A DNA stretch of 64,000 bases, taken from contig NC_092675.1 in assembly GCF_964355755.1 (NCBI RefSeq), forward strand, positions 26,204,412-26,268,411, written 5' to 3'. Shown piece by piece: positions 1 through 64,000 of the stretch; positions within the stretch are counted from its first letter, which is position 1, and each line of letters begins with the position of its first letter. Position numbers and translations under genes: made by a program. Source of the DNA: Antedon mediterranea (lineage: Eukaryota > Echinodermata > Crinoidea > Comatulida > Antedonidae). Under the pieces are notes generated by a model. The model was not told where the DNA came from. It searched no databases and worked only from the letters and a program-made list of their open reading frames with translations.

Positions 1-911
1 ACAGTACAGTATTATTTAACTTGTAAATGTCGTTACAGTTCATAAGTAACATTTTTACATATCCTTTCCGTTGGTAGTCAACAGGATTTAAAATCCGTCA
101 AAACTATGTCAAGGGATCCAGGAAGTACATCCAAATGTCCCCGCATGCGCACTATAGATTACACTATTTCTTAGGAGTTCGTCGCAAAGCTCCGTAGTGT
201 TATGTTTGTTATTACAAAATGTATTATATTAATGAACAATTAACCGAACTTGATTTTGATCAGTATCATCCATGCATGGAGAAAAACCTCTACGTGATCA
301 ATGTAGTTACGATAACAATTTGTGCAGTGTTTGTGAATAGAGTGTGGGAAAATAAAATAAACAAAGTAACAAAAGACTATAGATTTTTTAATTCAAAATA
401 TATTTGACAAAGAAGAATTTTGGTTAAATGGCATCGTTATACCGTACAACACGTTCTTACCAAACAACAACAAGTTGGTCGATTGTACCATTGTTCTCGT
501 CGTAATATTTTACAGAACTTCCTTGTTCCATTTTGTTGAAACATCGTTAATGAACGGATGTATTTGCTTCGTGAAATGTAAGTACATATTGTTAATTTAT
601 GTAGGCACGGCATGCCACACTGTAGAAGATATGTAATTCAGTAGGCCTGATTATTCGAATGGTGTTAATTAACATTATTAACTCCTAAGTGCTGCTATAG
701 AATGATATTCAGCATGAAATAAACGTTTAATGAAATTTTAAAAAATCGTATTTGTAGTCTGGCCGCTTTTGGGTATAAGGTGGTTAACATGTATTATGGT
801 AGAACGTCTGCACGAACATAGTACTCATATATACAAAGCTAATTTTTTATGAAGAATGACTCATAGACCTACATTATTAATGTATCTATACATTTTTTTT
901 TAAAGAAAAAT
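1..911. other. Intergenic / upstream of copy 1
   Basis: AT-rich DNA with no exon of the receptor family and no convincing coding sequence. A 62-codon open frame at 219-407 has no recognisable domain and looks like chance. The last bases before 912 form a pyrimidine-rich stretch followed by an A-rich leader. This is a weaker version of the splice-acceptor-like sequence found just upstream of the ATG in the other copies, so a non-coding 5' exon may lie here or further upstream, but I cannot place it. Confidence 0.5.
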
Positions 912-963
912 ATGATTGTTACCGTAGTTGTAATTTTACTTCAAGGAGCTGTTTCATGTCTGG
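912..963 (+). CDS. Signal-peptide exon of copy 1
   Basis: Starts at the only ATG that opens a hydrophobic leader (MIVTVVVILLQGAVSCLG) and ends in phase 1 at a GTAA donor. The same MIV...CLG pattern opens copies 2, 5 and 7, which supports this start. Confidence 0.85.
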
Positions 964-3900
964 GTAATATTTGAATTAATATTTGTAATGAAGATGAGAA
1001 TTAAAATCTATTATTTATTTAATTCCTAAATAATGTAATTTTCTTGCAATAATAATAATAATATAATAAGGGATAAGGGAAAATAACATTTAAGGGAAAT
1101 ACTTATTTATTGTGTTAAGTGAAATATCTCACTTAAGTGTGATTGGTGAATAGGCCTACGGCCACTGATTTCATCAATAACGTTGGTGAACGATAAAAAC
1201 AACAACTAGTACTTTCCTTATAGAAATCAACAAACTATAAATTTTGTATCATAATCAAACAAGATTTCATTCAATCAGTTTCGTACAAATTGTTTTCCAG
1301 TTCATAAATCACACAATTTACCAATAGTTCATAATGAGAACAACACTATGTCACTTCTGCAATTTGTTTTGTTTTCGATAAATAATACGTTTTACATATA
1401 TTTCTTTTCAGGAAATGATGGATATATTACTGTTATGAATATATTTCCAAAACACGACAATGATTACCAATACCAATGTTACATTCCTACTGGCTATACT
1501 GGTTATAGTCTGAGTTACGGTAGATCATTTGCAGTAGCCAATGATGACAGTTTAGATGAAACATCGTGGGACGTGCCGCGTGGTGATCGTCGATATGTAG
1601 CACCTAATGTTGGCATGGGAGTGTATTATTGCAAGATAGTCAACAATGGTGTCACTACAGTCGTTCAAACTACAAAAATAAGAGATGATGGTAAGGTAAT
1701 TTATGATCATTTAGTCTTTGTTTGATATTTGTTATTATTGAAAAACGAAAAATGTACTTGGTACGTTTTGATTTACTTTTCTATTTTGTTCTATTGTAGT
1801 GTTATTGGCTTTGTTACGCGCTTTGTATGTTTGTATTTTCGATTAGTTTCTGAGAGTGCTTGGCTGATTTTTTTTAATTGTAAATATAATTGTAATCTCT
1901 AATCACTGAAAACACGTACTTTTTACCAATAAGGCTATTTGATTTGTTTGTATTGTGAGGTGGTATTGTTGTGATATTTAGAACTATTAGAACCTATATG
2001 GACAGCGTAAGCCCAACACTAGACTTTGTATTTGTTTTTTATTTATCTATTTTTGTATATCGATCTCAGAGTAAACATACTTTCTATGTATATTGTATAT
2101 GCCAATGACAATAAATGGAAATAATTTTCCACTGATAAATGAATTATATATTAAAATACCTTGTAGTTTTATCCTGCTTTATTAGTCTAACTTTGTTCTT
2201 TTTTTCAAAACAGCCCTAACATCAGTAAATTATAAAGACACAGCAACTGTGAATATTGGAGATGACGTCACAATTAGGTTTAATACTAATTTAAACAGTA
2301 GTATATAAAAGATGGTTCCACCCCATTTAAAATGAAAACGGAAACGAGCATGATCTTAAACAATTTAATATATTTTTGTAATTATTTTTTTTCAAATGAA
2401 ATATAATGTCTTGTTTTCGGAACAGCCTTAATAACGCCTGGAAATTCTAAAAACACAATCACTGTAAATGTTGGTGATGACGTCACAATTCGATTTGATA
2501 CGGAATTGACCAGTGATTTAGTGTGGAGGAAAGATGGCTCTACTCCATTAAAGATTGGAACGGAAAAGAGCATAACCTTCGACCCAGTAGAGACCAGTGA
2601 TGCTGGGGTATACGAGATGTATGAGGATGGTAACCGGGAAGATCGCAGGCACGCGTTTATCAAGTTGATTGTACGAGGTAAAATAATAACAAACCAAAAT
2701 AAATGTATGATTAAGTGTATTGGATTATTATTACGTTAGAAATGGTTTACAGTAATCATTGGAATGAATAAAAATTAAAACAAATAACTGTTCGTATATT
2801 TTAAAATGTCAGTAGTATACTACCTATCTGAAAAAAAATATGTTTAGAAGGTAGGCCTAATAGGTATTACATTTTTGTTTCAACTTTCTGACCACATAGC
2901 TTTGTAATCATCAATTACATTTAAAGTAACACGTTTATTTAACAAAATGATTAAGCCTATCCTCAATAAATTTGATAATATAAAACATATTGCAACCCCT
3001 CCGGCATAAAACAGTACTACATACTTACAGTACTATACCGTTCAACTTTGGGTTTTCTTGTTTTAATTACCTCCGCCAAGGAGATTATAGTTTCACTCCT
3101 GTATGTGTGTGTGTGGGTGGGTGGGTGGGTATGGGTGTGTGGGTGTGTGCGTGTGTCTGTGAACAGCCTGGAGGCCACAGTTTTCATTCTCCCCAAATTT
3201 GGCCACAATGATCTATGCCCCAAAAGCTCGGACGAGTTCGACTTTGAGAGGAAAAGGTCATAGGTCAAGGTCACAAAAACATATTTTACTGCCTAGAGAC
3301 CACAGTTTTTGAGTTTTTATCCGATTCTCACAAAACTTAGCCACAATGATCAATGACTCATCATATAATTGTGGTTAAATTTTGATGGGTCAGGGTCAAA
3401 GATCCACCAAAAAAAAAAAATAAAAAAATAATAAAAAAAAAAAAACAAAACAAAAACCTCAGCGGGAATTGAACCAACGATCTCAACTGTGAGAGGCTGG
3501 ACACATAACCATTACACCAAAGTCTCATCCACAACTTTTTCGTGTGCAGTTAGCCTATTTAGGCCTACACTTAGAACTAATAAAAAAAAAATTTAACATA
3601 TATATATATTTTCCGGAGGCATTTATGTAGTGAAATTGTACAGTAGACGGAGGTTTGTACTCTCAGAGTACCCTCTAGTTATAAAGTAACTATTTGATAT
3701 CATTTCTTTAGAGTGTCCACGTCACAAATGGGGTCCACCTGACTGCACTGGTGACTGTGAATACTGCTATAATGGAGGTGTGTGCGATGACAAAACAGGA
3801 TTCTGTATCTGTGCACCTGGATTTATGGGAACCACATGTGAAACTGGTAATTAAGGAATACTATTTTACAAAAATAATTATTACATTCAAGATTCAATTC

Positions 3901-6900
3901 ACTTTTTCTAGAAATCATAACTGGAATGATAAATATTCTAAATATATTCATTGTTCTGCTCAGTGGAGCATTTTCAGTGGACATACAGTACAGTACCAAG
4001 ATATTTATAATTGTTAAAGATTTCAATTACTGTACAATTTACAAGTGGTTCAGGGTACATTTTCAGTGAAAAATTGATAAAAAAAAAAGGTTTTTTATAA
4101 TAATTAACAAATAATTTTGTTAACTAAAACATATAGGCTATAGGCCTACATCTACTAAAAAAGAAGGTTTAAAATAATACAAAATGTTTTAAAAAGATAT
4201 TTAAAGACCGGGGGAATCTCAATAGTGTTGTATAATGACATAAGACTACAAAACTCATAGTTTCCTGTGAACTAGAGTTGAGATCCTAGCAACTTGCGTT
4301 ATTTTCACTTAGAATGCGGCTACAATAAACATGGTTGGAATTGTGAAAATCGTTGTTCCTCGCTGAACCGTAACAATGCATGTATAAACTATCAGTACTG
4401 TTTACCTGATTCATATGGATGCAGCTGTGTTACTGGTTACAAAGGATTGAAATGCAATACAGGTAGATAAACAATGCTTCACGAAACATTTATTAGTTTT
4501 GCTTTTTGTTATTTAGAATGCAATGGCAATAGGCATGGTTGGAATTGTGAAAATCGCTGTACCTCAAAGAACCGTAACTATGCATGTAGATACATTCAGT
4601 TCTGCTTACCTGATCCATATGGATGTAGCTGTGTTACCGGTTACAAAGGATTGAAATGTGATACAGGTAACAAGACAATTCTTATAAAATAATGTAAACA
4701 TTACACAAATCCCCTTTTATTATATGTATAGTTGGGATTAAAACAAATATTGGCCTATATCAATGTCGTACCCATTGCCGTTGTCATTACACTGCAGATT
4801 AAACATTCAAATTATGACATTTTTATAGTTTTAAAAGATGTTTTTTTTAAATTGTTTTTTTTTCATTAATTAATTAATTGATTTTAAATTTAGTGAGAAT
4901 CAATATCATAATGCCTTTAATGAAAATGCAGCAGTCTTAAAATTACGTGACATGTTTCGAGAAATCTATTCTTTTCATCAGAACTCTACCTACTTCAGTT
5001 TAAATGCGGAATCTGCAGAACGATGAAGCATTCAGCATTCGCGAGGGCCTTATACCGTTCTGAATCCTGCAGATGTTGACAAATATGAGAAGCCCCGTAC
5101 CTGAGATGCTCACGCATCCGCATTGATAACCGTCTATTTGTTTCACCAATATACATGAAATGACATCTCATACATTTACATTTATAAACAACACGGCAGC
5201 GGAACATCTCAGGGACAGGGTCTTTTAAACTAAACTAAACTTAAACAACATTTTATATGATTTGAATGCCAATTATTATATAATTTTAAATTATTTAAAA
5301 CAGAATGTTCATCGGATACATTTGGTTCAGACTGTGCTCAAACTTGTCATTGTAAACAAGGTGATTGTGATCGGTATACAGGAATATGCACTAACTCATC
5401 TTGTGCATTTCCATGGATGGGATCTAACTGTCAAAGTAAGATTATGACAAATGTACTAACATATCCTAATTTAGATGGTAAAAGAATACTAGGTTAATTT
5501 GAAAAAAAAATTGAGATGTGTTAAATAAATTTGAAATCTTGACCCATATTAAATATATGGCCTTTCTCGGAGCCTAACGCTGATGCATTTACCCGATTCT
5601 AAGTATCATATGGATATTTGGGAATACAACATCGGCTGACATGAAACGAACTTTGTTACATTTGTATTTTGTAGAATGTCAATCTGGATTTGACGGAGAA
5701 AACTGTGAAATTGAATGTCCATGTGAATGTTACATGACTGGTAGATGCATAGAAGGCACATGTAATACTAATTGGCTTGAACCTGACTGTGAAAATAGTA
5801 AGTCAAGTATTAAATGATTGGTTTGGTTAAATTAACCAAATAAAGTAATTTTTATTTTACCTTTTATTAGTTAGATTTGATGTACAAAATCGAATAATGA
5901 TAAAATTATAATATTTTGTTATAAAGGTTATGTTTGTTCGGGTGATGTGGTGGATGATGTTGTTGCGTAATTGGTTGCAATCTTACTCCCTGGTTCCATA
6001 TTATTTACATTTAACTTAACTATTTTGTATTTGTTAAGCGAGCGCTTAAATAATAGTAACACAGGAATAACGAAGCAGTAAGCTTAAGAATACAACAATT
6101 TGATAGTAATGCATAACAAGTTCATTTGTGTATGAATATAGTGTATATTTTAGAACGAATTTTGAAGTACATCAATTTATAAACTTGTGTTGAAAACATC
6201 AGTTCTAATATCTGATATATTAATTTTAATAATTATTGCATGTTTCCACAGGAATCATCAACACCACATTTACACCTGCAAATAATGGGCAACACACAAC
6301 TACATCTTGTTCGGTTTATCAGACAGGTATATACGATGTTCAAACAATGATTGCAGTGACAAATAATGACGTAACTGAGAACATTACAACAGTGGTAGAG
6401 ACCAATAGAGATGGTCAGAATATAACACATACATTTGCTGTGATAGCTGATGCTGATTCGATATACAAATGTGTAATTTTACGAAAAGGTTATTTTGTTG
6501 AAAGTGATATCACCACAGAAATATTTCGTAAGTATATAAATCATATAACATTCTTTATTATGTATAATTGAAATTACTTAGGCCTATATCTTGTTAATAT
6601 AGACATATATTTTTATATTAAGGATTACCATTATATAATGGACGTTTGACCATACTAAGTATTTCAAGCTCCTCTATCACCATTGAATGGACAGCATGGG
6701 ACAACAATACTGACGATAGAGATGGTCCAGTTGTTGGATACTTTTTATACCACAAACTGAACAATACTGACGAATGGAATAAAGGGCTATATCAGGATTC
6801 TTTATCAGGCACTGTTAATGGGTTGATGTGGGATAAAGAATGCACTTTTGGTGTTTCAGCTGTGAGACCTGGTGAAGGGGGTGAAGGACCAATTGGAGAA

Positions 6901-8417
6901 AATACAATAACTGTAAAAACACTTTGTGGAAGTAAGATATTATCATTTATAATCAGAAATTGTTTTTTTTTTCATCTACATGCATATTTATTTCATACAA
7001 TTATAATACGTTTATGTTTAATAAATCCATCCCATGGGTTTGTTCCATTTTATAATCAGAAATTGTTTATAACAATGCTAATATAATCTAAATAAATGTT
7101 TCTTCACTTATTTACTTACTTTGTATTGCATCATACTCAAAATCAACGCAGTGAATCAGCTAAAAAATACGAATTAGAACAAATTGAAATATACTTGCTG
7201 TATGCAGCTTAATGTGTAGTTATTTTGTTTCAGTAAGGTATACAGAATGTGAAGATGCATCCAAATATTCTGGTAGCCTGATTGGTGGGTCTTTAGCAGT
7301 TGGCGTAGTTATTGGTATTCTAAGTACTATCATAACAACTCAATGGTAAGTTACATAGGTTTCAATCATATTAAAACTCTATTTAATTAAATGTAAAGTA
7401 TGTTAGGCACTTAGGATGTAGTTTATATTTGTTAATTTTCTGATTCTTATTTTTCAGTATTTTGTATATTTTTTAAGACGCATTTAAGTTTGTTAAGAGT
7501 CTCTTTCTGTGTTAATACAAATTAAAAACAAGCATTCTAAATTGTGTATACTTATTTTAAAGCAAACACAGATTAAATAAGAATAAGAGGAAATCTGATG
7601 CCTCAAATGCTCAACACGTTTACCAGAATTATACAAGTAACGACTCTTCATCAAGGTAAATTGTCACAAGTCTGTTGAATATATTCCAAGAAAAATGTCT
7701 CTGCTTTTAAAGTTACTTGACACATGACACACATGAATAATTCAGTTAATAAGAATATATGAAATTCAATTTTCTTTTTATTCTCAGTTATTTGTTATTT
7801 AAATATTGTATTCTTCTTTCTTGCTACAGAATCTACAAGCCTTAGCCTATTTACTATTTTATTTGCAAACACGTCAATGCAAAATAAATAATCCTAATTT
7901 ATTTTGAAAACAACTTTCTGAAGTAAAATACCTGTAGATCAGTTTAATCCAGTATCTTCTAAATTACACCGTCAATTTGATTTTCGTAGTTTTAATGTAG
8001 GTCTATAACATGAAACGATATTAAAGATATTTAGAGATCAATTAGTAAGGTTTGTTTATTTTAAAGCAATCCAAATCAACTTAAAAATGCGAGCAAATCT
8101 GGTAAGAACTCATCAAATGAACACGTTTATCAGGATTATACAAATGAGGGTAACAACTCAGAATACGCAACTTGGTAAGTATAAATTACAATTTAATTTG
8201 ATTGTGATGAATATTTATTTGATTATTTTGTAGAATTCGAGAATATTTAAAATTTAAAATAGATTGCGAGAAAAGTTTAAATGTAAGATTTTTACTTATA
8301 TTTCCTTAGTTACTTACATTTTTTTATATTTTATTTCATTTCAGCAATTATCCAAATCAAGAACGTGTTTATGAATTACCTGAACTTAATCCTGATGAAT
8401 CTGCTTATGTAAATTAG
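912..8417 (+). CDS. Tie-like kinase-less receptor, copy 1
   Basis: Exons: 912-963 (signal peptide), 1412-1690 (Ig1), 2426-2677 (Ig2), 3712-3846 (EGF1), 4313-4462 and 4517-4666 (EGF2 twice), 5304-5435 (EGF3), 5675-5797 (EGF4), 6252-6527 (Ig3), 6623-6931 (FN3-1), 7246-7345 (transmembrane), 7563-7655, 8067-8174 and 8345-8417 (cytoplasmic). All joins keep frame, giving 743 codons. Homology to the TIE1/TEK ectodomain is seen in the EGF2 block CLPDxYGCSC, GEGGEG in FN3-1 and the Ig2-EGF1 join. Ig1 and Ig3 carry the usual Cys pair; Ig2 has DAGVYEM where an Ig Cys would be. There is no kinase. The tail has VYQNY, VYQDYTNE, VYELP and a terminal YVN. Unlike copies 2-5 it lacks FN3-2, and EGF2 is doubled. 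An alternative acceptor for the transmembrane exon at 7234 is also in frame. Type I plasma-membrane protein; function inferred. Confidence 0.87.
2214..2368 (+). pseudogene. Relic Ig2 exon in intron 2 of copy 1
   Basis: Follows a good acceptor (CAAAACAG) and opens like the intact Ig2 exon 200 bp downstream, with matching codons through the DDVTIRF block. It then hits an in-frame TAA at 2306-2308 and a deletion that removes the VWRK segment. A later piece around 2330-2365 still resembles the KIGTEKSM part before similarity fades. It is a decayed tandem duplicate of the Ig2 exon and should not be in the mature message. Confidence 0.75.
3255..3273 (+). promoter_or_regulatory. Triple AGGTCA half-site array
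   Basis: Three perfect AGGTCA hexamers: the first two are separated by one base (DR1 spacing) and the third abuts the second (DR0). The hexamer is the core half-site of RXR, HNF4, COUP-TF and related nuclear receptors. A further GGGTCAGGGTCAAAG stretch lies at about 3379-3393. It sits in a dispersed repeat, so it may be only a feature of that repeat; regulatory use is not shown. Confidence 0.35.
3457..3528 (-). repeat. tRNA-derived (SINE-like) fragment
   Basis: Read on the minus strand it has an A-box-like TGGTGTAATGGTTATG, an anticodon-loop-like CCTCTCACAG (a CTC anticodon would suggest tRNA-Glu) and a B box GGTTCAATTCC. The two acceptor-stem halves do not pair, and it is embedded in A-rich repeat sequence. 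I therefore call a tRNA-derived repeat rather than a working tRNA gene. Confidence 0.5.
4313..4666 (+). repeat. Tandem duplication of the EGF2 exon in copy 1
   Basis: Two 150-bp phase-1 exons, 4313-4462 and 4517-4666, separated by only 54 bp. Both are intact and encode ECxxNxHGWNCENRC...CLPDxYGCSCVTGYKGLKC. All other copies have one EGF2 exon. The very short intron is consistent with a local duplication. The first unit has CLPDSYGC and the second CLPDPYGC. Confidence 0.85.
4905..5215 (-). mobile_element. Penelope-like retroelement, 3' fragment (GIY-YIG end)
   Basis: A minus-strand open frame (5207-4995, about 70 codons) reads VVYKCKCMRCHFMYIGETNR, then RLSMRMREH. This fits the GIY-YIG endonuclease motif (Y..C..C..YIGET.R.L..R..EH) found at the C-terminus of Penelope-like polyproteins. 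Downstream on the same strand (about 4985-4945) is CTGATGAAAAGAATAGATTTCTCGAAACATG, resembling the GAAGAAG...TCGAAAC 3' end of such elements. No reverse transcriptase remains, so this is a 5'-truncated dead copy in the EGF2-EGF3 intron of copy 1. Confidence 0.7.
7246..8417 (+). CDS. Transmembrane and cytoplasmic exons of copy 1
   Basis: The transmembrane exon encodes a glycine-rich hydrophobic segment (about 23 residues, with GVVIG) without charged residues. It is followed by a basic stop-transfer stretch (KHRLNKNKRK) at the start of the next exon. Tail exons 1 and 2 resemble each other (basic start, a Ser/Asn-rich middle, then HVYQNY or HVYQDY), so one probably arose from the other. The last exon gives VYELP and ends YVN-stop. 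YQN, YTN and YVN fit the pYxN consensus for the Grb2 SH2 domain, and YELP fits the pYxxP preference of Crk-type SH2 domains. That these sites are used is inference. Confidence 0.75.
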
Positions 8418-10587
8418 TCCTAAAAAAGGAAAAACGTTATTTTTAAACCAATAATACTTTTTTGGAATTCGTCTTAAATTGATCAGATTAATTCAAATGT
8501 TCATTTTGAATGGTAGATTTTTAACATTTATAAACATTTGCATGACCCTTGTCTGAAAATTAGTAATTGTTTAATTTTGTTATTTTGAAAATTTTACATG
8601 TAGGCCTACTTCTAATTTTGATATTCTTGAATTACAAATGAAATATAAGTAATAATAAATGTATGTTTTATGAAACAATAGATTAATTAAGTAATTAATA
8701 CATTACTTATATTATTTGTTTTTAACATTTTTATTTCATTTCATTCACGTCACAAAAAATTAAATTAATGAAAATAGCACCTTAACAACGCTTTCGCGCA
8801 ATTACATTAATGCTCAGTGAAAACAGGTTTAAATGACATGTGTAATTTCATACCGTCAAGGTGGCCTAATTATGTTGCAAAAGAATTGATAAAAGAATGA
8901 TTGTTAAATTTAATTTAAATAAGTAACAACAAATATTTTTATATTCAAAATTCACATAATTAAATCACTGAATACACGTAACAGCAATCATCATGAGATG
9001 TTACTAAATCACACATCCTCATTATTATTTGTGGTACTCCTGTATAGCAGATTAAACTTATATTTATAGATACTGAATTAATTATTACTCCGTATCTAAT
9101 GTCATGTTTATTCAAAGGAATGTAAATACAAACATACATACATGATTTTTGCTTATATTTTGTAAAATGTGTATATGCTTAAATAATTAGGCTTATAAAT
9201 GCAATACTAAAGATGTTTCAAACAAGGAACTAATAACACAATAATAATTGTAGACTATGTATTTATTTATTCATTCATTGTAGTCCCGTCACAGTTCATT
9301 TGATCTCAACTAGCTCTATTTCTATTACCTTTTCACTGTTATTTATTCATTTGCCTAACAAATCATATATTTGATTTATCCTTAAAATTACTCCCCTGTT
9401 CCATTTACTTACTTATACATCTATTTACATACTGATTTACAGTCAGTGTATTGGGTGCGTCTAGCACGGTCTAAGTAGCAAAGAACACAGAGAGCAATCC
9501 TGTTACTAATACTTGTAAGTAGGCTCTTAATAAATACAATTATAGGTAGAAAATCATAAATATGTTTTTAATTTAAAAACAAAACCAAACCTATGAAAAT
9601 TGTTGGGAATTTATAAACGATTGTAATTAGTATTAAAACTTGATAGTTTCATTGTTTAGCGAATGTCTTTTTTATAAAAAGTCTAATTAAAGCCACATTT
9701 TGAAACTTAAGTATACAGTACAGTAACTATAAGTAGGAGAACGTAATTTTGACATTAAATATTGATTTGAACATTGGTTTAGTAAATTATAGCAGAGTTG
9801 TTTACAACTCACCGATTAAAGACTTATTATTATGTGCATATTTCCTACTATGCAGCGAGTGAAAAGAAATAAACGTAGGCCTAACTGTTCATTTTTATTC
9901 AAAAGGAAATTTGTTGATTTGTGCCATTGTCATCATAATCACATCTACTTCCTTATTCCGTTGTATATCAACAGTACGTCAGATTATATATAAGTAGGCC
10001 TACTGATTTGTTTTTGATAGGCAATGTAATGTAAGTATTCATCCAGTGCTACTGCTCTAGAATGAAAAGTAGGCCTTCACACCTCTGTAGAATGACATTT
10101 TTTGTGAGGGCTTTCGTTTTTTAGCCTCACTTTCTATTAGAAATTGTAAGAAATCTTTCGTTAATTAATAGTCACTAATTACCAGTTACGTCATGGTTAA
10201 CATCTTTTTTTAATAAATAGGACGTGTGCAGTATATCATTACTTTTATTTAAAACGGTTGCTCACTTCTAAATAATTAAGACTAGAATTCTCTTTTTATA
10301 CCAAAGTAATTGAAATTATTAAAGTTGTGAGGCCTAAAATGTTTAAAAACAATTGTTGTATATAACTTGTTGCATGTGTTACGGTACATCAGATATAATT
10401 ATAGTATGTATAGGTCAGCTTCATAACCCACGTTTACTCCATAGTGATATTATTATTCATGTTAACGAAAATATAATGAAAATAAACTACTTTATATTTA
10501 CAATAAACAGTGTATTATTTGTTACAATATCGTAAAAGAATAGCGTAACAAAATATAAATGTATATACTTTTATATTTTAGAAAAGT
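8418..10587. other. Spacer between copies 1 and 2
   Basis: The 3' UTR of copy 1 probably ends soon after an AATAAA at 8654-8659. The rest is AT-rich with several AGGCCTA motifs and no coding sequence I can support; a 60-codon frame at 10353-10535 has no domain. The final bases (TATATTTTAGAAAAGT before the ATG at 10588) look like a 3' splice site, implying a non-coding first exon for copy 2 somewhere in this spacer. Confidence 0.5.
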
Positions 10588-13500
10588 ATGATTGTTAAAG
10601 TTGTATTGTTACTTCAAGTTACTGTTTCCTGTCTGGGTAAGTTAAACAAAAATGTGAAGCAGAATTGATAATTCAATTCGATCTAAAATACAACATTCTT
10701 CAAATAACAGTTTAAAATTGCATATTTTCTCGGCAGTATCATGTCGACAATACACAGCACTTGCTAGTTTCTATTCCAGATAATATGACACCGTTCCAGA
10801 ATCAACTACTGCATACAAACCATTGATTTTCTAATCTAAAACAGTGTTTAATTAATTAAATTGTAATAAATTATGTGTTAGTGCACGTCGTTAGGCAATA
10901 TGTCTGTATGTAGTTTATTCAGCAAAAAAAAAAAAAAAAATAGAAAGAAAAAGCACTGGATTACAATGACAATTTATTGAACTAACGCATTTTTTGACAG
11001 CGGCAAATTACTACTCGACATAAAGGTGCGCACGTTCACATAAACTACAAAAATTAATCAAATTACAATACTACTATAACATTAAAAAAAATCAATAAAG
11101 ACGATTGAAAAGTTCCCTGCTATGTACAGGGAACTGTCCCCATCCCACCCTCATATTTCCTCTACCAGTCTCAATTTTTCGTCAATCAACATAATATTAA
11201 AGAGATATTATCACTGTTTTAAATTTTAATCTTCATTGTTCATGTTTTTGCAACGCACGCACATTCTAACGCACATTTCCGGGTTCGATAAAGTTTTGGC
11301 GGATCTTCTATCATGGGGGGAAATTTCTGGCGCCCGAACACTTTTTCCAGACATAAATACACTCCCGTTAATTTAATAATCCTGAACTCTGTTGACACAA
11401 AAATAATTTATTGTCAATAAATGTTGTATTACACAAACTTTTCACCACCCATGGTCTTCATAGTGAGATATACCATTACCGGAAGTATTTATTGTTTTAC
11501 CAATTAAGTTTATAATATGTTTTTCTCACAGGAAATGACGGATATATAACGATTTTAAACCTGTCTCCACAAAGCAACGCCGACACAGTATACCAATGTT
11601 ACATTCCTGATGCATTCATTGATTATAGTTTGAGTTACGGTAGATCATTTGGAGTAGCGAATGGTGAACAAGAAAATGAAATTTCATGGTATGTGTCAGG
11701 GGATGGGTCGCGGTTTGGAAGGTATGTCACATTAGCAGTAGGCATGGGAGTATACCATTGCAAGATAGTCAACAATGGTGTAACTACAGTCGTTCAAACT
11801 ACAAGAATAAGAGATGATGGTAAGTCAAGTTAGGATCATTTGTTCTTTGCTACTATACGACACTATTAATGAAAACGAATACGGCCTAGTAACTAGATTC
11901 ACTAGATAGGCGTACACCACTCTAAGTTTTTGACTTAGTTAATTTACTTTTACTATTCGCAAAATGTCAAATATTACGTGAGTTATGTTTATTTGATTTA
12001 CTATAAGAGTCTACTCTACTACTTGATCTGTTTTGATGTGAGGTGGTGTCTTGTGATTTGTAAAACTTTATTTTCACAGCTCTAATATTGCATTTTAAAT
12101 ACCATATGTGTCCTACTACTAGGCTACTTTTTTTAAACAGCCTTAATAACGCCAGCAAATGATAAAAACACAGTAACTATAAATGTTGGCGATGATGTCA
12201 CAATTACATTCAACACGGATTTAACAAGTGATTTAGTGTGGAGGAAAGATGACTCTACTCCCTTCAAGATTGGAACAGAATCGAGCATGACCTTTGACCC
12301 AGTAGAGACCAGTGATGCTGGTGTTTATGAGATGCATCAGGATGGTAACCGGGAAGATCGTAGACATGCATTTATCAATTTGATTGTACGAGGTAAAAAA
12401 CTGAAGACGTAACAAAGTATAAATGAATAAACCTATTATTTTTTTTTAAATTGTAAAAACATATAATTTGAATTTATTATTATTAAAACAATCAATTTTG
12501 TCTAATAAAAACGTAATTTATCTCATTATACTGTAATGTTGTGGTACACAGTATGTCGGAGAAACAACAAAAAATGACCAATGATCAATTATCAATCAAA
12601 ACATTAAAGATTGATCAACCTGTAGTTGCACTGACCACGATGTTGAATGGAGCGACAAAACTCGCAAAACTACCAGAAAACCTTCTGGACTTAACATTTG
12701 CAACATACTTCCTAGGATCGGTAACATTATTACATATGCATCCTAAATTCCAATATCAACAAAGTGTTATATTATTTTTCCATTGTTTTCCATTCCTAAA
12801 TTGTTTATATCTACCAATCGTTATTGTTCTATACTCTACTCTCTCTCTTACCCTATATTCACCAGTCTGTGTCTTCTTTGGTTTTATTTCTTTTATTCCA
12901 GTCCATTCAGACAGCGCTTGCCTTGTAATTATTCTAAACTTTCCCGAAAGTTCTGGAATATTTTCTGGCTATTTTACTTTATCATTTTGATTTTATTTCA
13001 TTTGTATTTTCATTGAAATCCACCCACTGATACCCACAGCATTGTCATTTTCAGTAATTTGCCTTTGGATTAATAAGTATAATTTAATATACATTGAACA
13101 TCCCTGTGCGGACAACTTTCACAACGTCATCAGTTACGTACACCCTTTGTTTAGTTGATTAGTTTCATTTTAGATTTATATAAGTTTATATATATATATA
13201 TAAGTTTTCAAGCATGCTTTTATAAAATGTTTGGTCTGTAGGCCGTGATAACAATTTGATCAATATTCCGAATATATACTAAAGTAGCAAATCAAAATAG
13301 GCAAGTAAAGAAAATTAAGTTCTATGAAAGATTTAATATTACTTTACAGAACATTATGTACCATGTTTTTTTTCTTAGCCTGTCCACGTCACAGATGGGG
13401 TCCACCTGACTGTACTGGTGACTGCGAATACTGCTATAATGGAGGTGTATGCGATGAAAAAACAGGATTTTGTATCTGTGCGCCTGGATTTAAAGGAGCC

Positions 13501-16500
13501 ACATGTGAAACTGGTAAGGAGAATGATAACAATACATAAATTACATTATTTTTTAATACACGAAGAAGCTTTAAGGCTGATATATTTATGTTTCTATTGA
13601 AATATATTGATATCAAACGGTATTTAAAATAGAACAAAAACGCTCATTTCAATATCTAATTTTAAATATTTTTAGATTCGTATGAACGAAAACATTTACT
13701 CTATTATTTTGCTTTTGTTTCCTAGAATGCAATGGCAATAGACATGGTTGGAATTGTGAAAATCGTTGTTCCAGTAGTGGTGGTCTTAATTCGTGTAGAA
13801 ACTATCAGTTCTGCTTACCTGATCCATATGGATGTAGTTGTGTTACCGGTTACAGAGGGTTGAAATGCGATACAGGTAAGACAATTAATATTATAAAATA
13901 ATGTAAACAATACACAAATCCATTTTTGTTATAGGCCTAGTTGCGATTTTAAAAAAAATATTGGCCTATATTAATATTATAGTATTTATTGCCGTTATTT
14001 CACCGCAGTTTAACATTCTAAACATACGAAATGTTTATAGTTATTAAAGTATTTTAAACTTTTTTTAATGGATTCATTGATTTTAAATTATCTCACAGTA
14101 TGTCCACAGGGTACATTTTGGTTCAGACTGTGCTCAAACTTCAAATCACATAAACGTTCTAAAACAGAACAAAATTAAATAACAGATACAATTATGTGGT
14201 TAATTTATTTTATCTTTAAACTGTTTTAAACAACAACAACATAATATTTATGACACACGGAGACACAACCTGCTTTGTTTCCGATATCCAAAAAAAACAT
14301 TCATATAATGAACTCAGTATAAAACTGACTCCAAATAACGAGAGGCAAGTCATGATTCAACATATCAACTCGTTTTCTTTCTTTTTTTTAACCTAAATAA
14401 TTTGAAAGATTTGATACCGGTACTTGATTTTTTTTTATATTTTAATCTAAATTTTGCTTGCGATTAAAAAACAAATGGGGTGTCTCGTACTGTATTATAA
14501 ATAACCTCGCTTTAAAGAGTTAAATTCAACGACGTTTACGTTTATTGTATACAACCACACAACTTATAGTGGAATCCTCAATGTGGTGTGGATCCTAGGA
14601 AATGGAGGAGTATATTAGACATAAAGGCGTGTTTTGCACATCCCAAATGTATTATGTTTATACGTTTTTAGCCTTTTGTTTTCTATATCGTTATATTAAT
14701 GCAAACAAATTTAAATTAACAGAATGTTCACATGGTACATTTGGTGCAGACTGTGCTCAAACTTGTCACTGTAAACAAGGTTATTGTGATCGATATACAG
14801 GCAGATGCACTGACACTCAAGATTCGCCTTGTGCGTACCCATGGATGGGATCTAACTGCCAAAGTAAGATTAAGACAAATTTACAAAAATATTTTAATTG
14901 AGACAATAAAACAATACTAATGTGAAAAAAAAATGTTTATTTTAATAGAAGACGTGTTAAGTTAATTTGACATTCTTACCTTTTTTAATTACGGTACTTT
15001 TCTCGAAGCATAAAGCTGATGCATATTTCAGGGATACCTGATTCTCAGTGCTGTATCTTCACATATACTACAATAGTTACCCAGTATCATAGGAATATGT
15101 AAACACAGCATCGAATGACAGGAAACGAACTTCGTTACATTTGTATTTTGTAGAATGTCAACCTAACTTATATGGCGAAAACTGTGATATCGAATGTAGG
15201 CCCAATAAACCATGTGATTGTCACAGGAATGGCAGATGCATAGAAGGCACATGTGATTCTAATTGGCTCGAACCTGACTGTGAAGTTGGTAAGTCAAGTA
15301 TTAAATGATTTGTTTGGTTAAATTAACCAAATAAATTAATTTGTATTTAATTTTTTTATTAGTTAGATTCGATGTACAACATCAAATAATGAGTAAATTA
15401 TAATACTGAGTTATAAAGGTGTTATTTGTTCGGTTGATGTGGTGGCATGTTGCTGCGTAATTGGTTGCAATTTTACTCTTCCCTGGTTGCAATAAATTGA
15501 TTATGGACCTTATTATAGCGAGTTAGTAATAAAGGAATAAACAAGCAGTCAGCTAAGAATATAATAAATTGAATATTGCATAACAAGTTAATTTGTGTAT
15601 GAATATAATACATATTTGAAAACTGACGTTCTCCGGACGATTGTTGAAGTGTATCGACCGAAAATGCGAGGTATAAAAACAACAATTCTAATATATAGTA
15701 TATTAGTTTGAATAATGACTGCATGTTTATTCCACAGGAGTCCTTAATACCAAATTTACACCTGCAAATAATGGGCAACGTACAACCGCATCTTGTTCGG
15801 TTTATCAGACTGATACATACGATGTTCAAACAATGATTGTAGTGACCAATAATGACGTCACTGAGAAAATAACAACAGTGGTAGAGACAAATAGAGATGG
15901 TCAGAATATAACACGTGCATTTGATGTGATAGCTGATGCTAATTCGACATACACATGTGTAATTTCACGAAAAGGTTACTCTGTTGAAAATGACATAATC
16001 ACAGAAATATTTCGTAAGTTTATAATTTATAACATTCTTTATTATGTACAATTAAAATCGTTTATATCTTGGTAATATATATTTTTATATTAAGGATTAC
16101 CTTTATATAATGGACGTTTGACCATACTAAGCATTTTAAGCTCCTCTATCACCATTGAATGGACGCCATGGAACAGCAAAACTGATGATGGAGATGGTCC
16201 AGTTGTTGGATACTTTTTATACCACAAACTGAGAACTACAAATGATTGGAAGAAGACATTATACGAGAATTCTTTATCTGGCAATGTTAGTGTGTTGATG
16301 TGGGATACAGAATACACATTCGGTGTTTCTGCTGTGAGACCTGGTGAAGGAGAAGGACCAATTGGAAAAGAAAGTGTCACGGTAAAAACACTTTGCGGAA
16401 GTAGGTTATATGTTGATTACTTACCGTTATCTATTTACCTTCAAATAGATCTATCGAGCTGCAGCAATTATTGATTACACTATACACTTTTTCTAAAATA

Positions 16501-18723
16501 CATTATGTAATAAATTGTATTCGAACGTGTTAATATTAATAGTCACATCTTATCAGTAAATATAAATACCTATATAATTAAGTTATATATATTGTTAAAA
16601 GCGATATATATGGCATTATCATTTTTAATTTACTAGGCCTACATGTTAACCTTATATTGTGTTCTCTCGTTTTAGCGCCTGCTTCAGTTCAACAAGCCAA
16701 CCATGATGTTTCCGACTGTAACCCACAAAGTGCATTGGTCAGGTGGACAGTAAGAAAATTTAATTATTAATTTTTATATTCCATTAACGACGATATGCCC
16801 AACTTTTAAATAAATGTCGATACTATGCAACACTTTTACAGTAGGGCCTAATATAACAAATAATTAATTATTTTTACAGTACAAAAATGATTTTTGCCTC
16901 TTCATATATTGAAAATTAAACTGTTAAATTGATTTGCATATAAAAAAAAATGATGATTGAATGTTTTTTAACTCAAGGTGATAACGAAAAAATGCATCTT
17001 TTAAATTCTTGTTATTGGACCGTTGAGAAGTCTGGAATCAATACTAAAACGTCGATATTGGCAATTAATAGTTATTGTTCCATAAATGGATCGATCTTAA
17101 TTAAATACTAAAATGATTAGATAAATGTTTTTATATCATAATCAGAAAATTAAATCAGATGCAGAGACACTGAAATGCTATGACACGTCTTACGTATACA
17201 AAGTGTATCTACGATTGAATGATGATGATGGAATAGGTGATGTGGTTTACAGCGGAACTAACTCGAACGTGACTATAGATAACTTTAGCTCGTCAGCTTA
17301 CAGCTTTTTTGTTACTGTATCTAACAAAGACAATGAAAGTGATTATGTTAAAAGCATCGATACTGCAGATACAAGTGAAGGTGGGTGTCTGTTAATTATG
17401 TAATATTGTTTTCTTATAATTTAAGATCATAACGAAAAATGTTACGAACTATAAGGAAATAGTGAGATACCTCCTTCTCTTTACTAGATAACTTTTAAAG
17501 TTTATTTAATTAATTGCTAGAAAACAATAAGATATAGTCTAGTTTTCCCCCTTTACAAAAGAAAAAATGCATATAGTCCATAAACACAAACATTATTTTA
17601 CTTCTTAAAATGCTAATTCGTTTCAGACGGAAATACATGCAATTGTGGAAGCATAATTGCTGGAACTTTGATAGCAGGTGTATTCATTGGTGTCTTATGT
17701 ACTGTTATAGTAACACATGGGTAAGTTATTAAAAATGTTATGTTATACTTCTTTAAGTCGGAACTTACTTTATGCAGTTATCCTGCACACAGGGTTTATG
17801 ATATTTTGCTAAGATTATTGATGAATATACCAATCAGCTAGTTACTTAGTTTAATAATTATGTTTTAGCTTATTTTTCTTTAATAATTCTGAGTTTCTTT
17901 TTTTTTTTTCATTTTTAATCTGAATTAATGTATGTATCTCTACTGCTTTAATTGCGATCGACAGAGTCTATTAATTAGTGGTTGGTATACTTGTTAGCGG
18001 ATTGTATTTTTATTCTTCTTATTTGGGTATTGTCGATAGCCTGTTACGTTCTTCACTACAATGGCATTAAAATAAGATTTAACTGTATTACTTTGTGCTT
18101 GTTTTAAAGCAAACAAAGATGGCGGAAGAATATGAGTAAGTCTAACGATGATTCCTCGAATGCTCAACATGTTTACACGAATTATGCAAGTAACGGTTCT
18201 TCATCAAGGTACTATCTACTATTCCAAAATCCAAATCATTGTATTGAATTCGTTTTTGTGTTTGCATCGTGATTGTTTTGTCATTGGTTATAAAGTTTAG
18301 AAATTTTCCAAAGATCTAATTTTCTCATTTCTTATGTTTCTTTTATTTATTTTTAAAATAAAAGCAAACCATCAGGTAAGATTGTGAGTAAATCTGAAAA
18401 GAACGAGACAAATGAGCTACACATTTACCAGGATTATGCAAATGAGGATAACAATGCAGAATATTCAACCTGGTAAGTATAACATAATAATCCATTTATT
18501 ACAATCAATTAATCTCTTACGTATATTGCTAGATTGTGAGAAATGGTGTAAATAGACAATGACATTTCACATTAAGTTAGTTTCTAATTAATATTTTAGT
18601 ATTATTCTATTGTTTGTCAAATTTGTATATTTTACTTATAACCATAATTTCATTTTCAGCGATTACCACCCAAATCAAGAAAGTGTTTATGCACTACCTG
18701 AGGAATCTGCTTATGTAAATTAG
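10588..18723 (+). CDS. Tie-like kinase-less receptor, copy 2
   Basis: The most complete copy. Exons: 10588-10636 (signal peptide), 11532-11819 (Ig1), 12141-12392 (Ig2), 13379-13513 (EGF1), 13726-13875 (EGF2), 14723-14863 (EGF3), 15154-15288 (EGF4), 15738-16013 (Ig3), 16095-16400 (FN3-1), 16676-16749 and 17146-17380 (FN3-2), 17627-17720 (transmembrane, AGVFIG), 18110-18208, 18365-18472 and 18660-18723 (tail). This totals 801 codons with every phase consistent. Ig, EGF and first FN3 order equals that of TIE1/TEK, with an extra EGF4 and fewer FN3 domains, and no kinase. EGF2 has FCLPDPYGCSC; FN3-1 has RPGEGEGPIG. Tail tyrosines sit in VYTNYA, IYQDYANE, VYALP and terminal YVN. The start is the ATG opening MIVKVVLLLQVTVSCLG. 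Expected at the cell surface as a single-pass protein whose signalling depends on another kinase. Confidence 0.88.
12541..12990 (+). other. Open frame of 149 codons in the Ig2-EGF1 intron of copy 2
   Basis: An uninterrupted frame lies in a long intron. Its first 80 codons have an ordinary-looking composition (KQQKMTNDQLSIKTLKIDQP and on), and the second half is hydrophobic and low in information. I recognise no domain. It is followed by a dispersed repeat (13012-13080). It may be a remnant of a transposon gag-like or unknown protein, or chance. Confidence 0.2.
13012..13080 (+). repeat. Dispersed repeat, copy A
   Basis: The stretch with CCACTGATACCCACAGCATT and the following CAGTAATTTGCCTTTGGATT is nearly identical to 41782-41845 in the spacer after copy 4. 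This shows a dispersed element; the family is not recognised. Confidence 0.6.
14099..14141 (+). pseudogene. Relic EGF3 exon fragment in copy 2
   Basis: A CACAG acceptor is followed by sequence matching the first ~40 bp of the EGF3 exon (the GTxFGxDCAQT part), with an extra T that breaks the frame. Similarity ends before the first downstream cysteines. The intact EGF3 exon is 600 bp further on (14723-14863). It is a partial, dead duplicate. Confidence 0.7.
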
Positions 18724-19904
18724 TTCGTTTTTAAGAAATCCCGAAAATCGATACCAAACAAAAATGTAAAAATTAAAATCGACATCACAAATGTCTGTAT
18801 CTGCAGATTCGCCTTTTTGTTCGGGAGCACTTGGTAATTTGCCAAAATGCATTACGTCACTATAAGATCTTTTTTATTTTTAATGAATTATAAATTATAT
18901 ACAGCTTTGGCATTTCTAGGCTTCGATAAACAAATATTTTCTTTGGTATTGTGATTATTTCATATTTGTGTATAAACAATTTTGTATTCATTTTGAGCCT
19001 AACGTTTTACTAACCTCGGAAATGCAAGTTAAATATAACACCTAAATATATTCCTGTCATTTTTTAATGTATATTATTACTAATTGTTAATGGGAAATTA
19101 ATTCAGATTCATTTGAACCTAATGTAGATTTACGATAAATGCTAATTATTTATATATTTGCATTAGATTTGCAATTATACGAAATAAACAATTATGTTGC
19201 TTACAAACACCGAAAACATAGTATATGGCATTGACATTAAGATCTTAGTCTTTAGAGAGATATTAATTTAATATTGATTATATTAAAAGATGGAAAATAA
19301 TGTTGAATAAAATCAAACGTTGAATAGCCCATTTGGAAGTTTTAAGTTACAAAGAAAAACATGTTTGTTCTCCTTTAAATTACGATTTTCGTTTTCCGAT
19401 ACAATTTTTGTCAAAGTAAATAATGATTACATGACATGGGATTTCAACAAAATAATTGTTATAGCAATTATGTTTTCAGAGCTACAATGTATCTATTATT
19501 TTATATCATATAATGTAGTACGGTATATAATTAGAATATTTCGCTAGTTTATTGCAATTGGACTAATTTTAGTAACATGCATAATATTCTATTTATAGTT
19601 CATGCAAGAATAGTGAATACTAATCCAACGTAGAGTAAATGGTATATTGTGTTTATGTCCTCTCAGCTTGTTGTATGCTAGATGGCAGTACTTTTTATTT
19701 TAATGCTCTACCGTACTACTCTATATCATTACTTATAATATATTGGAATTTATATTTAGAAAAAAAGTTAATCAACCAATAAAGGAAAGTTCGAAGCATT
19801 GTAGGTGATTATTGTGTTATTGAAGTTCTTATAATTATTAAGCATAGAGTAATAGTAATTACTCCATGAACAAGTAATATCCTAGTGTATTATATAAAAA
19901 TAAA

Positions 19905-20400
19905 GATCAACAATATAAATATGGGTATTCTGAACAATTTGAGACTAAAACCAGGTTTCTATGACAATCGGTTTTACGAAAAATTGCCATTAGAATGCAT
20001 ATAAAAATGAATATCGAGAGTACTTTGGCACAAAAATTATATTTATATGTATGTTAGTTAGTTATCGAGAACTGCAAATGCACCAAAATACGAGCAAAAT
20101 TGTATAAACATTTAAATGAAATTATGTAAAATGTCAAACATATCATTTCCAGTCATTTTTGGCCGAACGTTTGCATTACCATAAATATATATGTGGGTAT
20201 TCTGCATTTGAGACTAAAATAAAGTTTCTATTACGATATGGACACAAGACACAAGGTCATAGGTCAAAAATCCTACTTTCCGTAATTTTATACGAAAAAA
20301 TGTCATTAGAGTGTATACAAACATATATTCTGAGTACTTTGGTACCGAAATTATATTTCTACGACCTCTGGTTCCTGAGAAATGCGAAAAAAATGTTTCT
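19905..20400 (+). repeat. Diverged direct repeat, two ~230-bp units
   Basis: The unit at about 19905-20110 recurs at about 20170-20400. Both contain, in order, a GTGGGTATTCTG-like block, TTTGAGACTAAAA, a TTTCTAT block, an ACGAAAAA-TT/GTCATTAGA block, and GAGTACTTTGG followed by AAATTATATTT. No open frame is conserved between units, so it appears non-coding. Confidence 0.55.
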
Positions 20401-20689
20401 TTGTTAAAACCAACATACATGGCCGACTAAATGAGAAAAAAAACAACCACATAGGACACGACTTGAAAATGTTAACTACCTGATCTGGTTACTAGAAATA
20501 ACTGGGATTATAAAAAAACACATTATAAAATATACCCCATGGGTACATGGGAACCTACTAAGACTACATAGAAAGGTTTACAGTGGGATGGATTGAAACT
20601 AGCTATAGAAGAGCATTGTTTAAACAATGTGTGTCAACTACTACATTTACAACAAGAATGATACGTCAAATGATCAGAACGTTCAGTAC

Positions 20690-20735
20690 AAAATGATCAA
20701 CCAGTTTACCAGGAGTATGCACCAACACTGATCAG
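20690..20735 (+). pseudogene. Possible relic of a receptor tail exon
   Basis: One frame reads NDQPVYQEYAPT, like the AQHVYQNYA core of the first tail exons of copies 1 and 2, with nucleotide similarity over about 40 bp (CAGTTTACCAGGAGTATGCA). It has no clear splice sites and stands alone between copies 2 and 3. If real, it marks a lost copy; the match is short and could be chance. Confidence 0.3.
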
Positions 20736-21419
20736 GTTTGAAAACATCATCCTGATGCGCCTCCCTTCGGTAGTCAAAACCCTCAATAGTTCATTCCCTT
20801 ATCATAATTTAGCAGGGGGAAGCATTCTTAGGATATTATTATTATTCTATATCATATACTGTTTATTATTGCATCATCATTGTCAGCATATGTATTATAT
20901 TTAGACACAATTGAAATGAAAGATGAATTGCTGTTATTCAATTGTTTGAAAGTCTGTTCATTTGCTCTATACGCACTAGGTATTTTTTAGAATTATTTCA
21001 TTGTTGTTTTTGCCAAACCCATTACTTATTAGCTTGGTTGAGCCCCCTTAAAATATAATAAATGCTACTTCCTTATCAGGAAAGAACGGCCAAGTTTGAA
21101 TAACTTCTGAAAAATGAACTCTGTGAGTAATATTTTTTATATTTTATTTTATATTAATTTTATTTAATTTTTCTCTTTTAATGGCCTGTAAGGAGTTCGT
21201 TTTGGGGATTTATAAACCTTAGGCTAAAGAAAACAGCCCCACTCCATAGCTACAGTGGTGATCTTTCTCTAGACCGAACGAAAATGTAGACATGGCGAAC
21301 GAGACTAATTTCCTTTTAAAATTTGTTTTATTTTGTTACAATAAGAAATGCAAAAATATTGTTAAAAATAAATATTAAATGTATAATGTACTTTTATTTT
21401 ACTTTTATTTTAGAAAAGT

Positions 21420-24400
21420 ATGCTTGTTAGTGTTACAATCTTGCTTCAATGTATTTGTTGCTGCCTGGGTAAGTTAGATCATAGAGATAGATCCAAACGA
21501 CTAAGAAGAAGGATGCAGATTAAACAAATTACAAAAATACGATAATCTGTTTATTTTTCAATAAATGTCAATCGATAATTTATGTTTTTCATGATTATTC
21601 AATTAAAAAAATTTCATTTTAATGATTTTATAATGTACCGGTGCATTTTCATATCACACACGTTAGCTTAGTTTATTCATAATAACAAACATCGCCTTTT
21701 TACTCACTATCATCTATCACAAAGTTAATAAAATTAATAAAGAATATTTATTTATACCAATAGTATATTGTATCTTTTAGGAAAAGAAGGGTATATAACA
21801 GTCTTGAATATATATCCACAAAGCAACGATAATCAAGTGTACCAATGTTACGTTCCTACCGTGTTCACTGGTTATAATTTAAGCTACGGGAGATCATTTG
21901 CAGTAGAGAATATTGAAAGTGTAAATGAAATGTCCTGGAATGTGCCAGGCGATAAGGTGCACGAAAGATATGTCGTAGTTGATGATGTAGGCATGGGAGT
22001 ATATTATTGCCAGATAGCAGACAATGAAATCACTACAATTGTTCAAACTACTAAAATAAGAGATGATGGTAAGGCAATAATGTTTATAATTTCTTTTACT
22101 TACGACTGTAAAACCACCCGATTCTGCTACTGTCCACAGGTGCTATCTGTAAAACTATAGCAAGTTATACACGTTGCTGTCTGCTATAAATGCTGTACTT
22201 TTAACACACGGTACACTGTCTGTAGCACAGTGTGTGTTGACAATTTACAATGATGTACAACCATAGGCAGGTTTTCGTACTGCCATGCAAGAATGGATAG
22301 GTGTTTTCCGCCGCTTTTAGGCCTTCTAGTCAATTATTGTTATTATTATACGAATTACGTAATTAGTCTAGTAGCTCATCTACCTTTTTAGCAGGGCATA
22401 ATGAATATTGTAGCTAGGCTAGGCCTACTAGTCTAGCGGGAAATCAACCAATTATTTGGTTGGATACGAGTTTAGGGTAGGAGGTTAAGTACGAGTTGGC
22501 ATGGGTACGAGTCGACCAGGGGTGAATCGACCAGAGTACACCCGGCCGCCCTACTAGAGCATAGGCTACAGGCCTGCAGGAATGGGAAATCTGTCCTAGC
22601 TATAGGCATAGGTCTACATTGGGACGCCCAAAAAAGCCATCCTATGAGCATAAAAAGGCCTCGTAGAGCCAGAAATGTTAACATATACTACACATATAGT
22701 ACGTCTACCATTTATTATAGTTCCATGGTACTACGGATCACTACTATCTAGGTCTAGTAGGCTAGGGTAGGGTTCCAGTAATTTCGGTCGCGTTTTTTCC
22801 GGAGGGCATGTGAGAGGTGAGGTAGGTTAGCCCAGCTAAGCTAAACTAACATGTAAGTAGTATTCTACCATGGGATGAGAACGAGTCGGCATGGGGGTAC
22901 GGGTTGATCTTTATCCGTATTCTAGGGTGCTGGTCAATCCGTAACGTACCCATGTCAACTCGTACCAAACTTGGAAAACTCGTACCCAAATAATTGGTCA
23001 ACTCGTACCAATAGCTTTATAGCTTTATTGATAGCTGGGTTCAAATCTAGGTTGGGACGGTTTTTTCTCATTCTAAAACAGATTTCCTTATAATAATAAA
23101 ATAATATCGACCTATGAATTTAACTGTAATATTGTATTGTATACATAATATTAGTAGTAATAGTAATTCCCATTGCATTTATTATTATAATATATTTTAC
23201 GGTTACCCCTTAATTATACTATAGTATAACTTCCTTGTTATATTTTACAATATTTTCTTCATAATTCAACAATTTTTGTTCACAGCTAATTATCAAACTG
23301 AATCATCACACACCAAATCACATGAAATCTCTAGTGTATTTCTCCAAGCTAATCCAGCTACATGGTATTGCCTTGAGGCTAAACTACACTGTATACTGGG
23401 CACTACCATCATTCCTGGCCCGTCAACCTGGATCACATTATGGTCCAACACAGTCGTGTACTACTGATTCCAAATAGTGAATTACATCCTGTGGTCAAGG
23501 ATTTATTTGCACTTATGCTTATTTCCTCCAACATACAGAGTACGTAGGGCTTTTAATTTGCTTTTATACCTGTTAATTAAAAAATCGTTTATGCCTATTG
23601 TTGCATAAAGATCAAATTTAGACTGTAAATACTGGGATGATCACCCTAAATTTTCTTTTTCATTTAACAATTTTATATTTCACAGCCAGAAAAAAGCATA
23701 CAGGTTTTTTTTTATTCATAACTGTTGAATTGCATCCCAATACATGGTACCTATTGGTATTATATCTATAATAATAAAGTACTCTCTTATAAATAGATGT
23801 ATCTCTCCAAACTACTCCAACTACCTAATCTAATAATAGTACTATTAGCATACTACCTGTACACTTTGTAGACAAGAAATAAGTTGTATCCACCTAGAGG
23901 ACTTATGTTAGTACTGTACAGTCGATCGTCCTCTCACTGGTCTGGTCAACATATTCTACGCCTAGATTATTACAGTAATTAAAGTACATTATTACAGAGA
24001 TTTTTTTTAAAAATAATATAATTTAATATTATGTTCATATTATTTTATTATATCATAGAGATTTTCAAAAACATAGTTTGGTAACATTTAGTTTCTGTTT
24101 TAGACCTTTAATATTTGGAAATAACCTATAATAATTATAAAACATTCTTGTTTTCAATGCCATTATGCGGTTAAAAACAAGTACAGCAGCATGCATATGT
24201 AGATAGAGTACACCTATATATTGTGAGAACATAATTTCAATAATTTCTTTGTTAGTTATCAACCTAGGGGTTAAATTATTAGGAAAACATTGGTTTATTT
24301 TTTTTATGTGTACAGAAATTTGTTCTTCTAGCCTCAGATCATTCCTGAAGTTAGACATAAATCACATAAATTAGTATTAAGTAATGAATATTAGATGAAA

Positions 24401-27400
24401 TACAGTACAAATACATGTTTCAGGAGGATACTTTATGTTAAAGGTGATAATTAGTTTAAATGTTACACCAATGAAATTTATTCAATTACCAGGTTGAAGT
24501 AGTCTTGTGGAAACACTACTATGTACTCATGTAGAACACAGTCAGTTCTACCAAGGTTAGAGGTGGGTGCCAACATTTGAGATAAGTGGAAACATGACCT
24601 TTTCAATAGTAAATTCATTACCAGCATTATAAATAAAATGTTAAAAAGATGAGAATGCAAGTAAATATTAGATTCATAGTCCTCATTATGCACAATGGTT
24701 TTCTACTATCACATTATTAAAATATAAAACAATCATATAGCCATTAATGAATTTACATGGAGGTCTATCCAAATAAATTTAAATAAAAAGGTCATAATAT
24801 GTCTTTGTCTCCAGTTCGTGGAAAATGAACAAAAAATATTCAAAATATCCTGCCAGTTTGCGTTCAGTACAACCTGCTTAGTTTTTAATACGATTACTGC
24901 TTTCTATACACTAAACTTTGATTTCTGCAAAAAAAAAAAAAATCTCTGTAATAATGTACTTTTTAATTACTGTAATAATCTAGGCATAGATTATGTTGAC
25001 CAGGCCAGTGAGAGGACGATCGACTGTACAGTACTACCATAAGTCCTCTAGGTGGATACAACTTATTTCTTGTCTACAAAGTGTACAGTAGTATGCTATT
25101 AGTACTATTATTAGATTAGGTAGTTGAGTAGTTTGGAGAGATACATCTATGTATAAGAGAGTACTTTATATTTATAGATATAATACCAATAGGTACCATG
25201 TATTGGGATGCAATTCAACAGTTATGAATAAAAAAAACTCTGTATGCTTTTTTCTGGCTGTGAAATATAAAATTGTTAAATGAAAAAGAAAATTTAGGGT
25301 GATCATCCCAGTATTTACAGTCTAAATTTGATCTTTATGCAACATTAGGCATAAACGATTTTTTAATTAACAGGTATAAAAGCAAATTAAAAGCCCTACG
25401 TACTCTGTATGTTGGAGGAAATAAGCATAAGTGCAAATAAATCCTTGACCACAGGATGTAATTCACTATTTGGAATCAGTAGTACACGACTGTGTTGGAC
25501 CATAATGTGGTCCAGGTTGACGGGCCAGGAATGATGGTAGTACCCAGTATACAGTGTAGTTTAGCCTCAAGGCAATACCATGTAGCTGGATTAGCTTGGA
25601 GAAATACACTAGAGATTTCATGAGATTTGGTGTGTGATGATTCAGTTTGATAATTAGCTGTGAAAAAAAATTGTTGAATTATGAAGAAAATATTGTAAAA
25701 TATAACAAGGAAGTTATACTATAGTATAATTAAGGGGTAACCGTAAACTCGTATCCAACCAAATAATTGGTTGATTTCCCGCTAGACTAGTAGGCCTAGC
25801 CTAGCTACAATATTCATTATGCCCTGCTAAAAAGGTAGATGAGCTACTAGACTAACGTAATTCGTATAATAATAACAATAATTGACTAGAAAGTCTAAAA
25901 GCGGCGTAAAACACCTATCCATTCTTGCATGGAAGTACGAAAACCTGCCTATGGTTGTACATCATTGTAAATTGTCAACACACACTGTGCTACAGACCGT
26001 GTACCGTGTGTTGAAAGTACAGCATTTATAGCAGACAGCAACGTGTATAACTTGCTATAGTTTTACAGATAGCACCTGTGGACAGTAGCAGAATCGGGTG
26101 GTAAAACAGTAATAATTATTTATTTAAAAACTGCTTGATTGTAAAGTTAATCATATTAAAATGTAATACTACTTTATTTTTTTTCAAAATAGCCATAATA
26201 ACGCCTGACAATTCTAAAAATACAGTAACTGTAAATGTTGGAGATGACGTCACAATTAGATTCTACACCGATTTCAACAATACTTTAGTGTGGAGGAAAG
26301 ATGGGTCTACTCCATTAAAGATTGGAACGGAAAAAAGCATGACCTTTAACCCAGTAGAGACCAGTGATGCTGGAGTTTACGAAATGCACCAGAGTGGTAC
26401 CCGAGAAGATCGTATGCATTCGTTTATCAAGTTGATTGTACGAGGTCAATAATCGCAAAAAATATAAAATAATAAAATGTGATCAGCACTTTTCACGAAT
26501 AAACATGTTTATATTATTTATATAAGAAAGTAAAATAAAATGAATTCAGATTTTTAAAAATAAGCGATATTTTATTATACATCAGGCCTATCCTAAATAA
26601 AGCCGTATAATAATAATAAATAAGTCAACATTAGGAATATTAGGCATTAGAGCTATACTTTTATAAAAAAGTAACGATTACCCGATGAATATTTCGGCCT
26701 AAATACATTTAAAAAAAAACCTCAGTTTTAATGACGATTTAAAAACCTACTAGGTCTAAGCAGGGATCTTCCTGGTCTAATGATCACAAATTTTGATTTC
26801 AAACTTTCCAGACTGAAGTTATGATGACTTGCTTTTTCTGTACTATTTTAGAGTGTCCTAATCACAAATGGGATCCACCTGACTGCACTGGTGACTGTGA
26901 ATACTGCTATAATGGAGGTATATGTGATGACAAAACTGGATTATGTATTTGTGCACCTGGATTTAAGGGAGCGACGTGTGAAATCGGTAAAAAGCATTTT
27001 AAAGTAAACATTCAATTCTCTGCTCTTCTATTATTATAGAAATAGTACCTTTAACGTATACTCAATAGCCTATAGGTTATTCATTCATTCAATCTTCTAT
27101 TTCGGAATCTCTAGTCCATAAAAAGTAAATTATGTATACATTTTTAAAAACCTGACTAATTACTACAAAACGAAGTGCTCTCAACCTGACCCTCTCATTG
27201 AATTTATCAACACAGACAACAGATGCATATGTTATTTTTTATGTATGCAGTTTGAGAAACAGGCAATAGTTTCTTGTTTATAGACAGGGACAACAACGAG
27301 TGCAGTAAACACCATATTATTGTCATTGATAAATTAAAAAGGGCTCAATACAGTATATGACATGGAAATAGATGTATAGTGTAAATAGTGTGGTATGAAT

Positions 27401-30400
27401 TAGGCCTTTTTTAGAATCTAAAAGCTACTTGTTAATCATATTAATGCAATACCATTGATTGTAGTATTTAATAATAATTATATGGCCAGGTTTTATTATT
27501 TATTAGCAAATAATACATTACACCTTACACCTTCCTTACGTAGAATGCGGAGGGAATAAACATGGTTGGAATTGTGAAAACATTTGTTCCAGTAAACTCG
27601 ATCTTAATAGGTGTAGATATTTTCAGTTTTGTTTACCTGATCCATATGGATGCAGCTGTGTTACCGGTTACAAAGGATTGAAATGCGATACAGGTAGAAA
27701 CAATCTTAAATTTACAAGACAATATTATTTTAAAATATAGTATAATGTATATTATTCGTTGCTATTTTAAGTACATTAATGGAAATCTACCACGTTTTAC
27801 TCCAAATTTGTTATTTCGATTTATAAAAAATACTTACACTTAACAGAATGCACACCAGGTACATTTGGTGCAGACTGTGCTCAAACTTGTCATTGTAAAC
27901 AAGGTGGTTGTGATCGATATACAGGAATATGCACTGACACTCAAGACTCGTCTTGTGCGTACCCATGGATGGGATCTAACTGCCAAAGTAAGACAGATTA
28001 AATAGGCATAAGCATTTGTAACAATTAGTTGTTTAAGATAGTAAAACTACCAGATTAGTTTGGATTTTTAACTTTATACACAGGCTTTCTCTGGGGTTCT
28101 TTTGCTAAATTCCATAGAAAAAAAATGTTTCTGTTCATTTTACCAACAGCAAACAAGCAACACCTAGTAGACCTATTATATTATAATATGTTTAAATCTG
28201 CTCTCAAAACTCACCTTTTTTCATCATTTCACTCTTTCTCTGCGATCTCGTTTCATATTAGAGGCCTACGTTACTTTCCAATTTTGTAGAGCGTTAACAT
28301 AAGTACACGGGAAACTATAGTTTTCAGTGATTTGTTGTTTGTTTTGTGTTTAGTTAAATTTATCAAATCAAGTAATTAGTAATCATTTAATTACGGAGAA
28401 GAATTATTCAAATTTTGTTCAATCGAAGATAGATAAATGGTAATGATAAATGAATTTGAATTTCACAAACTATTTTATTTTAAGTTAATAAATAAAATAT
28501 TTTATTTAACCAAGTTTAAATATAACAACAATAGTTGTATCTTTATTTACACAGGAATCCTCAATACAACATTTATATCAGCAAATAACGGCCATAGTAC
28601 AACTGCATCCTGTTCATTTTATTATGCTGATGCGTACAAAATTGAAGCAATTATTATGGTGATAAATGATGACATCACAGAAAATATCACAACACCGTTG
28701 GAAACAAAACGAGATGATCAAAATATATTGACACATACATTTTCTGTGATAGCTGATTATGATTCAGTATACATATGTGTAACTTTGCAAGGGGGTGTAT
28801 CAACCCAGAGTGTTATCTTCTCAGAAATATTTCGTAAGTAGATCAAACAAGGCCATATACATGGCTGCAGTCGCGTGCTCAAGTTAGTGTTTACCGACAC
28901 ACCGACCGACTGACCGACCAACCGACACAGTGAGCTGTAGAGTCGCGTTGCACGTGACTAAACATGCTTGAGTAGGCTTCAATATATATAGTAATATAAA
29001 AGGATTGAAAGAATAATCATTTTTTTCTTAAAAGGTTTACCTGTATATAACGATAGTCTAACGATACTTGACGTTTCAAGCTCCTTTATCGCCATTGAAT
29101 GGATGGCATGGAACAACACTACTGATGATGGAGATGGTCCAGTTGTTGGATACTTTTTATACCACAAACTGAGCAATACAAATGATTGGAAGAAGACATT
29201 TTATGAGAATTCTTTATCTGGCAATGTTAGTGAGTTGATGTGGGATACAGAATACACTTTTGGTGTTTCTGCTGTGAGACCTGGTGAAGGAGGAGAAGGG
29301 AAAATTGGAAACAAAGGACTCACAGCTAAAACTCTATGCGGAAGTAGGCCTATAATTAATTGATTACATCTCTTATTACTTATGATAATAAAAAGAACAT
29401 TCTATGTCGTTATTTTATAAAATGATGTACACATAATTCTACTGTAATACTATATATTCTTCTAATCTTGAATCGTACAATATTGAGGACTTTTGTTTCC
29501 ACGCGTTTAAGTCAAACATTTTTATGCGCACGCTCAGAAACATACATGAGAGTTATATTTATTTTCTTACATAATAGGCCTACACAGATTTACAGTATAA
29601 ACTTATCGTAGTTGTTTTTTTACAATACAGTATGCTAGGCATACTTTATGATTGATTAGGGCATACAATATTATTATTTTACCTTTTAAAAATACTAATC
29701 ACTAATAATTTAAACTAATCAATTTCACTGATAAAAGGCCTATTTACATATAAATCACATAGGCCTAATGATAATTATTTTACAGGGCCTTCTCCAGTTC
29801 AGAACGTGAAACACAGAGTTTTAACAACTGAATCTGAAAGTGTAGAAGTTACATGGATAGTAAGTAGGCCAATTATAACAATCTTCATTTTTAACGACAT
29901 TATCATGTCGTCTGTTAACATGACCACTACTTTGTTATACTTTTTTTACAATAGGCCCTACAGTTTAAAATGAATATATTACAAACTCTGGTATTTACCG
30001 TTTGAATAAAATGTGTAATAATATATACATGTTTATATAATATATACATATTCTAACATTTATTTTGCAATATCATTCATCAATTAGAATAAAAATATAT
30101 GTTGATCTTTTCAAGGGAATAGTCGATGTCCAATCATTAAAATGTTTCAGTAAAACATTTGTCTACAACGTTTACCTAAAGGTGGCCAACAATGAAGGGT
30201 ATCGTGAGGAGGTTTACCAGACTCATAGCAATCTACTTACTATCGATAATATTGCATTTTCTGACAGCTATGATATTTTAGTAACTGTGTCGAATAAGGA
30301 CAGCGAGAGTATATCTGTTAAGAGTTTAGCAGAACTAACAAATGGTAGGTAAAATAAAAACTTAAAGCTTAGTTTGTTAAATAACAATATTTTATAATCT

Positions 30401-32238
30401 TGGCATTTTTGTAATTGATTGTTTGTTATATAACGAGTTCAGTATACTAAAATGTATTCATTTCAGAATGTGAAAATACATGTAATTCTGGTGGCATAGT
30501 TGGTGGTACCTTGTTTGCAGGTGTTTGTATCGGTGTATTAAGTACTATTATGATATTGCTGGGGTAAGCTAGTAGAATTTTGAAAGTAATAAATATTGTT
30601 ATTGTTATGTTGTGTCCGTTGGTTATTTATCTTAATATATTATAAAATGAAATTACTTTTTAATAATAAAACTAATATACGTTTGCTTCTGATTCCAACA
30701 TGTTGGTCTAAATAAATCAGTTTTAATTGTCTGTGGATGAGATTTTTGTAACCTGTTTTATGTAGTAGAAAAAAAAGGAGAGTGACATGACTTCAGTTTC
30801 CGTTACAAATATAAAATATGAAATTAAAAGGTCTGTTTTTATTATAGTAGTAAATGTTTTGTTTCTGTTTTAAAGCAAACAACGTATACGTACAAATATG
30901 TGTAGGTCAGACTCTGGTGATGATCCACATGCTCAACACCAATCTGGTAATATTAATAATGATTCTTCATCAAGGTATCTATCAATTAATATTTATCTGT
31001 TATACTAAATGTTTAAAAAATATGAGTTTACTCTAGTTCTGTTTGGTGCTACTTTTATAATATTTAATTAATTGAAGTTATTACTTACTTAATTTTCTCG
31101 TATGCTTTTCTTTCAATTGAATTTGTCACATTAGGCTAAATAAGCTACTAATGAATTCAATGAAGTTTATTAACCCAAAATAAACAATAAGTACAATACT
31201 GAAACTCTGATAATAGAAAGCACAGTACAATTATCCTCAGTAATTGCAGTCAGTTATTTTGCCATGAGTTTAGTATTACGATACATACAAAAACAAAAAA
31301 AAAACATATAAATTTAATTTTCAAAAATTATTTTTTTTTTCCAAAGTGGTATAAATCAAGAAAGACCGAATTTAAGTAAGTCTGACGTTAAAACGTCAAA
31401 TGAGCTACATGTTTATTACGATTATGAAAATGAGGGTAACAATATAGAATATTCAACATGGTAAGTATAAATATGTGCATTGATCTAATTTATTTCACCA
31501 GAACACTAACCCAGTAAACATTTAACAAGTTTTGTAAAAACGAATTACAGTTATGTAGGTTTCAAAATAGTATGCTAATAGTATTATAATGTACTGCTAC
31601 AAAATACTAAAAATAGCACTTCAATAATATAACTGTAACTGCATATGTAGTCACTAGTAATGCTCCAGCAAGTTTATAGAGAACTTTGTATTTAGTTAAA
31701 GTTTCTTTTGTTTAATTGCCTAATTTGCATATTATTTTATCCAGCAGTTGTTTACTGCATTGAGCAGTCAGTTTCTTTTGTTCTTAGTTCTACTATAAGT
31801 TAGTTGTAGCTGTGCACCCAGTAAGGGCAGATCATGTTTTGTTACCAGCACACCATTTTATTTACCTGGAATTTACTTACATTCAGTGAATGCATTTATA
31901 TTTATGTTGCTTTAGATGTATCCTTATGTTGCTTTGGATTTATATTTATGTTGCTTTTCGATTGCCAGTATTCATATAAGGAAGATTCGATTAAAATCAT
32001 CCTGTTATACATAAAGAAGATTCAATTACAATCATTCTGTGTATCCTTTATTTATGTTCTGCGTAAACAAACTGCTCGCCAGCCAGCTACACTCGCCTAA
32101 TTGTTGTCGCAATTAAAATAACAATAATAGTGGGACTTTTAATGTTTCTATTATTTCATTTTCAGCGATAACCCAACTGAAGAAAGTGTTTATGCATTAC
32201 CTGATGATGATCCTGAAGAATCATTTTATGTAAATTAA
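21420..32238 (+). CDS. Tie-like kinase-less receptor, copy 3
   Basis: Exons: 21420-21468 (signal peptide), 21781-22068 (Ig1), 26193-26444 (Ig2), 26852-26986 (EGF1), 27544-27693 (EGF2), 27847-27987 (EGF3), 28555-28833 (Ig3), 29035-29343 (FN3-1), 29786-29859 and 30116-30344 (FN3-2), 30467-30563 (transmembrane, AGVCIG), 30876-30974, 31347-31460 and 32166-32238 (tail). This gives 762 codons with all phases consistent. EGF4 is absent and the EGF3-Ig3 intron holds no trace of it. The Ig1-Ig2 intron is stretched to 4.1 kb by a long-inverted-repeat element. The Ig2 donor is GTCAAT, weaker than the GTAAAA of the sister copies; reading through gives a stop two codons later. The first tail exon has lost its tyrosine (HQSGNI where others have HVYxNY). 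Remaining motifs are VYYDYENE, VYALP and terminal YVN. An AATAAA lies at 32680-32685. Confidence 0.86.
22114..26101. mobile_element. 4-kb element with very long terminal inverted repeats
   Basis: The sequence from 22114 (CCACCCGATTCTGCTACTG...) is the reverse complement of the sequence ending at 26101 (...CAGTAGCAGAATCGGGTGG). The arms are about 1.9 kb (22114-24011) and 1.2 kb (about 24929-26101) and surround a ~0.9-kb unique centre. The left arm has ~730 bp (about 22470-23200) that the right arm lacks. The element is flanked on both sides by TAAAA (22109-22113 and 26102-26106), a likely 5-bp target-site duplication. No transposase frame is visible, so it is probably a non-autonomous foldback-type DNA transposon. 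The class is not determined. The arms could pair as a very long hairpin in the pre-mRNA of copy 3. Confidence 0.8.
22470..23200. repeat. Segment unique to the left arm, rich in GTACGAGT motifs
   Basis: Contains several related words such as GTACGAGTYGGCATGGG in direct (about 22489 and 22877) and inverted (about 22958) order, and TACCAAATAATTGGT-like words at its edges. The right arm joins the two sides directly at CTCGTATCCAACCAAATAATTGG. The right arm probably lost this part by recombination between these short repeats, or the left arm gained it. Confidence 0.5.
28850..28962 (+). repeat. Dispersed repeat with (ACCG)n, copy A
   Basis: Contains GCTGCAGTCGCGTGCTCAAG, GTTAGTGTTTACCGAC, an ACCGACCGAC-type simple stretch, and CAGTGAGCTG followed by TAGAGTCGCGTTGCACGTGACTAA. 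The first part recurs at 43612-43692. GCGTGCTCAAG...GCACGTGAC hints at weak inverted ends. A short interspersed element of unknown class, in the Ig3-FN3 intron of copy 3. Confidence 0.6.
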
Positions 32239-34302
32239 TCGACATCCGTATAGGATGGTATTTACAAAACTGAGCAAAACACAATACGGTTAAATGTGTA
32301 TGCTGTAATTAATGGAAATGGAAATCATTGTTTGATTGCAGACAATGTTTATTTATGTGTGGGAAATCAGACTTTACTAAAATGACGATAATACGTATAT
32401 TATATATTGAGTAAGAAAAGATGGCGAACACGTTTATAATATAGATTGGTATATAATGGTTTAGTTAAAATATTAAAAACATTTAAATTAATAATTACTA
32501 TAATATATAATACTAATGTTTTTCTTTCTGTTTTTTTTTATTTAGGGACTTTATGTGAACAGTTCCATATTTTAGTTTTAATGTGATTCCCTAAAAAGTC
32601 ATCTGCTGTATATAATTTACCTATTCGATAAAATTCACATTTTTGCATTAGTTTCTGTTTTTCAATGACTTTCTTTCTGAATAAAATTTAAATTATTTGA
32701 AACATGTTATTATTAAAAATGTGTTTTATTTATAACATATTGTGTAAATAATTATGTATTGTGCTACATTATGGTGCAACTATAATCAGGGTACCTTGCG
32801 ATCTCTCCATGTATGCTACAATAATGGTTTAAGAATGTTGCTACAAAGGCCTCGACATTGCAGTGCCAGCCTTATGTTTACGGAATGTTGAATTCCTTCT
32901 TTTTATGAATTGTTATTTTAAGAAAATCAATATATGGCCTCTGATCGGTAGACTATGCAAGCGAAAATGTTTTTATATTATTATATGCAACGTCTTAGTT
33001 AAGTCGAAGATGATCTTTAGGTGGAATGCCATCCAGGTGGAATGCCATCCTGAGATGAGTAGTAGTAATCAGTTTTGTTTATTTTATTTCATTTATATGT
33101 AATTTTTACTTTCTATGGACCAGAGATTCCGAAATAAAAGATTGAATTAATGAATTATGAATGAGACGAACAAAAGGATAGGAGGAGAGAGAAAGTCGAA
33201 TTATCGTATATATTTTATTAGTGTATAAAAAAGAAAAGGTATTAGAAAGAAGTATAAGGAAGGTGGATTTATGAAAAGTATTTAACATTGAACAAAAGAG
33301 GAAAAATGATGTAATTCGTATTTCTTTGTTTTTGATTAATCATTATCATTATATTATCTACCAATATATTTATCTATTATTCTATTATTAAAAAATAAAA
33401 TATTCGACATTTATAAGCCTACTTAAGTGTTTGTTATTCTTATAATGGCTACTTACAAAGTGTTCATAGCAAAGAATGGCAAAAAGTTCACATGACTTCA
33501 GGAAGGTAAATATTTAAGTAAAAGATATTTAAATAAAAATATAAGTCCTAAAACCAGGCCTCTTTAATTATAATCAAAGCATTCGTACTTTTCTTTTCTT
33601 CTCTTTCAACTTTATTACCTCCCTTGGAATAGCATCAAACAAATATAAAAGAATTTAAATACAATGATAGTTTACTGCTGCTCGGTGAGTATTTGTTTGT
33701 TCGTTATTCTTTTGCAAATGTAGGCCTAAGATCACCCGTGAAATGTTTGGTAAACATGAGCCTTATTTCCTCTTTTGAGTCAATCAGCGGAACTATTAAG
33801 TATTGCTTTGCTAAATAGCATAATATCTTAAGTTCATTTGTGGTCATAATTTGCATAACAAATTAACTGTAAGTATTCACAATGTTAATTTTATCTTATA
33901 GTAATAATTATTTTTGTCTGATGTTCCCTTTTTTTATATATTCTGCCTTAATTACTGAAAAATGCAGATACCATGCATGGTACGGTACATTAAAAAAAAA
34001 AAAATTCCGTAATGTATTCCTATGTAAAGTAATATTGATGTTTTGTTGTATTTCGAGATTTTCTCGGTTTTATCTAATAAAATTGTTTAATCTTCAAGAA
34101 AAATTATCTAATCAGTAAGAGTTTAATTCCACTCTTCTCTGATTTAATGAAGATTCGTAATAAACAGAAATTCCGTGTTAAAAAAACAACGAAGAAAAGA
34201 AAGAAATATTGCATAATAGTCTTTGTTTTTCGTTCATTAAAAAAAAAGTAAAAATTATATTCGCCTCAATATTTCTCTTTTTATTTTCATTTCTAGAAAA
34301 GC
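32239..34302. other. Spacer between copies 3 and 4
   Basis: Holds the 3' UTR of copy 3 (AATAAA at 32680-32685) and then AT-rich DNA without a supportable gene. A short perfect repeat (GGTGGAATGCCATCC twice) lies at about 33019-33050. Just before 34303 the sequence TTTCATTTCTAGAAAAGC looks like a 3' splice site in the 5' UTR of copy 4. Confidence 0.5.
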
Positions 34303-37300
34303 ATGATTGTTATAGGCCTACTTCTGATCTTGCTTCAATGTTATTTCAGTTTGGGTAAGTTATGAATTTACTTGTAAAGGATTGATTATTTTGCAAGTGC
34401 ATTTATATAATATCTTTGAATAGATGTGTGTTTAGTGAGTTTTTGATGTAATTACAACAAAAATCATGTTTGTAAACCGATGATAACAAAAATACAATGT
34501 TAGAACAAATATGTATAAATAACTATATTTGAAAATTGATGAATTGATGATGAACCCACATAAGACAAAAACAATGTGAAGCTATTTATTAAATGATCTC
34601 CACTAAATAGGCCTAAATTGAAACAAGGCGTCATGGAAGAATTTGGCTTGAATCATAATGTTACACAACTAGGCTGTGTGAAATATTGGTTTATTTGTGA
34701 TGATGGATGTAATTATAGTGTAATTTAGAAAATATTACTAGGACACATTGCAAGATCCATCCATGTTCGGGTTCATTTATTAATTTCGTCTCAAAATCTG
34801 TAGCTTTCTATTGTATTATGTCATTGTTGTATTTTCCTATGTGTTTTGAGGCGGAATAAATGTGTTTACATTTCGTGTAAAAAACTTAATTTGAAATTAT
34901 TTGTATTTATATTCTCCTAAACGCCACGGCCCATTTGATGAATTTGAAAGTTTAAATGCAAGATTCTTTAAAAAATGTCCGTATTTATATGTGTGTATTA
35001 TACTGTAATATTTAACTATTTATTTTGTGATTCAGGAAATGATGGATATATAACAGTTTTGAATATAAATCCACAAACCAACAGTTACCAACTATACCAA
35101 TGTTACACTCCTACTACATTTACTAACTACAGTTTGAGTTACGGTAGATCATTTAAAGTCAAGAGTTGGGAAAGTATAAATGAAATGTCGTGGACCGACG
35201 TGCCGCGAGGTGATCGTAAGTATGTCGTTGATGAAGCAGTAGGCATGGGAGTATACTATTGTAAGATAGTAAAAGATGACGTCACTACAATTGTTCAAAC
35301 TATAAGAATACATGCAACTGGTAAGGAAATGAAATGAATAGCAATAAGTTAGTCACATGATGTTTGTTACGTTTATTCTACCACCGTACATTTTAGCACC
35401 TGGATTAATAGGCTCTATAGATCCGCTGACAAATATCTTTATATGTATTTATATGTGTGTATTATACTGTAATATTTAACTATTTATTTTGTGATTCAAG
35501 AAATGATGGATATATAAAAGTTTTGAATATAAATCCACAAACTGACAGTTAACAACTATACCAATGTTACACACCTACTACATTTACTAACATTGAATGG
35601 GTTTAATTAGACTTGCCCAAAGTCTGTATTCATTGTCTTTTTTATTTATTTATTTTTTTATTTCGATTTTTGTCTGAAAATATCCAAAGTAATATACGTA
35701 TGAAACGCAATATGTGCAAAAATATTTATTTTTTTACTAAAATTAAGACAAAACTCCGTCTGGAACCCAGACTAGGGTTTAATGCATATACATAAAAACA
35801 TACTAATAATGTTAACCGACCGACATATTGTTACTACAATCTAAGTTAGATTCTTTCAATACTTACGATTTAAACTCTAAGCAGACCTACGGTAGCTTAC
35901 GGTAGGTTTAGTTAAGATTAATAAAATTAATATTTGGATTTGACTATTTCTTTTATAAAGTTTAATAGATGAAAGTAATGTTTTAAGCAATTTTTAGATT
36001 TTTTGAAATAAAGTCTTTGTATTGAAATGTAACATATCTTATTTAACAGCCTTAATAACGCCCGAAGATTCTAAAAGCACAGTAACTGTAAATGTTGGTG
36101 ATGATATCACAATAGGATTCAACACAGATATAAACAATACTTTATTGTGGAGAAAAGATGGATCTAATGCAATTAAAATTGGAATGACGTGATGACGTTT
36201 AACAGGGTAAACACCAGCGATGCCGGGGTTTATGAGATGCATGAAAATGGTAAACGGGCAGATCGTAGGCATGCGTTTATCAAGTTGATTGTACGAGGTA
36301 TAGCTATATACAGTTAATGAAAATACTAGCGTAAATTGTAGGCCTACTACCAACGGCAAAATACTGATAATACCCTGATAAATATTATATACAAATTGTC
36401 TTCGTATGTTCATTGATACCTCTGACAGTGAGTATTTGTCTACTGTTTTTAAATGATAATGAAATCATAAAATTGTGTGCGATTTTTTTTTAGCCTGTCC
36501 ACGTCACAAATGGGGTCCACCTGACTGCACTGGCGATTGTGAATACTGCTATAATGGAGGCGTATGTGATGATAAAACAGGAATATGTATCTGTGCACCT
36601 GGATTTAAGGGACCCACGTGTGAAAATGGTAAGAACTTATTATATAAACTGAAATAAAATTGTTAGCACAACACAATAATTAAGAGGACACCTTTTTGTA
36701 CCATTGTAAAACTGTAAAACCAATAAAAAAATCAACTATAAATGTTTTGTTTGTTTATTCTTTTTTCTGCCTTTCTTTTAACATTTATTACGTAGAATGC
36801 GGTGCCAATACACATGGTTGGAATTGCGAAAATCGTTGTACTTCAAGGAATCTAGATTATGCGTGCAGAAACTATCAGTTTTGCTTACCTGACCCATATG
36901 GTTGTAGCTGTGTAAGCGGGTTTAAAGGCATTTCATGTGAAGCAGGTACACAGACGGTTTTAAATATTTTTTTAAAGAAGTAGTTTTTATTTTAAAGAAG
37001 TTAGGTCTAAAATATAATTAAAGTTCATTGTCATATACACGTCCATTTATATCCCGTATCTAACTACCATGCACTACTTTCATATATTTTCAATAACAAT
37101 ATTTTTTAACCTACTTCTATACCTTTTCTTTACTATTACCTCTTATTTTCTTTATGTATCTATTTTTCAGAATGTCCACCCGGTACATTTGGTGCAGATT
37201 GTGCTCAAACTTGTCATTGTAATAGAAGGTGTTGTGATCGATATACAGGACGATGCACTAGCATTGAAGATTCTTCTTGTACATTTCCATGGGCGGGATC

Positions 37301-40300
37301 TAACTGCCAGAGTAAGGTTAACTTTTTAAAAGCTTCAGTAATGTGTTGATGATTGCTGATTGCAGAATACATATTAACATTGATCATATTCTTATTGTAG
37401 ATATCGCAGTTTCTATATTAATTCGTAAGGTTTTAACAAACATTCTACAAATTTATAATAATAAATAAATAACAATAATAACTTATAATATAATAATTAC
37501 AATCATTAAAATGATTTAATTAGAATGTCAACCCAAATTCTACGGAGAAAACTGTGATATGGAATGTAACAACGTATGTAACGAATGTGAAAGATTGACT
37601 GGAAATTGCATAACGTGTTCATCTAGTTATCTTGAACCCGATTGTAAAATTGGTAAGCATTTAGTATATTGGTGAACTATTTATTCGGACATACAATGTT
37701 TAAACACATGTAAGCTAACAATGACATTTTACTTAAAAATAGATGTTTATAACTTAACATACTGTAAAATACACTCTATTTTTATAATGAAAAGGAATCC
37801 TGAATACCAAATTTATAACAGCAAATAACGGCCAGAATACATCGGTATCCTGTTCAGTATATCACACTGATGCATACAAAGTTCAAACTATGATTATAGT
37901 GATGAATAATGACGTAACTGAAAACATTACAACAGCGTTGGAAGCAAAGCAAGATGGTCAGAATATAATGATATATACATTTTCTGTGATAGCTGATGTG
38001 GATTCGACATACAATTGTGTAATCTCGCATGAAGGTGTTCTAGCTCAGAGTGTAATCATACCAGAAATATTTCGTAAGTAGAATTTAGAATTTTTTAATG
38101 ATTGGAGACAATGGTGATAACCGATTTTAGTTGATACTTATCTTAATCATGCATAACATGATATATTCTATAGATAAAAAATTTACGGAATAATTGAATT
38201 CCTCAAAAGGTGTACCTGTCTATATCGGAAATTTGACGGTACTTAATATTTCAAGCTCCTTTATCACCATTGAATGGACGGAATGGAACAACAATACTGA
38301 CGATGGAGATGGTCCAGTTGTTGGATACTTTTTATACCACAAACTGAGCAATACGACCGATTGGAAGAAAGGTTTATATCAAAATAATACATCAGGCACT
38401 GTTAATGGGTTGATGTGGGATACAGAATACACTTTTGCTGTTTCTGCTGTGAGACCTGGTGAAGGAGGAGAAGGACCAATTGGGGAAAAGGAACTCCGAA
38501 CAAAAACGCAATGCGGAAGTAATGTTTGTTACTTACTTACAATGATTAAAGCAAAAATGTATTCTTTAATTGAAACATATAATAATTCTTTAAAATATCT
38601 CAAAATATGGATACACTTTAATCGTGAACTATTTGTTTTCAACGATTGTAATTTTACAGGACCTTCTCCAGTTCAGAAGGTAGAATATTGGGTTTTAACA
38701 AATGTAGTTTTTAAAAATAGCTAAAAATATAGATTAACTTTAATCGTGAACTATTTTTCCACGATTGTATTTTTACAGGACCTTTTCCGGTTCAGAAGGT
38801 AGAACACTGGGTTTTAACAAATGGAAGTTTTGAAGTGTCATGGATAGTAAGTGTAAAGAGAATTAATGTTTCACTACATGAACTCGATATTAAACTTCAA
38901 ACCGAATATCCTTACAATTAAAAACACTAAAATCAAATTTACCTTTAAAGAACGTGAAGTTTCTCAAAGTAAACATAACGGTAAATTACTGGAACTATTT
39001 GATAACTAAACCAAAAGGACGTGTAACTTTATATAACAAAACATTAAAATATTTTTTATGTGAGACATGTTTCGGATAACTTCAACTATTCGTCTGTATA
39101 CTACCGTTCTTAAACTAAGGATACACATTGCTGAAAACCATGTGGTTTGATTATATTTTAAAAGAAACTATAAACCGGTAAAACTTTATTTTACTGTTTT
39201 ACTTTAGAAAAACTTGGAATTCCAGCCACTGAAATGTCCCAGTAAGACATTAATGTACAACGTTTACCTAAAGGTGATCAGCAATGAAGAATATCATGAG
39301 AAGGTTTACCACACTAATAATACCCAACCGACTATTGATGATATTGATGTTGTAGACAGCTATGTAATTTTGGTTACTGTTTCTAATAAAGACAGTGAGA
39401 GTATGTCTGTTGGAAGTCCAAATAAACAAGAGAATGGTAATGAAAAGTTAAACTTAAGTTACATTTTACAAAATGGCACTGTGGTTTGTACCCAGACAAC
39501 TTAAACAAGTAGTAAATCTATCTATTATTTTAATACTTTTCTCTATCAAACTTTAATAAGTAAACTTAAATTTGCATTACTGTAGTTTCAGAAAATGTCA
39601 ATACATCTGTTTTTAAAAGTCCTAGTTTAATTGGCGGCGCTGTTGCAGCTGGTGTGTGCATTGGTACCTTATTTACTATTATGATAACACAATGGTGAGA
39701 TGATTCTTGTTATATTGTTTTAAAAAATACATTATAATTTCTAATTATATGTTAAACTACATTATGTTGCCCAATGATTAACAATTATTCGTTGGCCATA
39801 AGATGATTTGCGTTTTCCACATTTAAACATGATGGCATTTGTATGCTTAAAATTACATTTGTTGTTTTTATTCAATTACAAATAGGTTTTTTATAAAATG
39901 TGTATAAAAAAACCAATAATAAATATAAAATCTGCAGAGACCAACATGTAAGAATTATATATCACTTTTTTAAAGCAATACCCAACGTAAGAATTCAAGT
40001 AAATCTGATGAAAACTCGTCAAACGAACTTCAGGCTTATCAGGATTATGCAAATGATGGTAACACCTCGTATTACAAAACATGGTAAGTGTATTCACTAT
40101 TGTTTGCAAAATCACATGCGCTACAAAATGCCTTTTAGGAAACCAAGTGTTGGCGAAAGAGCAAGCCAAACCGAGCGGACGGCAACTCAGGCGGACAAAC
40201 CAAATCATTTCACAAACCTGTCTCGCAATCGGGGTTCCAAAATGGTGGATAAAATCGATAAAGTTGTGCATAATCTTGCGTGGCCTGTCAAAGGCGCGTA

Positions 40301-41271
40301 GGGGAAATGTTGAGGAAAAAATACCATTTTCTCCGACAATGCATCCGCTCGACTGATGAGCTCGCGAGTTAAATTGTAGCGGGGCCAATCTTGCTCGGTG
40401 TGGCTTCATGCGCAATTAATTATAAGCCATGCCAATGTTCAACTTATGCAAAATGGCATTAGAACAACCCATCGAAATGATAAAACAAGCGTTTTGGATA
40501 TATCGGTATACCATTTTAGGGTTGGCTGATTGTTTTGTACCGTACCTAACAAACGTCCAGTACCCTAATTCGAGACTAGGTATAGACTGGTTCGAATTTT
40601 CAGTTTTTAAAAACTGAAATTATAATCAATTTTATATTTTTATGCTTTCGTATTCCTAATTTATTGTCAATACTTATCTGCTTGTTTGCTACGAACCACC
40701 TGTTTGATGAAGATCGGAAAAAAACTGGTAACTGCGGTTGACATGGTCGTCTGTTTCCGCCTGAAACGGATACACTGACCACTTTACAACTCCCTGCACT
40801 GACAAAGCTCCCGAAGCTTGAATGTGATGTGTATAAAACACCATTGATCGACTTGGGATCAACATGGACAATATAGCTCTTTTTTCCATGCCGACCGCGG
40901 CTATCCTGTTTATGTCAATATATTGTTGTACACATCTGCACAGTCCTATTTGAATAACGCACGACGGCATACCAAGCCATGTCGTACAACTACGATGAGA
41001 TACAAATGATCTTTAAAGAAAAGGAACGAAGAGAATTAATAAATTCACGGTTAGGGTTATGTTATTGTAGTTAATTTATAGGAAATTAATTTTGTATTAT
41101 TTTGGTAAAATATGGTTATGGTTAAGTTTATATTTAAGATTTAACTACTATTATATTTTTTATTTCAGCATCTCCTCTAATCAAGAAAGTGATTATGAAT
41201 TACCTGATCTCGATGAAAATGATTATGTGAATGAGTTAAATGCTCAAGAACCTAAAACTGAAGTAAACTAA
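34303..41271 (+). CDS. Tie-like kinase-less receptor, copy 4 (frameshifted Ig2)
   Basis: Exons: 34303-34354 (signal peptide), 35036-35320 (Ig1), 36050-36297 (Ig2, broken), 36494-36628 (EGF1), 36796-36945 (EGF2), 37171-37311 (EGF3), 37524-37652 (EGF4), 37795-38073 (Ig3), 38210-38518 (FN3-1), 38779-38846 and 39208-39436 (FN3-2), 39592-39694 (transmembrane, AGVCIG), 39976-40083 and 41169-41271 (tail). The Ig2 exon is 248 bp instead of 252 and has TGA at 36190-36192. Its flanking introns are both phase 1, so omitting it restores a continuous 696-codon frame. The first tail exon of other copies is absent. The tail has AYQDYAND, DYELP and DYVNE. After YVN the protein runs on for about 12 residues to TAA, unlike copies 1-3. 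It could be a working Ig2-less receptor or an early pseudogene. Confidence 0.75.
35445..35591 (+). pseudogene. Partial duplicate of the Ig1 exon, copy 4
   Basis: The 147 bp at 34981-35127 (intron end plus the first ~92 bp of the Ig1 exon) is repeated here at the same length with few changes. The acceptor TTCAG has become TTCAA, and the frame now has stop codons (TAA in TATATAAAAG and in CAGTTAACAA). It is a recent, dead segmental duplicate. Confidence 0.85.
36050..36297 (+). pseudogene. Frameshifted Ig2 exon of copy 4
   Basis: Aligns with the 252-bp Ig2 exons of copies 1, 2, 3 and 5 but is 4 bp short. Where the others have a KIGTEKSM-type segment, this one has ATGACGTGATGACGT, a local duplication plus deletion, producing stops at 36190. 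Both the upstream part (NNTLLWRKDG) and the downstream part (DAGVYEM, HAFIKLIVRG) are well kept, and both splice sites look normal, so the lesion is recent. Confidence 0.85.
38660..38713 (+). pseudogene. Relic FN3-2a exon of copy 4
   Basis: About 119 bp upstream of the intact FN3-2a exon (38779-38846) there is a second copy of the acceptor and exon start (GPSPVQKVEYWVLTN), together with its upstream intron sequence (AATCGTGAAC...CGATTGTA). It loses the donor and the W-I end and runs into a TAG. This is a tandem duplication in which the upstream unit decayed. Confidence 0.8.
40090..41000. other. Likely insertion in the last intron of copy 4
   Basis: The last intron of copy 4 is longer than in copies 1, 2 and 5. 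Its first ~900 bp are less AT-rich than the surroundings and contain overlapping open frames on both strands (for example 40415-39891 on the minus strand) with no domain I recognise. This looks like an inserted element of unknown type. I see no convincing terminal repeats. Confidence 0.3.
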
Positions 41272-41781
41272 TAAGATCAAAATGGTAATATGTGAATTAA
41301 GATGCTGAATCAAAATGTGTTCATATTATTATAAAAAAAAACACTTTCCAACAATAGAGAAAAGAAAAACAAACCTACATTAATTAAAGTATAGTCATAT
41401 TGTTACCAATACCCAACTAGCGCTATTCCAATACTTCTTTTATTTTATTTTATTCAATTTTCAGGCACAAATAACAACGTATAAAACATGATAGCGGTGC
41501 AGCATCCCATGAGTGCTAAGCACTATCGAATTGGCTCTCCATACTGCACATATAAAAGTGAAACAAAAATACAAATAAACAAAGAATTGAAAAATTGCGT
41601 TGTATCAAATTAAACAGTCATTAAATATATATATACTTTTTCTCATTCTCACAGATTTCCTCATCGTTATCGTTTCAAATTAATTAATTAAATTTCAGTA
41701 TATCACCGGGCGGTTTAGAATTAATGTTCTTTGCCTGATTTGTTTATGATTTAGCTTTTCGCTTTTTATTTTTGTATCTCC

Positions 41782-41845
41782 ATTGAGATCCAGCCACTGA
41801 TACCCACAGCATTGTCATTTTTTTCAGTAATTTGCCTTTGGATTT
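41782..41845 (+). repeat. Dispersed repeat, copy B
   Basis: Nearly identical to 13012-13080 (CCACTGATACCCACAGCATT, then CAGTAATTTGCCTTTGGATT). Here it leads directly into a TA microsatellite. Confidence 0.6.
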
Positions 41846-41847
41846 AT

Positions 41848-41897
41848 ATATATATATATATATATATAATTATTTACAGATAATATATATATATATA
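41848..41897. repeat. TA microsatellite
   Basis: Two runs of alternating TA (about 11 units, then about 7) separated by AATTATTTACAGA. Confidence 0.8.
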
Positions 41898-42324
41898 CAT
41901 TTCCGTACGTTTCAGTTAATGCACCATTGTTTTCCAATATTATAATATAGGGATAGATTTGCTTATGAATTGTAAATATTTAAATTTATAGTACGGTAAA
42001 GATTCATACATTTATACCACATTTTAATTTCATAGAAATAATAATTATGTATTTTATTTCATATTATATTATTTGGAATGTAATACTTGGAAGGCACTTT
42101 CAAGAAAATAATTAGTTTAATATCTAAATATCTAGTTAAACTCACGAGAAACAGTTATACATACGCTAAAAATACAAATACTTGGCACAGATGCGCTTAA
42201 AATCAAAAAATGAAACGCATAAAAATACAATGTGAACTTATAAATAAAAGAAACAGTAATAAAGAAGGCTTATTTACTTATAAAGAGTGACATTGTAATT
42301 AGTCTACATGAAGGCAGTGATGCC

Positions 42325-42369
42325 TCAATTGGAGAAGAACTCCAAACAAAACAAAAACGCAATGCGGAT
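42325..42369 (+). pseudogene. Relic of an FN3-1 exon end between copies 4 and 5
   Basis: CAATTGGAGAAGAACTCCAA, followed by an ACAAAAACGCAATGCGGA block, matches the last ~45 bp of the FN3-1 exon of copies 4 and 5 (PIGEKEL..KT.CGS), with a small insertion that breaks the frame. No neighbouring exons remain. It is either debris of a lost receptor copy or a small ectopic duplication. Confidence 0.7.
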
Positions 42370-43611
42370 ATAACCGCTTTAGTAACTGAAAGCCTCATAT
42401 AATTCTGACTTTTAAAATGTTTTAAGGTTAAAATTTAGGGTAAGATTTGTTAGCTTTCTGAGATAGCGGTGCTTTTGAATAATAATATTATTCAAAAGCA
42501 AATAAATGTATGTATATTTGAACTCTTTGAATGGATTGTTTTGTGAGCTTTTTCTTATTGTCACTAGAGTTCAAAGATACTCGAATGAATGAAGCAAGCC
42601 TGACAATCTCAGGCTTAAACAAGAGGTGCTGAAATGATAGTTGCCGTTGCCATTTCTATTGTACTGTAAATAAATAAATATAGTAATTTAATTGGGGAAA
42701 TGCTGTGCCGTACGAATGCCGTTTAGTGTTTAGTAAGAATTAATTTAAAAGTTTCACTGTTGAATCATTTTCCAGTCCCACATGTTTCAAGTGTGTGACA
42801 ATCATGCGAACATGAACGTGTTCCATTTTCTTCGATTTTGACGACAACAAATCATTTTCATTTCCGACTGTAACTGCGCATGTCAGCCGATATGCTCTTC
42901 CGGGATCAATGGGTAAATTTAGAACAAATATGTTTATTATTATAATATTTGCCAATTCAGCAGTGGTTACAAAAACATGAACAATTAAACAACTGTGTAT
43001 TTATTTAAAAAATAACCACACATGGTTGATTTGTTCCATCTTCATAATAATAATAACAACATAAGTACTTCCTTCTTTCATTTATTAGATGTAAGCCATT
43101 GATGTAGGATTATTGGTAAATTTATTCTGGAAGCTAATATTGTAAGTATGGAGTGCTTAATGTGATTTTATAGAAATCCAAACATGGAAGATAGATTTAT
43201 TAATCTGTGGTTTGAAAAAGTAATCTCGACAAGAAGCCCATCTTAAAATCAAGTCTAATTGGCTTCTTTTCAAGATAGTGATTGGCTTCTTTTCGAGATA
43301 AACTGTATTTGAATGTCAAAGGAATAGAAAGGTATGATCGTGTTATTTATATCAATATATTGATGACCTTGCATCCTTAATTATCTCAACAACAAAGCCC
43401 AGGGTACGTGGTAGTATTGTATAATAATTTAAAACACCATTTAAACAAATAAGCAATTTGAATCATGTGATAATATAGGCCTAATTACGATTGTAAATCT
43501 GGTGGTGTGGCGCGCATGTGGTTGGTAATGTAAGAGACAGAAACTTGGACGACCACGATACAGTGGTGATGCCAAAGTGTAAGTGTTGCGTTGTTAGGAC
43601 TACAATACTAA

Positions 43612-43692
43612 CAAAGCCATATACATCGCTGCAGTCGCGTGCTCAAGTTAGTGTTTACCGACCAACCGACCGACCGACCGACATAGTGAGCT
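43612..43692 (+). repeat. Dispersed repeat with (ACCG)n, copy B
   Basis: Shares GCTGCAGTCGCGTGCTCAAG, GTTAGTGTTTACCGAC and the ACCGACCGACCGAC run with 28850-28962, ending ATAGTGAGCTG. It is truncated relative to copy A. Confidence 0.6.
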
Positions 43693-43977
43693 GCTAAAAT
43701 AAGTTACTGCAAAATGCATTGTTAATGTTTCTTTGTTGATGGAATATTTACAGTGGTTTTCTATAAACAGTAATTCATTTACTTAGTTTAATCTCATCGT
43801 TGTATAAATTCATTCTCACAGATGATATAATGAAATTGTAGTTTATGAAAAAAAATCATATTATTTTATTGAAGCTGTCGTACTAAATGCACGCGTTACC
43901 CTCCCTGGTGCTACTTGGATACTCCATATGAGTAACTCATACTAAATAATTTTGGATATCTTATATTTTAGAAAAGT

Positions 43978-46900
43978 ATGATTGTTACAGCTCTAATCTT
44001 CATCCAAGTTGTTGTTTTCTGTCTGGGTAAGTTATTTCACAAGAAGGCAGGTTATACAAATTAAATTATTATTTTAATTAAAAATTCAACATACTGTAAC
44101 ACTGACAAAACCCAGAATATCCCACGTTAAGGAACTTCATGTCAAAATTAGCAAAACTAAACTACGTCGATTTCCGCTGGATTTCCTTGGGGCTACATAT
44201 TATATTATTTATATTTTCAACAAATTTAAATTATGATTTTCTACTTTTTTCCACTACAGGAAATGATGGATATATAACAGTTTTGAATTTGTCTCCTCAA
44301 AACAGCGGTAACAATAGGTACCAATGTTACATTCCTAGTACATTCACTAGTTATAATTTGAGTTACGGTAGATCATTTGGAGTCAGGAGTTGGGAAAGTT
44401 TAAATGAAACATCGTGGGACGTGCCAAGTGATATTCAGAATGGAAGGTATGTTACAGATCCAGTAGGCATGGGAGTATATTATTGCAAGATAGTGAAAGA
44501 TGGCGCCACCACAATCGTTCAAACTTCAAAAATCAGAGAAAATGGTAAGGCAATATTAATACTTATACTATCTATTTGTTATTCTTCGCTACGTTATGAT
44601 ATTGGATTATGTTGTTGGCGGCTGAATATAAAAACACTTGTTATTCTACAGTATTAATTTTAAAATGTAACTCTCTGTTGCAATAATCATTTGCAACATC
44701 TCCCTTCCTTCGTAGCTAGGTGTCAATTACCGACAGTATTAAAATACGATGTTTCATTTTTGTTTTGTTCCTTGGGATTGGTTAGAAGTGTAAGATGTTT
44801 CATTTTCTTTATACAGATAGACACAACTTTAAATCAATCTCTCAATCATTATTATTGGCAAAATAGAATTTTGCAAAATAATACTTGCTTTGTTTGTATG
44901 TTAGCATGATAGCGCCTAAAATTTTGAAGTTATCGTTCTGAATTTTTCGGTGTAAATAGGTACTGTATATACTTTATATACTTTATATATAAATTGGTTT
45001 ATTAACTTTAGAAATAGAAAAAACCGAATTTTTTTCTCATATTTTGGCAAGCACTTCACTCAGTTTCTGAGAGTGTTTTTCATCTCAATTAGTCATTTTC
45101 ATAACTTATATAAGATTATTATTATTATGGAAAGTTTGATCTTAACAATGGTGGTTGTAAAAAGTAACATTTCATGCATTTAACTGTATTGTGGTGGTAT
45201 CTAATTGTTTATAAAAACAGCCGTAATAACGCCAGCAGGTTCTAAAAACACAGTGACTGTAAATGTTGAAGATGACGTCACAATTAGATTCAACACATAC
45301 TTGAACAGTGATTTAGTGTGGAGGAAAAATGACTCTACTGAACTAAAGATTGGGACGGAAAAAAGCATGACCTTTAACCCAGTAGAGACCAGTGATGCTG
45401 GCGTTTACGAGATGTATCAAGATGGTAACCGGAACGACCGCAGGCATGCGTTTATCAAGTTGATTGTCCGAGGTAAAATGTAGTTAAATAAAAAAAAAAT
45501 TATTATGAATAAATAGGTCTAACAAACATCATTATCCCATACATAAATGTTATTTATAGGCCTACATTGAAAATTCTACGTAGTAAATATTTTTAAAAAC
45601 CAAATAATGAAAATAGGCTAGACCTGAAGGATTTTTATTTGTTAAATATAATATAAAATTACTTTATTATATCCTATTTCGACCATATAAAAACTAAATA
45701 AGCCCTATGAATAACAAAAAAAAAGTAGAAATTACTAAGCAGTAAGGGTGACACCATTATGACAAAAGTTACTGTTTGTCGTATCAGTCTATTTTGCCTC
45801 CCCAATAGTAATAAAATTAGTCAACTTGGCTAAGACTTTCTAGTACAGTGATTTGACTTTGATTTGTCATTCTTTTGTTTTTCATCACAAAGTCGTAATT
45901 TAGTTTGTGCTATTCTTAGAATGTCCACGTCACAAATGGGCTCCACCTGACTGCACTGGTGACTGTGAATACTGCTATAATGGAGGTGTATGTGATGACA
46001 AAACAGGATTATGTATCTGTGCACCTGGATTTAAAGGAGCCACGTGTGAAACTGGTAAGACCTTGGTATTTATGATAAATAATAAATGTTGATAGTGAGG
46101 TGGATCAAAGCATATTGATCGAAACGTCAAGAAACAGTTTATTTTTTCAGAACTAATATACGTGGTGTACCGCAAACTTTATATCAACATTTGATTTCGC
46201 AGTGCAAACCTTCAAACAATATAAATAATAAACATTATTATTATTATGTTCATTTTATAAAATGTAATGGCAAATTTTAACCTTAATACTCCAAGCATTT
46301 TTTCTATAACCAATGTAAAGACATTTCTACATAAGCTTAAGTAGGCCTACTACTACCTTTTTAAAAAAACGTATGTAAATAATATTAGCCTCATAAAATC
46401 TGTTTATTGAATAGCCAAACAAGCAGCAAGGACAATTTCGGCAGCAAAAATGCAACAAAAAGATCTTGAATAATTAGAATAGACAATGATAATTATACGT
46501 ATTTATACTATTATCAATTCCTTACAGCAGAACAAAATACGTTATGTACATTATGATATGATTTTATGAAATTAATTAATTCTATTTCCATCCTTTATTG
46601 TACTGTAATTACCAAATAAAACACAATATTGAAAAATATTAATACATTTCGGTTGTATACTTAGAATGTGGTGCCAATAGACATGGTTGGAATTGTGAAA
46701 ATCGTTGTTGCTTTTAATAACCCCGCACATGCATGTAGTAACAAACAATTTTGCCTACCTGATCCATATGGTTGTACATGTGTCAGCGGCTTTAAAGGCA
46801 TATCATGCCAAACCGGTAAAAACTGCCTTTTTTTATATTTTTCGTTTAAGGAATATCAAATTAAATTATAGTTAATATACGGTGGCATTTAATGAAATAC

Positions 46901-49900
46901 AATATCGTTCTTGCTTGTCTACTTTTACGTATTTTCTTATACAAACGTACATTACAATACTTTAATTATCTACATCAATATTTATTTAAAGTTAATCTAC
47001 TATTCTATTTGTCTATTAACATTATCACACAACAATTATAATTAAAAAAACTCAAAATAATTATATAGTGATTCTTTTAAATGCTTATATTACAGAATGT
47101 TCACCGGGTACATTTGGTGCAGATTGTGCTCAAACATGTCATTGTAAACGGGAGTGTTGTGATAGATATACAGGCCGATGCACTAGCATCGAAGACTCGT
47201 CTTGTGCATTCCCATGGACGGGATCTAACTGTCAAAGTAAGATTGTCAATAATATAGATATCGCATAATTACGATTTCTGTGTTTTTTTTTAATAAATTG
47301 ATGTTTCTCTCTAGGTTCCACACGTATGTGTTTTAAAAATCATTCCAAGATTTTGGTATTATCTCAAACATAAAGTACAGCGCCCAAATAATTAAAATAA
47401 TCAAATTGTACATTACTTACAATACTTTGAAATGATTTAATTAGAATGCCAGCCTCAACTTTACGGAGAAAACTGTGATATGGAATGCAAAGCTTGCAAC
47501 GAATGTCACAGACTGACTGGAAAATGCATCACTTGTGCACCGAATTATCTTGAACCCGACTGTGAAATTGGTAAGATTTTGTCAGCAGACATTGTGAACT
47601 TGTCAGACAGTAATATTTTAATTGATTTATAACCATGCAATGATATACTTTTGTAATATCTAAAGGAATCATCAATACCACATTTACATCAGCAAATAAC
47701 GGCCAGAGTACAACTTCAACATGTAAAGTCTACCAAACCGGTGCTTATGAAGTTCAGACAATGATTATCATGATGAATAATGGCGTCACTGAAAACTTTA
47801 CAACATCGTTGGAAGCAAAGCAAGATGGTCAGAATATAATTATATATACATTTTCTGTGACAGCTGATGTTGATTCGACATACAAGTGTGTAATCTCGCA
47901 TGAAGGTGTTCTAGCTCAGAGTGTAATCATACCAGAAATAATGGGTTTGTCAGATTTATTCTGTCTTTATTCATAGTACCGAATAAAAGATTAGCAATTG
48001 TTTTACATTCTTATTATTTTTATTATTTTTTTACTAATTTTACTGATATCTGACTATTTGCTTTAACAGTGTATGACCATACTACATATTTTAAGAGATA
48101 GTTTTTACTTTAGGAAATTTACATGTCTAAACCAGTAAATAAACTAGATATCATCTTATTCATTTGTTAAATTATCTATTACAGAAATGAGTTTTACTAA
48201 CATTTATAAATGTATTGATTATGTTTTAATAAACAAACTAATGAGAGGGAAGTCTTCATTTGACGTTCGATCTTTGTTTGATCAGAATTATGATGACCTC
48301 ATAAATATCGAATCATTACTTCCCTCTCAGTTTAGCATTTTTTAAATAATCTTATTATATTTTATACTATACAAACTTCAAACTGTTTATACTTTTTGAA
48401 ATCAATATAGATTAATAACTTTTTGTAAAAATTTCAACCTACACTTATAAATACTGCTCATTTTCATTTTTACATTTCTGTATTTTTACAAGAGCATTAA
48501 TACGAATCGTTTGATATAGCTTAATCATTATACATTTTAAGGTTATCTACATTGTATACATTTAAGTAATAATGTTTTCTTCAAAAGGTTTACCTTTCTA
48601 CACCGGAAGTCTGGCTATACTTAATATCACACGTTCCTCCATTTCAATTGAGTGGACGGCATGGAAAACTAATAGACCCACTGACGACAGAGATGGTCCA
48701 GTTGTTGGATACTTTTTATATCACAAACTTATAAATAATGAAGATTGGAAGAAAGAATATTTGAACGTGTCGTCAGGCACTGTTACTGGACTGAAGTGGG
48801 ATACAGAGTACTCGTTTGCTGTTTCAGCTGTGAGAGCTGGTGAAGGAGGCGAAGGACCAATTGGGGAAAAAGAACTCCTAACAAAAACTCTATGCGGAAG
48901 TAAATATATGTTGTTACTATAGGCCTACAGCAATGATAGCAATTAATTTGGTCTTTGATTTAAACAGTTCCTAGAGTTAGTTCAAAGGCTGCATTTTTAT
49001 TACCGTTAAATTTATAAATCTATAAGTATTTATATAACAATGTAGGGTGGTAATAGCATATTCAAAATCTGGTATACGTTTCTGAAAAAATAAATTTGGG
49101 TGACTTAGTACGTAGTCATTTTGTTGCCAATACTCTATGCTTTTTTCCATGATTGTATTTTCACAGTTCCTTTACCAGTTCAGACCGTAGAACACCAGCT
49201 TTTAACAAACGGAAATGTCAAAGTTTCATGGAGAGTATGTGTAAACAGGAATATTATTTTAAGGCCTTTAGCTCTACACAATCCTATAAAAACAAATAAC
49301 CTTTAAATAAAATTAAATAAATATTTTCAAAATAAATGTTAAACTTGGAGTTCATTTTTCTGTTTTAATTTTAGAGAAACCTGGATGTCGAGTCATTGAA
49401 ATGTTCCAGTAATACATTAATCTATAACATTTACCTAAAGGTGATCAACAATAAAGGATATCGAGAGGATGTTTACCACACCATTAAGAATCAACTTACT
49501 ATCGATAATATTGGAGTTGCAGACAGTTACGTCATTTATGTCACGATCTCTAATAAAGACAGTGAGAGTATTTCTGTTAGGAGTTCAATTGAACAAGACA
49601 TTGGTAGGTGGATTAGGTTAAATTCTACAGTGTTACTTTATTTTATAAGCAGACGCCTCAGGCAGGTAGAAATTCCACTATCAACAATTGCAATAATTGT
49701 CTCTATGTCAAACTTCAATCGATTTTATTTCAGGAAGTGCTAATTCATCCATTTCCGTTGCGATAATTGGTGGCGCTGTTGCAGCTGGTGTGTTTATTGG
49801 TATTGTATTTACCATTATGATAACACAATGGTAAGTTCAAGTTCAAATTATGTTGTAAACTATTATGTTAGGTTGTTATGTTTATACCGATTACAAGTAG

Positions 49901-50995
49901 ACCTAAATGAATGTAAAGTAGTCCAATGATATTTCTTAATATTCATTCGTCAGTGGAAAATTACTTCTATTTATTGTCATTTGCATATAAGATATACTTA
50001 CATACAATTAAATTAACTAAAACGATAGATATGTGACATTGATATAAAACAAACATTTAATTGGCGTTTCTCACACGAATATAACAAAGTTTTGTCTTTT
50101 TTTAAACATTTTGTCTAAATCTAAGTCAAATTCACGTATTATTATCAACAATATGATCTATAAAATATAGCTTAAGTTCCCATTATAGAAAACCAATTTG
50201 TTATGCGTCATTATAAGTTCATTATCAAGTTTATGAACGTTAATTTTACTTTGTGTTTGTTTCAAAGTAAACAAAAACTACGTAAGAATGTAACCAAGCA
50301 TGATAACCATGAGTCGAATGGTCAAAATGTTTACAAGAACTATGCAACCAGTGATGAACACGTTTACCAAGATTTTGAATCAAATGAGAAGGTTTACCAG
50401 AATTCTGCAACAACTAACGAATCCGTATCACGGTAAATAATAAATGTGCTTTGTTATTTTGTCAAATGCATTATTTAACAGATAGTTAGTCGGAGTTAAT
50501 GCATAATTATAATAGCATCATTTTTTATTTTGTTTTTTTGTATCATTGTGTTTAAATAATGGTTGATTTTCCCCTCATTGAATATTTGTTGTACATGCTA
50601 ATGAATTTTACATTGATGTAGATCATTTCTTTCTTATCATTTCAATTATCTCGTAATGATATTATACTTGCTGGTTTCAGCAGAGCAAAACTACACATAA
50701 ATGCGAGTAAATCTGCCGATGAAATGTCAGTCGAGTTCCACGTTTATCAAAATTATGAAATTAAGGATAACGATTCAGGAAATCCCTCATGGTAAGAAAT
50801 TAATTTGACACAATGGTAATACAAAACAACAGCTTCTAGAGACAGTAACAATTTCTAGCTACTGAATTAATCCAAATGATATATTCAAAATTATTGTTTA
50901 CATTAAGGTAATATTTGTTGTTTTATATTTTCAGCAATTTTGAAAATGGTGACGAACCACGTGATCATTCTTACGAATCTGTTGTTTTGAATTAG
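43978..50995 (+). CDS. Tie-like kinase-less receptor, copy 5 (frameshifted EGF2, expanded tail)
   Basis: Exons: 43978-44026 (signal peptide), 44260-44544 (Ig1), 45221-45472 (Ig2), 45920-46054 (EGF1), 46665-46815 (EGF2, broken), 47096-47236 (EGF3), 47445-47570 (EGF4), 47666-47944 (Ig3), 48588-48899 (FN3-1), 49167-49234 and 49375-49603 (FN3-2), 49734-49830 (transmembrane, AGVFIG), 50268-50432, 50681-50791 and 50935-50995 (tail). EGF2 is 151 bp instead of 150, with TAA at 46715-46717. Skipping this phase-1 exon leaves 769 codons in frame. The Ig3 donor is GTTTGT where its sisters have GTAAGT. The first tail exon is enlarged to 165 bp with VYKNYA, VYQDF and VYQNS; the second has VYQNY. The last exon has SYESV and ends VVLN-stop, having lost both the YxLP and YVN motifs. 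Confidence 0.75.
46093..46180. mobile_element. Possible Penelope-like 3' end fragment
   Basis: AGGTGGATCAAAGCATATTG, followed by ATCGAAACGTC, resembles the ...GATCGAAACGTC 3' tails I associate with Penelope-like elements, and it lies in the EGF1-EGF2 intron of copy 5. No coding part is visible. Weak support. Confidence 0.3.
46665..46815 (+). pseudogene. Frameshifted EGF2 exon of copy 5
   Basis: Aligned to the 150-bp EGF2 exons of the other copies it has one extra base. The first part reads CGANRHGWNCENRCC in frame, then TAA at 46715-46717. The remainder (NKQFCLPDPYGCTC, SGFKGISC) is perfect in the +1 frame. Splice sites look intact. A recent one-base insertion, or an assembly error, would explain it. 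Confidence 0.85.
48231..48345. repeat. Small element with short inverted ends
   Basis: AAACTAATGAGAGGGAAGT near 48236 is mirrored by ACTTCCCTCTCAGTTT near 48337, a ~12-bp core inverted repeat around a ~75-bp centre. It may be a miniature inverted-repeat element in the Ig3-FN3 intron of copy 5. Target-site duplication is not clear. Confidence 0.45.
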
Positions 50996-52557
50996 TTCAA
51001 AGTGACAATTTAAATTACATTGAGGGTGTAATTAATTTTACGGTAGACGTATTATTCTGAATTAGAAATATTAATTTACTGAGACTAGTCTACTATGTCG
51101 GTGGCTAATTAGCGGTGTATTAATAGAAAATAAACAAACATACAATATATTTATAATTAAACAAATACCCAGAATATAATTGTTCTATGGAATACACAGA
51201 AATAATAAAGTTAATACATACATTATTTAGACATTACATTTATTAGAACGGACCAGCAAATGGAGAGCCAACCTCCATTGAGGTGGGGGAAAAAACAGAC
51301 TAATTGGTATGTCCAAAATAAGTAAGTAAATGTATATAAGAATAAGTTTAGAAAAAGTATATAATCTGTTTATGTTTGAGTTTATAAGTTAATGTTTCAA
51401 GAATAAGATTTTGAGAATCAGAATTTTTGGTTTGGAATCATCGGTTTTTCTATAAAGTCATTACTGTGTTTGTAGATGCTGTTGTTGTCTTTAATCATTT
51501 TGTTACTTTATAATTCAGATGTATAACAAGTCATTCTGAGGCTTAGGCGATTTTATTATCTCCTTTCTAGATCTTTACTGGATCCACTCTCTGTGAAAAA
51601 TTTTCATTCAATAATAATAATTATGATAATACATAATATGTTCGTTTAAGTTTATATAGTTTTTAGCCAAAAACAGAACCAATTTACTACTGAAAAATAA
51701 AGCCAACCTAGTGTCGCCAGAATAACTTATATTCAAGTGCGTTTTTTTAAATGTTGACGTTAAGATTCGGTTAGCTATGTAACACCCGGTTGACAATACG
51801 AACAAGCATCTACCATGATAAAGAACATCACTATATACGGAGTCGTTCACGTGTGCTATGCATTGTACTTCTAATCATTTGAATGGAACATTGAGCCGTT
51901 GGTTCCGTACGCAGAATTCACACGCGATAACAAAATAGTTACAATATTACAATAGCAGAGTTTTGATCTCAGTAGGCGTATTTGAAATGGAGGATTTTCG
52001 GATGTAATGCCAATTTTTGAAATCCCAAGTTTATTGGCAAGTTTTATTGTATCTAACTGTCTATGTATATCTATTGTACTATTGTTATTTTGCTCTTCTG
52101 TGATTTCTTACATTGTTATTCATATTAAAACCATCATGTTTTTCATTTACTGTTTCATTCCACTTGTATTTACACAACGAGCGAGTTTGATTTTCGTCTG
52201 AAGTTTAATATCAATTATGTAAGTACTCTTATTTTAAAGAATTTCATGTATTCATGTCCAACCGCCACTGGTTTAGATAAGAATAATATTCTGAAAATAT
52301 TAATGTTTTATTACTATCTGGAATGATTACAGAGATGAAAATATAGAATGGTTTTATATTTCACCATGAATAGGTGCTAGAAACCAAAAATTAAATTAAT
52401 ATTAATAATAACTAGAAATTGTGTAAGATACTGTCAGTCTCAGGTGTGGCCACGAAGTAAAAATATGTCCTAATTAGCTACGAAATGTTTTTGTATGTAT
52501 GTTATTATTTTAACTAAACACAGCAATGACAAGAAATATCTTGTATTTTAGAAAACT
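50996..52557. other. Spacer between copies 5 and 6
   Basis: Starts with the 3' UTR of copy 5 (AATAAA-like words near 51126 and 51204). Several short open frames (for example 51850-51608 minus, 52007-52201 plus) lack recognisable domains. TTGTATTTTAGAAAACT just before 52558 repeats the acceptor-like leader seen before the other start codons. Confidence 0.5.
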
Positions 52558-52732
52558 ATGATTGGTAGGCCTACAGTTCTACTCTTGTTTCAACTTATTT
52601 TGTCCTGCTTTGGTAAGTCAAAGTTTAAAAATAATTCATGCAGATATAAAAAAAATATACAATATTATTTTCTTGTTCCAGATATCTGCATATTTTTACA
52701 GTCTGAAGATATATGAAGACTATACACAGCAA

Positions 52733-53327
52733 AATTCTGATTCTTGTTTTAAGAAAAAAAAAACTTGTTTCAAGCAAAATATTTCTTGAAACAAGTAAAT
52801 TTTGCCTTGTCCGTATTTCAATACTTTTTTGTTTACCAAGAATCGTAAAATTCTTAACAAGAATCACACAAATTCTTATCAAGAAAATTATTCTTATCAA
52901 AAAATAATACTTTAAGAACAATATTCTTACCAAGATTTAAATTGTTTTTTTCATTCTTGTTTTAAGCAGTATCTGCCTTAAATTAAGTAACAATTTATCG
53001 ATTTTTAAAAATAGAATTCTTGTTTCAAGCAATATTTTTCTTAAAATAAGTAAGAATATTCCGATTTGTATTTTTTTTGAATTCTTGTTTCAAGGAAGAT
53101 ATTTCTTAAAATAAGTAAGAATATTCCGATTTGTATTTTATAGAATTCTTGTTTCAAGCAATATATTTCTTAAAATAAGTAAGAATATTCCGATTTGTAT
53201 TTTTTTGAATTCTTGTTTCAAGCAAGATATTTCTTAAAATAAGTAAGAATATTCCGATTTGTATTTTATAGAATTCTTGTTTCAAGCAATATATTTCTTA
53301 AAATAAGTAAGAATATTCCGATTTTTA
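52733..53327. repeat. Minisatellite with ~63-bp units in copy 6
   Basis: From about 53014 five near-identical units run head to tail, each with GAATTCTTGTTTCAAGCAA, TATTTCTTAAAATAAGTAAG and AATATTCCGATTTGTATTTT. Unit length is about 63-66 bp. Upstream (52733-53010) lie more diverged relatives, including a perfect inverted repeat CTTGTTTCAAG (52764-52774) / CTTGAAACAAG (52785-52795). The last unit fuses with the EGF4 remnant near 53325, replacing the acceptor and the first codons of that exon. Confidence 0.85.
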
Positions 53328-53763
53328 TGGAGAAAATTGTGATATGGAATGCAAAGCCTGCAACGAATGTCACAGACTAACTGGAAAATGCATCACGTGT
53401 GCAACGAATTATCTTGAACCCGACTGGGAAATTCTTTTCTTTCATTCTTTATTGTGAACTTTAGTCCGAGAGTGAAATAAACAGTAATGTTTAATTGATT
53501 TATAACCATGCAATGCATTTTTATGCATTTTTAATTCAAAGGAATCATCAATACCACAGTTACAAAAGCCAATAACGGCCAGAGAGTACAACTTCATCAT
53601 GTAAAGTCTACCAAAGTAAGACTGAATTGCTTCCTTTCCTTTACACTCTTATAACAATAGACTGATCGAGAGAGTAACATTTTAATTTTTACATTATTGT
53701 GATGTTATATTAAGACAGTCTTTTTCATGAGAATGACCAATGAGTTACATCTTAATTTTGTAG

Positions 53764-53892
53764 AATGCCAACCTAACTTGTACGGAGAAAACTGTGAAGT
53801 TGAATGCAATAAACCATGCGAGTGCCACAGAACTGACAGATGCATAAAAGGGACGTGTTTTTCCAATTGGCTTGAACCTGATTGTAATAATG
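53764..53892 (+). CDS. Surviving EGF4 exon in copy 6
   Basis: 129 bp, phase 1 to phase 1, TGTAG acceptor and GTGAGT donor. It encodes ECQPNLYGENCEVECNKPCE, then CHR and a CIKGTC...NWLEPDC end, closest to EGF4 of copies 1 and 2, whereas the remnant at 53328 resembles EGF4 of copy 5. The exon is intact but its gene is not. Confidence 0.65.
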
Positions 53893-56800
53893 GTGAGTAA
53901 AATGTTCAATGAAAATGGTAACATATTTTGGTTTTTAAGTAATTAATTTGTTATTCAACCGTTAATTAATTATATATAGTAAGTAGTGCGGCTCTAACTA
54001 TGTTATATTTTATATATACGTAGAAACAATAGACACAAAATATTGTGAAACATACATTTTCTGTCATAGCTGATGTTGATGCGACATACACGTGTGTAAT
54101 ATTGCAAAAAGGTATATCAGCTCAGAGTGTCATCTCTGAAGAAATATTTGGTAAATAGAATCATACTTTTTAAGGCTTCGTCATCTAAACAATTAAATTA
54201 CATTTAAAATGTCATCCATATTGTTTTCAATTTTTCTATTAGACTGCGTTAATTAATGGGGTGTATTACATCTAGTCCTAATCTATAAACAAATCCCATA
54301 TTTTTAAAAACAAAGTTAAACCATTTCAAGAGGAATTAAAACATGTTCTGAAAATATATTGCGTGAATTATATTATATTGTTTTAATGATTTGTATATTA
54401 TTTGCAGATGACCCTAATAGCCGTAATCACTTTTTCCATTAAAGATTTCTAGGTTGATACTAATTTTATTAGAGTATAATTTTGTACAGAATTAAAACAC
54501 TTCGTGATTAAAATTAGCTTACAACCTTAGTATTCCTGTGTTTTTCTGACATTTTACTTATATTTATTATTCTTTCAAACAGTATTCTTTAACAATTTCA
54601 GAATGTGAAGATGGATCAAATTCTGGTGGCATAGTTGCTGGTACTTTGATAGCAGGTGTGTTTATTGGTGTTCTAATTACTATCATGGTAACACTAGGTT
54701 AAGTTATAATAAATATGTATACATTTTGGCACTTCTGCTTTTCGCACCCGCTTGGTATTTCCACTACAAATTACAAACTAACTTTATCGTGGACCTCATA
54801 AGATACATTTTATGAGACTTCATGAAGTTCTTATGGTGCCAAATTCTGGTGTGCTATCCAAAGTTAGTTACCACATTTTGAGTCGAAATACAAGGTGGTT
54901 ACGAAACAACTGTTAAGATATATTACCTCACTCACAAAATCATAAATATGTTTTGGTATTTCGAAGGTTCGTATTACTTTTGAAAAAGACATTTCATACA
55001 TTTTATATCATACATCAATATTGGTTTTAGTTGATACAAACCAGGGAAGTGTACCTTTACCTGCATCAAGTAATTATTTTATGTTATTTATTTCAGAATA
55101 GTAGGCCTAATTTATTTCTTAAATTGTTGTCTTCAATTAATTCTGACAGACCATGTATTGCTGATTTTAAGTGAGATTTCGCTCTATGAATATTATTATT
55201 ACCGGTAATGAATGGTACAAATATGTATCATGCCTATTAATACTAATACTTAAAAGGAGGTATGCTATATCATGTCTTTGTGAAGAATATCAAAGCAATT
55301 GTATTGAATGTAGCAATACACTTTTAGATAATCCCTCGCCATTTAAATAGTGTGTGGTTTGAGTTGCCTTAATAATAGAGGAACGATGGTAAAACATATC
55401 TACAAACGTCAGTAGGATACCATCCAGGGTATTTGATTCATATGAATATATCATGAAATTGTTAATTTCACCATAGAAAGGACCAAATGAATGGTTTAGT
55501 ATAATCTGGATTTAGACTGTCAACCTACATTTCTGCAAGTCATGAATTAGTAGTATAAACAAAAATCTCATCAGTTGTTTGTGAAATTATAGTTTAAAGA
55601 ATGTGTGGCAGGGCAATGATAATGTCTCTCGGAGGACTGAGATATGTAAATACTTATAAAATACATTAGGCGATAAAATAACAGGTCAAATACATATTTT
55701 AGTCAATCAAACCGATTATAAATATAAATATGACTTTCAAAATGAATTGACGTCAATTCAACTAATAATATGTTTTGCGTTTTTGTTTTAAAGCAAACAA
55801 AGACTAGGTAAGAATAGAAGGAAATCTGATAAAGATATGTCAAATTTTCAACACGTTTACAAGAATTCTACAATTTACGGTTCTTCTCCTTCATGGTAAA
55901 AGTCTCTTCTTTTGTTTTATTAAGTCAAATGATGATTTTGAGATGAAATAAAACACAATTAAACACGCGTATTTACAATATTCTATATATATAATCATCT
56001 AAGGATTGAGAAAGAATGAATATTTTGTCTTATTTTTCTTCATCCGTTTCTTATACTGTATTTCGATTTTTGTGGAGCATTTTTACAAACTATGCTAATT
56101 TGTATATGCTTTTGTTGAAAACAATTTAAAACAATTATTAGATTATAGACATTCTCAACCAGATTTTATTTCCTTTTGAAACACATGGTGTACAGCAAGC
56201 CTACTGTAACTTGGTGTTTATTAACCATGCAGAATGAACAGTTTTATTCAGTTTAGTACAGATTAATTAATTTCTTTCAAAGCAAAATGAATCAACGAAC
56301 GAGTAAATCTAATGAGACCGTAACAAACAAGCCAGACGCGTATCAAGATTATAAAAAGGGTAAAGAATCCGATTACTCTTCGAGGTAAATGTCATTTTAA
56401 ATGTAAACTTTTTCTAATTATTAATAACATTTGTTATTTTACCAAATCAACAATGATGATAATAAAAAAAAATTAGACATTAAATATTTAATATTGAAAA
56501 AAAAATGAATAAAACATACATTGGTTTCAAATTGTTTGTTATTATATTATTTCAACGTTCACATGGATGTAATGTTTACTTACAATATTTATTTCATTTC
56601 AGGAAAAACCCAAATCAAGAAAGTATTTACGAATTACCTGATGAAAATGCTTATGATTATAGTTATGAAAATTAGTTGAAAGTAAAAATCATAGGATATC
56701 GCGGGTGTATAATCTAGGACATTGAGCTTCAAATAGCAACGTTTTAATTATCTAACACAGTTAGCTGAATTTCAACCGCTCAACTGGCTCGCTTTAAAGT

Positions 56801-58774
56801 AAACACTTAGGCCTAGCGAGAAGGAAACTGATAGAAAGCCTGGAAAAAAATACACTTTTCAAAATCAGATGCAAACCTTTCAAAGTATACTCGAATTACA
56901 TTAAGTAGAATAAACACTATAACAACGTGCACATAGCTTATAGTTCCTGGTAAATTACCGGCTGTAAAAGAAAGTTTGTTTCCTACCTTACACTGATACG
57001 AATACATTTTAAGTCCCATTCACTACGTTTTTAGATCTAATTTAAGGTCACAAACTACATTTAATGTAAAATAAATACCATATGGTCCTACTTGAGATAA
57101 CTTTTTTCGTCTTTAAATGGTTAAATATGCAAAAAATAAGGCGATTCTAATCATTTTAGCGGCCCGCTATAAATCCCAACATACATTGTAGGCGGATAGA
57201 TATTTTTGTTTTTCTTCTGTAATTCACTCACTTTTCGATCGATCGTGAGGCCCAATATACAAATGGAAGACTCCTTAGCGAAAATATTGGTTTTCCCCAA
57301 GTTGTATCATCGGAGTCTGGCAAAACAGAAAGATAATTAATGCAGCAACTATACAACGTCAGGATAGGCATAATATGCTAGCGTACCGATGTTCGTACGT
57401 TACCCATGTTTACCAGCTAGGCCTACAAAACTAAGCCTAGTTAGGCTAGGCCTAAAAACTGCCAACGCCGAGAGGTCATTCACCGTGACCTACTTAGGTA
57501 GTTAGTGCATTGTTTCTCTCTTCTTTATCATAATTTACCATAAAACGTACATTTCAGACAAGGAATGGTTTAATGTTTTAAAGTAATATATATGCAGTCT
57601 TTTTACATTTACAAAACGTCGACACAAGTGTAGGGAATGGGTCTTTAAATTCTTTTTAAACAGTTTTTGTATGGACATATCACCAATACTGTATTTTGTT
57701 TGAGTTATTTTACTTTATCCTGTTTTTTTTTTCAATGTTATTTTTATATAATAGGCCTCTATGTGCCATATTGAATATTATAATCAAACATATTATTGTA
57801 ACATAAAACTGTATTGAAAGTAATAATACTATTAAAAATATATATGCCTAGCTGAATATGAATCATTTGAGTATTAATATCCAATGTGCAAGGGAAATAT
57901 CCGTTAAACTTCCCTTGAAAAAAAGGCCGACATGCCAGACAGTGTAAACAACCTTCTTTATTGTGATTTTTTCCTGTTGAAAAGAAACCACGGCACGATA
58001 AACACTATATACTGTATTGTATACATTTCAATTGAATGATTCAACCAAAAACTATTAGGTGCTACTCATTCCATGTTTTAGACGTAAGTCGGAATAAGGT
58101 TTTGATTTCGATCTGACGCTAAACTCGGTAAGTAGGCCTAAGCCTAACTGACATTTTTAAACATAATATACCGTATCTTCACAGATTTTCATTAGTATCA
58201 ACCTTATAGTAATATAATTTATAAGGTTTTAAATAATTACGTATATTAATTTACGCTCGCTTCGCTCGCGTACCATCTAGGTCGTGCCCACAGATGGTTC
58301 TCGAATACATAATAATTTCAGCGTTAAAAAACTGGCGATTTCAAATGTACGTACCGCAGGACAATAATACATGTCGTGTACAGGAACGAATAAATAGACA
58401 CTGTGATTTATGTACTCAACTAAAATTAGCACCCTATTACTTCCGAAAGAGAAACTTGTCACAAAATAAGACCAATTGTTTAAGTCAAATTTAAACAAAC
58501 TTAATGTGTGTTTTGTATGTAACATTAGGGTTGAGGGATGGGGAAGAGGATGGGTGCAAAGAGGAACAATGTTAAAATATATTCTTTATCCATTTAGTAA
58601 CGAAATATTAATTGCTTTCATGTTTTACAAATAATATACCACTAAACACAGTAAAACATTGCGATGTAATACTTTGTTGAAACTATCACCGTCCTAGTCG
58701 ATTGAAATAGTACAGCACATGTAACGATACATCACTACGACGTGTATATGTTTATAATATAATGTAAAACAATT

Positions 58775-59560
58775 TGTGAAAACCACCTCTATTCGGGGAA
58801 AATCATAAATTCGATTTAATCGTCAATAAATATTAAATTATCTAACTCAACTTAATTAGTAGGCCTAATGGTTTTCAATTGTTTCTTAGAGCCAATTCAT
58901 ACTTAAGTTGGTTCCTACCCTACCCACCAAAGTTGTTCTGCGTTTAGGGCATGTGATGTACCGTAGGCCTATTCTCTACTGGTTTTACAACGCTACTCAT
59001 GCCAGTGAGGGAAAGGTGATGATGTGGGTGGTTTAACTGCAATAATAAAGATTTGTACATAATATACGGCGAGTGAAAACGCTAGCTCATTATCCGTTTA
59101 AAAAAAAATTATATCCAACCTCTGCAGCACAGATTGAAAACAAAAATGGATCGAATTTCGAGTATACAGTGCTGTACTTGCCTTTACGACACCTGAGGGA
59201 ATAGACACTTGTGAAACAGAGATTGGAATGTTCCATTCATCGCAAATCAATACATTTGTATAATCGTATATTAAATCTATCAAAATAGCATTTTTTATAG
59301 AAAATCGGCCTGTCTTCAACATTATGATGCTGTACTCTAGCTGTCCAACCAGTTTTTAGCTATTAAAAACAATTATCGTAGGAGGAGATAGGAAAATGTG
59401 AAGCCTCCTCGTATTTTTGTGGCGGGTATTTTTCAAGATGGACATCCATTAGACAGTGTATACCACGATCGGAAAACACCCCTATTTGGGGCAAATCGTT
59501 GAACCTAAATTCGTTTTAATCGTCAATAACTAATTACCTAACTCAATTTAATTAGTAAAC
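58775..59560 (+). repeat. Diverged direct repeat pair
   Basis: About 58775-58864 and 59470-59560 share the order CCTCTATTCGGGG / CCCCTATTTGGGG, AATCGT..., AAATTCG.TTTAATCGTCAAT, and TAACTCAA.TTAATTAGTA. They are separated by about 600 bp. Non-coding. Confidence 0.55.
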
Positions 59561-62500
59561 AGGGTTACATCAGATGGTTAAAATCAGTACCGAAAGTATG
59601 AACCAACTTTATATACCATCGAGTAGAAATTCTAGAAATAAACCGAGATTTACCGAATTTTGCCCTTACGTAAATTTATATATAGATGCAATATATATAT
59701 AACACGATTTTGTGCCATAACGGATTTCTACAATCCGCATTATTTATAGAATTTCATTAAAAAAAAGCTGTCATTAGAATTAAAAATATTATTTGAAAAA
59801 AACACATGTGGTTGTAAGACTTGTTTAATTATTGAGAAAGCATACAGTTTGATCAGTGGGACAGCCAGTCGACAAATCGTGTCAAATTTCGACTTGGAGA
59901 GGGCGCCCTACTTTTCTAATTTAGTTCAAAATTGCTAAATTTTAGGGTGTTGGAAAAACATAATATTTGTAAATTTAGCTGATTATCGGAAAAATATTGT
60001 TAGTGAAATAAATTCATAAATGGTTTTAATATATTGTCATGTAAAATTAAATGTATTTGAACAAAACGATAATCTGTAATTTAACGGCAAAATCAACCAA
60101 TGTCTTTTTTTCGAAATTGTACCCTAGAAAATCATTAAAATAAAATATTTAGAAAAATTGAACAGTCCTGAATTTAAAATCCCTGTTAGAAAAATTAATA
60201 ATCTACAGAATACGATATTAAGATACAAAATTCGGTGGTTGGGATGCAGCTCCGACTATTCAAACTAAAGGTACCACTATTTGTTTCATCGAAAACTAGC
60301 GAAACCGCCACATCGTCATCGTGTTTATGAATTTATTTATATCGAACGATATACGCGATGTTTATAATTGTCCGCGTATAAGAATTCATATAAATAAATA
60401 CATTCCAATACAACGTATATTATTACTTGTTTATTTATCACAGTATACATTTTAGTTGAGGAATATTTATCATAACTATTATAATAGCTTTTATACGAGT
60501 CCGAGGCCTAGCCCTATTAGCGACCGATTGTTCCAGGGGCGGAAAGTCACTTAGTGACGTTGTGATCGGGCGCGTCGGGCCTAGCTAATATTAATAATAT
60601 GACCTGAAATAAGCGGCTAACAAGAACTGTTATATACTTGCTTACAATTGTTTTGTTATTGATGAACAAACAAGCAATTAGATTGAATAACAAATTATTT
60701 ATTCATTTTTTTTGGGTAAAAACATGTACAAACTAGTACTGTATAATATAAATTATAATATTAGTAATATTAAACTAATACAGTATTAATAAAATATAAA
60801 AAAATAGGCCTAACATACAATAAATATTCAATTTCTAAGGTCTACCACATGACAATAACATAATTTACAGAGTATAGTGTAGTAGGTTTGCATTCAACAT
60901 AAATATTTGTAATTCAACATTTTGTTTTAAATAATTAAATTATAGTTTGGGTATGACAATGTCGGTAGGTACCGGTGTCATCTTTTTATCCACTTCACTC
61001 TCAGTTTGAAGTCACAAAGACAAAGAACTCTGCATCATCAACGATTCCTGAAAGTGTCAGAAAAAATAATAAATATTATTTAAAAAAATGTTAATGTCTG
61101 GTTGTATATATAATTATAATATTATATGATGACATAAAAGTAAGGCAAATGAAAGCTGTATTTTATTAATTAAATTACAGTATTTATTTACTATTATTAT
61201 TTATATAATCTAGGCCTACTGGTACTAGAAGCCTAATAAATCAAATAATAAATGAAAAATAAAATAATAATATTAATACTGATTGAAAAAAAGTATTTTT
61301 TTTGCGGGGATCAGATCACCAGGCTAGGCCGGCCAGGACCAATGATACTCGTAATCAGTACAACTTAACGACTATCGGATCAGCATCAACACAGTACAAC
61401 ACACGTCTCGCTATCGCCTATACTGAAACACGTGTCTCGCGTTGCCGAAACCACGCTCACAGCTAGAAAATGTACCTACCTTTCGAGGCCTGAGAATACA
61501 CCAACAAATTTTGAACAGGATAGAAATATATCATACTCGATTAAACTAATATTATTCATGATAAAACAATTGATTATAATCTTTTTAATTTGTTGGGATG
61601 CACCTCCGACTATTCAGAAAATGGACAACAAAACAGTAGTCAAATCGTACCACATTTATAAATTTCACGAGTCCCGACTTCAGTCGCCGAATGTATTGTA
61701 TTAGCTTCGGTTTCTTTGAAGGAAACCGATTGGTAATTATTCAATAATACTTATTAGGAAATGCTTTTACCATAATAGGTAATGTTGGGCGGTTCTTAAA
61801 TATTCATGAGAGCTTAAAATAAAACAGCACTTATTTGCTAGGCGACGAAAAATCGTGGTTTCAGTTTTCAACGATAGGTGGCGCTTCAAAATCGTCAATG
61901 CGGAAGTAAGTCGATTTTACACGATTTAACGGTCAAAACGCGAAGTGGCTTTCCCACTGTGATAATGTCAGCCATAGTGTACATTATGGTGCATTTTGGA
62001 GATAATAAAAGATCAATAAAATAGATCGACAATATGCAAGTCCTTGTTTATTCTATAAATATATAATTCGCTATCATTTTCATAATTATAGAAAAAAAGA
62101 TACTAGCTTTTTTAGGTTAAAATATAGGCCCTACTGTCCGTTTTACAAAACAAAAATAGGCATTACACAATGAGTTTTGTTTGGATTATGAGCTTCTTAT
62201 TTAAACTAGGTTTAATGTGCAGAAACTACTTTATTTAAAAAATAAATAAATGGTATGGGCAAAAAAAAACTTTACAATGTCCATTTTTTTCGCGAAGTAC
62301 ACACAAAACAAAGAAAACAAATTTTAATAACTGCAGAATATTTTTAATTTTTAATCATTCATTGTTTTAATACAAATAGCTGAATAAAAATGAATGAAAA
62401 AAATAAATTAATAATAAAACAAGCAGCTGACGAGATTCGACGCGATTAAGATTATATAAGACAACTAAGATTATATAAATTTATGTTTTAAGTTATGGAT

Positions 62501-62776
62501 TATATACATTTATCTTCTTATATAACTCATTCATTTAAATCCTTTAAAATTAACACTATTTTGACAGGAAGGAAAACAATTAGGTAAATAAGTTTATATT
62601 GTTGAACATTGGTTGTGATAAATTGATTTTCACATTTTCTGACTTGTAATTCTACCATTTTTAGATTGTATATTTCCTGAAGTACACACACAAATCGTGC
62701 ACTGTATTGTGGTTGTGTTGTTGTTTATTATATTTTGTCTGAAATCCTAATTCAACCATGCGTAAAATAGAAAGCC

Positions 62777-63179
62777 TACCGTATTTATGCAAATAAACGC
62801 CTCAGCGTTTTTAAGGGGAAGTTTATTCAAAGGAGGCGTTTATTCAGGGGAGGGATTTTTGTTTGGTGTAATATGATAACATGTAAATCGAATAAATACC
62901 CCTAGATATGAAAAAACACAATTAATATCAAGAATTCCAATAAAAGTATCAACATGTTTGGTAAATAATGCAGAGCTTGCCATCAATCATTGAATTCTAC
63001 TCTAAAAAATGTGTTTATATATTATGTATATATGCATGTGACAGGGGCTTTTATTCGAGGAAATAAATACGCACCCCTGAGCGTTTATTCGAGGGGCGTT
63101 TATTCCAAATGATAATGGGGGAGTTTATTCAAGAGAGGCGTTTATTCAACGCGGGGTGTTTATTCGAATAAATACGGTA
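62777..63179. mobile_element. Miniature TIR element with TTTATTC repeats
   Basis: Starts TACCGTATTTATGCAAATAA and ends TTATTCGAATAAATACGGTA. The ends are inverted repeats (CCGTATTTA / TAAATACGG) flanked by TA on both sides, which fits a TA target-site duplication as in Tc1/mariner-type miniature elements. The interior repeats GGCGTTTATTC-like words in both orientations. No coding capacity. Confidence 0.65.
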
Positions 63180-63628
63180 CTTCCTTATTACATGTTTAGA
63201 AACGAAATAGGCCTAATACCCATTGTATCGGTATAATTTCTATTATTTAGCTAAAGTCTATATTAACCTTAACGTAATATGTTTATTAAAGGCACATGTA
63301 TGGTATCTGTTCAGAATATTTGCATTTCTTGTATCATATTATAATTCTTACTGTACGTCATGACAGATAATTATATTACAAATTTAAATAACATTCATCA
63401 ATGAATAATCAGAATCATCATAATAAACTGTACCAGAAGATCCACTGAAAAAGATTGTATATAACCGTTTCGATCTAGATTATTTAAGTACGGTAATAAC
63501 AATTCAACAAGTAAAACACGCTTTATAATGCTGACAAGTTATTCAATACTAATCAATAATAATTAATACTAATTTCCATTATCAATTATAAGTTATTATA
63601 TTTAATTTTTTTTTTGTAATAGAAAAAC

Positions 63629-63677
63629 ATGATTGTTACAACTCTAATCGTTATTGAAGCTATTGTTTCATGCCTAG
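63629..63677 (+). CDS. Signal-peptide exon of copy 7 (gene continues beyond the window)
   Basis: ATG opens MIVTTLIVIEAIVSCLG and ends in phase 1 at GTAAGT, as in copies 1, 2 and 5. It is preceded by an acceptor-like AATAGAAAAAC. The following 323 bp to the window end contain no Ig1 exon; in copies 1-5 the Ig1 exon starts about 230-900 bp after this exon, so it should lie just beyond the window. This is taken as the start of a seventh copy. Confidence 0.75.
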
Positions 63678-64000
63678 GTAAGTGCAAATTGTTATTATAA
63701 GGAGGAGGCTGTTTAGGCTGATATTTGAAGTAAGAATATATAAAATAAGGTATTTCTTATATTTTCTGGGAGAAGGTGATACGTATACAGAAAGTTACAT
63801 CCACAAAATGTATTCAAAGTGAATATGTTCATTCGTGCAATACCTTTAGTTTGATGATATCCCTTTTTACGTGTAATTCAACATTTCTAAATACCTTCAT
63901 GTAAATGTCTTACACAGTTTATTGTCTATCAACATAGAACCGTTCGTGCGAGAATCGAGGAGTTCTTCTAAACTAAGCATAATGTTACGTCACGTTTATT

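Follow-up and report, generated by a model that had tools for sequence, protein, structure and literature searches.

The 64,000-nt stretch of Antedon mediterranea DNA analysed here (the window) carries a tandem array of genes that combine a Tie-type ectodomain with a short, tyrosine-rich tail. We propose, with a joint probability of about 0.55, that these copies belong to an old, kinase-less branch of Tie-type ectodomains, which in echinoderms is also carried on receptor tyrosine phosphatase tails, and that they act as docking co-receptors in a set of kinase, phosphatase and adaptor forms, opposed by Tie-type phosphatases. The proposal is built on sequence comparison, and the array does not have the appearance of Tie receptors that recently lost their kinase.

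The window encodes four NCBI proteins of this species letter for letter. A signal-peptide scan retained 7 of 12 candidates, the other five lacking the shared pattern or lying within other exons; the seven exons, all on the + strand, begin at 912, 10588, 21420, 34303, 43978, 52558 and 63629 and mark five copies that are nearly complete, a sixth that is decayed and a seventh cut by the window end. The tandem multigene family of the preliminary description is thereby confirmed, and its count of at least six copies plus the start of a seventh stands for the signal-peptide exons, but the sixth copy is decayed. The layout that it gave for all copies holds for copies 1-5, and not beyond those five: Ig1-Ig2-EGF(3-5)-Ig3-FN3(1-2)-TM with a tail of 69-110 residues. 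A splice-aware aligner, which accepts GT/GC-AG introns only and so partly presupposes the splice sites, gave 15 exons for copy 2 and 13, 14, 12 and 12 for the parts of copies 1, 3, 4 and 5 that were modelled. Its exons reproduce exactly the NCBI proteins P0003 (copy 1), P0004 (copy 3), P0009 (copy 4) and P0013 (copy 5), each of which has a single predicted TM. The features are as follows (SP, signal peptide).

912..8414, + strand: copy 1, all 672 residues of P0003 reproduced
912-963, 1412-1690, 2426-2677, + strand: copy 1 SP, Ig1, Ig2
3712-3846, 4313-4462, 4517-4666, 5304-5435, 5675-5797, + strand: the five copy 1 EGF exons (EGF1, extra EGF2, EGF2, EGF3, EGF4)
6252-6527, 6623-6931, 7234-7345, + strand: copy 1 Ig3, FN3-1, TM
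7563-7655, 8067-8174, 8345-8414, + strand: copy 1 tail, ending VYELPELNPDESAYVN-stop
10588..18720, + strand: copy 2, 15 exons, frame open end to end
10588-10636, 11532-11819, 12141-12392, + strand: copy 2 SP, Ig1, Ig2
13379-13513, 13726-13875, 14723-14863, 15154-15288, + strand: copy 2 EGF1 to EGF4
15738-16013, 16095-16400, 16676-16749 with 17146-17380, 17627-17720, + strand: copy 2 Ig3, FN3-1, FN3-2 (two exons), TM
18110-18208, 18365-18472, 18660-18720, + strand: copy 2 tail, ending ESAYVN-stop
21420..32235, + strand: copy 3, 14 exons, all 696 residues of P0004 reproduced
21781-22068, 26193-26444, + strand: copy 3 Ig1 and Ig2, separated by a 4.1-kb intron
26852-26986, 27544-27693, 27847-27987, + strand: copy 3 EGF1 to EGF3, the model having no EGF4
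28555-28833, 29035-29343, 29786-29859 with 30116-30344, 30467-30563, + strand: copy 3 Ig3, FN3-1, FN3-2, TM
30876-30974, 31347-31460, 32166-32235, + strand: copy 3 tail, ending EESFYVN-stop
34303..41268, + strand: copy 4, all 606 residues of P0009 reproduced
34303-34354, 35036-35320, 36050-36297, + strand: copy 4 SP, Ig1, Ig2
36494-36628, 36796-36945, 37171-37311, 37524-37652, + strand: copy 4 EGF1 to EGF4
37795-38073, 38210-38518, 38779-38846 with 39208-39436, 39586-39694, + strand: copy 4 Ig3, FN3-1, FN3-2, TM
39976-40083, 41169-41268, + strand: copy 4 tail, two exons instead of three, YVN 12 residues upstream of the end
43978..50995, + strand: copy 5, all 603 residues of P0013 reproduced
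43978-44026, 44260-44544, 45221-45472, + strand: copy 5 SP, Ig1, Ig2
45920-46054, up to 46815, 47096-47236, 47445-47570, + strand: copy 5 EGF1, EGF2, EGF3, EGF4
47666-47944, 48588-48899, 49167-49234 with 49375-49603, 49734-49830, + strand: copy 5 Ig3, FN3-1, FN3-2, TM
50268-50432, 50684-50791, 50935-50992, + strand: copy 5 tail, ending YESVVLN-stop, no YVN
52558..56672, + strand: copy 6, decayed, pieces within ORFs
52558-52612, ORF 53311-53454, ORF 53703-53897, + strand: copy 6 SP, EGF4 fragment, EGF4
54033-54150, ORF 54550-54699, + strand: copy 6 partial Ig3, TM
ORFs 55792-55896, 56257-56385, 56484-56672, + strand: copy 6 tail exons
63629..63677, + strand: copy 7, represented by its SP exon (MIVTTLIVIEAIVSCL, then a split G codon), with the remainder beyond the window end

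The copy 1 model has no second FN3, and the NCBI model leaves out its extra EGF2 exon; a shortened second Ig2-like piece lies at 2186-2305. For copy 2 we saw no NCBI protein that matches over its whole length, its tail exons alone being those of P0001. The NCBI model of copy 3 begins within Ig1, that of copy 4 downstream of a frameshift caused by a 4-nt deletion in Ig2, and that of copy 5 out of frame, a 1-nt insertion having shifted the frame in EGF2. The first FN3-2 exon of copy 4 is tandemly duplicated (38592-38831). In copy 6, Ig1, Ig2, EGF1-3 and the FN3s were sought and not found, and its spliced fit is poor (score 183 vs 2197-2626 for copies 1, 3, 4 and 5), with 287 template positions deleted and several filler exons. 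The signal peptide of copy 7 equals the first 17 of the 605 residues of P0010.

The Tie-type character of the ectodomain, claimed from the outset, is borne out by two kinds of comparison. The first three matches in a PDB search are TEK (Tie2 ectodomain; 1e-46 to 8e-45), followed by titin at 6e-10, and a profile of crinoid non-kinase rows, including copies 1 and 3, aligned to 17 kinase-bearing Ties with E 2.4e-8 for Ig1 and 4.2e-16 for Ig3-FN3; the alignment of Ig2 to Tie2 contains gaps. The EGF2 block reads CLPDPYGCSC in copies 1-4 and CLPDPYGCTC in copy 5, and the FN3-1 block GEGGEG in copies 1, 3, 4 and 5 and GEGEG in copy 2. These blocks, described as Tie-specific, are indeed present and Tie-type, but CLPDPYGC[ST]C is not confined to kinase-bearing Ties, occurring in 147/176 kinase, 7/15 phosphatase and 46/59 other proteins of a set of 250. 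A match to PF23301 (EGF_PEAR1L) is weak and below its cutoff, the copies have FN3, and the tree holds no PEAR1 or vertebrate MEGF10 rows.

Among the ORFs of the window, none is kinase-like or phosphatase-like (best E 2.8 and 1.3, respectively; 2.9 and 0.47 with crinoid-free profiles), and the same crinoid-free profiles recovered 6/6 kinase and 5/5 phosphatase positive controls from 40-residue pieces at E < 0.01. The reported lack of kinase sequence is thus upheld. By this ORF search the copies are neither Tie receptor tyrosine kinases, in spite of the homologous ectodomain, nor receptor tyrosine phosphatases, no PTP domain being found.

Enzyme-bearing relatives exist outside the window. All 16 Antedon relatives among the matches listed in three protein searches lie on a contig of 31,698,884 bases, and as we take equal contig size to mean one chromosome, the short-tailed, phosphatase-tailed and kinase-bearing forms probably share it. 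Two of the 16 are bona fide kinase-bearing Ties with HRDLAARN and DFG (P0147, P0148), two are phosphatase models (P0002 and P0123, the latter with four PTP stretches and resembling two adjacent genes joined by annotation), and 12 are neither. What is new, as read from the predicted proteins, is that Antedon has two kinase-bearing Ties together with a Tie-type ectodomain on tandem tyrosine phosphatase domains. In the set of 250, PTP-bearing proteins number 15, all labelled echinoderm, with HCX5R[ST] in 11; NCBI names the echinoderm Tie-ectodomain phosphatases 'uncharacterized protein' or RPTP mu-, kappa- or F-like. Annotators should be cautious, as the name 'angiopoietin-1 receptor-like' is given to Antedon proteins without a kinase (three of the four listed, P0001, P0004, P0009 and P0147).

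In Ig2-EGF3 trees the window copies side with the phosphatase forms against nearly all kinases (98/95 and 96/96), the amphioxus kinase P0130 falling on the non-kinase side, and nest with Antedon and Anneissia PTP forms and enzyme-less relatives (99/99 and 100/99 in the two trees). Antedon kinase P0148 was left out, several long branches were flagged, and the sequences from other species are automatically predicted gene models. For clades named after the tree had been viewed, the AU test rejects short tails plus crinoid Tie kinases as one clade (p 0.009) and does not reject a single clade of Antedon short tails (Ig2-EGF3, p 0.129) or one that takes in every crinoid row, those of kinases too (p 0.107). 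The preliminary description had counted a placement outside the Tie family as evidence against its claim; the copies do lie apart from the clade that holds nearly all Tie kinases, but are still Tie homologues. Its reading of a Tie ectodomain coupled to an adaptor-type tail keeps the homology and the docking-motif tail, but the Ig2-EGF3 trees place the array with a separate non-kinase/phosphatase lineage.

The exons are mosaic. The second FN3-2 exon of copy 2 is 73% identical to phosphatase P0002 vs 33-41% to copies 3-5, and the FN3-2 tree groups the two (89/92) and rejects monophyly of the Antedon short tails, eight of which were tested (p 0.017). Copy 1 Ig2 is 94% identical to P0002 vs 80-83% to copies 2, 3 and 5, and P0001 has tail exons 100% identical to those of copy 2, yet an Ig1 at 63%.

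The tails of copies 1-5 have a recurrent two- or three-exon build with phase-2 introns. SH2-type docking motifs agree with the suggested adaptor-type tail: YxN tyrosines are retained in copies 1-5, and YxxP and a YVN at or near the C-terminus in copies 1-4, neither being found in copy 5. Y[VI]N occurs in the last 90 residues of 171/176 kinase, 3/15 PTP and 4/59 other proteins, the four being P0001, P0003, P0004 and P0009; a three-letter match could be chance or convergence, and since the copies share ancestry it counts once. Copies 1-4 and the copy 6 reading have no Yxx[LIVM] in the tail, so copies 1-4 carry neither ITAM nor ITIM; copy 5 has one (YESV). Tail tyrosines in copies 1-4 show only slightly stronger conservation than the rest of the tail (32/45 vs 214/385 pair cells, p 0.056, the cells not being independent). 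In every module the averaged dN/dS stays under 1 (ectodomain 0.17-0.65, signal peptide 0.87, tail 0.39-0.82 at mean identity 0.49-0.51, the last tail exon near neutral at 0.82), hence there is no sign of overall diversifying selection, although single sites may differ.

Under the docking co-receptor reading, ligand or contact with a neighbouring cell would cluster short-tailed receptors with a kinase, either a Tie or a cytoplasmic one, which would phosphorylate the tail tyrosines in trans (those of YxN and YxxP, plus YVN in copies 1-4). The phosphorylated tails would recruit Grb2/Crk-like SH2 adaptors, Tie-type phosphatases with the common ectodomain would remove the phosphates, and symmetric phase-1 exons would allow domains to be exchanged among members. 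According to PMC2978215, a Grb2 SH2 pull-down retrieved wild-type Tie2 and not kinase-dead Tie2.

Other origins and functions have to be weighed against this reading. If the copies were recent tandem duplicates of a true Tie that lost the kinase exons and are now decaying, copy 6 and the frameshifts in copies 4 and 5 would be expected, and the unrejected clade that unites every crinoid row, kinases among them, would fit; we nevertheless regard this as very improbable, given that copy 2 is open throughout, copies 1 and 3 correspond to NCBI models, averaged dN/dS is below 1, the tail build recurs in copies 1-5, and the AU test rejects a clade made up of the short tails and the crinoid Tie kinases. 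Membrane-bound decoys that compete for Tie ligand or form dimers with true Tie receptors, sending no signal of their own, would account for an entirely Tie-like ectodomain, the absent kinase and the drift of the tail, but not for the YxN and YxxP tyrosines kept there, and the gaps in Ig2 against Tie2 mean that ligand sharing is not given; such a role seems unlikely.

The preliminary description raised an immune or coelomocyte receptor set as one possibility; the copies would then be diversifying immune receptors of coelomocytes with an expanded, exon-swapping ectodomain. The multigene array and its mosaic exons fit, and SpTie1/2 are reported from coelomocytes (Stevens 2010). The surface proteins of a starfish coelomocyte proteome include an RPTP-F-like protein as well as a Tie-2-like kinase (PMC13409769). 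These reports deal with other animals, the Tie in them being the kinase-bearing form, and averaged dN/dS shows no positive selection, which makes an immune role look quite unlikely.

Going beyond the docking co-receptor reading, we tentatively raise the possibility of one ectodomain with three outputs, in which a chromosome-linked crinoid set on kinase, tandem phosphatase or YVN docking tails exchanges exons, and the types come together via common ligands or contacts between ectodomains to set phosphorylation at one membrane site. If true, this would be an invertebrate paired-receptor system with the phosphatase inside the family. The ectodomain of vertebrate VE-PTP consists of FN3 only. This phosphatase regulates Tie2 in vertebrates (PMC10086590). 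If echinoderms mount phosphatase and docking tails on a Tie ectodomain, the vascular picture would understate the age and modularity of the Tie system, and a Tie role before blood-vessel endothelium would be testable in a feather star.

Among known systems, TEK/TIE2, TIE1 and the echinoderm SpTie1/2 share with the window copies a homologous Ig1-Ig2-EGF-Ig3-FN3 ectodomain with the EGF2 block and a single predicted TM, and the Y[VI]N near the C-terminus of most Tie kinases has its counterpart in the YVN of copies 1-4. TIE1 and TEK have three EGF and three FN3 domains; the copies differ in having 3-5 EGF and 1-2 FN3, no kinase, a short tail, a tandem arrangement and a tree position apart from the clade that holds nearly every Tie kinase. 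The echinoderm Tie-ectodomain phosphatases (Antedon P0002 and P0123, Anneissia P0007) are, with other short-tailed crinoid forms, the nearest ectodomain kin in the tree and have the FN3-2 type of copy 2, but they bear PTP domains, whereas the window genes stop after two or three tail exons. Vertebrate KIR and CD300 are paired activating and inhibitory immune receptors, and they resemble the Antedon set in placing differing tails on one ectodomain stock; the difference is that copies 1-4 have no ITAM or ITIM and that the Antedon tails are kinase, phosphatase or YxN docking tails.

The genes of this array are receptors that join a Tie-type ectodomain to a docking-type tail, with no enzyme found in the window, and we put the probability that they are Tie-type receptors without a kinase at about 0.95. 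They lie in animal DNA (GC 28-34% in 4-kb steps), and the seven copies are spaced 8.6-12.9 kb apart, measured from their signal peptide (SP) exons, which share one orientation and represent seven of the 12 scan candidates. These exons start at the following window positions:

912, + strand, SP exon of copy 1
10588, + strand, SP exon of copy 2
21420, + strand, SP exon of copy 3
34303, + strand, SP exon of copy 4
43978, + strand, SP exon of copy 5
52558, + strand, SP exon of copy 6
63629, + strand, SP exon of copy 7

Exon models were built with a purpose-written, splice-aware protein-to-genome aligner that admits only GT/GC-AG introns. Copy 2 comprises 15 exons, its printed donors and acceptors all being GT and AG, in the order SP, Ig1, Ig2, EGF1-4, Ig3, FN3-1, FN3-2 (two exons), transmembrane segment (TM), tail exons and stop; matching exons were aligned in copies 1, 3, 4 and 5. 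Introns are in phase 1 at the domain boundaries of the ectodomain, in phase 0 at the single site inside FN3-2, and in phase 2 in the tail. Copy 1 has an additional EGF2 and a model without FN3-2, the model of copy 3 is missing EGF4, copy 4 has a 4-nt deletion in Ig2 and two tail exons only, and in copy 5 EGF2 carries an insertion of 1 nt. A remnant is all that is left of copy 6, and copy 7 is present in the window through its signal exon alone. In copy 1, a truncated additional Ig2-like piece (2186-2305) lies 5' of the true Ig2. A remnant resembling Ig1 (35430-35549) lies in copy 4, where the first FN3-2 exon is also tandemly duplicated (38592-38831; 119-base unit, 2 copies, 86% matches), the second duplicate being the one taken by the NCBI model. 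Within decayed copy 6, a 64-base tandem unit (5.9 copies, 52953-53328) overlaps the start of the EGF4 fragment. Ten spacer and intron ORFs gave no Pfam match (0/10), and a tRNA scan of the window was empty.

Four NCBI proteins labelled Antedon mediterranea (crinoid) are reproduced letter for letter by the window DNA: P0003 (672 residues, copy 1), P0004 (696, copy 3), P0009 (606, copy 4) and P0013 (603, copy 5), each with one predicted membrane segment. As expected, the last two start either downstream of the frameshifts in copies 4 and 5 or out of frame where these fall. The initial 17 residues of P0010 are those of copy 7, and among the matches listed no protein is identical to the whole of copy 2.

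A preliminary description had read the ectodomains as Tie-type and the array as free of kinase-like sequence, and both readings are borne out, the second within the window. Against PDB chains, copy 2 matches three TEK/Tie2 ectodomains best (1e-46 to 8e-45), with titin in fourth place (6e-10). The TEK match spans the end of Ig1 to EGF3. When a profile of crinoid non-kinase rows was compared with one of 17 kinase-bearing Ties, the homology extended on both sides, through Ig1 (E 2.4e-8 over 99 columns, 10 rows) and Ig3-FN3 (E 4.2e-16 over 266 columns, 11 rows). The Ig assignments rest on these PDB and profile matches, because FN3 alone exceeds the Pfam cutoff in copy 2. Hidden enzyme exons would offer another account of the missing kinase; when profiles of the Tie kinase and of the tyrosine phosphatase (PTP) domain were run against every window ORF of at least 15 residues on both strands, the best E values were 2.8 and 1.3, respectively. 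With crinoid-free profiles, 40-residue pieces of Antedon kinase and phosphatase placed among the window ORFs were recovered at E<0.01 (6/6 and 5/5), and the best window ORFs reached 2.9 for kinase and 0.47 for PTP. Both searches thus reject hidden kinase or phosphatase exons.

Three protein searches (best 120 of 211, 20 of 20 and 120 of 2117 matches) yielded 250 distinct proteins, among which, as listed, 176 carry a kinase, 15 a PTP and 59 neither. At least 16 are from Antedon, and for all 16 listed the longest contig is 31,698,884 bases. They include two kinases (P0147, P0148), so that the kinase-bearing Tie for which the preliminary description had allowed elsewhere in the animal does exist, two PTP forms (P0002, P0123), and 12 with neither enzyme (P0001, P0003-P0006, P0008-P0010, P0013, P0121, P0122, P0124). 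P0002 has two PTP domains, the first with HCSAGVGRTG and WPD, the second with HCINGIGRTG and WPV. P0123 opens with the closing part of a PTP pair and then continues through a further signal peptide into an entire receptor; from its sequence it looks like two adjoining genes joined by annotation. All 15 PTP proteins are labelled as echinoderm (Antedon 2, Anneissia 1, Apostichopus 6, Patiria 3, Asterias 1, Lytechinus 1, Strongylocentrotus 1), with no brittle-star form among the matches listed, and four (P0007, P0017, P0054, P0127) are missing a recognisable HCX5R[ST]. The models P0121, P0122 and P0124, from outside the window, contain many repeated Ig3-FN3-1-like units, apparently through internal amplification of an Ig3-FN3 unit; in P0122 the repeats precede a predicted TM with a tail of 42 residues. 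No account of an echinoderm Tie-type family that is kinase-less or carries a phosphatase turned up in the portions of open-licence PMC text searched.

The copies probably belong to a non-kinase/PTP lineage. Tree 1, rooted on vertebrate Ties, used 58 of 59 chosen Ig2-EGF3 segments, without Antedon kinase P0148, whose matched region was too short. It places every phosphatase and enzyme-less row, together with one amphioxus kinase, on one side (98/95) and, more tentatively, 13 of 14 invertebrate kinase rows on the other (89/74). Tree 2 (70 rows; 18 added, including kinase-less amphioxus, tunicate, sea-spider and spider proteins, and six near-duplicates removed) gives 96/84 for the kinase side and 96/96 for the other, with a bootstrap not fully settled. 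Several long branches were flagged in the trees, and the Antedon short-tailed and PTP forms are mixed together with mostly weak inner support. Starred branches of tree 2 force at least eight PTP gains or losses across echinoderms, a lead only, because some PTP-less rows may be truncated models. The chelicerate rows P0032 and P0034 (Nymphon) and P0060 (Caerostris), in which a kinase was looked for and none found, have a Tie-type Ig2-EGF3 and fall on long branches of the non-kinase side; they hint that kinase-less Tie-type ectodomains may be older than deuterostomes, their placement being unsure. The kinase-less amphioxus protein P0040, which has the Pfam SAM domain PF00536, pairs with kinase-bearing P0130 (100/100), apparently a separate kinase loss or gain.

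Were the array the product of recent kinase loss from a crinoid Tie, the short tails and crinoid Tie kinases should group together. The AU topology test, with groups named only after inspection of the trees, rejects that clade (p 0.009), and with it we reject recent loss, yet one clade of all crinoid rows is not rejected (p 0.107). Several independent tail switches inside Antedon were also considered. Compared by domain, the genes are mosaic. In copy 2, the second FN3-2 exon shares 73% identity with PTP form P0002, versus 33-41% with copies 3-5; Ig2 of copy 1 is 94% identical to P0002, versus 80-83% to copies 2, 3 and 5; and P0001 has three tail exons unchanged from copy 2, with TM at 90% and Ig1 at 63%. 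Symmetric phase-1 exons would make such exchange easy. In the FN3-2 tree, copy 2 joins P0002 (89/92) and the seven other Antedon short tails tested group together (99/97), a single clade of all eight being rejected (p 0.017) in a test picked after the identities were seen. Because only this post hoc test rejects one clade, which Ig2-EGF3 does not (p 0.129), we dropped the independent switches.

Nei-Gojobori dN/dS, summed over available copy pairs and excluding copies 6 and 7 and the frameshifted exons (copy 4 Ig2, copy 5 EGF2), is 0.17, 0.26, 0.27 and 0.27 for EGF1-4, 0.45, 0.29 and 0.43 for Ig1-3, 0.34 for FN3-1, 0.65 and 0.34 for the FN3-2 exons, 0.50 for TM, 0.39, 0.47 and 0.82 for the tail exons, and 0.87 for the signal peptide. 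The ectodomain is conserved on average, with the final tail exon close to neutral; these averages reject overall diversifying selection. The tails of copies 1-5 have 69-110 residues with 6-8 tyrosines. YxN, a Grb2-type site, occurs in all five and YxxP, a Crk-type site, in copies 1-4, for which inspection of the motifs rejected ITAM/ITIM tails. YVN is C-terminal in copies 1-3, lies 12 residues from the end in copy 4 and is absent from copy 5. Among the matches listed, Y[VI]N falls within the last 90 residues in 171/176 kinase proteins, 3/15 PTP proteins and 4/59 others (P0001, P0003, P0004, P0009).

A docking mechanism is the leading reading, and we advance it tentatively: the receptors would work in trans with a kinase, adaptors would be recruited through the phosphotyrosines of the tails, and phosphatases of the same ectodomain family would oppose the short-tailed receptors. 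Against this reading stand the frameshifts and decay among the copies, a last tail exon close to neutrality and the unrejected all-crinoid clade. The YVN tyrosine is presumably Y1100 of Tie2, by our own reading of vertebrate tails. In a study of Tie2, tail tyrosines Y1100 and Y1106 are important for the phosphorylation of Grb14, and wild-type Tie2, unlike the kinase-dead form, is bound by the SH2 domain of Grb2 (PMC2978215). A proteome of the starfish Asterias rubens includes a Tie-2-like kinase and an RPTP-F-like protein among the surface proteins of coelomocytes, and its authors regard the two activities as counterbalancing (PMC13409769). P0132 of Asterias amurensis, named RPTP-F-like by NCBI, has a Tie-type ectodomain and could possibly be the counterpart of the A. 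rubens RPTP-F.
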